DNA of 64,000 nt, from contig OX638133.1 of NCBI GenBank assembly GCA_951804985.1, forward strand, positions 48,209,983 through 48,273,982, in the 5' to 3' direction. Shown here piece by piece: positions 1 through 64,000 of this stretch (positions are counted from its first letter, which is position 1; every line of letters starts with the position of its first letter). Made by a program: the position numbers and the translations under genes. The notes under the pieces were generated by a model. It had not been told where the DNA came from and did no database searches. It worked only from the letters and a program-made list of their open reading frames with translations. Source of the stretch: Dryomyza anilis (Eukaryota; Arthropoda; Insecta; Diptera; Dryomyzidae).

Positions 1-515
1 TTCGTCATACAACTTGTTCCGTAGTGGGCGTTCGAATCCAAGCACCTCTTCGGCAGTCGTACGCATTGAGCGGGAGACGTGTGTCCACTGCGCGCATATA
101 TCATCGAGAGGGGGAGTGCCTTGGGCAAGCAGGTGTGAGAGTCGAGCGGCATAGGCTCGGTCTGTTGTGTGTGCAGCTTACTGATGTCTAGCTTTCTTTG
201 CGAGGGTTTCCGTGCGTTTTTCGCAGCGCATAAGCGTGTGCGAACCTTGGCTGCTACAAGGAAGTGATCCGAGTCTATGTTGGCATTTTGGATCGAGCGT
301 ACGTCCATCACACAAGAAGCGCGCCTTCCGTCAATCACAACATGATTAATTTATTGCACGTGTTCTGATCGGGTGACCGCCACGTGTTGTCGTGGAGGCT
401 GAATTGTCCAACTGTTGGACCAAAGATACTCTCATTGGTCCTACCCTCTTTGGCATTAAATTCGCTAATCACAATTTTGATGGCGTTTCGGGGGCAGCGC
501 TCATAGCCACTTTGT
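1..515 (-). pseudogene. RTE-like LINE endonuclease fragment
   Basis: Read on the minus strand, this matches the apurinic endonuclease region of the better LINE copy at 14.85-15.42 kb: a block equivalent to IKIVLGDFNAK, then PTVGQFSLH, then WRSPDQ, then the segment leading to DHFLVAAKVRT. The catalytic-type GDFNAK block reads SEFNAK here and the frame is broken several times, so it cannot make an active enzyme. The fragment runs off the left edge; homology stops near 515 within the serine/arginine-rich block. LINE identity is clear by comparison inside the window; the clade (RTE-like) is assigned from general memory of the family. Confidence 0.8.
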
Positions 516-1255
516 GGCAACTTAAGTGGTAGCCACACCATTGCCATTAAAGTGTTTGTTCTATATCATGCGAAAAATACTTATTTACCACCTAATTGCC
601 AGTCAAAAAGACCCGGGGCAAGGCTTAGTTGCCACAAATTTTGATCCATTAAAGTGTCGGTTCACATATTTGGAACTTGAACTGTAATTTTAAATGTGGA
701 ACTTGTGTGGATTAAAAATAAAAATAATAAAGATCGTACGCAGTGCTTTAACGTGAATGTTTGTTGTGTAATAAAACTGCACATAATGTCAAAAATATGC
801 TATGACATAATAATTTAAATCTTTACGAACAGATTTTTCGGCAAATTACAACTCTAATTTAACAAACGGTTCAAGATTTCGGGTTAAAGCTTATATTCTA
901 CCCGCGCACCTAAAAAAATGCAATTTGTGAAATTTTTTTAAAAAAGTGATTTTTCTTAAATACTTAAATACTGATATTTCTTAAATACTATTCCGACTGT
1001 TCTTTTTTACAACCCAACGTTCCATGGACATATGTAGTGGATATAATAAATATTTCGTGTATAATAATATACATTTATATCATTTTAAAGTTAATTAGCT
1101 ATATTATTAATAAACATGTTCCTATTAGGTTCTTCATTATATACATGCAACATATATGGAGCATAATACATTTTTTAATTTGTCACTATTTTGCCACGTC
1201 ATAACAACAAAGTTAGCTCTTCCCATTATCGTATATGTTCCATTATTAGAATGTA
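516..1255. other. AT-rich DNA with no recognised feature
   Basis: I see no coding signal, tandem array or clear terminal inverted repeat here. It holds only short A/T runs and chance open frames. Confidence 0.5.
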
Positions 1256-1965
1256 TGACCCAATAAACCAAAAACCTGGATATTAAGTGATTATCGAAGG
1301 ATTGAACATGGATATCGAAGCTTTCACTGGAGAAAAGCGTTCAACTTTTTGTAATTGTAAGCTTGTAAACCATAGCGTTCTCCAGCAAAACTGATAGCTT
1401 TTTATCCAATTGAATCTAGCCTTTACCTAAACTTGAATTCCGACATTCAATATACATTCGAGGTTTAACATAATTGTAAGCTATAAATAAAATGTGATTC
1501 GACCTTCAAATTAAACTTGAATTCAAGCGCATATATTTCCCTAATTGAAGGTTTAAATATAAAATAAATTAGAGCAATTAAAGTATGTTTTACAGCTGCA
1601 ACAGCACCTGCACCGGTGGCAGTGTACAGGACTTCTTGTAAAATCCACGACGTGCCCAGTAAAATATCAATGTTGTCTGCGTATGAATGAAAATATATTT
1701 ATATTTCGTAAACGTATTCGTAAACCTTGGCCACTTATATTGTATACCAGCTCATCGCGCATTTTCCGTGCAGTAGAATTCTCGGGATGACTTTCATGTT
1801 TGGACCTGCACTTATATATTAATTGATTTGTCTGTTTGCTAATTTAAGCGAAAAACAATGATCTCACTGATTGTGCGAATGCAGTGGCACATATGTAGTG
1901 GTGAAAAAATTGAAAATTTTCTTGTTGACATTTAATTTATCACGTCACCGGGTTGCCACTGTTTA
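1256..1965 (-). mobile_element. Dispersed repeat carrying MICOS exon fragment, copy 1
   Basis: This roughly 700 bp block is repeated in inverted orientation at 43,425-44,925 and partly at 45,082-46,090, so it behaves as a dispersed mobile repeat. On the minus strand, about 1,590-1,850 corresponds to two exon-like pieces separated by intron-like sequence ending in ATACGCAG. In this copy the second piece has lost most of the sequence coding the membrane segment that is intact in copy 2, and the donor GTAAGTG reads ATAAGTG. It preserves the empty TA site (1,532-1,533) of the MITE inserted in copy 2. No TIRs were seen; one end reads CCCAATAAAC, the other GGGTTGCCACTG. Confidence 0.7.
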
Positions 1966-3460
1966 CCATAAAAAGTTACGACTCTGAGATATCTAAACGA
2001 TGCTTAATAGGTAACTTTTGTAATAAACTTAGCGTACCCTGAAAAACGATAGCCGCAAAGATATCATTTCGTATTTTGTTCTAGTTGGGAACGATTTAAA
2101 AATAGTGATTGCTTGATTACTCCTAAGGGTTTTCAAGTGCAATGATATTTTGGAATGCGTTTATATCAATTAAAAAAGGTAATTTTTTTAATACACTTTT
2201 ATTTAAATTATGTAGTAAAAGAGGATCATTAAAAATAACTACTCCTAACGACCATTGCACAAATCCACAAAGTACTCGCAGAATTATTTCAAAAAGCCGC
2301 ACCGGCAGACGTAACCCGAGTATTTCCCTACGCCAGCAGCTCCTTTCAATACTGTTTGCTTTTTTGTAATTTATTTGTAATTTATTTATTTGTTACAATT
2401 AGTACAATAGGAATAATTCTTTTACAATACAACAGTAGATTGGAACTGAATTTATTAACATAATTTCCAAGACTGTATTTTTTAATTATAATTTAAAATT
2501 AACTCATTTTCAAGATTTTGGTTTTTTGGCAAATTCAACATAATTTGTTTTGTAAAAAAAACATTGTTTAAATATTAATAACATTTTTTTACTTTTTAAT
2601 TCGCATATTTATATAAAATTTAAATTTGATTCAAACAATTTAATATGTATTATAAAAACCAATTTATTAAACATGTTTTTCTTGCAGTAGTCCTCTTAAC
2701 GTAAATTCTTAAGTACTCACAATGGGAATCCATGTAAATTGGACGATAACATGTGCGTCGATGATTCAAAATGTTTGTTGGGACATTGCGAAAATCAACC
2801 CAGTGTTGCGTTCGTTCGTAATTACGTACTCTTTCGTACTCAAACGTACGACATCCCTGACTAAAATGTACGCCATTGGTTCAGATTTAGTTATCAAAAG
2901 AGGAGCAAATTCAGACTAAAGGAGACATAGCGTATTTTTCAAAACTAAATCTAAGGTAAATTACGTTCAAAACAACGAGAGCGGAAACGAAAAATATTTT
3001 GAAATTCAGTTGGTTTCGTTTCTTTGTTGGTGACGGTTGTTTTTGTTTTAGCGCATGCATTTGTGATTAGAACAGTGTTACTTAAAAATTAAAACAAAGT
3101 AATATAAATTTTATAAAGTGTAGTGTACATTGTTCTACATTATTGTCTAACAATTGATTTAACCAATAGTTAATGTGCAATTATACAATTAATTGCATAC
3201 ATTTTTTGTAATAATTGCATAAAATAATTCTGTTGCATGTAAATTATTATTGTTATTTTATTTTATTTGTGTTTTCCAATTCTTCTTTGTGCTATATTTG
3301 TTTACGCTAAACTCTTGTTGTGTTGTTAGTGTGTTCAAAATCAGTAGCATTAACCCCTGCGTACCATTAATTTATTTTTTTAGCACTAAATTCTCAACTT
3401 TGTGTTTTTCGATAGTTTTATTCTATGGATTTCTTATCAGTTGAAAACTTCGCTGCCTGC
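1966..3460. other. Mostly anonymous AT-rich DNA with one exon-like patch
   Basis: At 2,250-2,365 a GC-richer patch has a plus-strand frame with unbiased composition (residues such as IHKVLAELFQKAAPADVTR) that stands out from its AT-rich surroundings. It looks like a displaced exon fragment, but I do not recognise the protein and no splice sites are convincing. The rest is poly-A/T rich with nothing I can support. Confidence 0.3.
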
Positions 3461-3502
3461 TAACCGAGGGACAAATGTAAAAGTCAGAAAATTTTAAACT
3501 CA

Positions 3503-4280
3503 ATGTTTTCCTGTTCTGGTCCCTGTGGTCAATTGTACCACGCTACATGTGCTAATATTTCTATTGGATGCACTGAATTTTTATGTTCAGTGCATTCAGG
3601 TCTACAGTGGTACTGTCCTACTTGTATAACTCTTTCTCCATCTGTTTTTTTTTTTGTTAAAATTAAAAACTTTGGTGAAAAACTTAGTATTTTAAATTCA
3701 AACTACAGTGAAATATTAAATTCGTTACACGAATTTAGCTCAATAGTAGAAATCAGTGATACCGCAAATAAGCCAGCCTGTGTTGAAGATAATACACCTA
3801 TTATTAATGAATCAGTCTCTGATAATGAACCTTCAACTAAAAAAGTTGAAAAAAAACGAAAATATAATAATAAATCTTTAAGTCCTCCTAAGGCTAAACG
3901 TAGTTCCCAAACAACTTCTGCTACCCCTTCTGTTCCTTCTATTAGTTCATCACTAATAGCAGTTGCACTGCCCAAAACAACCACAAGTAGTATGACACCA
4001 GTTAGTTCAACGTTAAAGGCAATCCCAAAATTAAAAATAATTTTTTTATCTCGGTTGATGCCTGACACAACAACAGAAAATATTTCCAATTTTATAAAAA
4101 TGAATAAACTCGTGCCAACTGATACTTACATTTCTTGTAAAAAAATCGGAAACAGGCCAACACATGCATCTTTTACTTTGTCAATTGCGGAAGAACATGC
4201 TGCGGCCGTTATCAGTTCAAATCTGTGGACTGATAACATCCTTGTTTCTGAATTGAAAACCAAAAGAAACAATAGACCAA
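3503..4280 (+). pseudogene. LINE ORF1 protein with PHD-like finger
   Basis: About 260 codons remain before the inserted element. Residues 1-41 carry a PHD-like pattern: paired cysteines (CSGPC), HATC, then CSVH and WYCPTC. This is followed by an acidic/serine-rich linker, a lysine-rich stretch (KKVEKKRK), a Ser/Thr-rich tract, and a C-terminal module starting near IIFLSRLMPDTTTENI that looks like the RNA-binding/esterase-like part of such ORF1 proteins. Upstream codons are open back to 3,461 and hold one more cysteine, so the true N-terminus, with the first cysteine pair, is probably mutated. The ORF is truncated at its 3' end by the insertion at 4,281; the last residues of the open frame come from the inserted element. 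Confidence 0.75.
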
Positions 4281-5687
4281 CACACACAGAAAAACATGAT
4301 CACCACAATCATGTTTTGACGGTATCATTTAATGATTGGAATTATTATTGTAGCAATCATGTTGCATGATTGTTACATGATTGTTTCAATCATGTTTTCC
4401 AATGATTCTATCATGTTTTTAATCATTGCATGATTGTTTCAATCATGTTTTCACAAGCGTCACTTATTGCACAAATCATTGAATGATTGCGTTAACCTGA
4501 AACAAATAAATTTAAGAATACTACTTTATTAAAAAAAAAAACAATATTTAATAGAAAAACACTTTATTAAAGATTATTAAATAACTCTGCTTCGTCGCTT
4601 CATTTTCTTAATTTGTCAACGTCTTTCATGTTTTTTCTCTGCGTGAACTAAAACAGTCCACCAAAATCTTAAAAAACTTAAGCGTATCTCGCTTTACTAC
4701 CAAAACGTAAGGGGATTGCGTTCAAAGACTCGGGATCTCTTTTTACACGCAGAGAAAAAACATGATTGAGACATGATTGTGTCAAAAAAACTATGGTTAT
4801 AGCAATAATAGTATGATTGTTATTATCATTCCTGATTGTCGTAATCATTCCCACTTTTTTAAAATGAGTGTGTCTTTCATTAAATGATTTCTGCAATCAT
4901 ATTATGATCAAATTGTATGATTAGATTATGTAATGATTGTGACAAAAATGTAATTCGAGTATGCATGATTGCCAGAATCATGTTCAGTATTGTGTCAATC
5001 ATATTAGCATTGAAGCATAATTGATATAATAATAGTATGATTGCTGTTTGACAGCTGTTGACAGTTTGGCAGATTCAGTATTAAATTAGATTTCGCCGTG
5101 GCGGGTCAGCGTCGAACGCTAGTGAATTTTAATGTCCATTTATAAATAAAATGTGATACAAATAGTGATAAGTTAAGAAAAAACTTCGGATTTAGATCCT
5201 GAACAGAATGAGATCTGAGAAAGAGACAATGCACGCTGAAACAAAGGCGTCCTCACTTCAGCTGTGCAACGAGCCGCACAAATATTCCAATTTTTCTACA
5301 CCAGCGAACGTCAGCGTCTTTGCAACAAAATGGCGTAGCAAAGACGCTGACAAATTAAGAAAATGAAGCGACGAAGCTTAGTTATTTAATAATCTTTAAT
5401 AAAGTGTTTTTCTATTAAATATTGTTTTTTTTTTTAATAAAGTAGTATTCTTAAATTTATTTGTTTCAGGTTAACGCAATCATTCAATGATTTGTGCAAT
5501 AAGTGACGCTTGTGAAAACATGATTGAAACAATCATGCAATGATTAAAAACATGATAGAATCATTGAAAAACATGATTCAAAACAATCATGTAACAATCA
5601 TGCAACATGATTGCTACAATAATAATTCCAATCATTAAATGATACCGTCAAAACATGATTGTGGTGATCATGTTTTTTCTGTGCGTG
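4281..5687. mobile_element. 1.4 kb long-TIR (foldback-like) element
   Basis: The left arm (about 4,281-4,635) and right arm (about 5,333-5,687) are inverted copies some 355 bp long. They start CACACACAGAAAAACATG on the left and, read inward, CACGCACAGAAAAAACATG on the right. Arms and interior are packed with ATGATTG/CAATCAT motifs. The right flank is TA; the left flank now reads AA. Flanking sequence is LINE ORF1 on one side and ORF2 on the other, so this is an insertion. No transposase is visible. It belongs to the group of CAC...AGAAA elements seen elsewhere in the window. Confidence 0.85.
5208..5366 (+). CDS. Small ORF inside the foldback element
   Basis: A 52-codon frame starts at an ATG and runs into the right arm. 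Composition is less AT-rich than the surroundings (residues such as MHAETKASSLQLCNEP near the start). It may be a captured exon fragment or chance; no family is recognised and nothing shows that it is expressed. Confidence 0.2.
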   Translation: MRSEKETMHAETKASSLQLCNEPHKYSNFSTPANVSVFATKWRSKDADKLRK

Positions 5688-6703
5688 TATCTACTCTGAA
5701 TTTCGCGAACGATATCATCGCGTTAACTGAAACATGGCTAAATAAGAGCTTTTCAAACGTTGAATTATTTGATAATTCATTCAATGTTTTTAGAAAAGAT
5801 AGATTTGACATCGAAAAATCTCCAGTCGGTGGTGGAATATTAATAGCAATAAATAATAATTTAATAAGTTCCTTATTAGAAATTCCAATTGCTGCTTCAT
5901 TAGAGCTTATTTTTGTTAGGATTGTACTTCACAATTCCTGGGTATATGTCTTAAACGCTTACATTCCTCCGAAAAGTAGCGTAGAAGTCTATAAGACTTT
6001 ATCTAATTCCATAGATTTTGTATTGGAAATGCTTAATAGTTCTGATGATATTATACTTTTAGGTGATTTTAATTTACCAGATTTAATATGGAATAACTCT
6101 GACGATGACACATATTTCTGTGCGTCTAACTCTAAATCTCGACAAGAACAGATTTTTGTTGACACTATATCATCTGACTTACAACAAGTAAGTTACTAAT
6201 TGTCTGGAACGACAACTTGACTTAGTATTTACTACAGATAGTAACAATGTTGTAGTTACAAATTCGACGAATGTTCTAATGGACATTGATGCATATCATC
6301 CGCCTCTAACAATATTTTATCAATCTGATAGAGCGAATATCATTAATAGTAAATCTGCAGACAAGGCTTATGAATTTAATTTTAAAAAGCCAACTTTTCA
6401 TTGTTAAATGAATTGTTGTCTGCTAAAATTGATATAATATCAGACTATATTAATGGTAATGAACTTGATGTTGCCATAAACTATTTTTACCATGAACTCT
6501 TTTCCTGCATAGCACTATCTGTACCATATAGCCTTAAGTTCACTAAGATCTCATCGTATCCCTGGTACACTAAGGATTTGAAGATTCTACGTAACTCTAG
6601 GAATAGAGCATGGAATAGATATGTCAAGACCCAAGTGACCTAGAACCATACAACAAATTGTTTCTGGAATTACAGTCTAGGTCTAAAATTCTTTACACTG
6701 AGT

Positions 6704-7020
6704 AGAGAGCCACGTTAGCTCTGTGGTTAGTGCGTTGGACTGCGAGCCGAAAGGTCCCCGGTTCAAGCCTGGACTGGGGCTAACAACATCTTTTCATAGA
6801 AACATTTTTCTAAACCGCGCTACCTCTCGTCAGTAAATGGCAAACCTATGAGAGTAAAACATTGCCTATGAAATGCTCTCACCCGCCGTTCGGATTCGGC
6901 AATAAACTGTAGGTCCCACCACTTTGAGTACAAATATAACACGCACAGCTCAAAATGGTGAAAGAGCTCGGCCGAAGTTCTATACAGGACTGTAGCGCCA
7001 AACTATGATTATTATTATAA
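6704..7020 (+). mobile_element. tRNA-derived SINE (family 1), full-length copy
   Basis: The head has internal polymerase III signals: an A-box-like TAGCTCTGTGGTTAG (6,716-6,730) and a B box GGTTCAAGCCT (6,760-6,770). A tRNA-like anticodon arm is readable between them. The body contains CACCCGCCGTTCGGATTCGG and ends TGTAGCGCCAAAC followed by an ATTATTATTATAATG tail. The same body recurs at 18,722, 53,826, 58,447 and 61,137. It is inserted in the LINE ORF2, whose reading resumes after 7,020. Confidence 0.85.
6716..6770 (+). promoter_or_regulatory. SINE internal Pol III promoter (A and B boxes)
   Basis: The A-box-like and B-box sequences are spaced about 30 bp apart as in a tRNA gene. The B box matches GGTTCAANNCC exactly. 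Confidence 0.65.
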
Positions 7021-8859
7021 TGATAAAATGAAGATACAAATTTTATCAGATCCAAAAAAGTTCTAGGGTTTCATCAATACTAAAAAAAAGAGCGATGGTT
7101 TTCCTGCTTCTTTTAATAATAATGATGGATTAACTAGCGACCCTAATGTCACATGTGGCCTATTTGCAAGCCTGTTTAAACAATCATTCTCTAATGATTC
7201 TTTTATAACCGATGTTAATTATTTTGATTACATGCGTTCTGCTCCTAAAACTTCATTAGTATCTATATCATTTTCTCCGGAGCAGGTTTTGCAATATATT
7301 TCGACGATTGATGATGATTTTAGTTCTGGACCAGACGGTATCCCGGCAACAGTTATAAAGAAATGTGGTACTTAGTTATGTAAACCACCTTGTGCCATAT
7401 TTAATAAATCAATAAATGAAAGTAATTTCCCAATATTTTGGAAAAACTCATTTATAAGCCCTATTTTTAAAAAGGGGTGTAAAAATGATGTAAATAACTA
7501 TAGGCCAATCGCTAAATTGTCATCAATACCGAAATTGTTTGAACGTATTGTATATGATCAAGTTAAAATCCACTGTAGAGATGTAATTACCTCAGCACGG
7601 ATATGTAACCGGAAGATCCACAGTATCTAATCTATTAGACTTCACTTCATTTGCAATAAGTTCAATAGAACCAGGAAAACAAGTCGACTGCATTTACACA
7701 GATTTCAGTAAAGCTTTCGATAAACTTCCTCATAACTTAATTTTATTCAAACTAAAGGTACTGGGATTTCCCGAATTCTTTGTTAAGTGGATAGGATCCT
7801 ATTTATCTGATCGGTCATATCAAATACGATTCAGAAATAATTTATCTTCGCCATTTATTGCAACATCTGGGGTACCCCAGGGTAGTCATCTTGGTCCACT
7901 GTTATTTATACTGGCTATTAATGATGTGATATACAACATTAAGTACTCGCATTTATTAATTTTTGCCGATGATATGAAAATATATAAATCAATAAATGAC
8001 GATAAGGACGTTCATGTACTAAAATCATTTGAAACGTGGTGTTGTAAGAATAACTTGATTCTTAATCCAGAAAAGTGTCAGGCCATGACATTTTCTCGCA
8101 AAAGAAATAAACTAGAATACAACTATTCACTAAAAGAGAAAATTTTAAATCGGGTGCACGTGGTGAAAGATCTTGGTGTGTTTGTCGATACAAATTTATC
8201 GTTTAATTTACATATTGAAAATATATGTAAAAAAGCCTCATCATTACTTGGTTTTATCAAACGATGGGCTAAAGAATTTAATAGTCCCCTCGCAACTTTG
8301 ACTCTATATTGCACTCTGGTTCGTTCACAATTAGAATATGCAAGTCAAGTATGGTCTCCTTTCTACAAGGTACATAATGACCGAATCGAAAGGATTCAGA
8401 AAAACTTCGTACGTTTCGCTCTCAAGGGTTTAAATTGGATGGATAACTTACATCTTCCTCCATACGTAGATCGTCTGAAACTACTAAATTTAAAGACTCT
8501 TGAAGAGCGCAGACAAATTGCCGATATCATTTACATACATCAATTAATAACCGGTAGACTTGATTCACCCGAGCTTCTTAACTATATTAGTTTTAACCAT
8601 AATCGTAGAAGTAGCAGACATCGTGATGTTCTTTTTTATGTACCTTATAGTAGAACTAATTATGTTGCTGCTTCACCATTCAATCGAATGTGTAATTTAG
8701 TTAATAATTGTCCACAGTATAATATAAATCTGTCAAAAAATCAACTCAAATGTAGACTAAAACTATAATGTAACAATTGCATGTGTTGTTCACGAGCCCA
8801 ACTAATTTAGTGGGTAAATATTTTCCAGCTTAATGCTGTGAAAGTGCAAGCTAGCTGTA

Positions 8860-9050
8860 TTAGCTAAAGCTCGATTTAAAGAAATCAGCCAATCAAAAAC
8901 GAGGCGAAGCGAAACTGATGACGCATTTTGATCAGAAATTAGAACAGACATATCAAAGCAATGTCGGACGTAATCTGAGATCCAAAGGAAAATTGATGAT
9001 AACAAAGGCAAATTTTTATATGTCTTTTCTTTATTACAGTGTTTTTATAT
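8860..9050 (+). repeat. Dispersed repeat, partner of 29,055-29,235
   Basis: Sequence from AAAGAAATCAGCCAATC to about ATTACAGTGTTTTTA is repeated inverted at 29,055-29,235 with few differences. A diverged relative containing GATCAAAAAGAAAATTGATG lies near 35,390. It has no open frame of note. The element boundaries are unknown. Confidence 0.7.
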
Positions 9051-9264
9051 GTTTTTGTACAATATATGCACTAAAAATTTTACAAACAAATATACATATA
9101 TAGATTCATAGAATTATTGAATTAATTCATAAACTATTAATTATATATATGCGTTATAAATGTGCATAAAATAACATTTACAAATAACATTATTTTGTTC
9201 CTATTTTAAATATATTAACAAAACAGGTTTAAAATTAATTATAATTGATATAACGGATGCCACT

Positions 9265-9560
9265 ATATGTTTCAAAAATCCGAATATGGAGCTCGCACTA
9301 GTGACGACAATTTCAAAGTCAATTTGACTGCCACGAGCAGCCTCTTTATATCCGTCTTACTGCAGATGAGCTCAAACCGTCGATGCAAACTTATCCACTT
9401 AGGGATCACCGACTTTCCGAGAGTATCAATCGTTGAGCATCGTATTAGCAGATGATACATTCAGATATGCGGTAGTCTCACAGCGGTCGGCGCTCGAATC
9501 CAATTATCTTACTTAGTGGCCACCGATGTCGCATATCTTGTGCAGCCTGCAATAATTTAA
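9265..9560 (-). other. GC-richer exon-like patch
   Basis: A block of about 290 bp stands out from the AT-rich flanks and is open on both strands for about 62 codons. The minus-strand frame (residues such as TLGKSVIPKWISLHRRFELI) has the more protein-like composition. A degenerate tRNA B-box-like GCTCGAATCC lies at about 9,493. I do not recognise it. It could be a captured exon or the GC-rich part of an old SINE. Confidence 0.3.
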
Positions 9561-9620
9561 TATTTTTTTTTAAAACTCTTTAATCAAAATTCGGCAAAAA
9601 TGATAACTTAGGGATATCAT

Positions 9621-9986
9621 CCAGTTGGCCCAATCGATACCTCCATATCGAGACATCCATGGCGCCTAGAAATAGTAATGTCCACATTACGGATTAGTCT
9701 AAAATTACTGCAGTTGCGGCAAACATGCGCGAGTCGTCCTTATCATTCAACTTTTAGCTTTCGGTTATTAAACTAAAAAATGTTTTCTTTAATATTAAAA
9801 ACTGGATGATAGTTGGTGCAATCGATACCTCCATATCGAGACATCCATGGCGCCTAGAAATTGTAATGTCCACATTACGGATTAGTCTAAAATTACTGCA
9901 GTTGCGGCAAACATGCGCGAGTCGTCCTTATCATTCAACTTTTAGCTTTCGGTTATTAAACTAAAAAATGTTTTCTTTAATATTAA
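9621..9986 (+). repeat. Tandem duplication, period about 188 bp
   Basis: Two nearly identical copies of a 168 bp block (9,631-9,798 and 9,819-9,986), each beginning CAATCGATACCTCC and ending TTTCTTTAATATTAA, lie head to tail with related sequence (AGTTGG) between them. The near identity means a recent duplication. Confidence 0.9.
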
Positions 9987-10054
9987 TACAAATTATTATT
10001 AAATTTTAAGTACATTTTTAAATTTTCGTTAAAATTCAAATTTTAAGGGTGCGT

Positions 10055-10280
10055 GCGAGTTCGACTAAATTGGTGACTAAACTAAATAGTTCGGTTTTTC
10101 ATTCGATCGCTATGCGGTAAACGGTAATTGGTAAACTCCGTAATCAATCGATTCTCACAAAAGTATTTTTTGTCATCCAATTTAGTTCAAATTAGTTGGC
10201 TCTAAAATTTGATAAATGGAATTATGATAAATGGCATTACCGACAAATTTTAGTTTAGTCAGCAATTTAGTCGAACTCGC
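10055..10280. mobile_element. 226 bp TIR element
   Basis: The ends are inverted repeats of about 32 bp: GCGAGTTCGACTAAATTG at the left, and the same sequence read inward from 10,280, continuing into GACTAAACTAAA in both arms. The interior has no coding capacity. It is embedded in AT-rich AATTTTTAGT-type repeats on both sides, as in Foldback/Galileo-like elements whose arms contain tandem repeats. The family is not certain. Confidence 0.7.
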
Positions 10281-10289
10281 ATTTACATT

Positions 10290-10656
10290 AAAGTTAAATT
10301 AAAATTTTTAGTAATAATTTGAGTTTTTAAGAAAGTTTGGAATTTTCAGCAAATTAGGAATATTTTGAATATTTTAAAAAAAATTGAGTTTTTAGTATAA
10401 ATTGGAATTTTTAGAAAATTTTTGAATTTTTTGTTAAATTTTGAATTTTTAGTTAACAATTTAGTTTTTAGTAAAAAAATTTATTAGTACTAAAAATTTG
10501 AATTTGTATATTCAAATTTTGATTAAAAATATGATTTTTAAAATTTTTAGTAAAATTTAGAATTTTTAGTTAAAATTTGAATTTTTAGTGAAATTTGGAA
10601 TTTTTAGTTAAGTGAAAATTGGATTTTTTTTTTAGTCAAAAATGTTTAGTCAAAAA
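10290..10656. repeat. AT-rich degenerate tandem repeats
   Basis: These are degenerate copies of a unit of about 19 bp (TTTGAATTTTTAGTAAAAA). The last 70 bp (10,588-10,656) recur inverted at about 12,818-12,882, so the sequence flanking arm 1 on both sides is itself an inverted repeat. Confidence 0.75.
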
Positions 10657-11353
10657 GGTGCTTGGATACCAACGCCCCCTGAGGAATCAGTGGTATGACC
10701 AAGAGTGTCGCGCGGCCACTGCAGAGAAAGACGCTGCGTACAAATCCACCCTGCAGTCAGTAGCTACGCGTGTTGCGAAGGAGCGATACAAAGATAAGAG
10801 GAGCGAAGAGAGACGTCTTTTCAGGCGTAAAAAAAGCGAGGTCAGAACAGCCATTACTCGGCTAAAAAACAACAAAGCCGCAGGTGCTGATGGCCTGCCT
10901 GCTGAATTGTTTAAGACCGGAGGAGAAGAGCTAATAGAGAGCATGCACGAGCTCGTAAGCATAATATGGTCGGATGAAAGCATGCCAACTGACTGGAACC
11001 TCAGTGTACTCTGCCCTATCCTTAAGAAAGGGGGATCCCACTATCTGCGCCAACTACCGTGGGATCAGCCTACTCAATATCGCATACAAGGTTCTATCGA
11101 GCGTATTATGTGAAAGATTGAAGCCCATCGTCAACAGACTGATTGGACCTTATCAGTGCGGCTTCAGACCTGGAAATCCACAATAGACCAGATTTTCACA
11201 TCCTAATCCAGGAAAGTCCCTAGAAAAACAGACCGACACCTACCACCTACTAGTCGACTATAAAGCCGCCTTTGACACTCCGATAAGGGAACGATTATAC
11301 GCCGTAATGTCTGAGTTCGGTATACCTTTGCAGGACGACCCTGAGCAACACAC

Positions 11354-11923
11354 TGTGAGGTCACAAATTTGTGTGCCCGAAATTTGCACACATATATGGA
11401 GGCATTAACGCCCCAATTGTAGTTATATTGGTTGGAGGCATTAGCTCCCCAAATGTAGTAGTAGCGGTTGGAGGCATTAACTCCCCAATTGGAGTTATAG
11501 TGGTTGGAGGCATTAACTTCCCAAATAGTAGTAGTAGCGGTTCGAGGCATTAACATCCCAAATAGTAGGAAGTAGCGGTTGGAGGTATTAACTCCCCAAT
11601 TGTAGTTATAGCGGATCGAGGCATTAACTCGCCAAACTAGTATTAAGTTACTTTAAGATTTAATAAGTATTTTATTATAGCGGCTGGATGCATTAACTCC
11701 CCAAACGTATTAATAGCGGATCGAGGTATTAACTCGCCAAACTAGTATTACGCTTGAATAAGTATTATAAATTAGCGAATAAGATATTAAATCCACTGAA
11801 GGGACAATAAAGAAACTGAATAACAATACTTAAATAAAACTAATCTTTTCATTTATTTTATTTCTGTAAACGAACCCTGGACAAAACCGGCGAGTATACC
11901 TCAACCCGAGAAACTTCGTTACA
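11354..11923 (+). mobile_element. Solo LTR, 570 bp, with 4 bp target duplication
   Basis: It begins TGTGAGGTCAC and ends CTTCGTTACA and is flanked by ACAC on both sides (11,350-11,353 and 11,924-11,927). Removing it and one ACAC restores the LINE reading GAGCAAC-ACAC-GTTGCTCAG, which matches the uninterrupted LINE at the right end of the window (CTGAGCAACACATGTTGCT on the minus strand). TG...CA ends with a 4 bp duplication fit a Ty3/Gypsy-type LTR. No internal retroviral-type genes are present. The LTR holds a minisatellite (11,396-11,770). Confidence 0.85.
11396..11770 (+). repeat. Minisatellite inside the LTR (~36 bp unit)
   Basis: About eight degenerate units share the core GAGGCATTAACTCCCCAA, separated by GTAGTAGTAGCGGTT-like spacers. 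Chance frames through it give repetitive peptides that should not be annotated as proteins. Confidence 0.85.
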
Positions 11924-12785
11924 ACACGTTGCTCAGTGAGAATAGGAAAAGACCTCTCCGAGCCATTTCATACCAAACGAGGTTTCAGGCAGGGCGACTC
12001 CCTATCGTGCGACTTTTTTAATTTATTGATGGAGAAAATAGTTCGAGCTGCCGAACTCCGTCAAAGCGGCACTATCCTCAACAAAAGTGTCATGCTGCTC
12101 GCATATACCGACGATATTGATATCATTGACAGGAGCACACGAGCAGTCAGCTCAGCATTGGAGAAAGAGTCGCGTTGAATGGGTCTAGCGATGAACGTAG
12201 ACAAGACGAAGTTCCTTGTGTCAAGAAGCAAAAAAGAGTCCGTGCGTCTTGGACAAAAAGCTGATTTTGACACCCACAAGTTCGACATTGTGAAGGACTT
12301 CGCTGGCTAGGTCATGTCAAACGAATAGATGAAAACACTCCAGCCAAGAAGGTGCTTGAATCGAAAATCGAAGGTGGACAGCGTAGAAGAGGTCGTCCAA
12401 ATCTGCGTTGGAAAGACCAAGTTGAGGACAACCTGGCAACGCTTGGTATTTCTAACGGGCGTCAGCGCGCGCAAAGCAGATCATCTCAGCGGCCAAAACC
12501 GACTCACGGTTGTAAGGGCCATTTAAGTAAGTAAGTAAGTGTTAGGAATAATTTTAAGTTAAATTAGTATTAAGTAAAGAAGTGTATTAACTAATCTATT
12601 ATGTACCTCTATCAATATCAGCCCCTGCGTGGACATTAAATTGATTAAAATAATAAAAAAAGGTTATTCCATTTGTCGATGCTTCACTGCACTACGTCAT
12701 CGGTTGTAGTATTCAAAAATGTATATGGCTCGCGTAAGTGCAGACTTTTATTTGTACTAAAAATTCAAATATTTGCTAAAAATTT

Positions 12786-13249
12786 TTACTAAAAGTTCAA
12801 TCATTTCCAAAAATTACATTTTTGACTAAAAAAAAAAACCAATTTTCACTTAACTAAAAATTCCAAATTTCACTAAAAATTTTAATTTTTAGTAAAAATT
12901 TTAATTTTTAGTAAAATTTGAATTTTTAGTAAAAATTTGAATTTTTAGTAAAAATTTGAATTTTAAGTAAAAATTTGAATTTTTAGTTAAATTTTAAATT
13001 TGAAGTTTTAGTTAAAATTTTTTTTTTTAGTAATAATTGGAATTTTTAGTATATTTTTGAATTTAGGTAAAAATTTGAATTTTTATATTTAAGTTTATTA
13101 ATTTTAAATTTTGAGAAAAAATTTTAATTTTTAGTAAAAAAACAATTTTGAAATTTTTAGTAACTTTTAAAATTTTTAGTAAATTTTAGAATTCTTAGTA
13201 AATTTTTGAATTTTTAGTAAGAATTGGAATTTTAGCAACAATTGGAATT
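12786..13249. repeat. Palindrome centre: AT-rich 19 bp tandem repeats
   Basis: The spacer consists of runs of TTTGAATTTTTAGTAAAAA-type units in both orientations. It contains the inverted partner of 10,588-10,656. No coding. Confidence 0.85.
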
Positions 13250-14880
13250 TGAATTTTTAGCAAATATTTGAATTTTTAGTACAAATAAAAGTCTGCACTT
13301 ACGCGAGCCATATACATTTTTGAATACTACAACCGATGACGTAGTGCAGTGAAGCATCGACAAATGGAATAACCTTTTTTTATTATTTTAATCAATTTAA
13401 TGTCCACGCAGGGGCTGATATTGATAGAGGTACATAATAGATTAGTTAATACACTTCTTTACTTAATACTAATTTAACTTAAAATTATTCCTAACACTTA
13501 CTTACTTACTTAAATGGCCCTTACAACCGTGAGTCGGATTTGGCCGCTGAGATGATCTGCTTTGCGCGCGCTGACGCCCGTTAGAAATACCAAGCGTTGC
13601 CAGGTTGTCCTCAACTTGGTCTTTCCAACGCAGATTTGGACGACCTCTTCTACGCTGTCCACCTTCGATTTTCGATTCAAGCACCTTCTTGGCTGGAGTG
13701 TTTTCATCTATTCGTTTGACATGACCTAGCCAGCGAAGTCCTTCACCTTAGTCCTTCATCTTATTCGCTAATTTATAATACTTATTCAAGCGTAATACTA
13801 GTTTGGCGAGTTAATACCTCGATCCGCTATTAATACGTTTGGGGAGTTAATGCATCCAGCCGCTATAATAAAATACTTATTAAATCTTAAAGTAACTTAA
13901 TACTAGTTTGGCGAGTTAATGCCTCGATCCGCTATAACTACAATTGGGGAGTTAATACCTCCAACCGCTACTTCCTACTATTTGGGATGTTAATGCCTCG
14001 AACCGCTACTACTACTATTTGGGAAGTTAATGCCTCCAACCACTATAACTCCAATTGGGGAGTTAATGCCTCCAACCGCTACTACTACATTTGGGGAGCT
14101 AATGCAACCAATATAACTACAATTGGGGCGTTAATGCCTCCATATATGTGTGCAAATTTCGGGCACACAAATTTGTGACCTCACAGTGTGTTGCTCAGGG
14201 TCGTCCTGCAAAGGTATACCGAACTCAGACATTACGGCGTATAATCGTTCCCTTATCGGAGTGTCAAAGGCGGCTTTATAGTCGACTAGTAGGTGGTAGG
14301 TGTCGGTCTGTTTTTCTATGGACTTTCCTGGATTAGGATGTGAAAATCTGGTCTATTGTGGATTTCCAGGTCTGAAGCCGCACTGATAAGGTCCAATCAG
14401 TCTGTTGACGATGGGCTTCAGTCTTTCACATAATACGCTCGATAGAACCTTGTATGCGATATTGAGTAGGCTGATCCCACGGTAGTTGGCGCAGATAGTG
14501 GGATCCCCCTTTCTTAAGGATAGGGCAGAGTACACTGAGGTTCCAGTCAGTTGGCATGCTTTCATCCGACCATATTATGCTTACGAGCTCGTGCATGCTC
14601 TCTATTAGCTCTTCTCCTCCGGTCTTAAACAATTCAACAGGCAGGCCATCAGCACCTGCGGCTTTGTTGTTTTTTAGCCGAGTAATGGCTGTTCTGACCT
14701 CGCTTTTTTTACGCCTGAAAAGACGTCTCTCTTCGCTCCTCTTATCTTTGTATCGCTCCTTCGCAACACGCGTAGCTACTGACTGCAGGGTGGATTTGTA
14801 CGCAGCGTCTTTCTCTGCAGTGGCCGCGCGACACTCTTGGTCATACCACTGATTCCTCAGGGGGCGTTGGTATCCAAGCA
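13250..14880 (-). repeat. Large palindrome, right arm
   Basis: Inverted copy of the left arm. It includes the LINE 3' end with (AAGT)n at 13,498-13,512, the truncated LTR and the RT segment. It lacks the counterpart of 11,788-12,289. Beyond 14,880 the LINE continues into its endonuclease, which the left arm does not have. Confidence 0.9.
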
Positions 14881-16130
14881 CCTCTTTGGCAGCCGTACGC
14901 ATAGAGCAGGAGATATGGTTCCACTGCGCGCTTATATCATCGAGAGGAGGAGTGCTTTGTCTAAACAGGTGTGAGAGTCGAGTGGAAAAGGCTTGCGTTG
15001 TCTGTTGTGATTGCAGCTTTCCAACGTCTAGCTTTCTCTGCGTTTGGTTCCGTACGTTCTTCGCAGCGCTTAAGCATGTGCGGACCTTGGCTGCTACAAG
15101 GTAATGATCCGAGTCCATAGTGCGTACGTCCATCACGCTCGAAGAGTGCCTTCCGTCAATGACAACGTGATCAATTTGGTTTCGCGTTTTTTGATCGGGC
15201 GACAACCATGTGGCCTTGTGGATTTCGAAATGTTCGAATCTAGTGCTACTAACTACCATGTTTCGTGCTGCGGCGAAGTGGATTAGCTTCGTTCCGTTAT
15301 CGGAAGTGTTGGCATGGAGGCTAAATTTTCCGATTGTGGGACAATAGATGGCTTCTCTGCCCACCTTGGCGTTAAAATCACCTAGCACGATTTTGATATC
15401 GTGGCGTGGGCAGCGCTCGTATGCGTTGTCTAGGCTCTCGTAGAAGCGCTCTTTTGTCTCGTCATCTTTCTCGTTCGTGGGAGCGTGTGCACAAATTAGG
15501 CTGATATGGAAACATTTAGCCTTGATGCGGATTGTAGCCAGCCTTTCGTCCACGGGCGTGAACCTAGAGTCAAGGTGGCGGAGTTTCTTGCCGACCACAA
15601 ATCTACATCCAAATTCGTGTTTCTCCGCATGGCAGCTGTACTAGATATCACAGGACGCTTGTTTCGAGCAGCCCTGACCCGTCCATCGCATCTCGTGGAT
15701 AGCGGTGATGTCAGCCTTATATTTTTCGAGGACATCTGCCAGCTGGATAGAGGCACCTTCCCTATAAAGGGTCCGGACATTCCAGGTGCATATCCGTAAA
15801 TCATAGTCCTTAAAATGTTTGCGTGTGTCGGCATTGTTGTAATCGGTCGTTATCCGAGGCTTCTTTTTTGTTTTCATTGGGCGCATAGGTTTTTTCCGTG
15901 GTGGGACCCAAACCCAACGCACGAACCCTCACTCTGAGGTAGATGCTCGCCACTCACTTTAGCCGACTTCTACACCGGGTGGTGTAGAGCGCCGTTTCCA
16001 GGGACTTCCACGAGGAGGACTTCCACCGAAGTGGAGGTGTCACCATTTGACAATTTGCCAATTCTGGTGACCAGTGAGTTGACTTGAGACGACACCGACA
16101 GGGATTACGCTGGCTTCGCCATGTTGAAGC
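13485..16130 (-). pseudogene. RTE-like LINE, right arm, most complete copy
   Basis: On the minus strand the ORF opens near 15,922 with LRICTWNVRTLYREG (endonuclease motif N), then EMRWTG (motif E). A frameshift near 15,640 follows, then a 390-codon frame (15,598-14,426) with FHISLICAHAPT, IKIVLGDFNAKVG, SDHYLVAAKV and the RT start NNKAAGADGLPVELFK. The frame shifts again at 14,430 into NYRGISLLNIAYKVLSS and CGFRPG, then meets the truncated LTR and a deletion that removes the active-site box. The tail is at 13,498. Sequence 15,923-16,130 looks like its 5' untranslated part. It is dead, but it is the best guide to this family in the window. Confidence 0.85.
13759..14185 (-). mobile_element. Truncated LTR in right arm
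   Basis: Same LTR as 11,354-11,923, inverted; the TGTGAGG end is at 14,185 and is followed by GTGT (complement of the ACAC target). Its other end is lost in a deletion that joins ATCTTATTCGCTAATT directly to the LINE at about 13,755. Confidence 0.8.
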
Positions 16131-16790
16131 ACTCAGACACGTTGCCTTGTGATAATCGCCCCCATAGTCCCCTTTCCTAACTCTAACTGCCTAACTCTAA
16201 CTCTAACTGAATAAGACTGTTCTACATACGAAGTCGCGAAGCGCTCAATTGCTATGTTATGATAACGACTCGAGTGAAGAAATTTAAATATGTCAACTAG
16301 GTACGACGGTTGATTAAATTTGTTAATTTTAAAGAAAAAATAAGCACATCGAATAGATATGTATTGATTAAAATTGCAGTCTAAACATTTAATAACAAAA
16401 TCATAAACATGGTCACTTATATGAAGACGATACACAAATCTAACAATCCTACTTAAGCACATTCTTAGTCTATATATATGAGCATGGTCTGTACCCGAAT
16501 AAATTTCTAACCCGTAAAGTATATGTGTTCTAATCTAATTTTAAAGGGGAGCGAGAAGTTTAAGCTATATAGTTTTTTTAATATTAGTCCGACACGAGAA
16601 ATAATTTGGTTTATTTGTTTTTCAAATTTCAAATTGAGATCTATATTATTTCTACATCTGTGGGCGTTTTTGTGCGGCCAACAGCTGGAATGCTCTATGT
16701 CTAGTGTTGAGTGTTGCAAAATTTGAGTTTTTGGATCCTTCCAGTTCATGCTTTCATTATGGACATGAACTGCAACAGTCACAACAACCT
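16131..16790 (-). pseudogene. 3' end of a different LINE (RT C-terminus)
   Basis: Two minus-strand frames (16,782-16,507 and 16,462-16,133) join into the thumb/C-terminal region typical of Jockey/I-type ORF2. The first has INQIISRVGLILKKLYSLN and RLEHIYFTG. The second has LSRIVRFVYRLHISDHV and CLDCNFNQYISIRCAYFF. It differs from both other LINEs here. A short TAACTC-type hexamer run (16,178-16,212) sits in the former coding sequence. It is broken by a frameshift at about 16,490 and truncated at the 5' side. Confidence 0.7.
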
Positions 16791-16959
16791 AAATTACAAA
16801 AATATTAATAATTAATTTATAAGATTTATCTGTGTTGGAGCCCGTTCTCGCAGTTTGGAGTTCGAATCTCTGTTCTCATCGGAAATCTCCGCTACAACAA
16901 TCTTCATTGCGCTATATTTGAGACGCGCCAAGCGACAATTGCACTGCGGGGATTTAGAA

Positions 16960-17360
16960 CTTCACCTGTTGGAAATCACATTGGCTGCATTCAGCGACCT
17001 CAGCAGTTGTGGAGCTGTTGCGCAATTTGAGCTTGAATGGCATGCTACCCTCAACATGTTTAGTGAGCGGTCGCCATTTTTTCCAGCATGAAATTTTTAC
17101 GCTAAGTTTGCGCTGCCTTTGTTATCGATGACATTCGATGACATTTTAACTCAAATATTTATAAACAAAAATGGAATTTAGATTGGAAAATATGTTTTCA
17201 ATAAATCAAAGAGTTGTATGTAACTTTAATAAAATATTAATAACAAATTAATTTGTAAATTGACAGTTGAGATAGCGGTGCATTCAGTAACAGCGAGCGA
17301 TTAGTTACTGAGCAGTTTTGTAACTGCTGAGGTCGCTAAATGCAGCCATTTTGAAGAGCA
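16960..17360. repeat. Inverted-repeat element
   Basis: GGCTGCATTCAGCGACCTCA (16,981-17,000) continues into GCAGTTGTGG and pairs with AACTGCTGAGGTCGCTAAAT (17,316-17,335), followed by GCAGCCATTTT. A second inner pair involves GCATTCAGTAACAGCGAGCG near 17,281. It looks like a small MITE; boundaries and target duplication are unclear. Confidence 0.55.
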
Positions 17361-17509
17361 ATTGTTGGTTCTTACCTCGACGACGTTGTGAGAATAGAAA
17401 ACGAAAGCGAAAAGCGGAAAGAAAAAATCTCTCTGAATAAAATTACGTTGAAAAAGAAAACAGTTGAACTGACACAACATGGTTGCAGTTCACAGTTCAG
17501 AATACTTTA

Positions 17510-17545
17510 GAGCGGAGCTGAGAATACACTGGGAAGGTGTATTTA
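17510..17545 (+). repeat. CCCAGTG-type element terminus
   Basis: Reads AGAGCGGAGCTGAGAATACA then CTGGG; related termini lie at 32,953-32,990, 39,212-39,235 and, inverted, 42,737-42,776. Only one end of each is recognisable, so I list termini rather than elements. Confidence 0.5.
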
Positions 17546-17924
17546 ACAAGGTGAGGAAAGTATGAAAACTATTCTCATATATTATTATTCAATCTTTTTT
17601 TTGTCATTTGTTTTTTTAATTTTCTTCGTTTTCAGTTGATAAAATCGTAATAAAATAAAAATTGTTAAAACTTTATACAAAACAAACAAACGGACAGACT
17701 AATAGAGAGACCATCTTCTTCTGTCTGTGGACAGTTGCAGTAAACAAAAACGTTTACAGCGAAGAATTTGAGGTGCAAAATTTTATCGCTAATTTACGAA
17801 AACATTTTTAGAAATAGTCATTTTAATGAACCCCCGCGAATAAAAGATCACATTTATATTCATCTCGTGTGCCTAAATTCAGTTCTCATTGTTATTAAAA
17901 TATATTAAAGTTAAATCTACCGCA

Positions 17925-18674
17925 CACTAAGAAAACAAGATGTTTATGAAAGTATTGCTGCAACTATTCTTCTAAATTTACGCCTTGTAGCAAATATTCA
18001 AATATACCATAAGTTTCAATAAAGTTGCGGTAAAACTATTAATATTTTTTAAATATGACATATATGCAGATAGTTATGAGATGTTTGTCACACCAGCAAT
18101 GAAAATTGAGATATTTACGATTGACTGATAGCAAAAATCCTGAGTTCTTGGACATTTGCAGCAAAACTTTTGAAATATTTTGACATTTGACTACTATAAA
18201 AAAGGAAAATGGCGTACTTTTTCCTAACGCTCTATTTATCCACAACAATTAAGAAAATCCAATGGTGTGAAAAAGTGTCAACTCAAATAATTTTAATGGT
18301 AAAAGTGAAAATAAAATTTCCTGGGATTAAAATTATCAACAAGTGATGGAAAATTATGTCTTTTCAGAGTTTACTTTGATGACAGCATCTCTGGACGGAC
18401 TTTGTTCTTACGCGAAGGAGTCTCAAGTCATTACACAATTTCACCTTCAAAGGATTTATAAAAACGATCGCGATGTATTAACAGGATACTGTTTTAATTC
18501 TAGAATAAATAAAAATACATTCGATTTATTTTATTTTAATTCGATAAAAATTACTCCGCGAATTCTAATGGAGTACTTTTTCCAAAGAGATGGTTGTCTC
18601 AAAGACGATTTAAATAATTTGTAAATATCTTGATATTTCGGGTATTTCTGGTAATCATCTTTGTTTTCTTAGTG
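17925..18674 (+). mobile_element. MITE, CACTAAGAAAAC family, copy A
   Basis: The ends are CACTAAGAAAACAAGATG and, inverted at the right, GTTTTCTTAGTG, followed by TA (18,675-18,676); the left flank reads CA, apparently mutated from TA. The interior is shared with copies at 45,105-45,981, 30,481-32,044 (inverted) and partly 41,652-42,577. A GC-richer segment near 18,370-18,480 is open in copies A and B and may be a captured exon (consensus reading near FDDSI then LFFREEV), but single-base changes prevent a firm frame. Confidence 0.85.
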
Positions 18675-18721
18675 TATTTATTATTATTAATATATATAAC
18701 ATTAATATATATTATATAATA

Positions 18722-18812
18722 ATAGTTTGGCGCTACAGTACTGTGGAGAGCTTAGGCCGAGCTCTCTCACCATTTGAGCTCTGCGTGTTAAATTTATACT
18801 CAAATATAGATT
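18722..18812 (-). mobile_element. SINE family 1, 3' fragment
   Basis: Inverted match to the SINE tail: TTTGGCGCTACAGTACTGTG, then GGCCGAGCTCTCTCACCATT. Only the 3' part is present. Confidence 0.75.
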
Positions 18813-18825
18813 AATATATATATTA

Positions 18826-18925
18826 ATGGACAGTGGTCGAGTAGAAGTGTACTGGGTTTGCAATCCGAAGGAAGGGAGTTGAAATCACCGTGGAACATAT
18901 ATAGTGTAAAGATAATGTTTTTTCA
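18826..18925 (+). mobile_element. tRNA-like SINE/MITE head (family 2), copy
   Basis: Begins GGACAGTGGTCGAGTAGAAG and continues GTACTGGGTTTGCAATC to GAGTTGAAATCACC, with A-box-like and B-box-like spacing as in a tRNA. Copies occur at 21,500, 33,070 (inverted), 34,535 (inverted) and 42,795. The tail is A/T rich. Confidence 0.65.
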
Positions 18926-19018
18926 ATTAATAATAATTTAATTAAAATAATACAATTAAATTTAATTAATTTCAGAGCAGAAAAACGGAATACAAAATTA
19001 ATTAATTATTTAATAATA

Positions 19019-20218
19019 TATATGAGCCATTCAACAACAAATGAAATTTAGGCACCTGATAAAGTTTATTGAGATATGCATAGACCATTTTCTTTTTTCG
19101 ACCACTACTTCCAGAGATACAGTGCTTCAAAGTTACAAAAAATGGGCCAAAAATCACTTTTGTATGGTTTTTCATATTTTCATAGATATGCTAAAAACTC
19201 CATTGTGGCTCGTTTTAAAGCTAATAGAACAAGCGTTTAGAGAAATTAAGTTGTTATTTCTAAACTTGAAAATGTGGCCCGACGTTATTATCCTAACACT
19301 TCGAAATTGATGTCCCTAAAAAGGACCCGTTTTAAAATTCTGAAAAAAATCACAAATTTTGGTTGATTTAATATAAATGTTCGTGCCAAATTTTAAGATG
19401 GTATTTTGATTGCATCATATTTAAAAAAATAATTTTCTAAATGTTTATTTATTTTTTGCATTAAAAAAAATTTTTTTTTTTCGACAGTAAAAGTTGCAAT
19501 AATTTATGAATGTATTTCTAACTTTCTAAAATGGTGCCAGTTTTATCATATTGACTCTAGTTTTTGAGATATTGATTTTGGGGTATATTTTTTACATTTT
19601 TCAAAAAATGGTATATATCTCAAAAACTAGGGACAGTTTGATGAAACTGGTGCCATTTTCGAAATTAGAGTTACAAATACATTAAAAAATTATCTCAAAT
19701 TTTACTTTTGAAAAAAATATTTTATTTTTCAATACAAAAAATTTGTAAAAATTTAGAAAATTAATTTTTAAAATATGATGCAATCAAAACACCATCTTGA
19801 AATTTTGCACAATCATTTGTATTAAATCAACAAAATTACACGTTTTTCTTCAGAATTTTTAAAAGGGTACTTTTTAAGGACATCAATTTTGAAATGCAAG
19901 GATAATGACCACGGGCCACATGTTAAAGATTTGAATTTACAACTTAATTTTTCTTAAAGCCTGTTCTATTACTTTTAAAATGAGCCATCAACGATTTGGC
20001 TTTACTACTTTAAGAGATATTGAAATATAAACAACCATACAAAAGTGATTTTTGGCCAATTTGTTGTAACTTTGAAGCACTGTATCTCTGGAAGTAGAGG
20101 TCGAAAAAAAAATTGGTCAATGCATATCTCAATAAGCTTTATCAGCAGCCCAAATTTCATTGAAATCGAAGATGGTGAGTTCCAACAGCTATTCGATTTG
20201 GTGAGGAATGGCCCATAT

Positions 20219-20219
<1 letters not shown>
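19019..20219. mobile_element. 1.2 kb fold-back palindrome, ATGRGCCATTC ends
   Basis: The whole interval is two arms of about 580 bp facing each other around about 19,600. Matching landmarks are CCACTACTTCCAGAGATACA (19,101) against TGTATCTCTGGAAGTAGAGG (20,081), and CTCAAAAACTAGGGACAG against ATTGACTCTAGTTTTTGAG near the centre. The ends read ATATGAGCCATTC and GAATGGCCCATAT. A (TA)n run abuts the right end. No transposase. The shorter relative at 39,403-39,672 has the same ends. Confidence 0.85.
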
Positions 20220-20221
<2 letters not shown>

Positions 20222-20313
<92 letters not shown>

Positions 20314-20322
20314 TATATATAT
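20222..20322. repeat. (AT)n microsatellite, about 100 bp
   Basis: Pure AT dinucleotides for about 90 bp, with one AAATA interruption near the right end. Confidence 0.95.
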
Positions 20323-20484
20323 ACATATTTTTTTTTTGGTTATTGTATTAACATTGTATAACTGTACTCTAAAAATGTTTACACCGTTATTTTCAAAAGT
20401 ATGAATACAACCTTTTATTGTATACTTTAGATTAGAGTAATCAAATAGCATATACACGGTCATATGGTGTCCCAAGTAGCACAA

Positions 20485-20640
20485 TCAACTGAGAAAGTAA
20501 ACGTTAAATGGCATAAAACTGAATGAACGTAGTGTAGCTACTGTAACAGTAGGTCTTTTAAGTTCTATTAAATTCACCGTGTAAAGGTTTATTGAACTAA
20601 TAATACAACTCAGACACAGTGACATTAGTGACTTATATTG
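20485..20640 (+). repeat. Dispersed repeat, pair of 32,085-32,245
   Basis: The same 160 bp occurs in direct orientation at both places (for example GAGAAAGTAAACGTTA and GTGTAAAGGTTTATTGAACT). It has no coding frame. At 20,470 it abuts CCCAAGTAGCACAATC, whose inverted copy is at about 22,085. Confidence 0.75.
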
Positions 20641-20693
20641 CAGGGATTACCCAACCTTAATACGGGCGTCACGACGATAGCATGCCTGCCTTC

Positions 20694-20735
20694 TATGCAT
20701 GAGGACGCGGGTTCGAATCCGCGTCCTCATGCATA
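20694..20735 (+). ncRNA. Perfect 17 bp hairpin with tRNA B-box-like loop
   Basis: TATGCATGAGGACGCGG (20,694-20,710) pairs perfectly with CCGCGTCCTCATGCATA (20,719-20,735) around the loop GTTCGAAT. Stem plus loop contain a B box-like GGGTTCGAATCC, so this probably derives from the T arm of a tRNA or tRNA-derived SINE. A related GAGGACGCGGGTTCGAATC stands at 32,992-33,010 without the hairpin. Whether any RNA is made is unknown. Confidence 0.4.
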
Positions 20736-20808
20736 ATATTTATTATTATTAACAATATATTATTCTCATATAATTCATCATTATGATATTAAATCATTAT
20801 AATATGTA

Positions 20809-21446
20809 CACTCTCAGAAATATATTGTTGCTTTTTAACAATATGAGATTGTCATTTCATTATACAGTAATTATGTGGCACCTCTATCTTCTGGCAGCGA
20901 GATACATGTCAGTTTATTTTTGTTATTTATTTTTAAAATCAAGCAAATTGTAAGTTATATTTAATAATTTTATAATTTAGGAATTATTATAGCTATATTA
21001 ATTTTGTTCAGATACGGCAGTCACCAACTACAATGCTCGTCAAGGGCAATGTCTTCGGACCCAATTGGATGGCGATTTATATGCAAAATTAATAAATCTA
21101 TCTGCCTGTGTACGGGCAGATAGATGATGTATGCCAGCAAGCAGTCCTTCATGCAACTGTCCCAGTGTTGTTAATATCTTGACGACACATGTGCTCGCAG
21201 AACATGAACTTTTTTGTGACATTATATTAAATTTATTGCAATTATAAATTTTAAAAACATTTGAGTGACATTTCATTTTTGTTCATTGACAATCTCGATT
21301 GTTATCAACAACAATCTCATGACATTTTCAATATTAACAATCAGAATATCAAGCCGACAATAATATGACAATCTGATCATGAGATCTATTTTGAACATAA
21401 AGATTGCTACAATATTGTCGGAAATGACAAAATATTTCTGAGAGTG
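20809..21446. mobile_element. MITE, CACTCTCAGAAATAT family, copy 1
   Basis: The left end is CACTCTCAGAAATATATTG; the right end read inward is CACTCTCAGAAATATTTTG; TA flanks both sides (20,807-20,808 and 21,447-21,448). The right-hand 190 bp matches the left-hand 190 bp of the element at 26,316-26,939, but the middle differs. The middle (21,013-21,200) is GC-richer and exon-like on either strand. The plus-strand frame has TAVTNYNARQGQCLRTQL; the minus-strand frame has TTLGQLHEGLLAGIHH. Neither is recognised. Confidence 0.85.
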
Positions 21447-21499
21447 TATGTTGAAATTTAATAATTAATTCCCCAATACATACGTTTGGTTATTATACA

Positions 21500-21650
21500 T
21501 CGAAATGAATTGCATAATATTAATGAACAGTGGTCGAGTGGAAGTGTACTGGCTTTGCAATCTGAAGGAAGAGAGTTCTATTCACCGCCCGGGCTTGGTG
21601 AAATAAAAATCATGTTTTTTTCAATTATAAATAATATAATTAAGTTTGTA
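21500..21650 (+). mobile_element. tRNA-like SINE/MITE (family 2), copy
   Basis: Contains CAGTGGTCGAGTGGAAGTG, TACTGGCTTTGCAATC and GAGAGTTCTATTCACC, the best-preserved A- and B-box-like pair of this family. The upstream ATGAATTGCATAATATTAAT is shared with the copy at 42,795. Confidence 0.65.
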
Positions 21651-21779
21651 TAATTTCAGTTTAACAAAACTATATAAAAATTTAATTATTAATAATTAAA
21701 AAACGTAAATATTTATTTTTGTTTTTGTATTCATTGTATTCTATAAAAGTTGTAAAAAGCTCCTATAAACCTTTTCAGA

Positions 21780-22160
21780 GTAATCCAATAGCATTTACAC
21801 GACATCTTCATAGCTTTTATATAGTCATATGCTGTATATACTTACGCCCTTTGAACCATATAAAAGCTGTATAAGTACTTTCAGAGCTTTTATACGATAA
21901 AAATTACTGAATAAGAATATAGTGAAAAGCTTTACAACACATTTATATATGGATTGTGCTACTTGTGGTAAAGACTTACGCCCTTTGAACCATATAAAAG
22001 CCCTATAAGTACTTTAGAAGGTTTTGTACGGTAAAAATTACTAAATAAGAATGTTGTGAAAAGCTTTACAACACATTTATATAGGAGATTGTGCTACTTG
22101 GGATCCATAAAAGAACTATGTAGATGTCGTGTAAATGCTATTTGATTTCTCTAAAAAAGT
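21780..22160. mobile_element. MITE with internal 134 bp tandem duplication
   Basis: Terminal inverted repeats: CAATAGCATTTACACGACAT (21,787) and its inverted match ending TCGTGTAAATGCTATTTG (22,125-22,145). Inside, a block starting CTTACGCCCTTTGAACC is repeated at 21,841 and 21,975. A further inverted relative of the terminus stands at 20,440-20,455. Confidence 0.7.
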
Positions 22161-22204
22161 TAATGGAAACTTATTAGAACTTTTATACAATATAATGCAT
22201 ACAC

Positions 22205-22670
22205 ACAGAAAAATCCTCTTTTAGCATTAGGTTAATTGAGTCACCGTTTCAGTATTGCAACCGAAATACATTTGTTGTAACCTCATATCATTGAAATGAA
22301 CGTACCTTATTTTTCTACCTCCGAAATGTTAGTCCGCGCAACTGCACGTTTAGTTGCCGTAACCTCATGATTGCATTTTTCATTCTGCCAAAATTGACAT
22401 TCGTGCATTTGTTACGGCGATTGAGTAAGTTGTTGTTTCAACATAATAAATGACAAACGGCAACCTCATGTCTCTCAGCACTTCGGTTGCCAGTTTCTTT
22501 TCAACAACTATGGATACATGCAGAAATAAATAAACGTAAAAAATTTTTCACAAGTGGCAAACAATAGGAAATTCATTAATTAAGTAAAAATGCGAAATAA
22601 ATATACAAATATTAATAAAATAATATATTTATTCAATACAAATTGTTCATTAGCTAGTGAAATATTATAA
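22205..22670 (+). other. One-ended CACACAGAAAAA repeat with GC-richer patch
   Basis: TA then CACACAGAAAAATCC at 22,203 matches the terminus style of the MITEs here, but no matching right end is visible. The interior (to about 22,500) contains repeated GTAACCTCATG motifs and is otherwise anonymous. Confidence 0.35.
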
Positions 22671-23323
22671 GGTTATTCACTAAACGGAGCAGTTGCGATG
22701 TAGAGTAGCAGTTTTGTCAAGTAGCAGTTGCACAACAACAAAATTCATTGGTGGCAAAAACAAAAATTATCTGCTAATCTACTTCGCTAAAAGCTTGAGT
22801 TTACTTCGTGGTACTTTTGTAGTTTTTTAGTGATGATGAATTTATGACTTTTGGGTACTTGATATTACAGACAGTGTTTGATTATTGAGTTGAAATTCAC
22901 CAAAATGCATTATATTTAAATGAAAATATATATTTTTAATGAACATGTACATATATGCATGTGAATAAAAAAGAAATGATGGCATAATATCCACTGTTTT
23001 AACAATAAATATTAACGAGTTCCTATATAAGGTATGAGTTTTTTTTCTTAAATCGACATCACTAATCTAATTTGTTTACTTTGTTTTAATTATAATGTAT
23101 TGATATTGAATTAAAAATATGTAACAAAATGCATACTTATATATTGTATATGGCCAATAAGCAATAAATCTAAAATTTTAATGAAACAAAAACATCTGTT
23201 TTTGGTACATCAAACTGAAAACTACCATACTACACACATATGAAATAAGTGTGTTCACGAAATATGATACAATTCTACAATACTACTAATGTACATCGGC
23301 AACTGATCCGTTTTGTGAATAAC
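22671..23323. mobile_element. TIR element, GGTTATTCACGAAACGGA family, full copy
   Basis: The ends are GGTTATTCACTAAACGGAGC and, inverted, CCGTTTTGTGAATAAC. Inside, GATTAGCAGATAATTT-type and GCATTATATTTAAATG segments match partial inverted copies at 34,591-35,105 and 41,275-41,612. Those two contain an extra middle block with ACTTTTGGTGGCAGATG that is absent here. No transposase was seen and the target duplication was not resolved. Confidence 0.75.
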
Positions 23324-23541
23324 TTTTATATAAATAAAAAATGTCAACCAATGAAAAAGGTTTTTTTTATTTATTGGTTATGAGGAATTAAAAAATAAAT
23401 GCATGCAGGTACATGTATTTTTTCTTAGTTTTTTTTCAGGGAGCAGGAATTAGTAGATATACTTAGAAATTGTGTGCGCGACAATTTTACTCAATTATAA
23501 TACATATAGAACACATAAGTTTTGTATCATAAATAACTACA

Positions 23542-23880
23542 CTAAGAAAACAGAATGTTTATGAGAGTGTTGCTGCAAATAAAATACTGCTCGCTTTAAC
23601 AATTCCAGTATGCAGGAAATACAAATAAATTTGCAGCAAAAGTTTAAATAATTTGTAAACATCACATATTTTGTATTATTTGTGAGGTGTTTCTAATAAA
23701 CATCACGAAAAATTTCATATTTGTGGTAGATTCACTGCAACTACTAGAGAAGGAGGTAGCATTGCTGCAAATATTCACATATTCCATAGATATAAAGCTT
23801 TTGTAGCAAAACTATTAATATTGTCTAAATATCACAAAAAGTGTCAAATATTTGACTTGAATAACTTGCAACTGCAATTA
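23542..23880 (+). mobile_element. Diverged CACTAAGAAAAC element, left end
   Basis: TA then CACTAAGAAAACAGAATG starts the element, and subterminal TTGCTGCAA and TAGCAAAACTATTAATATT motifs match the family. The right end is not found. Confidence 0.55.
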
Positions 23881-24242
23881 TGTTTAAGACTCTAATACTT
23901 TTCAGCCATCTTTCGTTTTATTAGTGAATACTATAATAACATTTCAATTGGCGTTCATGCAAAGTCGTTCATATCAGCATCATGCAAAACAATTAGGGTT
24001 GTAAAATATAAAGTACTTTTCATACATTTATTATAAGCCGGCAACTCCTTCAATTACAGTCAAATTAATTAAATGTAAACAAAATTTAAAATAACATTAA
24101 ATTAAGAATTTTTAAATTAAATTGTCTTAAAAATACGATGCGATTGTGTTGATAAATATCTCGGGCGATTTAACCTTGGTAATGGGCTTGGTCACAGCAG
24201 TTATTTTGAAATCATACATCTATAAGATCACCAAATCAATAA

Positions 24243-24632
24243 CATTGGCGTCACTTCCCTGGTGCATCCTGCTTTGGATATAGCCTTCGGCGAACCCTTA
24301 CACACTTTGTAACGAAGTTCCAAAGGAAACTTGCACACACCGACCAGTATACAGCATCCCTGCTGCCGTCGACTTCGGTTCACATCCAGATGAACACGAA
24401 GAACTTTGCTGAATTTGAATACAAGGTAGCGGTTGGGAGGAACGTTTTTGCGCGCAACAGGCTTGGCCATCGCAGTGAGATTACATTCGTCAACTCAAGA
24501 ACTGCATGTCTGAGAGAGTTAGACGACAGGCAGTTGGCTGCCAAAAACAACTATGGAAACTCGTCACGAGATGATAAAGCAATATACGATAATAAAGAAG
24601 CAATGGAGCTGTCAATCTCTAAAAAAATGTAA
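24243..24632 (+). CDS. Unrecognised open frame of ~129 codons, GC-richer
   Basis: The plus-strand frame is open from just after a TAA at 24,240 to a TAA at 24,630; the first ATG is at 24,390. Local GC content is well above the flanks. The residues are protein-like (for example FRKLAHTDQ equivalents upstream, then EYKVAVGRNVFARNRLGH and LRELDDRQLAAKNNYG). The opposite strand is also open at 24,228-24,470 (PVARKNVPPNRYLVFKFSK), so the coding strand is uncertain. Neither is recognised. It is most likely a displaced exon or a processed fragment, not a complete gene. Confidence 0.35.
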   Translation, partial: HWRHFPGASCFGYSLRRTLTHFVTKFQRKLAHTDQYTASLLPSTSVHIQMNTKNFAEFEYKVAVGRNVFARNRLGHRSEITFVNSRTACLRELDDRQLAAKNNYGNSSRDDKAIYDNKEAMELSISKKM

Positions 24633-24769
24633 TTAAGTGTTGACCAAAACAATTGTTGCACTTCCATGTAATTTATTTAAAATAAACCTTATGTTCGCGT
24701 TATAAAAGTTTCGTTTTTATAATTATATTGTGGAATATTCGAAATAAATTACTTAAGAAACTGCTGTTG

Positions 24770-25110
24770 TATGCTGAAGAACATTTTCTTTCTCGATTTG
24801 ATATCGGCGACATCCGTCATTACAGCTGCTCTCACTCTTTCTCTCGTCAACCGTAGCAGTGGAAGTTACGCCACTTTTAAGGCCCTTTAAGATCTGCGTA
24901 TCCCTACATAGTAATCGAATCTCTGACGCAGCAGATCAATATGCGCTTTTCAGCTGATCCGCGAATTGGTTGAGATTAAAAACGATGCCTGTATGTCAGC
25001 CGGTTTCCGTTGCAGTTGGCACTATGGGTCGTTGATAGGCAGTGGGAAGAATTCCTCCGTGGTAGGCCGGAATGTGTCATGTCTCCGTTGTTGATTCTTG
25101 TTTTTCATAT
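24770..25110 (-). other. GC-richer, exon-like block
   Basis: About 340 bp with near-balanced base composition and several interrupted frames on the minus strand (PTTEEFFPLPINDP; IVFNLNQFADQLKSAY). Stops in every frame mean it is at best a decayed exon. No family is recognised. Confidence 0.3.
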
Positions 25111-25114
25111 GCTT

Positions 25115-25890
25115 GTCAGTATCACTTTTAAATTTAAATTTAATTTCAAATTTTTTGACTTAAAAATAGGCTTATCTTGTTATTATAAGTAATTGGGAAA
25201 TACTACAATTCCACTATAACATCAAAATTTTTGTAATAAAATCATGAAAAAGCAGTAAACATTTTATATTTCTAAAACAATGCATGCGGCAGGCTCCTGC
25301 AAACATATTTTGCATGATACGATACGTGCACGATCGGACCCAAAACGCATGATATGAACACTCTCATATAAAATGTAATGAAGAATATTTGTCGTGCATG
25401 ATACGCTACGTGCATGATTCGCCACGTGCTGTCTGATATGAATGGACCTTTAATGAAATTGTAGGAAATATTGGCTGCACAGAGAATACTCAACTACGGA
25501 CATTTCAATTATAAACGTTGTAAATTAATACAATATACATTATTAAAAAAAGTAATTGTAAACAATATAAAATTAATGATGAAAATTGTAAACCCTAAAA
25601 TATGTCACTTCAATATTTTTAATTACAATCGGCTGCATTGCAACCATTGCCGGTCAGTGTAGCTGAGTTTTCACTTGCTTTATTTAACAAAATTTGTTAG
25701 CAAGCTAACTGATTTAAAAGTCAATATTTTCTTGAGATTTCAATTTTCGAAAGTAATTAAAATTGATTTTATTACATGGTTATTAAGGTTATTAAGGTTG
25801 GTAATATTTGTATTTTCAGAACAGTACTTTGGAAGTGCATAATTGATAGTACGTTTTAAATATATTTTAATACTGAATTATTAAATGAAA
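25115..25890. other. Mostly empty; direct repeat at 25.31/25.39 kb
   Basis: A short direct repeat, CATGATACGATACGTGCACG at about 25,314 and CATGATACGCTACGTGCATG at about 25,398, plus related CATGATTCGCCACGTGC, suggests a small decayed tandem. The rest is anonymous AT-rich DNA. Confidence 0.4.
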
Positions 25891-25893
25891 CTA

Positions 25894-26313
25894 CACACAT
25901 AGAAAATTATTGTCGAATCCGATGTGCAGTTCCGATGCGACCGATTCGACACCGCGTCAATTGTGCAACTCGACATACCCGATCTGGTGGTCGAGAACGG
26001 CGGCCTTATTAGGGTCAGCTTCGATTCGGAGAATGTCGCGTGTCACCAGATGCGTTTCCTGATGTAGCCGATCATATGAAAAACATTGGTTTGTGTGCCG
26101 ACGATATCGTGCGAAGATAACGAATATTTTTGAAGGCAGAAAATATAAAATTTCAAAAATATAAATAAAAATTGTATATGTCAAATTTATGCTACAGGGT
26201 GTCATAGAAAATCAATAATATTATGTTCAAACTAAAAATAATATTGTCGTTTGTTGCTTTCAAGAAATTGATAATATTTATTTTCAAAATTCGACAATTA
26301 TTTTCTATGTGTG
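25894..26313. mobile_element. MITE with exon-like cargo (CACACATAGAAAATT)
   Basis: The ends are CACACATAGAAAATTATTG and, inverted, CAATTATTTTCTATGTGTG; TA lies on both sides (25,892-25,893; 26,314-26,315). The interior 25,912-26,110 is strikingly GC-rich for this region. On the plus strand a frame is open from 25,903 to a TAG at 26,065, with residues such as TASIVQLDIPDLVVENGG. The minus strand is also open, with THLVTRDILRIEADP and AAVLDHQIGYVELH, which looks at least as protein-like. I do not recognise either. Its right TA is shared with the next MITE. Confidence 0.85.
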
Positions 26314-26315
26314 TA

Positions 26316-26939
26316 CACTCTCAGAAATATATTGTTATTTCCGACAATATTGTAACAATCTCGATGTTCAAAATAGATTTCATGATTAGATTGTTAAATT
26401 ATTGTCGGCTTGACATTCTGATTGTTAATATTAAAAATGTCATTAGATTGTTGGTGATAACAATCGAAATTGTCAATTTTAAATACAAATAAGTTGTCAG
26501 TTTAAAAATTTAATTGTAAAATGTAAAATACGATGGTACATGCAAAAGTTATTAATTAATTAATTAGTTAAATTACATCGACAACATATCACAATGCCTA
26601 ATCCGTTCTTGTGTAAGGGCTTGTTTAACAGATAAATAAGTATTCTTCTTGCAGGGCGTTTCAGAGAAATATGACGACGGCTTGAATTTTGCAGATGCAA
26701 TGTTTTGCAGTATTAGTATTGAGCCATCTGGTTGTTAAATAGTCTTGCTAAATACAATAATTAATAGATAATATTTATTCTAATACTCACATTTTTTGAT
26801 ATATAAAAGTTTTAAAAATAATTCAAAACAATTAATTGACTAATATGCCGAAGCCACAATACAGGGCTGCAACAAAATCACATTTTTATTAAATGACAAT
26901 CCCATATTGTTAAAATGTAACAATATATTTCTGAGAGTG
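26316..26939. mobile_element. MITE, CACTCTCAGAAATAT family, copy 2
   Basis: The ends CACTCTCAGAAATATATTG occur at both sides in inverted orientation, with TA at 26,314-26,315 and 26,940-26,941. About 190 bp at the left and 75 bp at the right match the termini of the 20,809 copy, while the centre is unrelated. The centre contains GTAAGG (26,613), a run ending TTCTTCTTGCAG (26,654) and a following short open stretch (GVSEKYDDGLNFADAMF), which resembles a small intron and exon start, but the evidence is thin. Confidence 0.85.
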
Positions 26940-27395
26940 TAGGTATTTGAGCGCATAACATATAACAGCTGTTCACTGATCACGAAGAGGTCGTCTGCAG
27001 CCTTTGGGATTTCTAGGTGCGCTACAAAATCCGAAATAAACGCATCAATCAGTGGATCACTTAGACTTTCGTTTTTGTATGCAAGTATTTATAAACTGTT
27101 CAGCAGCAGCGCAATGTCACCAGATGTATTTATTTAACTTTGTTTTTAATTTATTAGACAACTACATGCAGTCATCGATTCATGTGCAGGCATTGTCAGC
27201 AAATATGCGTGATCTAATGCAGTTTAAGAATTTGATGCTGTATAAATCCACTTGATTTTTCACGTTCGCCTTTAGCTCATATTTATTAGGTAAGCAATAA
27301 ATATATTGAGAACTTTTATAAAATTAAAGTTTATATATTTTTGTCTATTTATATTCCTCTACTATCCTATTGTCGGCTGTAGGTCACACGAAAAA

Positions 27396-27700
27396 ATGCA
27401 GCTTGTGGACGCATTGCAAACGGTCATGGAAACTGGTATTCTGAAATTAGTCACTGGTTTTTAATTTTACCCCTACAAGTATGATTTAAATATTATTAAA
27501 TATAATTATAATATATTTCTACAACTTATTAGGACCAAACTACAAATTGCCGGCGTTTTTGTGCGCGTCTACTACCACATGCCAGCATATCACATAACGC
27601 AGCACGATTTCTCCGGGAAGCCTACCTTATACTTATATGATAGCTTTTTGGCACCTATACTGGCTCCAAATCAACCAGTTAGAGCAGCAGCAGAAAATTA
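27396..27700 (+). other. Two exon-like pieces with splice-like junctions
   Basis: ATG at 27,396 opens a short piece (MQLVDALQTVMETG) ending at a possible donor ACTG/GTATTC (27,435/27,436). A 97 bp AT-rich stretch ends CTTATTAG (27,532). The next piece is open to a stop at about 27,700 with LQIAGVFVRVYYHMPAYH and ITQHDFSGKPTLYLY, though that frame does not join the first piece in phase. Composition is clearly coding-like. It is not recognised, and is probably a fragment of a displaced host gene. Confidence 0.35.
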
Positions 27701-27808
27701 AGCCCAGTTCATCATCAACACCGACAGCATCAGTATAAAAACCATCCAAGATGTCATATGCAGCCTATAAATTTATGTTGTTTTTTTTATTATTACTTTT
27801 CGAATTTA

Positions 27809-27993
27809 GGGCCCTATCTTTACTGACGAAGCGAACGTTAAAAAGCTATGACAGCTTCCATTCGCCAGACTTCATTCTCAGAAAAAGTAAACTGAAGCGA
27901 ACGTAAAAATAATTCGCCTGAACTTCAATCGTCTGGCGAATTGAATCTGTGAACTTTATTGGTTCGTTCGCTTCGCCAGTTATGATAGGGCCC
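27809..27993. mobile_element. PIF/Harbinger-like MITE, 185 bp, TTA target
   Basis: The ends are GGGCCCTATCTTTACTGACG and, inverted, GGGCCCTATCATAACTGGCG, both followed inward by AAGCGAACG. TTA is duplicated on both sides (27,806-27,808 and 27,994-27,996). GG/CC-starting ends with a TTA/TAA duplication are the signature of the PIF/Harbinger superfamily. No coding. Confidence 0.88.
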
Positions 27994-28159
27994 TTAAATA
28001 CTTGTTTTTAACACCATAATGGTGGTATGTACTATTTTGTATTAGTATTTTAAAATATGTGTTATACGTATATTATACAGTTAATAGTTTATTAGTATTT
28101 AAATATTCCTATGTAGTTATTCATTTCATGACGTTTATATTTAAATATTTTTTTTAGTA

Positions 28160-29039
28160 CACCCAGAAAAAAATCATGGTAAATTGATAGTATTTCAATA
28201 GAAAAACAATAATTTATACCATTAAAATTGGTCAATAGGATGCGTCCCATTAGTTCAGTAATATTGTAACTGTTAATACAATGTGTGGTTGTACCATAAA
28301 TTTTATAATGTGATATTTTAATAATAATAAGAAAGACATATACAAATTTAATGATACGTATTATTAATTTTATGGTAAAGTCGAATTACATTTTCCTAAT
28401 AATTCATTAAAACAAAAATGTATTTTAGTTATTTTATTGTATATATTATTTTATTCAAATGTCGAAATTGATATTCATTTTTACAACACACACATAAAAC
28501 GATACTTCTTGCTGCAAAAGATTATAAAACATTTAATGTTTGCTTTGGTTTCCAATAATTGATTGTAGTACTTGAGTCTGCAGTTATTTTTGAGTCTGTT
28601 GCCATAATAGAAGTTCGATGTATTATTTATTTTCTGTAGTAAATAAAAATATAAATAAATATATAAAAATAATTTATTTACATTAAATACATTGAGTACT
28701 TACCAATGTCACGTTTAATAATGTGAATTATTACAAAAAAAATACATGCGACCATTTTAAGTAAACACGCAGAATGACGTATAAAACGAACATGTTTGTA
28801 TTCGTTTTATGTTTTTTTACACCACGTTTATTATTATAGGAGGAAACCATTAAAACAACAGTATTTATTCTATTCAAAATAATAATATTGAAATATTTAA
28901 ATTTATGGTATTAAATTTTTCAAATACTATTGAATTAATTAGAAAACTTTTGATTTAAAAAGAAAAAACTATTAATACATGAACCATGAGATCAATGGTC
29001 GTACCATAAAGTACTTAATGGTACATTTTCTTCTGAGTG
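28160..29039. mobile_element. MITE, CACYCAGAARAAAAT family
   Basis: The left end is CACCCAGAAAAAAATCATGG, the right end read inward CACTCAGAAGAAAATGTACC, with TA on both sides (28,158-28,159; 29,040-29,041). The interior 28,190-28,910 is duplicated at 29,383-30,100. A terminus-only relative is at 40,797. Confidence 0.8.
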
Positions 29040-29054
29040 TAGCATGACACTTTA

Positions 29055-29235
29055 AAAAACACTGTAATAAACAAGAAAAAAACTTAAAAATGCATTTGTT
29101 TTATTTGTCATCAATTTTCCTTTGGGTTTCAGATTACGTCTGACATTGCTTTGATATGTCTGTTCTAATTTCTGAACAAAATGCGTCATCAGTTCTGCTT
29201 CACCTCGTTTTTGATTGGCTGATTTCAAAATATTT
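29055..29235 (-). repeat. Dispersed repeat, inverted partner of 8,860-9,050
   Basis: Inverted match including GATTACGTCTGACATTGC and CTGATTTCAAAATATTT. It lies between the two copies of the 28.2 kb element interior. Confidence 0.7.
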
Positions 29236-29382
29236 TTCGGCAAACAAAAGTCGTTTTAATAGACAATTTTGTAATGCAAACATATTGAATGTAATGCTCA
29301 TTATATTCAACGCAATGAAAAATGAATAAAAATTGAGTTTTTTGGATTTATTTGGTCTAATTTTGGTTAGTTTACTATTAAT

Positions 29383-30100
29383 TTAAATAGAAAAACAATA
29401 ATTTATACCATTAAAATTGGTCAATAAGATGCGTCCCATTAGTTCAGTAATATTGAAACTGTTAATACAATGTATGGTTGTACCATAAATTTTATAATGT
29501 GATATTTTAATTACAATAAGAAAGACTTATACAAATTTAATGATTCGTATAATTTATGGTATAGTCGAATTACATTTTCCAAATAATTTATTAAAACAAA
29601 AATTTATTTTAGTTAATTTATTATATATATTATTTTATTTAAATGTCGAAATTGATATTCACTTTTACAAAACACACATAAAAAGACACTTCTTGCTGCA
29701 AAAGGTTATAACACATTTAATGTTTGCTTTGGTTTCCAATAATTGATTGTAGTACTTGAGTCTGCAGTTATTTTTGAATCCGTTGCCATAATAGAAGTTC
29801 GATGTATTATTTATTTTCTGTAATAAATAAAAATATAAATATAAATAAATATATAAATACAAATTATTTACATTAAATACATTGAGTCCTTACCAATGTC
29901 GCGTTTAATAATGAGAATATTACAAAACATACATGCGACAATTTTGAGTAAAAACGCAGAATGACGTACAAAACGAATATGTTAGTATTCGTTTTCATGT
30001 TTTTTACAGCACGTTTATTATTATAGGAGGAAACCATTAAAACAACAGTATTTATTCTATTTAAAATAAAAATATTGAAATATTTAAATTTATGGTACTG
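29383..30100 (+). repeat. Second copy of the 28,190-28,910 interior
   Basis: About 715 bp in direct orientation, starting AGAAAAACAATAATTTATAC and ending near AAATTTATGGTAC. It differs by scattered substitutions and small indels and has no terminal repeats, so it is either a decapped element or a segmental duplication. Confidence 0.8.
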
Positions 30101-30364
30101 CCATTTTTTGTTATACATTTTACCTAAAAATATTGAAAAGTACACAGCGACCAATTGTCATCTGCGACTATCTATGCAAAATAATAGCCGCGGTGCAACA
30201 CGCGCGTTCGAACGTCTAAGCCAATTCTACTGCGCATCAAAGAAGTTTATATAAAGGTTTTATATGTTTTTTTTAACTGATTCACAGATTCAATCACGTA
30301 TGGTAGCAAACAGCAAGATACGCAAGGTGCTCAACGTGCTGTAAACTCGTTTATGACATTCGAA

Positions 30365-30480
30365 ACCTTCAAGTGCGCTGGCTTTCCTATTTTGATTAAC
30401 TTTCTGAACATAACCCTGAGCCTGTGGTGAGAGATTTCTGACGTTTAGTTACGGAATGGTTCCTAAAGAGTTCAGAGGCA
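30365..30480 (+). repeat. Dispersed repeat, inverted partner of 35,120-35,235
   Basis: CAAGTGCGCTGGCTTTCCTA matches, inverted, AGGAAAGCCAGCGCACTTAA at about 35,213; GGTTCCTAAAGAGTTCAGAG matches, inverted, the CTCTGAACTCTTTAGGAAC stretch at about 35,127. Confidence 0.7.
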
Positions 30481-31239
30481 ACTAACTGGAAATAAAGATG
30501 ATTGCCAGAATATATCAGCCCTAAATATCAAGTTATTTACAAACTATTTAAATCGTCTTTGAGACAACCATCTCTCAAATATACGTCAAATACGATATAT
30601 ATTGCTAGCAATCATCTTTCAAATTTACGAATACTTATAGCAATCATCAATTCTACATCTTACAAATAGGAAGATAGTTGACGAATATTCGGAAAAGGTT
30701 CTCCATTAGAATTCGCCAAGTAATTTTTATTGAATTGAAATAAATGGAATCAAATGTATTTTTATTTATTCTAGAACTAAAAAAGTATCCTGGTTATACA
30801 TCGCCATCGTCTTTATAAATCCTTCGAAGTTAAAATTGGCCAACGTCTTGAGACTTCTTGGCGGAAGAAACAAGTCGGACTGACGATGCTGTCATCAAAG
30901 AAAGCTCTGAATATAAATATTTTATGTCACGTGTTGATAATTTCAATCCCAGGAAATTTTATTTTCACCTTTACCATTAAAATTTAATGTTTGAGTTGTC
31001 ACTTTTTTAGACCATCTGATTTACTTAATTGTTGTGAATAAATCGAGCATAAAGAAAAAGTACGCCATTTTCCTTTTTTATATTAGTCAAATGTCAAAAT
31101 AACAACAGTTTTCTGCGTATATGTCATATTTAAAAAATATTAATAGTTTTACCGCAACTTTATTGAAACTTATGGGATGTTTGAATATTTGCTACAAGGC
31201 GTAAATTTAAACAGATAGTTGCAACATTTTGTGTTCTTA

Positions 31240-32039
31240 CCCTGCAGTGTAACGGTCTAGTTAAATACTAGTATTTGTCTAGTTCTCCGTAGACACTCAA
31301 CTAGCCCGAATTCTACCCCATTTTCATACAATAAACTGTAATTTTTTCAATGCTCATGTCCTACGATGTGTCAATTGTCCCCTCTTGCATTACATTTAAG
31401 TAGTTTTTAAACTAGCTTCTTGTAACCAGTCTATAGACTAATTTTTTACAGTCAGTCCATAAACTAGTTTCTTTAATCCCTCTCTAAACTGGTTACTATT
31501 TACCAGTTGAAACACTAGAGCTGTAAGCTACTCGACGACAATTGACATAGTCAAGCTCATCAAAATCTATGTTTTCGCTGCCTAGGTCATGTGGGCCCAA
31601 TGGATGAAATTGATCCAGTCAAGAAAGCTTGTAAAACGAGACTTGATGGTGGACAGCGTAGGAGAGAACGATTGGCTCGGCTTGTTATCAGCAGCCAAGC
31701 CACGGTTGTAAGGGTTTTTCAAATAGGGTATTTGTTAAATTGTACAAGTCCATGGCGGAAAGAAATAAAACAAATCGCACGATGGAACCCACAATAAAGT
31801 TAAACAGAAAGATGTTTCCTGCAAAATAGATAAATGAAATATTATTTGTATTTCATAATTTATTTTGTTTTTGACAATTTTGACACGTTCCTCTACGAAC
31901 AAATTTTTGAACTGTTTTTCTCTGCATCCATTTGAACTGTTTTTCTCTGCATCCATTTGAACTAGTTATCGAACTAGAAACATGGTTACTAATATGAATA
32001 CTACATATTTATGCTACTAGTTTAGATTTAACTGCAGGG
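31240..32039. mobile_element. TIR element CCCTGCAGT, 800 bp, TA target, nested
   Basis: The ends are CCCTGCAGTG and, inverted, ACTGCAGGG; the sub-ends share CTAG-containing motifs. TA is duplicated at 31,238-31,239 and 32,040-32,041. The target is the TA inside the end of the surrounding MITE. The interior contains a piece of RTE-like LINE (31,560-31,735) and a 25 bp tandem duplication of TTTCTCTGCATCCATTTG near 31,920. Confidence 0.85.
31560..31735 (+). pseudogene. RTE-like LINE C-terminal fragment as cargo
   Basis: Reads LGHVGPMDEIDPVKKA and LDGGQRRRERLARLV, homologous to the LINE C-terminus (GHVKRIDENTPAKKV; GGQRRRGRP) at 12.3 kb. It is shorter by an internal deletion and lacks the 3' tail. 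Confidence 0.75.
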
Positions 32040-32084
32040 TAGTGTACAATACCTTTTTTATCAAACGTATGTATTAGTTAATTA

Positions 32085-32245
32085 AAACTGAGAAAGTAAA
32101 CGTTATATGGCATAAAACTGTATGAACGTCGTGTAGCTACTGTAAGAGTAGGTCTTTATAAGTCCTATTAAATTCATCGTGTAAAGGTTTATTGAACTAA
32201 TAATACAACTCGTATAGAGTGACATTAGTGATAGTGAGAATTTGT
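32085..32245 (+). repeat. Dispersed repeat, pair of 20,485-20,640
   Basis: Direct repeat of the 20.5 kb block; differences are single bases. Confidence 0.75.
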
Positions 32246-32400
32246 AGTAAATTATTTTAGGATTTTTAAAATACTACAGCTGAAGATGGATCACGTTCCG
32301 CTGTAGACGGTCGCAACAGTTCGCAGGTGGACATGTCGGGCGTTCAGCAGCCACCGTCAGTGGCCACAACACATTCGAACATTGTAAACGCCGTCGCTTA

Positions 32401-32830
32401 CTACACACACGCCACGCGACGAGATGAGCTGCTCCAGCACGTCGATGAACAGCATCCTTCGTAGCAGCAGCCAAAAATATACGACCTGCCATGCAGCTCA
32501 TTGCGAATTCGCATTGCGCGAATTGCTTGGCAAAGGTTCTTCGGGCACGTCTTCATATCACTTTCAGCTGAAAAATAGTTATAATGAAAATTTATAATAT
32601 AGCATAAACATTTTTGAACTTACTATTTCTGTAGCTTGTGCGAGTCTTCGTCACACAAGAACGCTGCAGCTGAATCGAGCAATTAATGCCGTAAATTTTC
32701 CCGAAAACATTCTTCGCTCCACGACGATTTTTCAACAACGCTATAAATATATTTAAATATAAATTAATTCAAATTAAATGCTTCTTATTACTTACATATA
32801 AATCCGCTTGAGACAGCTGCGAACAACCAT
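32401..32830 (-). pseudogene. Spliced gene-like fragment with two tiny introns
   Basis: On the minus strand an ATG at 32,830 (MVVRSCLKRIY) is followed by donor GTAAGT (32,795), a 55 bp intron ending ATTTATAG (32,741), an exon 32,740-32,624, donor GTAAGT (32,623), a 56 bp intron ending TTTTTCAG (32,568) and a third piece from 32,567. Exon 2 frame KNVFGKIYGINCSIQLQRSC splices in phase into ESDMKTCPKNLCQAIRAM, which runs to a stop at 32,401. The first junction is out of phase by one base. Other frames in piece three are also open (VLEQLISSRGVCVVSDG; and a plus-strand frame with RRDELLQHVDEQHPS). The intron sizes and consensus sites fit a fly gene, but the protein is unrecognised and the frame uncertain. 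Confidence 0.4.
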
Positions 32831-32952
32831 TTTAAATAAAATGAAAAATTTTTATTTGACGTTTTCAATGCTCTCAGTGAGAGCCTCTCACCGAAAGAAG
32901 TAGATGAAGAAAACAGTTGATTTGGCATTACACGTTTGCATTTCGCAGTAAG

Positions 32953-33010
32953 AAATAAGGCAGAGCGGAGCTAACAAGTCACTGGGTGCACGAGGACGCG
33001 GGTTCGAATC
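32953..33010 (+). repeat. CCCAGTG terminus followed by tRNA-like fragment
   Basis: AGAGCGGAGCTAACAAGTCA then CTGGG (family of 17,510) is followed by GAGGACGCGGGTTCGAATC, the same T-arm-like sequence as the hairpin at 20,694. Confidence 0.5.
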
Positions 33011-33069
33011 ATGCCTGTGGCAATCGTTTTTATCAATTCATTTTTTATTATTTTTTTTTTTTATTTATA

Positions 33070-33165
33070 ATTGAAAAAAAAAAAAGATTTTTACTTTAAT
33101 TTCACCAAGACCGGGTGATGAATTGAACTCTCTTCCTTCATGCCCGATTTACCTTGTATCTCCTG
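33070..33165 (-). mobile_element. tRNA-like SINE/MITE (family 2), inverted 3' part
   Basis: Inverted match to the tail and B-box region: TTTCACCAAGACCGGGTGAT, then GAACTCTCTTCCTTCA. Confidence 0.6.
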
Positions 33166-33229
33166 TGAGTTTCACTGTATCGCATAGGGTTGCATTTTTT
33201 CAAAAAATTACTATAATAAATAAATGAAA

Positions 33230-34330
33230 CAGATAGCATATTCACAGTTCATCGTATTTTTGTATGTTATTCCTACCATGTAGTATATATACGATACAAT
33301 ATCACCGAAACGTCAATTTGTTGTTGCATCCCTTATAAAAGTGAAATACCACAAGTGTTGTATTTGAGATTAGCGCTGAGGCATGTTTTTTTGGTGTCAT
33401 ATTTTGTAAAATGAAGAAATATTGTGAAATTGTAGACAAATATTGTACGAAAAATATTAATATATTCGTTTCATTTTGCAAATCGAGGAATTTTTATGAT
33501 AATTTCAAAAAATCATAATTTTGTAGGAACCAGCTGCATTTATTTGACAAAATATTTTTACAAGCAGAAAAGTGGTGCTTACAGTTCAATTGCCGTACTG
33601 TCATATTCATACAATGTCGTACCAATATCATAAAACTGTGAATACGCTAAGAAATATGTTAAAAAAGACAAATATAAAAGTTCTATAATTTGTTTAACAG
33701 AAAACAATAAAACAAAAAAAATCAATTGACAGTCCGTTATTATTTTTACGAACTAAATAACATTTTGTGTTGGACAAAAACTGTCTTTAAGTCCAGCAAT
33801 CAGGTTGCCGTGCAATCAATGACAATTACTTAAGAAAAATACCCCTCTAAAAATTGACCACTACAATCATTCTGTGGTTTTAAAATTTACCATTATTTAT
33901 TTTAATTAAATAAATATTTATTTTTTAAATGAAAACATTAATTTGAAGAATAGGTCTTTAAAAGCCGTCGGCGATTACGATTCCCAATGCGTAACCTCAC
34001 TGCTCCAGCGGATTAAATTGTAACGCATCCAGTAGAGCAACAGTCAAATAAAACCCACAATTTTTTAAACTTTGGCAGCAGTAAACTTAAGCAGCAAGTA
34101 GTTTTCCTTAACATGAGCAACATCACCTAGTTGGAGTAGGCATATACATTGAATTTTGTTCTTGAATTCCATGCTAAATCTTTGATTAATTTAAATTTCT
34201 TTATTTTTTATTTGCGTTTTGTTTATTAGTTTGAATTTAATTTTAAACTTCAAAATATATAAACATGCCAATATTTGACAACAATTTAATTTTTTTTATG
34301 CCAATCTATTACAAAACTTTTAGGAAGCGA
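33230..34330. other. Anonymous AT-rich DNA, weak inverted repeat
   Basis: AGCATATTCACAGTTCATCG (33,227) and CATAAAACTGTGAATACGCT (33,633) form an imperfect inverted pair about 430 bp apart, possibly a decayed MITE. Beyond that I see nothing. Confidence 0.3.
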
Positions 34331-34534
34331 TGCGGCGACACAGAAAAGTTCAACATGTTGAACTTTTATGTACGCCTCCTATAATGGTATACAGTCGCAG
34401 TATCACTTCTCCTATAACATTGTAAGCTATCTGGTCGTTTACACCTGAACATTTTCCCATAAGATTTATTGCTCTCTCTTTTGGTGTATCTCCTGGAGAT
34501 ACAGAGTATCTCCGGAAGATACAATGTAAATCGG

Positions 34535-34590
34535 GCATCAGATTGCAAAGCCAGTACACTCCCACTCGGCCAGTGTTTATTAATATTGAA
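34535..34590 (-). mobile_element. tRNA-like SINE/MITE (family 2), inverted head
   Basis: GATTGCAAAGCCAGTACACT and CCCACTCGGCCAGTG are the inverted A-box half of the family. Confidence 0.6.
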
Positions 34591-35105
34591 GGTATTCACG
34601 AAACGGAGCAGTTGCCGATGTACATTAGCAGTATTGTAGAATTGTATCACATTTCGTGAGTATGGTAGTTTTCAGTTTGATGTACCAAAAACAGATGTTT
34701 TTGTTTTATTAAAAAATTTAGATTTATTGCTTATTGGCCATATACAATATATAAGTATTCCTTTTGTTACTTATTATTAATTCAATATCTCATATCAAGT
34801 CATAATTAAAACAAAGTAAAAGAATTAGATTAGTGATGTCGATTTAAGAAAAAAACTAATACCTTATATAGGAACTCGTTAAAATTTATTGTTAAAACAG
34901 TGGACATTATGCCATCATTTCTTTTTTATTCACATGCATATATATACATACTCATTAAAAATATATATTTTCATTTAAATATAATGCATTTTGGTGAATT
35001 TCAAATATGCGTGAAGTTAACAACACGGATTCAACAACAGGAACGGGTGGAATCAACATCTGCCACCAAAAGTAGGCAGATCTGATTTTCACTTCGTTCT
35101 CTCTG
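34591..35105 (-). mobile_element. GGTTATTCAC-family TIR element, partial
   Basis: Starts GGTATTCACGAAACGGAGCA and follows the right half of the 22,671 element inverted, then enters the extra block GGTGGAATCAACATCTGCCA, shared inverted with 41,300. The far terminus is missing. Confidence 0.7.
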
Positions 35106-35119
35106 TAAACCCAGTGAGT

Positions 35120-35235
35120 CGTCTCTGAACTCTTTAGGAACTATTCCGTAGCTAAACGTCAGAATTCTCTCACCACAGTCACAGAGTTATGTTCAGAAAG
35201 ATGATCAAAATAGGAAAGCCAGCGCACTTAAAGGG
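35120..35235 (-). repeat. Dispersed repeat, inverted partner of 30,365-30,480
   Basis: See 30,365; the two copies differ by point changes. From here to 35,740 no other feature is seen apart from a weak relative of the 8,860 repeat near 35,390. Confidence 0.65.
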
Positions 35236-35743
35236 ACATAGAGATCTCACCTCATTATCTTTCATTTTTACGACGTATTACTCTGACGAATATCTGAACA
35301 AACAACAAACAAAAAATTCTCTCTGAGAAAATTAAACGTCAGCAAAAAAGACTTGTAGATAAGAGAAATCTGACTTTTCGCCGATCCAAAGCTGATCAAA
35401 AAGAAAATTGATGACAATTTAAACAAAGGCATTATTTTATATATTTCTTGTTTTATTTAAGTGTTTTTTTTTACAAAGTTGTTTTTGTTTTGTGTGAATT
35501 TAATATAAATTAAATAATAATAAAAATAAGTATTAAAAAACATTTTTTACAACACAAAATTACAAATTACTTAAGATATAATTTAAATAAACTATGATAC
35601 AACGGCGGTACGAGCAGCTATTCGCAAGACGAGATTCGCTTCATTGTAGATTGTCGTCAAAGTACATATCGATAGAAAATCTGTAAGAAATGCAAAAATT
35701 ATAGATTATTAAATTTTATATATGGATTTTTTTAAATAATATT

Positions 35744-37404
35744 TATTATATATTTATATATTTATATATTTATATATTTATATATTTATATATTTATATA
35801 TTTATATATTTATATATTTATATATTTATATATTTATATATTTATATATTTATATATTTATATATTTATATATTTATATATTTATATATTTATATATTTA
35901 TATATTTATATATTTATATATTTATATATTTATATATTTATATATTTATATATTTATATATTTATATATTTATATATTTATATATTTATATATTTATATA
36001 TTTATATATTTATATATTTATATATTTATATATTTATATATTTATATATTTATATATTTATATATTTATATATTTATATATTTATATATTTATATATTTA
36101 TATATTTATATATTTATATATTTATATATTTATATATTTATATATTTATATATTTATATATTTATATATTTATATATTTATATATTTATATATTTATATA
36201 TTTATATATTTATATATTTATATATTTATATATTTATATATTTATATATTTATATATTTATATATTTATATATTTATATATTTATATATTTATATATTTA
36301 TATATTTATATATTTATATATTTATATATTTATATATTTATATATTTATATATTTATATATTTATATATTTATATATTTATATATTTATATATTTATATA
36401 TTTATATATTTATATATTTATATATTTATATATTTATATATTTATATATTTATATATTTATATATTTATATATTTATATATTTATATATTTATATATTTA
36501 TATATTTATATATTTATATATTTATATATTTATATATTTATATATTTATATATTTATATATTTATATATTTATATATTTATATATTTATATATTTATATA
36601 TTTATATATTTATATATTTATATATTTATATATTTATATATTTATATATTTATATATTTATATATTTATATATTTATATATTTATATATTTATATATTTA
36701 TATATTTATATATTTATATATTTATAATTTTATATATTTATATATTTATATATTTATATATTTATATATTTATATATTTATATATTTATATATTTATATA
36801 TTTATATATTTATATATTTATATATTTATATATTTATATATTTATATATTTATATATTTATATATTTATATATTTATATATTTATATATTTATATATTTA
36901 TATATTTATATATTTATATATTTATATATTTATATATTTATATATTTATATATTTATATATTTATATATTTATATATTTATATATTTATATATTTATATA
37001 TTTATATATTTATATATTTATATATTTATATATTTATATATTTATATATTTATATATTTATATATTTATATATTTATATATTTATATATTTATATATTTA
37101 TATATTTATATATTTATATATTTATATATTTATATATTTATATATTTATATATTTATATATTTATATATTTATATATTTATATATTTATATATTTATATA
37201 TTTATATATTTATATATTTATATATTTATATATTTATATATTTATATATTTATATATTTATATATTTATATATTTATATATTTATATATTTATATATTTA
37301 TATATTTATATATTTATATATTTATATATTTATATATTTATATATTTATATATTTATATATTTATATATTTATATATTTATATATTTATATATTTATATA
37401 TTTA
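35744..37404. repeat. Octanucleotide satellite (TTTATATA)n, ~1.66 kb
   Basis: About 207 head-to-tail copies of an 8 bp unit TTTATATA. I find one interruption, at about 36,727-36,728, where TA reads AT within TTTATAATTTTATATA. The flanks are AT-rich but not octameric. Such uniformity over 1.6 kb implies recent expansion, strong homogenisation or an assembler-extended array; copy number should be treated as approximate. Confidence 0.97.
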
Positions 37405-37925
37405 AATAATTTGAATATAAAATTTATATGTTTTAAAATGTTAAGATGTTTTAAATTGTTAGATTAAATTTCTAGACAAAATTAAAATTTTTAAATTAAA
37501 TTTTAGTTTAAAATAACATTAAAATTAAAATTAAATTAAAATTTTAAAATAAAATTTAAATTTAAAATTTTTAGATGTGTCAAATATTTAAACCAAATTG
37601 TAAACAAATTTGTAATTTTTTCTAAAAATTGTATTCTATTATATTGTTTAGATTAAATTTGTAGATAAAATTTAAATTTTTAAATAAAATTTAAAATTTT
37701 AAATTAAAATTATATTTTTAAATATTATTTTAAATTTGGAGACAAAATTTTAAATTTTTATAAAATTTGTATTTTTTATAATACTTGATCAAATGTTTAA
37801 AACAAAAGCGTAAAATTTAAAAAATTAAAAATTAGAAACTGAAACCATTATCGGAATAAGTGTCCATTTATGATGTTATCAGTTTTATTAAGTGGAGTTA
37901 TTAAATCTATTTAATACAACTCATT
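37405..37925. other. AT-rich TTTAAATTT-type degenerate repeats
   Basis: Imperfect repeats of AAATTTTAAATTAAA with no coding capacity adjoin the satellite. Confidence 0.5.
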
Positions 37926-37979
37926 ATATATTATTATATTGAACAAATTACAAATTAAAAACTGAAATAGTTCAAATAC

Positions 37980-38095
37980 CTTAAATGTTGTATTCAATTC
38001 GTCCATTGCGATCTTCCCTTCATCCGCAAGATGCTTGAATGACACAAGCTTGCAGAGCAGCAGTAGCCACAACGTCACTTCTTCAAGGTTGAGCA
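37980..38095 (-). other. Exon-like fragment with donor site
   Basis: A minus-strand frame (VLNLEEVTLWLLLLCKLVSF, then KHLADEGKIAMDELNTTFK) ends at a donor AAG/GTATTTG (37,980/37,979). Composition is markedly coding-like. It sits 300 bp downstream, on the minus strand, of the duplicated exon-like units. It is not recognised. Confidence 0.4.
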
Positions 38096-38214
38096 CATTG
38101 CGTAAGAATCATCATCGCTTGAAAGAGTCATCATCGATTGTTACCTTTATATGCAATTGAAGCTGTGAATCAAAATTAAATTTAAAAAAAATACTCTTTA
38201 TTAAAAAAGTTTAT

Positions 38215-38882
38215 ACTAACTTCTCTGATGCGATGATTATATTCAAGCGCAGTAGAATTTGATCAGACGATGCGAAATGAAAGTGCGTGAAATGCGACTG
38301 CACCGCGACGCAGACAACGCACGTTCGCTGTATACTTTTCGATAATTTTAAGTTAAACAGAAACATAGTTAAAATGCAAAACCAAATGATTACCTTTAAA
38401 TTCCGCAGGTGTGGTTTGTAGCAAAGATCATTATCTGACCACGCACTCTAATGCCGTTATCATCCTTCAGCTGCAGCAACATAGGCATCAACTTTACCGG
38501 CGTGTAGTTAGATTCAGGCAAATATTGTCTTGGGGAGTGAAAATAAGAATACTTTAGATTAAAAACAAATTATAAAACCTTCTCTGATTCCATGTCTATA
38601 TCCAGACGCAGTAGAATTGTACAGACGATGCGAAAGCGCGTACAACGCGACTACACCGCGGCTATTACTTTGCTCAGATGACGCATGTTCGCTGTGTACT
38701 TTTACATATAATTAGGTAAAATGTATAACTTAAAATGGCAATACAAATTGATTACCTTAAAATTCGGTGGGTGCGGGTCAAGGTATAGTTCATTATCAGG
38801 CCACGCACAATACTGTCATCATCGGAGATTAGCTCCAGCAGTATTGACTACACTGGCGTGTCTAATATTGTCTTGCGGTACC
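38215..38882 (-). repeat. Tandem duplication of an exon-like unit
   Basis: Two related units (38,215-38,530 and 38,575-38,882) each hold, on the minus strand, an exon-like block bounded by an AG acceptor (CCCCAAG; CCGCAAG) and a GGTAATC donor: 38,528-38,394 and 38,881-38,756. The translations align (YTPVKLMPMLLQLKDDNGI with RVRGQIMI; DTPV, stop, SILLELISDDDSI with VRGLIMN), so this was coding sequence when duplicated; the second copy has a stop. A conserved CGCAGTAGAATT segment lies between. The product is unrecognised. Confidence 0.5.
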
Positions 38883-39211
38883 AGCGAACAATGCGGCAAC
38901 TGTTTTGGATTAACTAATTGTCGTGATTATCTAAATTTATACATATTAATGTTAATGCAATATAAAGCAAATAAATTCAAATTTAAAACTTACAATTTAT
39001 GGCGCGTCCAACAAAAATTTTCATTTGATTAAACATTTTTTTGACATTTTAGTCAATGACATCTTAGCAATTTTCTTGTTGCGCTTTGAACTTTACGAAA
39101 AATAAAATAAAAGAGATATAATCAACAGCCATTTTTGAATAATTTTCTCTCGAAAGAAAGTTGAAAAGGGAAATGAATTATATGACATATAATTTTTGTA
39201 CGAGAAAAATC

Positions 39212-39235
39212 AGAGCGGAGCTGAAATCACACTGG
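39212..39235 (+). repeat. CCCAGTG-type element terminus
   Basis: AGAGCGGAGCTGAAATCACA then CTGGG; closest to the 17,510 copy. Confidence 0.5.
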
Positions 39236-39402
39236 GAAGAAGTGTAGTTGTGTCAGTGTTGCCACTTTTTGTGTAATTCCACAAAAACAGTGCATTTTTG
39301 ATCTCATTGTGTATTTTTGTGTACTTTTTGTGTAATTTAGAATCAAATAAAATTATACTACAAAAGAAAAATTTAAAGAGTTTCAAGAATATTTCCAGAT
39401 AT

Positions 39403-39672
39403 ATATATGGGCCATTCCACACCAAATCGACCAAAAAAAGTCAAATTTGAGATTTTACCTTTTCGATCTTAATGAACTTTTGGCAACTGATAAAGGGTAT
39501 CGAGACATGCACTAAACAATTTTTTTTTTATTTTTTCCGACCACTACTTCCAGAGATACAGTGGCTCAATATTGATAAAATTTAGATACACTTTATCAGT
39601 TGCCAAAATTTCATTGAAATCGAAGTAGGTGAGTTCCAACCGCTGGTCGATTTGGTGTGGAATGGCCCATAT
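39403..39672. mobile_element. Small ATGGGCCATTCC inverted-repeat element
   Basis: The ends are ATATGGGCCATTCCACACCA and, inverted, GTGTGGAATGGCCCATAT. Inside, CCACTACTTCCAGAGATACA and CAACTGATAAAG are shared with the long palindrome at 19,019. An ATATATAT run precedes the left end. Confidence 0.8.
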
Positions 39673-39675
39673 ATA

Positions 39676-40796
39676 AATCACTATCGCCTACTGTAATTCG
39701 AAGGCAATCATATAAAAGTTCTGTAGCGGTACGAATCGCTACGTGATTGAAGTATTTGAGTATCCGTCGTCTGTAGACAGTATATATGTACAAATTTATT
39801 ACCTATGTAATTTGAATATTCACTAATTTTTATATTATTTCAACCATAGTCTAAATAGTGAAAAAGGGAAAAATTGAAAAATGTTGTTGTCAAACTATAT
39901 TAAATTTCAAACAGTAAAACAGAATGTACTTGGATTATTAAAAATAGTGATATCAACATATTTAAAGATTTTTGAATTTAGATTAAATTTAAATTTATAA
40001 AATTCGAAAATGAGAAACGCTTTTGTATTCCGCAGAACCAGTTAAAAGGATGTTTTATCTCAGGAAGAAAAAATGACAAAATGATGTAATATTTTAGATA
40101 TAGTTTGTTTAGACTTTGCCCAATATTTTCAGTCAAAAATATTATCTTGCATTAAAAAAATCCTTTATTAAAATAGTATGAAGTTATATCGATATTCTAC
40201 AGGCAACCGATAGCAACCAATAGAAAGCACAGAAGGAGAAAAAAGTCAAAAAATTGAGTAGATAAACTCGAAGTGTCATTTAATTGAGCTAACAATAATA
40301 ATAGTGTGGCACAATTTTCAAAATATCCAATACTTGCAGAAAAATGTAGATGTCCCAATTTATTTCAAACCCAAATTATTTCAAGTCATAAAAAAATTGT
40401 GTAATTTTTTTCTGCAAAACTATTGTATGTTTAGTGTTTACCAAAATTACTTCAACAATTTTTAGTCCATATAAACGCAAATGCAGAAAATGGTTTTAAT
40501 ATCGTAAAATCAATATAATATAAAATATCACCTGATAATTTATTACCCACATTGGTCGTTTTCATGAAAACGATACAGAAGATTTGTATAAATATTCCTC
40601 CAAATCTCTGCTTAAAAATTATTAAAAATAGTAAAGAAATAAAAATTTGATTTTTTGTGCATTTTGTCATAATTACGATTTCGTTTGAATATCTTAAAAA
40701 TATAATTGGGTTTTTGGAAAAAATACTTGATAGCAAATACAGTTTATTTTTTTTAGTACAAATTATTTTAGGTTTTTCTTTTTTTTTATTATTATA
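39676..40796. other. No supported feature
   Basis: AT-rich DNA with chance frames; no repeat partner noticed in the window. Confidence 0.5.
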
Positions 40797-40880
40797 CTCA
40801 GAAGAAAATTTATCATCAAGTACTTAATAGTACGACCATTTGGTGTATGTATTAATAGTTCCATGTATTAATTTTTCCAG
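40797..40880 (+). mobile_element. Terminus of the 28,160 MITE family
   Basis: CTCAGAAGAAAATTTATCAT and TACTTAATAGTACGACCA match the right end of the 28,160 element inverted. The other end is not seen. Confidence 0.55.
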
Positions 40881-41274
40881 GTATTGTACATTTACTTTTA
40901 TTCGTTTCATACTGTTTTATATGAAATATCGTAACTGTTACCAAAATGATGGCAATGAACGATTACCGTTCCGGAATTAAAATGTTACTGGTAAAATACT
41001 AGTATGAAACGTTTTCCAAACTGTAGGAAATTATAAACTTTTTATATTTTATTATATTTTTTATTTTGTGAAATATCCAATAATATCTTTCAACAACTAT
41101 AGAGGATTTTTCATTTTAAGGATTTTCACAGCAATGCGCATACAAACAAAGAGGTTTTAATTCGTTTTACAAAAGCATTAAATAATAATGAAATAATCAT
41201 ATCTTTATCGATTATTACAACGGCAAAATCAAGATTATTAATATGGCAACTCTGCGCACTGACGTTTGAAATTT

Positions 41275-41612
41275 CATAGAACGGGGCGGAAACGGAGTGA
41301 AATTCAGATCTGCCTACTTTTGGTGGCAGATGTTGATTCCACCCGTTTCGTTGCTGAAACGGAGTTGTTAACTTCACATACGTGAATTTCAATTCAATAA
41401 TCAAACACTGTCCGTAATATCAAGTACCCAAAAGTCATAAACTCAGCATTACTAAAACACTACAAAAGTACCACGAAGTAAACTCAAGCTTTTATCGAAG
41501 TAGATTAGCAGATAATTTTTGTTTTTGCCATCAGTGTATTTTGTTGTTGTACAACTGCTACTTGACAAAACGGCTACTCTACATCGCAACTGCTCCGTTT
41601 CGTGAATAACCT
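41275..41612 (-). mobile_element. GGTTATTCAC-family TIR element, partial
   Basis: Inverted match to the left half of the 22,671 element, ending TGCTCCGTTTCGTGAATAAC at 41,610, plus the extra block CTACTTTTGGTGGCAGATG. The other terminus is missing. Confidence 0.7.
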
Positions 41613-41651
41613 TCTTGTACAATTCATTTTGATGTACATTAATCAAACGTA

Positions 41652-42577
41652 CACTAAGAAAAGAAAATGTTTATGAAACTCTTGCTGCAACTATCTGTTT
41701 AAATTTACGCTTTATAGCAAATATTCAAACATCCCATAAGTTTCAATAAAGTTGAAGCAAACTATTAATATTTTTTAAATATGACATATATGCAGATAGT
41801 TACGAGATGGTTGTAACAACAGCAATGAAAATTGAGATATTTACTGTTAACTTGAGTTCTTGGACATTTGCAAAAATAAATGTTGAGTTATTTTGACATT
41901 TGACTACTATAAAAAAGGAAAATGGCGTACTTTTTTCTTTCGCTCGATTTATCCACAACAATTAAGTAAATCCAATAATTAAAAAAAAAAATCAGCTCAT
42001 CAAATAATACATTTTAATGGTAAAAGTTATTTACAAATTGTTTAAATCGTATTTGAGACAACCATCTCTCAAACTTCCGTCAAATACGATAAATATTGCC
42101 AGCAACCATCTTTTAAATTTACGATTATCTATAGCAACCATCAATTAAACATCTGACAAATAGGAAGATAGTTGATGAATATTTGGAAAAGGTACTCTAT
42201 TAGAATTTGAGGAGTAATTTTTATTAAATAAAAGGATCAAATTATTTTTTATTTATTCTAGAATTAAAATAGTATCTTGGTTATACATCGCCATCGTCTT
42301 CAAATATAAAATTGTACAACGACTTGACACTACTTCGCGGAAGAACCAAGTACGACCAGTGATGCTGTCATCAAAGTAAACGCTGAAAAGAGATATTTTC
42401 CATCACGTGTTGATAATTTCAATCCCAGGAAATTTTATTTTCACTTTTACCATTAAAATGTAATGTTTGAGTTAAAACTTTTTTGACACCATTTGATTTA
42501 CTCAATTGTTGTGGATAAATCGAGCATAAAGAAAAAGTACGCCATTTTCCTTTTTTATAGTAGTCAAATGTCAAAAT
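41652..42577. mobile_element. CACTAAG-family MITE, internally inverted composite
   Basis: TA then CACTAAGAAAAG starts a left half in the same orientation as copies A and B (to about 42,020). The sequence then turns around: 42,025-42,577 is the family body in reverse, from the right-end side TTTACAAATTGTTTAAATCG back to TAGTCAAATGTCAAAATAA. The block AAAAAGGAAAATGGCGTACT therefore occurs twice, facing itself. It ends abruptly at a LINE fragment. Confidence 0.75.
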
Positions 42578-42735
42578 AATGTTTCGTGCTGCGGCGAAGG
42601 TAATTAGCCTCGTTCTGTTATCGGAAGTGTTGGAATGGAGGCTAAAGTTTCCGATTGTGGGACTATAGATGCCTTCTCTGCCTACCTTGGCGTTAAAATA
42701 TCGTGGCGGGGGCAGCTCGTTTATGTTGTCCAATT
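42578..42735 (-). pseudogene. RTE-like LINE endonuclease fragment
   Basis: Minus-strand reading FNAKVGREGIYSPTIGNFSL and SDNRTRLITFAAARNI matches the LINE endonuclease at 15.3 kb. A deletion joins PPPRY to FNAKVG. Only 158 bp remain between two other repeats. Confidence 0.8.
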
Positions 42736-42736
42736 T

Positions 42737-42776
42737 AACCCAGTGTCTTGTTAGCTTCGTTCTGTCCTATTTCTAA
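42737..42776 (-). repeat. CCCAGTG-type element terminus, inverted
   Basis: CCCAGTGTCTTGTTAGCTTC then GTTCTGTCCTATTTC matches the inverted 32,953 terminus most closely. Confidence 0.5.
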
Positions 42777-42794
42777 CAGCTGAATGCAACAATA

Positions 42795-42890
42795 ATGAAT
42801 TGCACAATATTAATGGACAGTGGTCAAGTGGATGTGTACTGGCTTTGCAATCTGAAGGAAGAGAGCACAATTTCCTGCTTTGTGAAATAA

Positions 42891-42895
<5 letters not shown>
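42795..42895 (+). mobile_element. tRNA-like SINE/MITE (family 2), copy
   Basis: ATGAATTGCACAATATTAAT, GGACAGTGGTCAAGTGGATG and TACTGGCTTTGCAATC match the 21,500 copy; the B-box half is shortened and runs into (AT)n. Confidence 0.6.

Positions 42896-42970
<75 letters not shown>
42895..42970. repeat. (AT)n microsatellite, about 75 bp
   Basis: Pure AT repeats, followed at once by ATGGGGCATTCCATGTCAAT (42,967-), a relative of the ATGGGCCATTCC terminus. Confidence 0.95.
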
Positions 42971-42972
<2 letters not shown>

Positions 42973-43559
42973 GGCATTCCATGTCAATTCGCCGAGCTTT
43001 GACCCTGACCCCCTCCGATTTGCTTCATATTTTCAAAGTAAAAACACGATTTTTGCTGTTTTGCAAAACTGGCTTTTTAAAATTCTGAAAAAATTTACAT
43101 AAATTCTTCACATTGAACAAAGATCATTCCACTTTGATTTGGAGTGGTAAGAATTTTTCTTCTATTTTTATTCTTAACTTTGAAAATCTTGTTTTTTAGT
43201 ATATAAATCGTCTTAATTTTGGATTGGTTTGAGATATATCAATAAAAACTGGTATATACTCATACCCAATAAGCACTGAGTTTAAGGTTCGATAAATTTG
43301 GAGAATTTTCTTTTATAACTAGTGTGGATGTAATGTCATGATCAAGCCGAATAAATGAATATTATTCCAACGTTTGTTTTCGAAGTTAAAAAAACTTGAC
43401 ACGAAATTCACTAAACAAAATTACTCAGTGGCAACCCAGTGACGTGATAAATTAAATGTCAACAAGAAAATTTTAATTTTTTTCTCCACTACATATGTGC
43501 CACTGCATTCGCACAATCAGTGTCATCATTGTTTTTCGCTTGAATTAGCAAACAGACAA

Positions 43560-43875
43560 AACAAATAATATATAAGTGCAAGTCCAAACACGAAAGTCAT
43601 CCCGAGAATTCTACTGCACGATGATCTCATATACAATGTAAGTGGGCTAGGTTTACGAATTCTTTTATGAAATATTAATATATTTTCATTCATACGCAGA
43701 CAACATTGATATTTTACGCGAACCTGGCAAAGTTATACATCGCAGTGGCGCAATTGGATTAACTGGTTTGATCTTCGCGGAACGTCGTGGATTTTTCAAG
43801 AAGTTCCTGTACACTGCCACCAGTGCAGGTGCTGTTGCAGCTGTAGAACATACTTTAATTCCTTTTAATATATAG
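43560..43875 (+). pseudogene. Captured MICOS Mic26-27/ApoO-like exon pair
   Basis: After an intron-like stretch (donor GTAAGTG at about 43,640, acceptor ATACGCAG at 43,699) a frame runs from 43,700 to a TAG at 43,873: ILREPGKVIHRSGAIGLTGL, IFAERRGFFKKFLYTATSAG, AVAAV. A glycine-rich hydrophobic segment followed by a basic RRGFFKK turn and a second hydrophobic segment resembles the membrane domain of the mitochondrial inner-membrane organising (MICOS) subunits Mic26/Mic27. Family assignment is from memory of the domain. The upstream exon is degraded, so this is a fragment carried by a mobile repeat, not a working gene. Confidence 0.55.
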
Positions 43876-43936
43876 TATTATAACTTATATGCGTTTTCCT
43901 TTATTTTATATTTAAACCTTTAATTATGGAAATATA

Positions 43937-44647
43937 CACAGAAAATAAACGGGTTCTTAATATTAACGAATGCTGTTCATAGAGGCAAATTCATACGTTT
44001 TAATGCAAGATACATTGTGACAATGTACATTGTCCTGTAACTTGTTTGTGAATTTAATGATCAGTTCATTTTCAGTAAGAATCAGTGTTCATAATACGCA
44101 CAAATAAATTTAATGATATTTTTCATACTTCAACGAATTATATTCATTGAAATACTGCAGTAGACATTTTGCATGTTCGTTTTTCGTGTTCGTTGCTAGT
44201 AGCGTTAGCTGCGCTCTGCTGCTATTAATTCGCAGAAAGCTGCGACAAATGTAAGAAATAGTTGCGAAATGAAGTGCGAAATTAAATTTAATTTATATTA
44301 TACTATTATATTTAATGTATATATTAATTGAATTTACATTAAAATAATAAAATGAAAAAACTTTCTGAATTCACTTTTGTTTATGATCTCGTTCATTAAA
44401 GTATGTATTCGATTCATTGCGACAATGAACTCTCGCATTCAATATAGCTAATGAAATATTCATTGTAATTATGAATATTTGTCATTTTGTTTCATGATCC
44501 ATACATTGTAATTCAATGAATTTGTACATTGAAGTATTACCGGAAATTCGTTGTGACAATGAACAATTACATTGGACCAATTTTAACGAAATATTCTTTG
44601 TGATAATGTACTTTTTCATTGTAGATATGTACTTTTTTGGTTCAGTG
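43937..44647. mobile_element. MITE in MICOS repeat, TA duplication proven
   Basis: The left end is CACAGAAAATAAACGGG and the right end ...GGTTCAGTG; TA is on both sides (43,935-43,936 and 44,648-44,649). Copy 1 of the host repeat has the uninterrupted site with one TA (1,532-1,533), which shows directly that this is an insertion with TA duplication. The TIRs are short and imperfect. Confidence 0.85.
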
Positions 44648-45081
44648 TATGCGCTTGAATTCAAGTGTAATTTGAAGGTCAAATCACATTTTATTTATAG
44701 CTTACAATTAAGTTAAACCTCGAATGTATATAAAAAGTCGGAATTCAAGTTTAGGTAACGGCTAGATTCAATTGGATAAAAAGCTATCAGTTTTGCTGGA
44801 GAACGCTATGGTTTTCAAGCTTACAATTACAAAAAGTTGAACGCTTTTCTCCAGTGAAAGCTTCGATATCCATGTTCAATATACATTCGAAAATCACTTA
44901 ATATCCAGGTTTTTGGTTTATAAGGTATGTCTTAAGTACAAACCGTGTTACAAAAAATGGGCGGTTATTGTCAACTCCCACGCCTAGCTGCCATATAACA
45001 TTTATAGTAAACACGCTATAAGGGGTATTTTATTGAAATTTTGTCCAACATCATGTAATATACAAATTAAATGGACCACTG

Positions 45082-46090
45082 AAAATTGTTGGTTTTCAAG
45101 CTTACACTAAGAAAACTAGATGTTTATGAAAGTCTTGCTGCAACTATCCTTTTAAATTTACGTCTTGTAGCAAATATTCAAACATCCCATAAGTTTCAAT
45201 AAAGTTGCAGCAAAACTATTAATATATTTTTAATATGACATATATGCAGATAGTTACGAGATGTTTGCCACAACAGAAAAGAAAATTGAGATATTTACAG
45301 CTTACTGATAGCAAACATCCTGAGTTCTTGGACATTTGTAGCAAAACTTTTGAGGTATTTGACATTGACATTGAAAAAAGGAAAATGGCGTACTTTTTCC
45401 TTATGTTCGATTTATCCACAACAATTAAGTAAATTCAATGGTGTAATGGTGTAAAATATTACATTTTAATGGTAAAAGTGAAAATAAAATATCCTGTGAT
45501 TTAAATTATCAACACGTGATGGAAAATATTTCTTTTCAGAGTTTACTTTGATGATAGTGTCGCCGGTCGGACTATGTTCTTCTGCGAAGAAATCTCAAGT
45601 CGTTGTACAAATTTGCCTTCGAAGGATTAAAAAAGACGATGGCAATGTATACCAGGATGTACCATGTACCAGGATACTGTTTTAATTTTAGAATAAATAA
45701 AAATACATTTGATTCATTTTCTTTCAATTCAATAAAAATTACTCCGCGAATTCTATTGGAGTACCTTTTCCAAACATTCATCAACTATCTTCCTATTTGT
45801 CAGATGTTTAGTTGATGTTTGCTATACATAATCGTAAATTTGAAAGAAGGTTGCAAGCAATATTTATCGTATTTGACGGATGTTTGAGAGATGGTTGTCT
45901 CAAATACGATTTAAATAATTTGTAAATAACTTGATATTTAGGGCTGTGATATTTCTGACAATCATCTTTGTTTTCTTAGTGTACAATTATAAAATGTTGA
46001 ACGCTTTTCTCCAGTGAAAGTTTCGATATACATGTTCAATATACATTCGAAAATCACTTAATATCCATGTTTTTCGTTTATTGGGTATTC
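45082..46090 (+). mobile_element. MICOS repeat copy 3 (partial), split by a MITE
   Basis: GGTTTTCAAGCTTA before 45,105 and CAATTATAAAATGTTGAACG after 45,983 are the two halves of a segment that is continuous in copy 2 (44,808-44,840). Only the outer end of the repeat is present, without the exon part. Confidence 0.75.
45105..45981 (+). mobile_element. MITE, CACTAAGAAAAC family, copy B
   Basis: The ends are CACTAAGAAAACTAGATG and GTTTTCTTAGTG, with TA at 45,103-45,104 and 45,982-45,983. The empty site at 44,822-44,823 has a single TA. The body matches copy A. The central GC-richer segment reads MIVSPVGLCSSAKKSQVVVQ in one frame; the consensus frame across copies is uncertain. Confidence 0.9.
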
Positions 46091-46274
46091 AAAAATATAG
46101 TCAACCTATTATTTGTAGACAAACATTATTTAATATACTTAATAAAGGCAAACGAGCAAATAATACATTTCAAATAGAAACAAAAACAAATAAATTGACT
46201 TTAACATACAGAAAACATAAATAAAAATCGCAGTGACTTTTGTATACAGAAAAATATTTCAAATTTGAAATATG

Positions 46275-47301
46275 CACCCAAAAAAATATTGTTGTACTAT
46301 TAACAAGATCGGCATTGTTAAATTTCTCTTAAAAAATATTTGTATTATATAAACATTAATGTTGTTGCAACAAGATTCTTATTAATTGAAACAAGACTAC
46401 AAGTTCAATTACAACAGCATTTATAATGCTAAGATATTCATCTTGTTAATAAAAATAGATGTTTTTTTCATTTTTAAGCATGTGACGCTGTCACATGGAA
46501 AATTAATTAAATAATATATAAATAAATCAAAAGTTTTGAAAATAAACACAGGTAACGATTAAAGAAATAAACGACTGATTCTGCTAATATATTTTATATT
46601 TGCATGTGTGTATGGAAGAATCGAGCCATTCAGCGATAAGGATCACAAGCAACATGCAGCAACAATCTGAAAAATGAATTTAAATTTTCCAGAGGCAATG
46701 GCTGTTTCATCCACATCTCTCGATTTCATACTTGTATTTCGGGTCCCCGGACGCTCGGAAGGCCGTGTAATATCCATGTAGTTAAAATACCCGTAATATC
46801 CAGGTATTTACTGTTCGAACTACCCGTAGTTCATTTGTTCGTCTGATCGTTTGTTCATGTCTGTCTGTCATTTTGAAGAACTACCAGGGTAGTTCGAACA
46901 GTTTATATTCGTGTATTACGGGCCCCCGAATAATTGCGAGCTCCGGTATCATCGCAACACTACTTTGTATCCAAATTTTTCAATAAATTCTAGAAATGGT
47001 AATTATGCGTTTTATTCAATAAAATAAATTGAAAGGATAGAGTTACTATCCCTACGACAATTATTCTTTAAATAACTTGATCTTCTTGTTAATATAAATA
47101 CATTTCCGTTTCTATATAACAGAATGTCTCTCTTGATATTAACAACACTTTGTTGAGCGTCAATTTAAAACATCTGAAAGTATTACAATGCTGTTGTTTT
47201 TTTTTTATATTAAGAAGATATGTCTTTGGACGTAAATTAACAAGATGTCTTGTTATATTAAACACAATTTTTGTTAATAGTACCAGATTTTTTTTTGGGT
47301 G
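46275..47301. mobile_element. TIR element CACCCAAAAAAA, 1.03 kb
   Basis: Left CACCCAAAAAAATATTG and right, inverted, CACCCAAAAAAAAATCTGG, both continuing to TACTATTAACAA. The flanks read TG on both sides and not TA, either a mutated TA or a different duplication. A smaller palindrome lies inside at 46,735-46,945. Confidence 0.7.
46735..46945. repeat. Nested palindrome, GTTCGAACTACCC arms
   Basis: ACTGTTCGAACTACCCGTAG (46,810) pairs with CTACCAGGGTAGTTCGAACA (46,881); outside these, GGGTCCCCGGACGCTCGG pairs loosely with ACGGGCCCCCGAATAATTG. It looks like a small foldback inserted in the larger element. Confidence 0.6.
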
Positions 47302-48185
47302 TGTGTACAGAATTATGTACAAATTTATAGCCCAGAGATGAATTTTGAGAAAATAAAAATGTATCATGAAAAAATAAAAACGTACGTTTTAAAATAAAAA
47401 CGTACTCTTTTGTACAAAAATCGTATTATTTGAATCGTATCAAAATTTTCGAATCGTCTCCAAAAAAAAAAATTTGAAAAGGTACGGAAAAATGTTCAAA
47501 AGGTACGAAATTTTTGAATCAGATCCAAAATGTTCAAAATTTTCCCATCGAATCAAAACTGACGACCAAAAAAAAAAAAACAAAAAAAATAAAAAAAAAA
47601 GTTCCCTCAAAATATGTCCGTACTTCTAAACAAAAACGTACTACAAAATTAAACTCTAAATAGTACGAACTTATGCTACTCTGTTATAGCCTCTCAAAAT
47701 TTTTGTCTCCTTCCTTAATACAAATGAATTGTAAACATATTTAAATACCTTTTCTTATATGTATTTGTATTGCATTTTTTGTGTGTGCAAATTTTTATTG
47801 TAAATGTTCTATTACAAAAATAAAAATATTAGCATCCCTGATATTCTGCATGCGCCCTAAATTACATCCCCAGTATAACTTATGGAATCCTTAATGAACA
47901 TTTTTTTTATCAAAACATTGCTGAAAATACAAATATTGTGAAAATGCGAATAACTTGAATATGTAAAAATAAAGTCCATTCGTTGTAAGTGTGTTAACGT
48001 TTATTTTGGATGTGTTGAAAACGCAAAATTAATTAATATCAACAATGCATGAAAAAATAACACTTTGAAATTGCCCTAAAAATTGACAACAGTGATCTCG
48101 AGAACATGAATGGAATAATTTTTGGGAAAAGTTGACTGTACCGACCAATAAAAAAATCTTGACGGCGCCGTCAGAAAAAACAGTC
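47302..48185. other. A/T runs, no supported feature
   Basis: Contains poly-A tracts and AAAATAAAAACGTAC near-repeats at 47,375-47,405. No coding or TIR structure was recognised. Confidence 0.5.
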
Positions 48186-48189
48186 TTTA

Positions 48190-48785
48190 GACAATGGAAT
48201 ATTTTAAGCCCGCCCCCTTGGAACCGCCAATAAATCGAAAACCGACCGAGGTTATAAGTGGTTTTAAATTATTACGAAGTGGGCGGGGCAAAAAAAAAAG
48301 AAATTGTCACATGTTGCAAAAACCTGACCTTAAAAAATAAAAAGTAAGAAAAGTCACGTGGTACCCCTTAAAAATAAAAAAACCTTTTTTTTTAAACTCA
48401 AATACCAGAAAAAGGGGAGTGGCAAAACAAAAAAATAAAAAATTGTAACTTCTTAAAATATATAGTAGCATGGCCATGGAAATTACTATTGCCTGAAAAT
48501 TTTGCGTACGCAAATAATTTATCTGAATGTAAAGGATTTTTTATATTTTATTATTTTCTCCTGGAATTTGAGTTTGAAAAAATACAGTTTTTTTGATTTT
48601 TAAGAGGTCAATTTTTTATTTTTCTATTTTTAAGGTCTGGTTTCTGCATCGTGTGACAATTTTTATATATTTTTTTGCCCCGCCCACTTCGTTATAATTT
48701 AAAAACCACTAATGACCTCGGTCGATTTTCGATTTTTAGTCATATATTTTTATGTTTAAGGTCTGGTTTCTGCATCGTGTATTTT
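48190..48785. mobile_element. Inverted-repeat element with GTGGGCGGGGC core
   Basis: CGAAGTGGGCGGGGCAAAAA (48,276) and CCCCGCCCACTTCGTTATAA (48,678) are parts of facing arms of about 130 bp, including ACCGACCGAGGTTATAAGTG against ACTAATGACCTCGGTCG. At the right a direct repeat of TAAGGTCTGGTTTCTGCATC (48,630 and 48,760) suggests a rearranged end. Confidence 0.65.
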
Positions 48786-49183
48786 TCGAGTGTTTATATC
48801 GTAAAAAATGATTGTCAAAATTTACTTAATTTAAAAAAATACTTCATTTAAAAAATGCAATAAATACTCAATATTTTTAAAGATTAAATAAATTGTTTTG
48901 TTGAAAATTTTAAATAATTTGCTGTAATTAAAAAGTAAGTAAATGTATTTGAGAGCTGAGTATAAAAATTAAATGTTTTTACTTATTTTCTTTTTATCGT
49001 TAAAAAAGTAGGAAAAAGCTCGTAATAGAGTTAAAAATGGTTATAATTTACAAATTAAATTGAATCGTAAAAAATATTAAAAACGAGTTCGTTTGCAAAC
49101 AAAAAATATCGTTTTTAACGAGCATATAATTATATTTAACGATCATAAACGATTATAAACGATCGAAAATTGATCATATATAG

Positions 49184-51206
49184 TCGGTGATACTGAAAAA
49201 TCGCTTATCTGCAACTGCGAATACCGCCTAACTACATAAGAGTGAATTTTACAGGAGGAAGAAAAAACTGTTTTGTGCCTCTATTACTGCATTTATTTCA
49301 TCCAAAATTTATTCAGATAGGCGATGTTCGCTACAAATTTTTTCGTTTAATTTTTGTAGATAGGCGGTATTGTAATGAAAGAACTCTAGTTAAAAATGCC
49401 TAATAATGAATGAAAAACGCTTAAGGCCCGTAATCTCATCTCAAAAGTTAAACTTTCTTAAACAGTGATTTACTAACCTCTGTTTATATTCTAAACATGT
49501 TTTAAATTTTGATCATAACTTAACTAAATTTTATCGGCTGTTTACTTAAACAAGTGTAGAACTTCAAAAAATGTCTCCAATGAGAAATTAATGTCACAAA
49601 ATTAAAGGAAACATTAAAAATACAATAATAAACAAAAACAAAAATTATGTTTGCCGAAATACAAATGAGCATATTGCGGTTTAAAAGTGTCCTTTCATGA
49701 ATTAGTCGTGATCTGTGTTCTTTTTAGTAGAAAGTACGTCCTCAGTTCGCGTTTTGTGTGGTGTTTTTCAAACAAAGATGCAATCATTAAAAAGATTGCA
49801 TCTTTAACATTCAACAACGCAGTATTTGCACAGATTTCCGAAAGACAACTGGACATTTTTTTGGTGATTTGCGACCTTCCTTAAAATTAATTTCAACTCC
49901 GTGTTAAGTTCTCTTTTTGTGTGGTGTTTTGTATTAATTTTTAATGATCTTTTAATAAATTACACCTGTACTATTATAAAATACGCGGAAATTATTCTTA
50001 TATTCAAATAATAATAAAATATCTAAAATATTCATAAAATCCGAAATATTTTTTTTTAAATTTGGTGCAGAAATATTATGAATGGATTATAGTCTTGCAG
50101 TTTGTGAATCTTTTTTCTCAGAACAAATTTCATATGAAGCAAAGTTTAACTTCCGTAAACACGGGCATTTCAGTGTTTAAATTTAAACATGCCTAACCGA
50201 TTTAAACATTGATATGTTGAGATGAGTTATCGACATATAAATATAAACATTGTTTAAACACTGTTTAGACTTAAACAATGTTTAAAGTTGAGATGAGTTA
50301 ACGGGCCTAAGAATGGTTTTCTGTAAATTTAAAGTTATCTGGGATTGAACTCTGATATCTATTAGGATTTTATTTAATAAAGGATTAATATTAGTAAATG
50401 ACAATACACCATTAAAAGGAGTAGATATTCAGTTTATTTCACGATTAATATTTGTAATAACAATTAGATTTTTTTCGTTTTAGTAAATTCCTGTAACGTA
50501 AAAACCAAGATAAATAAGAGGATTCGTATTTGATATGAAGTAACATACAGGTGGTTTCTCTGGAACTTTTTGTTATGGAAATTGAAACGAAAATGTTGTC
50601 AATAGAACCAAATTTTTGGCCAGAAAAATAATAAAAATTTATTAGGCGTTGTGTTTCAAATTATCCGCGGTCAGCTCAGGATTTATTAACTGTTTTCCTC
50701 TGTTAACTTCAATCTGTAAAATTCCACTTCCACATAACCAATCTATATTAGTAATATATACTTTCTTGTTAAATGATAATTTATATTATATGGTTCCATT
50801 AATGTTATACTTTAGAACTCTAATGTCGACGACAACACTTTCGCTAGTCTTTGTTCCTGGTCGAAATGAATCATAAATATGAAACTTTTTCTCACTATAA
50901 TCATTCTTTATTTTAATTTATGTGTAAAGTATTAAACTTTCATGTAAATATCTGGAAATTGTTAGTAGGATGGGAAAAAACTACTGCAGATATCCGGTGT
51001 TGCATCTACATTTTTTGATAATGTAGATAAGCGGTATTACTTTAAATGCAATTACATGGCCATTACTTGTCCCATTACATTAAGACAAGCACCAAACTAT
51101 GCGTCTCAATGTCGCCGACATCAGGTATAATAAATCTCAATTTTGCAACTAGGTGTAGTTAGGCGGTATTGTCACATGTAGTTTAGCGTTATTGAAGTAT
51201 CACCGA
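49184..51206. mobile_element. 2 kb TIR element TCGGTGATACT, host of a MITE
   Basis: TCGGTGATACTGAA at the left and, inverted, AGTATCACCGA at the right. The motif AGGCGGTATTG or its complement recurs near 49,214, 49,364, 51,033 and 51,159, flanked by CTAACTACA/TGTAGTTAG in the outer pair. A PIF/Harbinger-like MITE occupies 49,435-50,307. No transposase frame is visible in the remaining 1.1 kb, so it is non-autonomous. The superfamily is unknown. Confidence 0.65.
49435..50307. mobile_element. PIF/Harbinger-like MITE, 873 bp, TAA target
   Basis: The ends are GGCCCGTAATCTCATCTCAA and, inverted, GGCCCGTTAACTCATCTCAA. TAA is duplicated at 49,432-49,434 and 50,308-50,310. The interior near the right end is rich in GTTTAAAC-type motifs. 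No coding frame for a transposase. Confidence 0.85.
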
Positions 51207-51384
51207 CGATATGAGTGTTTTTAGTTCGTTTGTGATACCTCGTTACGATGTACAAATTAAGAACGAAACTGTATGCGATTTCGAATCATTTGCGATTCTC
51301 GTATACGATTATTTTATTCATTATTTACGAATATTTGATATCATTTCCGATATCGTTTATGATAGTTTGGCTGACTGGGTAGAA

Positions 51385-52215
51385 CCCTGATTAATCTGAT
51401 TAATCAGAATTTCGATAATTGAAAATGATAAATTTTATTCAATAATAGCTGCGTTTTTTCATAATTTAAATTTGAGCTGGAACAAATTTTATACGCAAAA
51501 CAAAAACAACATTTGAACCAGATAAATTTCTGGTGTAGCTATCCGGCTCTACTCATTGAAAATGTGTACTGACTAAATCTTATGCGGCGATGATTGCTGA
51601 ATGTTGCTGACAAAATTTGACAGAATATAAACTTCAAAATTTTTTGTAAATAAAAAATATTTTTTGAAAATTAGCTTAAATTTCTTTTGGTGAGCGTCCA
51701 CAAAAAAATGTTCTGTGTTTGTGATTTTTTAGTGTTTGTTAGTGTCACCGTCGTAGCTACCATTTGAGGTGCAAGAACCATTATCAATGAAACATGCCTG
51801 TGGCCATCACTCCCACCTCTTGGTGAAATGCCCGTTGTTTCATAATCACCGCTGCTTCTTTTTTATTTTTTTTAATATTAAAATTTTAAGTATCATACCA
51901 AAGACACAATCCATTCATTCAGAAGAAAGGTTTGTGTATTATTTAATTTGAGCCACATCGTTTTTTTCAAAATTGCTTTGATCCGGAACAAAAAATTATG
52001 AAAAAAACGCTGCTATTATTTAAAATATTGTCAAATTAAATAAAGTGAACATTTATTTTTAAAAATATAAATATAATAATGCGTAATATGTAATAATATA
52101 TAATAATATAATTAATAATATGTTTTAAATGTTCAAGAACCATTCAGTAAAGTAGTTATAAAAATTTCACGACGCAACTCATTGATTATTCAGAAATTCT
52201 GATTAATCGAAATGC
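51385..52215. mobile_element. Decayed inverted-repeat element
   Basis: CTGATTAATCAGAATTTCGA (51,395) pairs with GAAATTCTGATTAATCGAAA (52,192), and AATAGCTGCGTTTTTTCATA (51,445) with TATGAAAAAAACGCTGCTAT (51,997). The interior 51,700-51,850 is GC-richer with a possible short frame (KHACGHHSHLLVKCPL) of unknown nature. Confidence 0.65.
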
Positions 52216-52560
52216 TGCAATCAATCAATTAATCACATTTCATGTTTATATAATCAATGTAGTAAAATTTTTCTTAATGATAGTTGCAATGGAACTTTAA
52301 AAAGCTGCATTTGCACGATTCATTAAACTTCGTTTCACACTATCCATAAGCTCAAATATGTACAGGTGCCTCATTGGATCGGAAAACTACTAACCCTAAA
52401 TATGCATTCAAAAATATGTCTTCAAAAATATGTCTTACAAAAAAAAATCTTAAAATCGTGGAAATAGTAGTTTTAGATAAAAAGTAAATTTTCAATAGAT
52501 TCTCTCTATAGCTGGCAAAAGTCTAAGCCAACGAGTTAAAACATGCCGAAGTAGTTCACA

Positions 52561-52830
52561 CTATTTAACTTGTATCCCTTTTTTATGTTTTTTCAATTCT
52601 AAATCATTTGCGACTTTTTCATCCTCAGTTTCATCAAGAATTGTCCTTCTAGAAGGTGGACCAAGTACTTGTGTCACAATTTTTGAAGTTTTGATTTTTC
52701 CACTTCTATATTTTTTTTGCAATTTCAGAATCGAAAAATATTTATGCAAACAAATTACCGGCACAATTGCTTGATCTAAAACTGAGTGAATGCATAACTC
52801 CGTGGTACACAAATGCTGTCTCGGAGGCAA
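52561..52830 (-). CDS. Unrecognised 89-codon frame beside a DINE element
   Basis: The minus-strand frame from an ATG at 52,830 to a TAA includes LDQAIVPVICLHKYFSI, then LKLQKKYRSGKIKTSK, VTQVLGPPSRRTILDETEDE and a lysine-rich end. The C-terminal half has gene-like composition and might be the tail of a transposase or a host exon. The DINE-like element starts at its N-terminal edge, so it may be cut. Not identified. Confidence 0.35.
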   Translation of the reverse strand: MPPRQHLCTTELCIHSVLDQAIVPVICLHKYFSILKLQKKYRSGKIKTSKIVTQVLGPPSRRTILDETEDEKVANDLELKKHKKGIQVK

Positions 52831-52835
52831 TTAAA

Positions 52836-53632
52836 AACGAGTTGGGAAAGTTCGGTCACATGGGGCTGTTTTTTACAGTCGGTCCGGCCCGATTATGGAA
52901 TACCCTACACCTTTGTTGGGGATATTAATGTGGGATATTTAATTGCATACCTTAATTTTAAAGTTTTTAATTATGCTAAACCTCCCCATCCTCAGAATAT
53001 TATTCATATATCAGAAATTTACATCTTATATCCCCAAAAATTAAATAAAATTATATAAAAGTATAAAACACTAAAAAAAAAAATTGAAAAATATAATTGG
53101 GCGGACCACGCCCATATTTAAAATTTTGAAAGGCTAATATTTCATAGATTTGATTTTAATAATTTACGGATCAAATTTCCACTATGAAAACCCGGGAAAT
53201 AATGAAAAAAAAAGTGGGCGGATCACGCCCATTTTTGGACCACATATTTTAAGGTGAATTCTAACAATACGTTTTAAACTTTATAACTATACCTTGAATA
53301 ATTTTCGAGTTATTAGTTCCGAAAGAGTTATATAAAATTGACTTGTATGGGAGGTGGGCGTGTCCGTTGACCGATATGGCTCATTTTCAAACTCAGTTCC
53401 TACTTTTTACGAAAATATATTGAGACAAAATTTCATCGCATTCTGATTAGTATTTCTCAAGTTTTTCTGTATTCGGACAGCAAGACAGCAAGACGGACAG
53501 ACAGACGGACATGGCTAAACGGACTTGGGTAGTGATGCTGATCAAGAATGTATATACTTTTCCATACCCACGCCTCCTAAGGGGCGTTACAATATATGCT
53601 CAAAGTTAATATACCCTGTACCTAGGGTATTT
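52836..53632 (+). mobile_element. DINE-1/mini-me-like element A
   Basis: Starts GAGTTGGGAAAGTTCGGTCA, passes GGAATACCCTACACC, a GTGGGCGG block, a CAGACAGACGGACATGG microsatellite and the core TAGTGATGCTGATCAAGAAT plus TATATA, and ends TATACCCTGTACCTAGGGTA. The conserved core between a GTCY-type and a TA-type microsatellite is the described mini-me/DINE-1 signature of Diptera; these belong to Helentron-related elements. Non-coding. Confidence 0.85.
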
Positions 53633-53825
53633 TAAGTCTGATACCGGGACGGCTGAAATTGATTTAATGTTGGAAAATTCCCGCCGAAATCGAGACACCG
53701 ACAAGCCTAAGTGAGGAATAGGGCTTCTTGAAAATCAGTACCAAAAATCCCGAAATGAAATTGTCAATAAATATAACGTGCAGATAAAATAAAAATTACT
53801 AAATTCTAGATTTAGTTTGTCTCGT

Positions 53826-53990
53826 CAGACAAACCATCGAGAGTAAACATCGCCTCTAAATAGTCTTAAACAGCCGTTCGAATTGAGCATTAAACTATAG
53901 ATCTCATTATTTTAGTATACATTTAACATGCATATCTCGAAAGGAGAGATAGAGCTCGGCATAAGTTCTTCAGTACAGTTACTATTTTAT
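53826..53990 (+). mobile_element. SINE family 1, diverged 3' part
   Basis: GAGAGTAAACATCGCCTC, AGCCGTTCGAATTGAGCATT and GAGCTCGGCATAAGTTC follow the order of the SINE body; the head is missing. Confidence 0.65.
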
Positions 53991-54545
53991 AACGTTTATA
54001 TTAGCTCGCATTCTTGTCTGTCTGTTCGGTACAAATTTTGTAATTGATTTTAAACTAACTTCCCTATGAGGTAGAGTCTTAAAATTTTATAAATTGCCTA
54101 AACTGGATGACAATGTCATATTATCAATTCAATTTTAGCTAATTCGTGTTTCTGTTATGGTTCTGTCACCATGTCCCTATATTAAAGACAAAAATGTAAA
54201 ATTTTAATTTAAATTGTATTCGGACGTTCGAATTATGTCAGACGAAAATCTAACAATAAAAAATAAAAACATATTTTTTTAATATTAAAGTGAACTTTTT
54301 ATTAAGATTTAAATTGAAACGTGGGGTATTAGATAATCTGATATATTGGATCCTTGTAGTTCACCTTAAAAATCGTTTATATTATACACTGCGCGCCACT
54401 TGAATAAGGCCAGTTTTTTAAGCCAAATTTGTTCTAATATCTCGCCCTATTCATAATGCATCAAAATTTGGGGGGAATTTCACTTTACCGGCCGAAGTGA
54501 AAAAAAATTGCCATCCCTGTGTTAAAAAATGTACAACAACAACAA

Positions 54546-55214
54546 AAACCAGTTGGGAAGTTTAGATCACATGGGAAATTTTAAAGTAGGTGTTACTATG
54601 ATAGTTAGGATTATCAAAATATAGTCGGTCTAAGCCGACTATAAATACCCTACACATATGTGTGGTTACCATTCAAAGTGGTATATAGGTCACCAGGGTA
54701 TACGAACCCTGAAAATAACTACATCGCTGAAGAATTACCATTCATTTAATACCCATATTTACAAATGGGTAGGTGTACCGAATTTCGTTTTTTTTTATTG
54801 CAAACACAACTCGGTTCGAGGAAATCATTATGTTCATGTATTTGTCAATATATATTTGAACAAAAAAGTTTACCTAAGCACGTATATAGTAAATTGTATA
54901 TGAGGTATTTGAACATAAGTGGTCGGTTCTCAGGTCACAATAGACCGATCATGCCAATTTTCTTGTTCAGCTTATATATATAAGTAATCTAAATTAAAGT
55001 TTCATTGCTCTAGCTCTTCAACTTTTTCTGTAATCGTGATTTCAACAGACAGACAGACAGAAGGACAGACAGACGGACATCGCTAACTCGACTCAGGAGG
55101 TCATTCTGATCAAGAATATATACTTTTCCATACCGGAGGTGCTTCCTTCTGGGTGTTACAAACGGCGTACCAAATTGAATATACCCTTTCACTCTTAGTG
55201 TAGGGTATAAAAAG
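54546..55214 (+). mobile_element. DINE-1/mini-me-like element B
   Basis: CAGTTGGGAAGTTTAGATCA, GCCGACTATAAATACCCTAC, then GACAGACAGACAGAAGGACA and the core ATTCTGATCAAGAATATATA, ending TAGTGTAGGGTATAAAAAG. More diverged than A, C and D. Confidence 0.8.
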
Positions 55215-56010
55215 TCGCTCGGACCCCTGGTGACCCTGAAATATCAAAAACCGGTAAACCTACTTACAGGGTCATGTGGGTACTGAAAGGTAATTGTCCC
55301 ACGATTACAAATCTGTAATTATTTCTAAGATCGGTCAATTATAGCGCCCTTTTTTTGTTCGTAATATTTGCACATTTGTAGGTTGAGTTTAAGTTTTGTA
55401 ATACAGGAAGTACAAATATAACAATATTAAACTTTTAAAGAGTGTATATGGTCCAAAACGCAGCCTATCACTTGGCATTTATACGCATTTTTCAACATAT
55501 ATTGCTCAAATACTTTTAATATTTTGTATAAATGTATCTAAAAGTTCACTTATGTGGTAAGATTTTCTATGTATACAAAATTTTTTGTATGCCTTGTTAT
55601 TTTGGAGTTATGAACATTTAAATTGCTTGCTACGTTTCATCATTTTGGAAGTAGGTTTTGAAGTGGCCTTACATTGTCTTAAAAGTCTGCTCTTCTGATG
55701 TACTATTTTCAACATGGAATGCACAATTTGTAAGCTCTAGAATACAAGTAACATATTACATTTTAATTATGTAGATTTTATTTTTTTTAGTTCCATATAA
55801 GCAAAAATATTGTGTTTGCTACGTTACACGAAATATATATTATGTTTCCTGTCCGATCTATGTTAGCATAAAATGTAAAATTAAGCATAACAAACGTATT
55901 TAATTGTTTATTTTAACAAAAGATAACACGAAGTCAGTGGTCTTACGACTGGACTCAGGAAGTTCGATTAAATTGGAATGCAGTTAAATTGCACTTAATA
56001 TTTTTTTTAA

Positions 56011-56487
56011 AACAAGTGGGGAAAGTTAAGTCACATGGGCAGGACTTAAAGTCGGTCGGACCCGACTATTGAATACCCTACGTGCGGATAGTAATGTGGC
56101 ATATTTATTTGAATACCTAACTTTGAAAGTTAATAATTGTGATGATCGCTCTCACATATATTACAAAATGTGGGCGTATCACGCCCATTTTTGTAACATA
56201 TATTTTTAGGTGAATTATAACAATTATTTTTCAAGTTTATAACTATATTTTGAATACTTTTCGAATTATTGGTTCCTCAGCTCATTTCCGTACTCAGAAT
56301 CATTTTTTCGCATTCTGACCAGTTTTTCTCAAGTTATCGGATAGACAGAAGAAAATGGCTAAACGGACTCAAATCGTGATGCTGATCTAGAATATATATA
56401 CTTTTCCATACCGGCCACGCCTTCTAAGAGGCGTTACAATATTTGCACGAACGTATACCCTGTACCTATTAGGTGTAGGGTATAATT
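56011..56487 (+). mobile_element. DINE-1/mini-me-like element C
   Basis: ACAAGTGGGGAAAGTTAAGT, CGGACCCGACTATTGAATAC, core CGTGATGCTGATCTAGAAT, end TACCCTGTACCTATTAGGTG then TAGGGTATAA, which forms a hairpin-like terminus. Shorter than A; the microsatellite is reduced to GACAGAAG. Confidence 0.8.
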
Positions 56488-56619
56488 AATTACAAAGTGG
56501 AATGCGGTACAAAATTTTAATCGTATCCTTGGTTTTATGTGTTAATAGTGACGATTGCTCCATCAATCACTTGAATTTGGTGGAGCGACGTAATATCACG
56601 GATACTTTTCCCACTATCC

Positions 56620-56850
56620 CTACTTCTTTTTCTTTCGCCGCTCCTTCTTTCTCCGCTCTTTGTTTCTTGAAATCTTCAATTTGTCGATGAAATTCTTGTT
56701 TCTCTGAGCCTTGCTCAGGTTTTCCTAAACATCGAACGTATGTTAAAGGTTTGAAAATCGAAATTGTTATAATATTTGATTATCGGTAAAAATAGACTAA
56801 ACTTACTCGAAGAAAATTAGGTCTTTCACTTATATTGACGTGCTAAATTT
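56620..56850 (-). pseudogene. Spliced, lysine-rich C-terminal exon pair
   Basis: On the minus strand an exon-like piece (HVNISERPNFLR) ends at CGA/GTAAGT (56,807/56,806). An 82 bp intron ends TGTTTAG (56,725), and the next exon continues in phase: ENLSKAQRNKNFIDKLKI, then SRNKERRKKERRKKKK and a TAG at 56,622-56,620. The basic tail looks like a nuclear or nucleolar protein, but I cannot name it. No upstream exons were found. It sits between DINE-like elements C and D, so it is a real terminal exon, a fragment, or cargo. The alternative unspliced frame (EFHRQIEDFKKQRAEKEGAA) is less convincing. Confidence 0.4.
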
Positions 56851-57066
56851 GTGGTAAAAAACTTTTTAGAATTTTTGTTTGCTACGTCACTTTAAAAAAT
56901 TGCGGTCAAATTCTTTTTCGTTTAAAATTCTAATAAGATTATTTTTCTTCAATTATTTCAATTAGTTATTTTCAGTTTTCTTAACTCTATCTACGAAAAG
57001 TGGATAATACGAAAAAAAAAACAATTAATTGAATACAACACAACTTTTTGTTGAGCGTTCTGAGTT

Positions 57067-57205
57067 TTTATACCCTGCACCTATGAGGTACAGGGTATAT
57101 TAACTTTGTGCATATATTGTAACGCCCCTTAGGAGGCGTGTCCGGTATGGAAAAGTATATATATTCTTGATCAGCATCACTACCCGAGTCCGTTTAGCCA
57201 TGTCC

Positions 57206-57257
<52 letters not shown>

Positions 57258-57878
57258 TGCTGTCTTGCTGTCTTGCTGTCTTGCTGTCTTGCCGTCTTGC
57301 TGTCTTGCTGTCTTGCTGTCCGAATACAGAATAACTTGAGAAATACTGATCAGAATGCGATGAAATTTCGTCTCAATATATTTTAGCCAAAAGTAGGAAC
57401 CGAGTTTGAAAATGAGCCAAATCGGTCAACGGACCTCCCATACAAGTCAATTTTATATAACTCTTTCGGGACTAATAACTCGAAAAGTATTCAATGTATA
57501 GTTATAAAATTTAAAAGGTATTGTTAGAATTCACCTAAAAATATGTGGCCCAAAAATGGGCGTTTTTCATAGTGGAAATTTGATCCGTAAATTATTAAAA
57601 TCAAATCTATGAAATATTTGCCTTTCAAAATTTGAAATATAGGCGTGGTCCGCCCAATTACATTTTTAAATTTTTTTTTTTGTTTTTTATATTTTATATA
57701 ATTTTTTTTTAATTTATGGGGATATAAGACGTAAATTTCTGGTATATGAATGATATTCTGAGGGTTAATGTCCCCACCAAAGATGTAGGGTATTCCATAG
57801 TCGGGCCCGACCGACTATAAAAATCCGCCCCATGTGACCGAACTTACCCATGTGACCTAACTTTCCCAACTCGTTTTA
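57067..57878 (-). mobile_element. DINE-1/mini-me-like element D, longest microsatellite
   Basis: Inverted relative to A-C. It starts with the hairpin TACCCTGCACCTATGAGGTA plus CAGGGTATA, then the core TTGATCAGCATCACTACCCG and a GTCY-type microsatellite (57,203-57,320) that grades into CTTGCTGT units; it ends CCCAACTCGTTTTAAT. The hairpin end agrees with Helitron/Helentron-type 3' ends. Confidence 0.87.
57203..57320. repeat. GTCY tetramer and CTTGCTGT octamer microsatellite
   Basis: About a dozen GTCT/GTCC tetramers are followed by about nine CTTGCTGT octamers with one CCGT variant. Confidence 0.92.
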
Positions 57879-58446
57879 ATTAATGTAATCTCAAAATTAA
57901 CATACATTACGGATTTTATTTTTTGAGATCGGGACAGACGCGTAATAAAGCAATCTATCGAACTGCATACAACAAGTTTTGATGCATTATGAATACGGCG
58001 AGATATGAGCCAAAATTTATTTAAAAAAACTGGCAATTTTTGTAAATTATTAATTCGAAAAATAGTTCGTTTCGCAACTTTTTACCATTGCAAACCATTA
58101 GGTTAGTCGAGTTCGTCGGTATTTCTTTATGAGTGTAAATGTGATGTGTCTTCCATTGGCTTTAAAGTTCATGACATATTATGACGGCAAAGTTCTTTAC
58201 TGTCGAGCAGAGATACTGCCAGTCACTGAAGTATTGTTTTTAGTCTGCGTTTCATCCAGAAGAAAAATCAGCGCATTTTAATAAAATTTTTCTAAAATTG
58301 TATAAATTTCAATTGTTTAAATTTTTTGAATTTTGACAAATTTTGACAAAATAATTTGTCATATTTTGACAAAAGCTGTCTCAGTGCGGTCAAGTATTTT
58401 CAAAAAATCAGCATTTTTTTTGTTATGGTAATAGTTATTCTATCGA

Positions 58447-58640
58447 CGCTCAAGGTTAGTGCGTTGGACTGTGAGCCGAAAGGTCCCCGGTTCCAGTCTG
58501 GACTGAGGCTAACAACATTTTTTCATAGAAACATTTTTTATACCGCGCTACCTCTCGGCAGTCAATGGTAAATCTAAGAGAGTAAACTTTGCCTATGAAA
58601 AGCTCTCACCCGCCGTTCGGATTCGACATTAAACTGTTGC
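58447..58640 (+). mobile_element. SINE family 1, partial
   Basis: GTTAGTGCGTTGGACTGTGA, GGTTCCAGTCT (B box with one change) and CACCCGCCGTTCGGATTCG. Truncated just after the head of the body. Confidence 0.8.
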
Positions 58641-60356
58641 AAAAAGCTGATTTTAATTTTAAAGTCGACTTTAAATGGTTTATGAATATGCGTTATTGCT
58701 TTTTGAGATATATTGTTTTGAAATAAACCTTGTTTAAAACTGACCACTTTAAAATCAAATTTTTGCAATTTTATTATCTCTTAAATGAGACTTCAATGTT
58801 TTATTTTGTTTTACTATAGCTTAAGTTAAGTGTAATAAGTTAACACGACTTTTGTGATATTTATACAGATTTTCTCAATTTTAAAGCACAAAATCTCTGA
58901 AACCACAACCTTTAGGAGGCTAAATTAGGAGAAAGTACGCCAAAACTTGAATTTGTTTTGGTTTATTTTATAAATTATGACTCATATTTCAAAAACAGCC
59001 CTAATTACACTACGTTACACGATCAATTCTATATAACTCGCTCGTACTGAGTTTGACTGCTTACTCAGTTTTTTCTATTACGTAACGTTTTTGAGAAAAT
59101 TGCAATAGTATTTTTAAGCCGAATAAAAAAATATTGTTCTGTGGAAAAAACGCAATTTTTCATTAAATTGTCCAGAATTGAATAGAATTTTCTGTGAAAA
59201 TTTCAATTCTCAATAAAAAAATATTTTTTTTTTTAGTGAAATATCATATTTTATTGGTTTTTTATTATTATTTACTGTTTCATAGTATTTAATGCATTTA
59301 TAATCTAAACATACCAATTTAATTTTTAAAATGCAACATTCAAATAATATAAATTAATTGCCTCTAATCAACACTGAATACGCCCGCGGCGCTCGATCAT
59401 GTTATTGCATGGCACACATGACAAAACAGAAACTGATAGTTTCAAGTGTCGCATCCACAGCAGTTGCTACTGCTATTGCAACATTTCAGTTTTTTAAACC
59501 CTGTTTAAAATAATTAAAAAACCGTAGTTACCCATAAAGAAATCAAAGAAATCAAAAAATGTACGTTTTAAAATGATATCTAAAAAAATGTTGCTCTTAT
59601 CGGTAATATACCGGTAAATATCGGTAATACCTCACTTTTTCCAACGCCAATACCGTTATCCATTGCTGTACCGTTATTTGCATTGGTTACAACCCCTAGT
59701 TAAAATAAATTCATTATTTTACAGTGCATGTTTTATGTTGCATATTTTTAATTTTTAAGTGTATATATATGCCCTAATTATGACACTCTTGTAGCAAATA
59801 AACGATATATTATTGATAATCATGCAGGGCTGGAAAAAATAAGCACTTTTTATTTATTAGAAAAATCCGTTTTTTTTTGTCTTTTATTGGATTTTACTGA
59901 AATTGATATGGATGATATTTTGTGACTGATCTTCCTCTATTTTGAATGTCTTCTTTATAGCAGAACAACTGTTCAAAATCTAATAGATTCAATTAGTGTC
60001 AACCGCTTTGGAAATATTCATAGATTCGGGTTGAATTAAATCCAGAGTTTCGGCGACTTCATCCAGCTATATCAATAAGTTATTTTGCTATAAATAAAGG
60101 CATTGTTGACTAATGTTGTTGGATCTGAAACTAATTATTGCTGACCACTAAATAATTTTTTTTAACTGCACGGTTTTCTTTGTATATGTGACATTTTTTA
60201 TTCATATTTAATTTTAAAATTTTGAATCATTTCATCGTCGACTTTACCCAAGATTTAATCTAGCAGTAGTCCAAGTAATTGTTTCTGTTGGCTAAAGTTT
60301 AATTTATTATATATTGAAACAGCTCGTAAAACAATTATCCTTTTTTTATATTTCAG
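58641..60356. other. No supported feature; probable unc-5 upstream/intron
   Basis: AT-rich sequence without repeats I can pair. A near-palindromic ACCGGTAAATATCGGT motif occurs at 59,610. If the exon at 60,357 has an upstream non-coding exon, this is intronic. Confidence 0.4.
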
Positions 60357-61051
60357 AGAAACGTAAATGGACTTAAAAAAAACGCATTCACCGATTTAAA
60401 ATTGAACTATTGCGATTTATCAATATAAAAATCGAAGTAAAAATGATTCGTTTGATTAAAAATTGTCAAATCTTGAGTTGGATTTTTATAATTGCAACAA
60501 AAATATATGCAACTATTTTTCAAGATCGTCTATTAATTGTTGAGATATTAATGAGTGGTATTATACAATTAACAATTGCAAAAGAGAATTCGGCTGGAAA
60601 TACGTTTATTGATTCATTATACATTGATTCAATGAAAAATAACAATTACAATTTAACTGATGATATAAAACATGTAGTGAACACTTACCAATATCCTATA
60701 GATGACTATCCAGAACTTAAATCGAAGGATGCAATTTCTAAACAAAGTTTTAATGTAGAACATGAAGATAAAATGCATTATGACCAATCTCTGGATTATA
60801 TGAATCTAAATTACAACACAGACATAATTGAAAATAACATAAAACGAATAAATTTAAAAAACATTTCAAAATTAAATAACAATAATCTCGATCCAAAATA
60901 TATAAGTACAGTTTTAAATGATTTTGACACTTCAAAGTATAGAAGCAATGACTTGCAGAATCTACCAGTAATTTTATCTGAACCAGAGAGCGCTTACGTA
61001 GTTAAGAATCGCCCAGCAATACTCAAATGCAAAGCAGCGTATTCTCTGCAG
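60357..61051 (+). CDS. unc-5: unc-5 homologue, first coding exon (netrin receptor)
   Basis: The exon follows a good acceptor (TTATATTTCAG, ending 60,356) and ends at CTGCAG/GTTTGT (61,051/61,052), phase 0. The likely start is the ATG at 60,443, because it begins a signal peptide (MIRLIKNCQ then LSWIFIIATKIYATIF); an upstream ATG at 60,410 is in frame but would bury it. After the signal come about 150 residues rich in Asn, Asp and Lys, then LPVILSEPESAYVVKNRPAI and LKCKAAYSLQ, the start of the first immunoglobulin domain of UNC-5 (family pattern: EPE-AY-VKNKP followed by a cysteine). UNC-5 is a transmembrane receptor that mediates repulsion from netrin in axon and cell migration. The remaining exons lie beyond the window. 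Identity rests on about 30 conserved residues. Confidence 0.8.
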
Positions 61052-61136
61052 GTTTGTATTCTTAGTAATAATTCATTTATCTGAATGAACATATCAGTAT
61101 ATGGAAATGTTCCCAGCGATTGTCAACTGTCCATTT

Positions 61137-61333
61137 ATAGAAAAATATATTTCTATCCGACGCGTCCTCTCGACATTTAATGGAAAACCTTAGAGAATAA
61201 ACACTGCCCAGCAAAAACCCTTCACCCCGCCGTTCGGATTCGGCATTAAAGTAGAGTCCACCACTTTGAGTACAAATATAACACGCACAGCTGTGAAAGC
61301 TCGGACTAAGTTCTTCAGGACTATAGCGCATGT
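61137..61333 (+). mobile_element. SINE family 1, 3' part, in unc-5 intron
   Basis: CCGCCGTTCGGATTCGGCAT, CCACTTTGAGTACAAATATA and ACACGCACAGCTGTG match the SINE body, ending at GGACTATAGCGC. The tRNA-like head is absent. Confidence 0.8.
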
Positions 61334-61559
61334 GTATATTCTTCTCTGATGTTGTACTCTAAGTTCCATTTAAAATTGTCTTTCCCATTTATGTTATTTA
61401 ATTGCATTGAAATTTTGAGTGATGACAATAAGCAATATTAATATTTTATGAAGAAAGATGCAGAAGTAAAAAAAAAAAATCAAAATAGTTAAAAACTACT
61501 TTTACAAATTTCACTAAAATAAATATATAAAATGTAAAGTAGAAAGTGCAAAGTTATAA

Positions 61560-63180
61560 ATAATTCAACACCCTCTCTCAATCTGACAATTGTAGATAAT
61601 TTCGGATTGCAACAAAGTTAGTATTATCCAATGCTTTAGTAAAAACATCATCTACTTGCTTTTTAGATGAAATATACTCGATCTTAATCTTTCCAATGTT
61701 TATATAGTCTCTCAGAAAATGATGTTTGATGTCTATGTGTTAGCTATACATACAAGCATATACATACATAAAATCAGAAATCAGAAATCGTTCTAATACT
61801 GCATTGCTCAGTGACACATATTCTGCTTCACTGGACGATGTAGCAACCGTCGTTTGTTTGTTACTGCACCAGGATACAGGAATTCGTAAACATAATAAAT
61901 ATATCCGCTTGTGGATTTTCGATCTTAGAGATGTGATGCCCAATCAGCATCTGCGTAACCGATCAATGCTTCAGAATTTTTTATCTCTTTTGTATTTCAA
62001 TTTAAAGGGTTTTGTACCTTTTGTACCAATGCTCTTCTCCGGGATTTTGCTGATATCGTCCCAGGTAAATTTCAGGACGAACAGTTACCATTAAATACAT
62101 CAGACTTCCCAACAACTCTATATGGGTTTTGTGTTTGCTCTTGGAGTTATCTTTGGAATTACAGAACTGTTACAGTCTGACATTCTAAACTTTTGTAACA
62201 TTTTTTGAATGCTCTTCGTCTAATCTATCATCATAACACCATCTTCCTGATTGTAGTCGACTTTGATTCTAAGGTAGTAGCATAATTTTCCACAATCTGA
62301 CATTCATATACAAACTCAGGACATAATGGCCATAAGTAACTTACTGAATTTATTAATACTATCATTGCATTTAGTTATCGCGATAGGACAATACAAATTT
62401 TGAAGATTTGTTTGGTGATCGCCAACACATATGCCCGTGTAGCACCGTCTTCCAATATTCGTAGGGTGTTGAAATTTGGGCAAGATGTTACGAACGGTAC
62501 GCCCTCACATAATTTGAGGTACGTTGACTCGTAAGGTGTACTTGAGTTTTTTCCATATGTTTCTGAACCACCCTAATATACAGTAAACATGTGGTGATCG
62601 AAAAAAACCCAGAGTTAACAAATGCTTGTTTAATTTTTCGTTCCAACACCAGAGAATCTGCTTTAATCCATAAAGCAACTTTCTTAACTTCAAAACATTG
62701 CCATGATCTAAATGCATACCATCCGGTACATCCAAATAGATATTCTCCTTTAAAAAAAGCTGTCTTGATATCTAGTTGATGGAAGCAGTATCCTTTAGCA
62801 AATCCAACTGCCAACTTGGTTGGCTTCTGTCGCATTCTCTCGCTTTTTCTTGGTACAACACATAGCTTCGTTTTCTTGATCACTCAAAGGGTCAACTATT
62901 TCTTGAGCTTCGTTTAGTTGTTGTGTGTAAGCATCAGAGTAATCCTGATCGTACTCATTTTGATCACAGTTAAGCACGATCTCAGCAATTTCCATATCAT
63001 CCCCTTCCAGATCGATGCGATTAGCAACTAAAGTGTTATTTTCTTCAGTTTTCAATTCCTTGTAGGGATAACAGTATTCGTTAAACTTCACATCACGCGC
63101 CAAAAACAAATATTCTGCTGCTCGAGATACCACAAACAATAGCCATTTGGCCAGTATCCTACCATTATATACGCCTTGCT
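61560..63180 (-). pseudogene. Ty1/Copia-type retrotransposon pol, decayed
   Basis: On the minus strand, in the expected order: integrase C-terminal region (FVVSRAAEYLFLARDVKFNE, near 63,130), an acidic linker, reverse transcriptase start (FHQLDIKTAFFKGEYLF) and GLKQILWCWNEKL (62,800-62,600), RNase H (VSWCSNKQTTVATSSSEAEY, 61,870-61,800) and the pol C-terminus (VFTKALDN, about 61,640). This is the Copia order (integrase before RT). Large parts of the RT, including the catalytic YVDD region, are missing or broken, and no LTR was found. The Copia identity is firm. Confidence 0.85.
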
Positions 63181-63189
63181 TTTCGAATC

Positions 63190-64000
63190 CAATTTACACT
63201 CCAGCCAAGCACCTTCTTGCTTGGAATGTTTTCATCCATTCGTTTGACATGACCTAGCCAGCGAAGCCGCTAGATTTTGATGCGTTTGACTATGCAAATG
63301 TCGTGGAATAACTCATACAGCTCATGGTTCATCCTGATTCGATACTCGTTAGCAAAGCAGATATGGCCAAAGATTTTACGGAGAATCTTTCTCTCGAACG
63401 CTCCCAGTACTCTCACATCGGTTATAAACAAGGACGGACATGATGAGTGAATTGTAGAGCGTTATTTTTGTCCGACTGAGCCCAAAGTAGCACCTATTGC
63501 AAGAGTTATTCTCCGTTTAATATACAGGATGACGTTGTTGTTGGGGTTAATGCTGGAACCAAGATAGACAAAGTCCTTCACGATCTCTAACTTGTGTGTG
63601 TCAAAATTAGCTTTCTGTCCAAGACGCACAGACTCTTTTGCTCGCTTACCTAAGGTACTTCGTTTTGTCATCGTTCACCGCTAGACTCATTCAACACCAA
63701 ACTTCATCCAATCTAGAGAATGTTGCTCTAAATGCTCGTGTGCTCCTGCCAATGATATCAATATCGTCGGCATATGCGAGCAGCATGACACTTGTTGAGG
63801 ATAGTACCGCATTGACGGAGTTCGGCAGCTCGAACTATTTTCTCCATCAATAAGTTAAAAAAGTCGCACGATAAGTAATCACCCTGTCTAAAATCTCGTT
63901 CGATATGAAATAGCTCGGAGATGTCTTTTTCTATTCTTACTTAGCAACATGTGTTGCTCAGTGTCATCCTGCAAAGCCTTATAAGTTTCGCAGATATACC
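63190..64000 (-). pseudogene. RTE-like LINE RT and C-terminal fragment
   Basis: Minus strand: LGHVKRMDENIPSKK-like C-terminus near 63,250, VKDFVYLGSSINPNNNV near 63,560, and the active-site segment VMLLAYADDIDIIG near 63,770 with the intact YADD box. It runs off the right edge at GCAACACATGTTGCT, the uninterrupted form of the LTR target site in the left palindrome arm. Multiple frameshifts. It abuts the Copia remnant directly. Confidence 0.85.

Follow-up and report, generated by a model that had tools for sequence, protein, structure and literature searches.

How unrelated MITEs acquire a common mobiliser is an old question, and it is raised by a stretch of 64,000 nucleotides of Dryomyza anilis DNA (hereafter the window), in which several inverted-repeat families differ in their bodies and resemble each other at their tips. 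The first-pass annotation of positions 17925–47301 had described at least seven such families, nearly all beside TA on both sides, and had proposed that one transposase, probably of Tc1/mariner type, mobilises them. That observation is partly confirmed by our analysis and its interpretation is partly supported. The end of most copies is TA|CAC-n-AGAAA, with n being 0, 2 or 4 bases, and matching ends number in the ten thousands. The elements of the window are as follows.

4746..5687, + strand: family E MITE, 942 bp, ends CACGCAGAGAAAAA / CACGCACAGAAAAA (n=4), TA on both sides
17925..18674, + strand: family A MITE, 750 bp, flanked by CA on the left and TA on the right
20809..21446, + strand: family B MITE, 638 bp, ends CACTCTCAGAAATA (n=4), TA on both sides
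22202..22240, + strand: left-hand end of family H, reading CACACAGAAAAATCC (n=2), with TA just before it
23540..23926, + strand: 387-bp element of a short family A subtype, with a diverged right end and AA at the right flank
25894..26313, + strand: family C MITE, 420 bp, ends CACACATAGAAAAT (n=4), TA on both sides
26316..26939, + strand: family B MITE, 624 bp, ends CACTCTCAGAAATA (n=4), TA on both sides
28160..29039, + strand: family D MITE, 880 bp, ends CACCCAGAAAAAAA / CACTCAGAAGAAAA (n=2), TA on both sides
41652..41663, + strand: left end belonging to a rearranged copy of family A, whose body runs to about 42580
43937..44647, + strand: family F MITE, 711 bp, left end CACAGAAAATAA (n=0), right end CACTGAACCAAAAAA, TA on both sides
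45105..45981, + strand: family A MITE, 877 bp, ends CACTAAGAAAAC (n=2), TA on both sides
46275..47301, + strand: family G, a loose relative, 1,027 bp, ends CACCCAAAAAAA, no adjacent TA at these bases

These elements are short (387–1027 bp), non-coding, bounded by inverted ends and of high copy number, as MITEs are, and no listed ORF of at least 110 aa lies wholly within A (17925–18674 and 45105–45981), B, C, D, E, F or G. Interiors of families A to H gave no cross-family BLAST match at E ≤ 1e-3, which bears out the claim that unrelated bodies share a CAC...AGAAA end. Within 17925–47301 five element families, A, B, C, D and F, carry the end. Family E lies outside, as does CACACACAGAAAAAC, whose single occurrence, with one mismatch allowed, is at 4281 beside AA. 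The right end of family F, CACTGAACCAAAAAA, is without AGAAA, and no right end was found for family H at 22202–22240. Some families recur elsewhere: L008 contains two ends, some 385 bp from each other, that resemble those of the short family A subtype, a full-length copy of family D (L017:8221-9098) is 94% identical and has the empty site TA, and exact 24-base ends of family C occur 214 times genome-wide (control 0). The family A end TACACTAAGAAAAC has 3,356 exact matches genome-wide versus 9 for the reversed sequence. Family E sits amid pieces of a non-LTR retrotransposon.

The relation of these ends to TA was judged from empty sites and from paired ends, and two of the empty sites lie in the window.

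44810..44863, + strand: paralogous empty site of the A copy at 45105–45981, single TA
1377..1648, − strand: paralogous empty site of family F, single TA

In all four readable empty sites the duplicated target is TA alone, as for Tc1/mariner elements, and two of the four are shared-end elements within another, namely D in K and K in A. A search of the sampled DNA for empty sites of 13 element junctions yielded one clean new empty site (that of F) and a weak match for A1 at 52020. When end pairs were sought without any flank requirement (13 bp, ≤1 mismatch, 264 kb), 10 pairs had the shared end, one of them a shifted copy of C, and TA stood on both sides of six of the nine distinct pairs. The exceptions are A at 17925–18674 (CA/TA), L016:4647-4865 (CT/CT) and L018:3534-4215 (CA/TG); hence in two of the nine neither flank is TA. 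Within family A, TA is present at 30 of 39 ends in the window and L001–L014, a set of which part was fetched for having TA, in which L001–L004 lie near one another and are almost identical, and L008 overlaps L010. In L008 an H end is followed by CA, not TA. A single TA at 26314–26315 serves both the C element at 25894–26313 and the B element at 26316–26939. TA on both sides is common but not universal: it is missing from at least one side in three of the nine pairs, at the right end of A at 23540–23926 and beside the CACCCAAAAAAA element at the bases given.

With an A+T content of about 70%, the window is the sort of DNA in which CA-repeats and A-runs are frequent, and the ends might be a low-complexity coincidence of CA-repeats followed by A-runs beside a common dinucleotide, TA. 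The counts, together with paired inverted ends and precise empty sites, make this explanation hardly credible. TACAC-n(0-6)-AGAAA occurs 20 times in the window, compared with a mean of 1.91 and a maximum of 5 in 100 shuffles, and three of these ends (n=5, 1 and 6) are unpaired. A 200 kb random sample contained 19, versus 6.6 ± 3.2 under an order-3 Markov model (maximum 15 in 15 simulations), and 4 matches to the reversed pattern. Across 264 kb, made up of the window and 20 random stretches of 10 kb each, all eight TA-flanked inverted-repeat pairs starting with CAC had the shared end, and CAC pairs beside other flanks were rare (AA 1, TG 1; AT, TT, CA and AC 0); in the same search seven other starts, mostly low-complexity, outnumber CAC next to TA. 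The excess also varies with spacer length. Genome-wide, n=2 gave 18,476 exact ends versus 362 reversed-control matches, a 51-fold excess, while n=1 gave none (273 versus 337) and n=3 a small one (529 versus 363).

Spacers are therefore almost only of even length (n=1, 2 and 3 counted genome-wide, n=0 to 8 locally), with the counts for n=0 and n=4 being local, and the spacer of 2–5 bases given originally should be replaced by 0, 2 or 4. One short family, CACCCAGAAAAA, whose two ends lie some 210 bp from each other, stands out among the 100 n=2 matches listed, so the n=2 count is not a count of independent families. Among these 100 matches, all on C1, 12 of the 16 possible NN pairs occur. In addition, element K, known from two separate copies (L014 and L017), pairs an n=2 end with an n=0 end in each, so that the two spacings are interchangeable to some enzyme.

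Both of these results are at odds with the view that the families have separate autonomous parents and that like ends reflect slow evolution from one ancestral element rather than a shared enzyme. On the other hand, the variation of ends by family beyond about 13 bp agrees with separate parents, and family-specific repeated words in the subterminal regions point weakly in the same direction, a test that is only suggestive because its random background is heavy-tailed. We consider separate parents possible but doubtful. Our preferred reading, to which we give a probability of roughly 0.5, is that one transposase of the Tc1/mariner (IS630) kind, or a set of closely related ones, moves all families via one terminal signal. 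Tc1/mariner is the favoured superfamily because TA is duplicated.

A different superfamily has to be considered because the CAC...AGAAAA end resembles the CACTA terminus, CACTACAAGAAAA, a likeness that counts against a Tc1/mariner explanation. The families could be CACTA (CMC superfamily) MITEs, moved by a CACTA transposase with 2-bp target duplications. It is a real rival since CMC MITEs of polydnaviruses and the Ciona element ENS1_Cis have been published with invariable CAC...GTG ends and a 2-bp duplication (PMC6004678). The elements here also have CAC...GTG ends with a 2-bp duplication, within the 2 or 3 bp of CACTA elements. According to the same source, CMC-NA_1 and CMC-NA_2 occur in wasps too and have no autonomous partner found; they are thus like our elements in ends, duplication length and missing partner, a likeness drawn at the level of CAC...GTG rather than of full end sequences or duplicated bases. 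The family A end had 0 matches in viral contigs. The two end pairs without TA in 264 kb and, weakly, the subterminal words agree with this rival, as does the abundance of CACTA transposases in the genome (4 matches to PF02992, and 79 matches to one of these).

However, the CACTA elements whose ends were read begin with CCC, unlike the CAC of CMC MITEs. A 698-aa lineage was rejected as the partner because of its ends, CCCCTACAGCAC. It has at least 16 near-full copies at 99–100%, counting the query, among the 28 candidates scored of 3,682, and its left flanks in six copies vary (AT, TA, CG, TT, AA, TT). The second lineage starts with CCCAAGAAAC. No TA-CAC-n-AGAAA end appeared in the 3′ flanks (2.1–2.35 kb each) of nine CACTA copies, two of one lineage, most element ends lying beyond these flanks. 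A comparison of 121 proteins (120 CACTA relatives) with the window and random stretches L015–L034 gave no CACTA match. We regard a CACTA origin as rather improbable.

Tc1/mariner transposases are also abundant, with at least 150 matches to PF13358 and over a dozen of them in open frames of 330–385 aa (150 of 2,435 candidates scored). The sole Tc1 lineage followed to its 3′ end (L058, L059 and L061, with the end in L062) finishes in CAGCTATGGCCAAAATA and was rejected as well, its terminus being CAGCTATGGCC. A Tc1 motif search of sampled DNA returned one degenerate stretch in L030 and a chance match, with no ends, and inspection by eye of the 100 matches listed each for A and C, covering part of the genome, revealed no convincing long element. 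The absence of an autonomous partner noted in the first pass accordingly extends to the three lineages with ends read (two CACTA, one Tc1), all of which have other ends. TA duplication speaks for a Tc1/mariner-type mobiliser, but among the lineages with ends read no gene bears the shared ends. TA is the insertion site of Tc1/mariner elements (PMC7731502), and DD38E/Intruder elements belong to that superfamily. In bees, DD38E elements start with CACTA or CACTG, similar to the CAC here, although the starts printed in PMC8472432 do not show an AGAAA block; among lineages with ends read, no DD38E gene with the shared ends was found in this genome.

According to our preferred reading of a common Tc1/mariner (IS630) signal, the transposase would bind the A-rich GAAAA block and cut at the CA/TA border, and anything between two shared ends would be pasted into TA. 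Only the outer 12–15 bp would be needed, and interiors may differ because the rest is replaceable filler. Even spacing would best be explained if whole CA/CN dinucleotides are gained or lost at the tip and tolerated by the enzyme. A stricter version, which we put forward tentatively and think unlikely as a whole, is that a single TA-preferring transposase reads the CAC tip and the GAAAA block, accepts spacing only in 2-base steps (0, 2, 4), and through such loose recognition mobilises many thousands of elements whose interiors are unrelated. Were all families served by one enzyme, a large share of the small repeats of this genome would be explained. The dinucleotide-step spacer and a mixed-spacer element that spread offer a clean, testable handle on what the transposase reads.

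The literature searched, for the ends rather than for the even-spacer rule, did not contain these shared ends in print. MITE families with common ends are an already known kind, and a spacer that varies in even steps appears to be a new variant. Stowaway MITEs of grasses, which are Tc1/mariner MITEs, are moved by Osmar and form families with common ends and different interiors. TA duplication, short non-coding bodies and high copy number are common to Stowaway and the elements here. Unlike the CTCCCTCC-type ends of Stowaway, however, the ends in the window begin with CAC and have the form TA|CAC-n-AGAAAA with even spacers.

The window contains 20 TACAC-n(0-6)-AGAAA ends, n being the spacer between CAC and AGAAA, whereas 1.91 were expected and 100 shuffles gave a maximum of 5; three of the 20 ends are unpaired. 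AGAAA follows TA-CAC in 20 of 118 window cases, and the mean over all 64 TA-XYZ words is 1.4%. In 20 random 10-kb stretches of the same genome (200 kb) the corresponding figure is 19 of 347 (5.5%) versus 1.9%, and there TA-CAC leads two other TA-XYZ words only slightly. Across the window and these stretches (264 kb), all eight TA-flanked inverted pairs beginning CAC carry the shared end, and six other flanking dinucleotides together yielded two CAC-starting pairs. Moreover, the interiors of families A to H showed no match between families at E<=1e-3. With this excess of ends, the first-pass proposal of unrelated MITE interiors behind a common end is upheld. MITE families with common ends and different interiors are a known kind, as in Stowaway and Osmar. 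Separately, seven family C ends with the same orientation recur about every 5.4 kb at C2:73946363-73978902, which is a tandemly repeated segment carrying a MITE end.

A spacer of 2-5, as first annotated, was not borne out; the elements have spacers of 0, 2 or 4, and the AGAAA block is absent from the right end of F and from both ends of G.

Spacer lengths of individual elements
n = 2: families A, D and H, element M (L016:4993-5222) and one end of K
n = 4: families B, C and E
n = 0: left end of F, the element at L033:6071-6914 and the other end of K

Counts of TACAC-n-AGAAAA in the 264 kb, for n from 0 to 8, were 8, 0, 13, 0, 7, 2, 0, 2 and 1, against 0 or 1 at each n for the reversed pattern. 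We read the two n=5 cases as ends of D with AGAAG for a first block, which would make them n=2. Genome-wide, n=3 was nearly flat (529 versus 363 reversed); this count prompted the idea of parity, which was recorded before the n=2 and n=1 counts tested it. The former gave 18,476 matches versus 362 reversed and the latter 273 versus 337, but the 18,476 ends are not independent observations, because a short family whose CACCCAGAAAAA ends lie about 210 bp from each other figures prominently among the matches listed. At least 12 of the 16 possible NN spacer pairs were seen among 100 n=2 places listed. The even-spacer rule thus has its genome-wide basis in n=1, 2 and 3, and in local counts at other n. 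Two copies of element K combine an n=2 end with an n=0 end, showing that these two end types, at least, can function as a pair. Even steps would most simply reflect CA-like dinucleotides having been added or lost at the tip. We would call the even-step spacer and its scale the new aspect here; we met no mention of it in the literature consulted on other points.

Four empty sites, that is, copies of a locus without the element, were readable, and in all four a single TA became two with the junction otherwise unchanged.

Empty sites
window 44810-44863: paralogue, empty site for A (45105-45981)
window 1377-1648: paralogue, empty site for F (43937-44647)
A copy of the window: empty site for K inserted in the A copy of L014
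K of L014: empty site for D inserted in the K copy of L017

Adjoining C and B share a single TA at 26314-26315. The TA duplication first proposed stands at the four empty sites, but TA flanks are less general: an end-pair search without flank requirement gave nine distinct pairs, with TA on both sides in six and on one side only in A at 17925. TA is on neither side of L018:3534-4215 (CA/TG) or of L016:4647-4865 (CACCTAGAAAAAA/CACCCAGAAAAAA, CT on both sides). In these two, the sites may have decayed, the tips may have been misread, or the insertions may truly lie at targets other than TA; in the L016 pair, the same system perhaps inserted at a target other than TA.

Tc1/mariner enzymes yield a TA duplication and CA...TG ends, and the present elements resemble them in both. 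We favour this superfamily over CACTA by about two to one; the mobiliser may be one enzyme or several close ones. The genome has at least 150 PF13358 (Tc1/mariner) matches, the number scored among 2,435 candidates. Of the four 3' flanks that we read, three belong to one lineage, whose end is CAGCTATGGCCAAAATA (by eye, one side only). Bee DD38E-group elements have a printed start of CACTA or CACTG (PMC8472432). A CACTA (CMC) transposase is a live rival, because CMC MITEs of polydnaviruses likewise have CAC...GTG ends and a 2-bp duplication (PMC6004678).

PF02992 (CACTA) has four matches in this genome and none in 14 control genomes, and one such protein has at least 79 genomic matches (77 of 458 candidates scored). 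A lineage of 698 aa, bounded by CCCCTACAGCAC, counts at least 16 near-full copies (including the query) that are 99-100% identical, and apparently spread very recently; left flanks of six copies are AT, TA, CG, TT, AA and TT. Nine further CACTA copies, examined in their 3' flanks, yielded one more recognisable end, CCCAAGAAACAAAACG, in a single copy and there on one side; it has 135 genome-wide matches with up to 2 mismatches, versus 1 reversed. Among the CACTA and Tc1/mariner lineages read, a minority of those present, we found no element with CAC-n-AGAAA ends and a gene inside. Among the matches listed for one of this genome's transposases, the named relatives include the flies Hermetia, Haematobia, Zeugodacus and Lucilia and other insects. 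The 698-aa lineage has a second, oppositely directed gene (C7:10215800-10225800), and a Lucilia cuprina protein of 793 aa (P0025) combines a CACTA-type transposase with DUF4806 (PF16064); second genes adjoining CACTA transposases here may be of the DUF4806-like kind.

The genome comprises 656.6 Mb in 69 contigs, and the A+T-rich window (G000:C4:48209983-48273982) includes non-LTR retrotransposon genes and an unc-5-type exon.

window 60377-61084: the unc-5-type exon (PF25609), which resembles the N-terminal part of the netrin receptor unc-5

Within retroelement sequence lies a palindrome (10789-14750) roughly 4 kb in size; its arms are long and for the most part perfect, and its inner part (12290-13746) has two 495-nt arms of 100% complementarity. 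A long tandem array at 35705-37467 has frames reading (IYIF/IYLY)n, and G+C is 19% in 36001-40000. Repeated tRNA-like stretches, seen by eye near 18830, 21530 and 42820 and at 20668-20730, may be short retroelements of tRNA origin.
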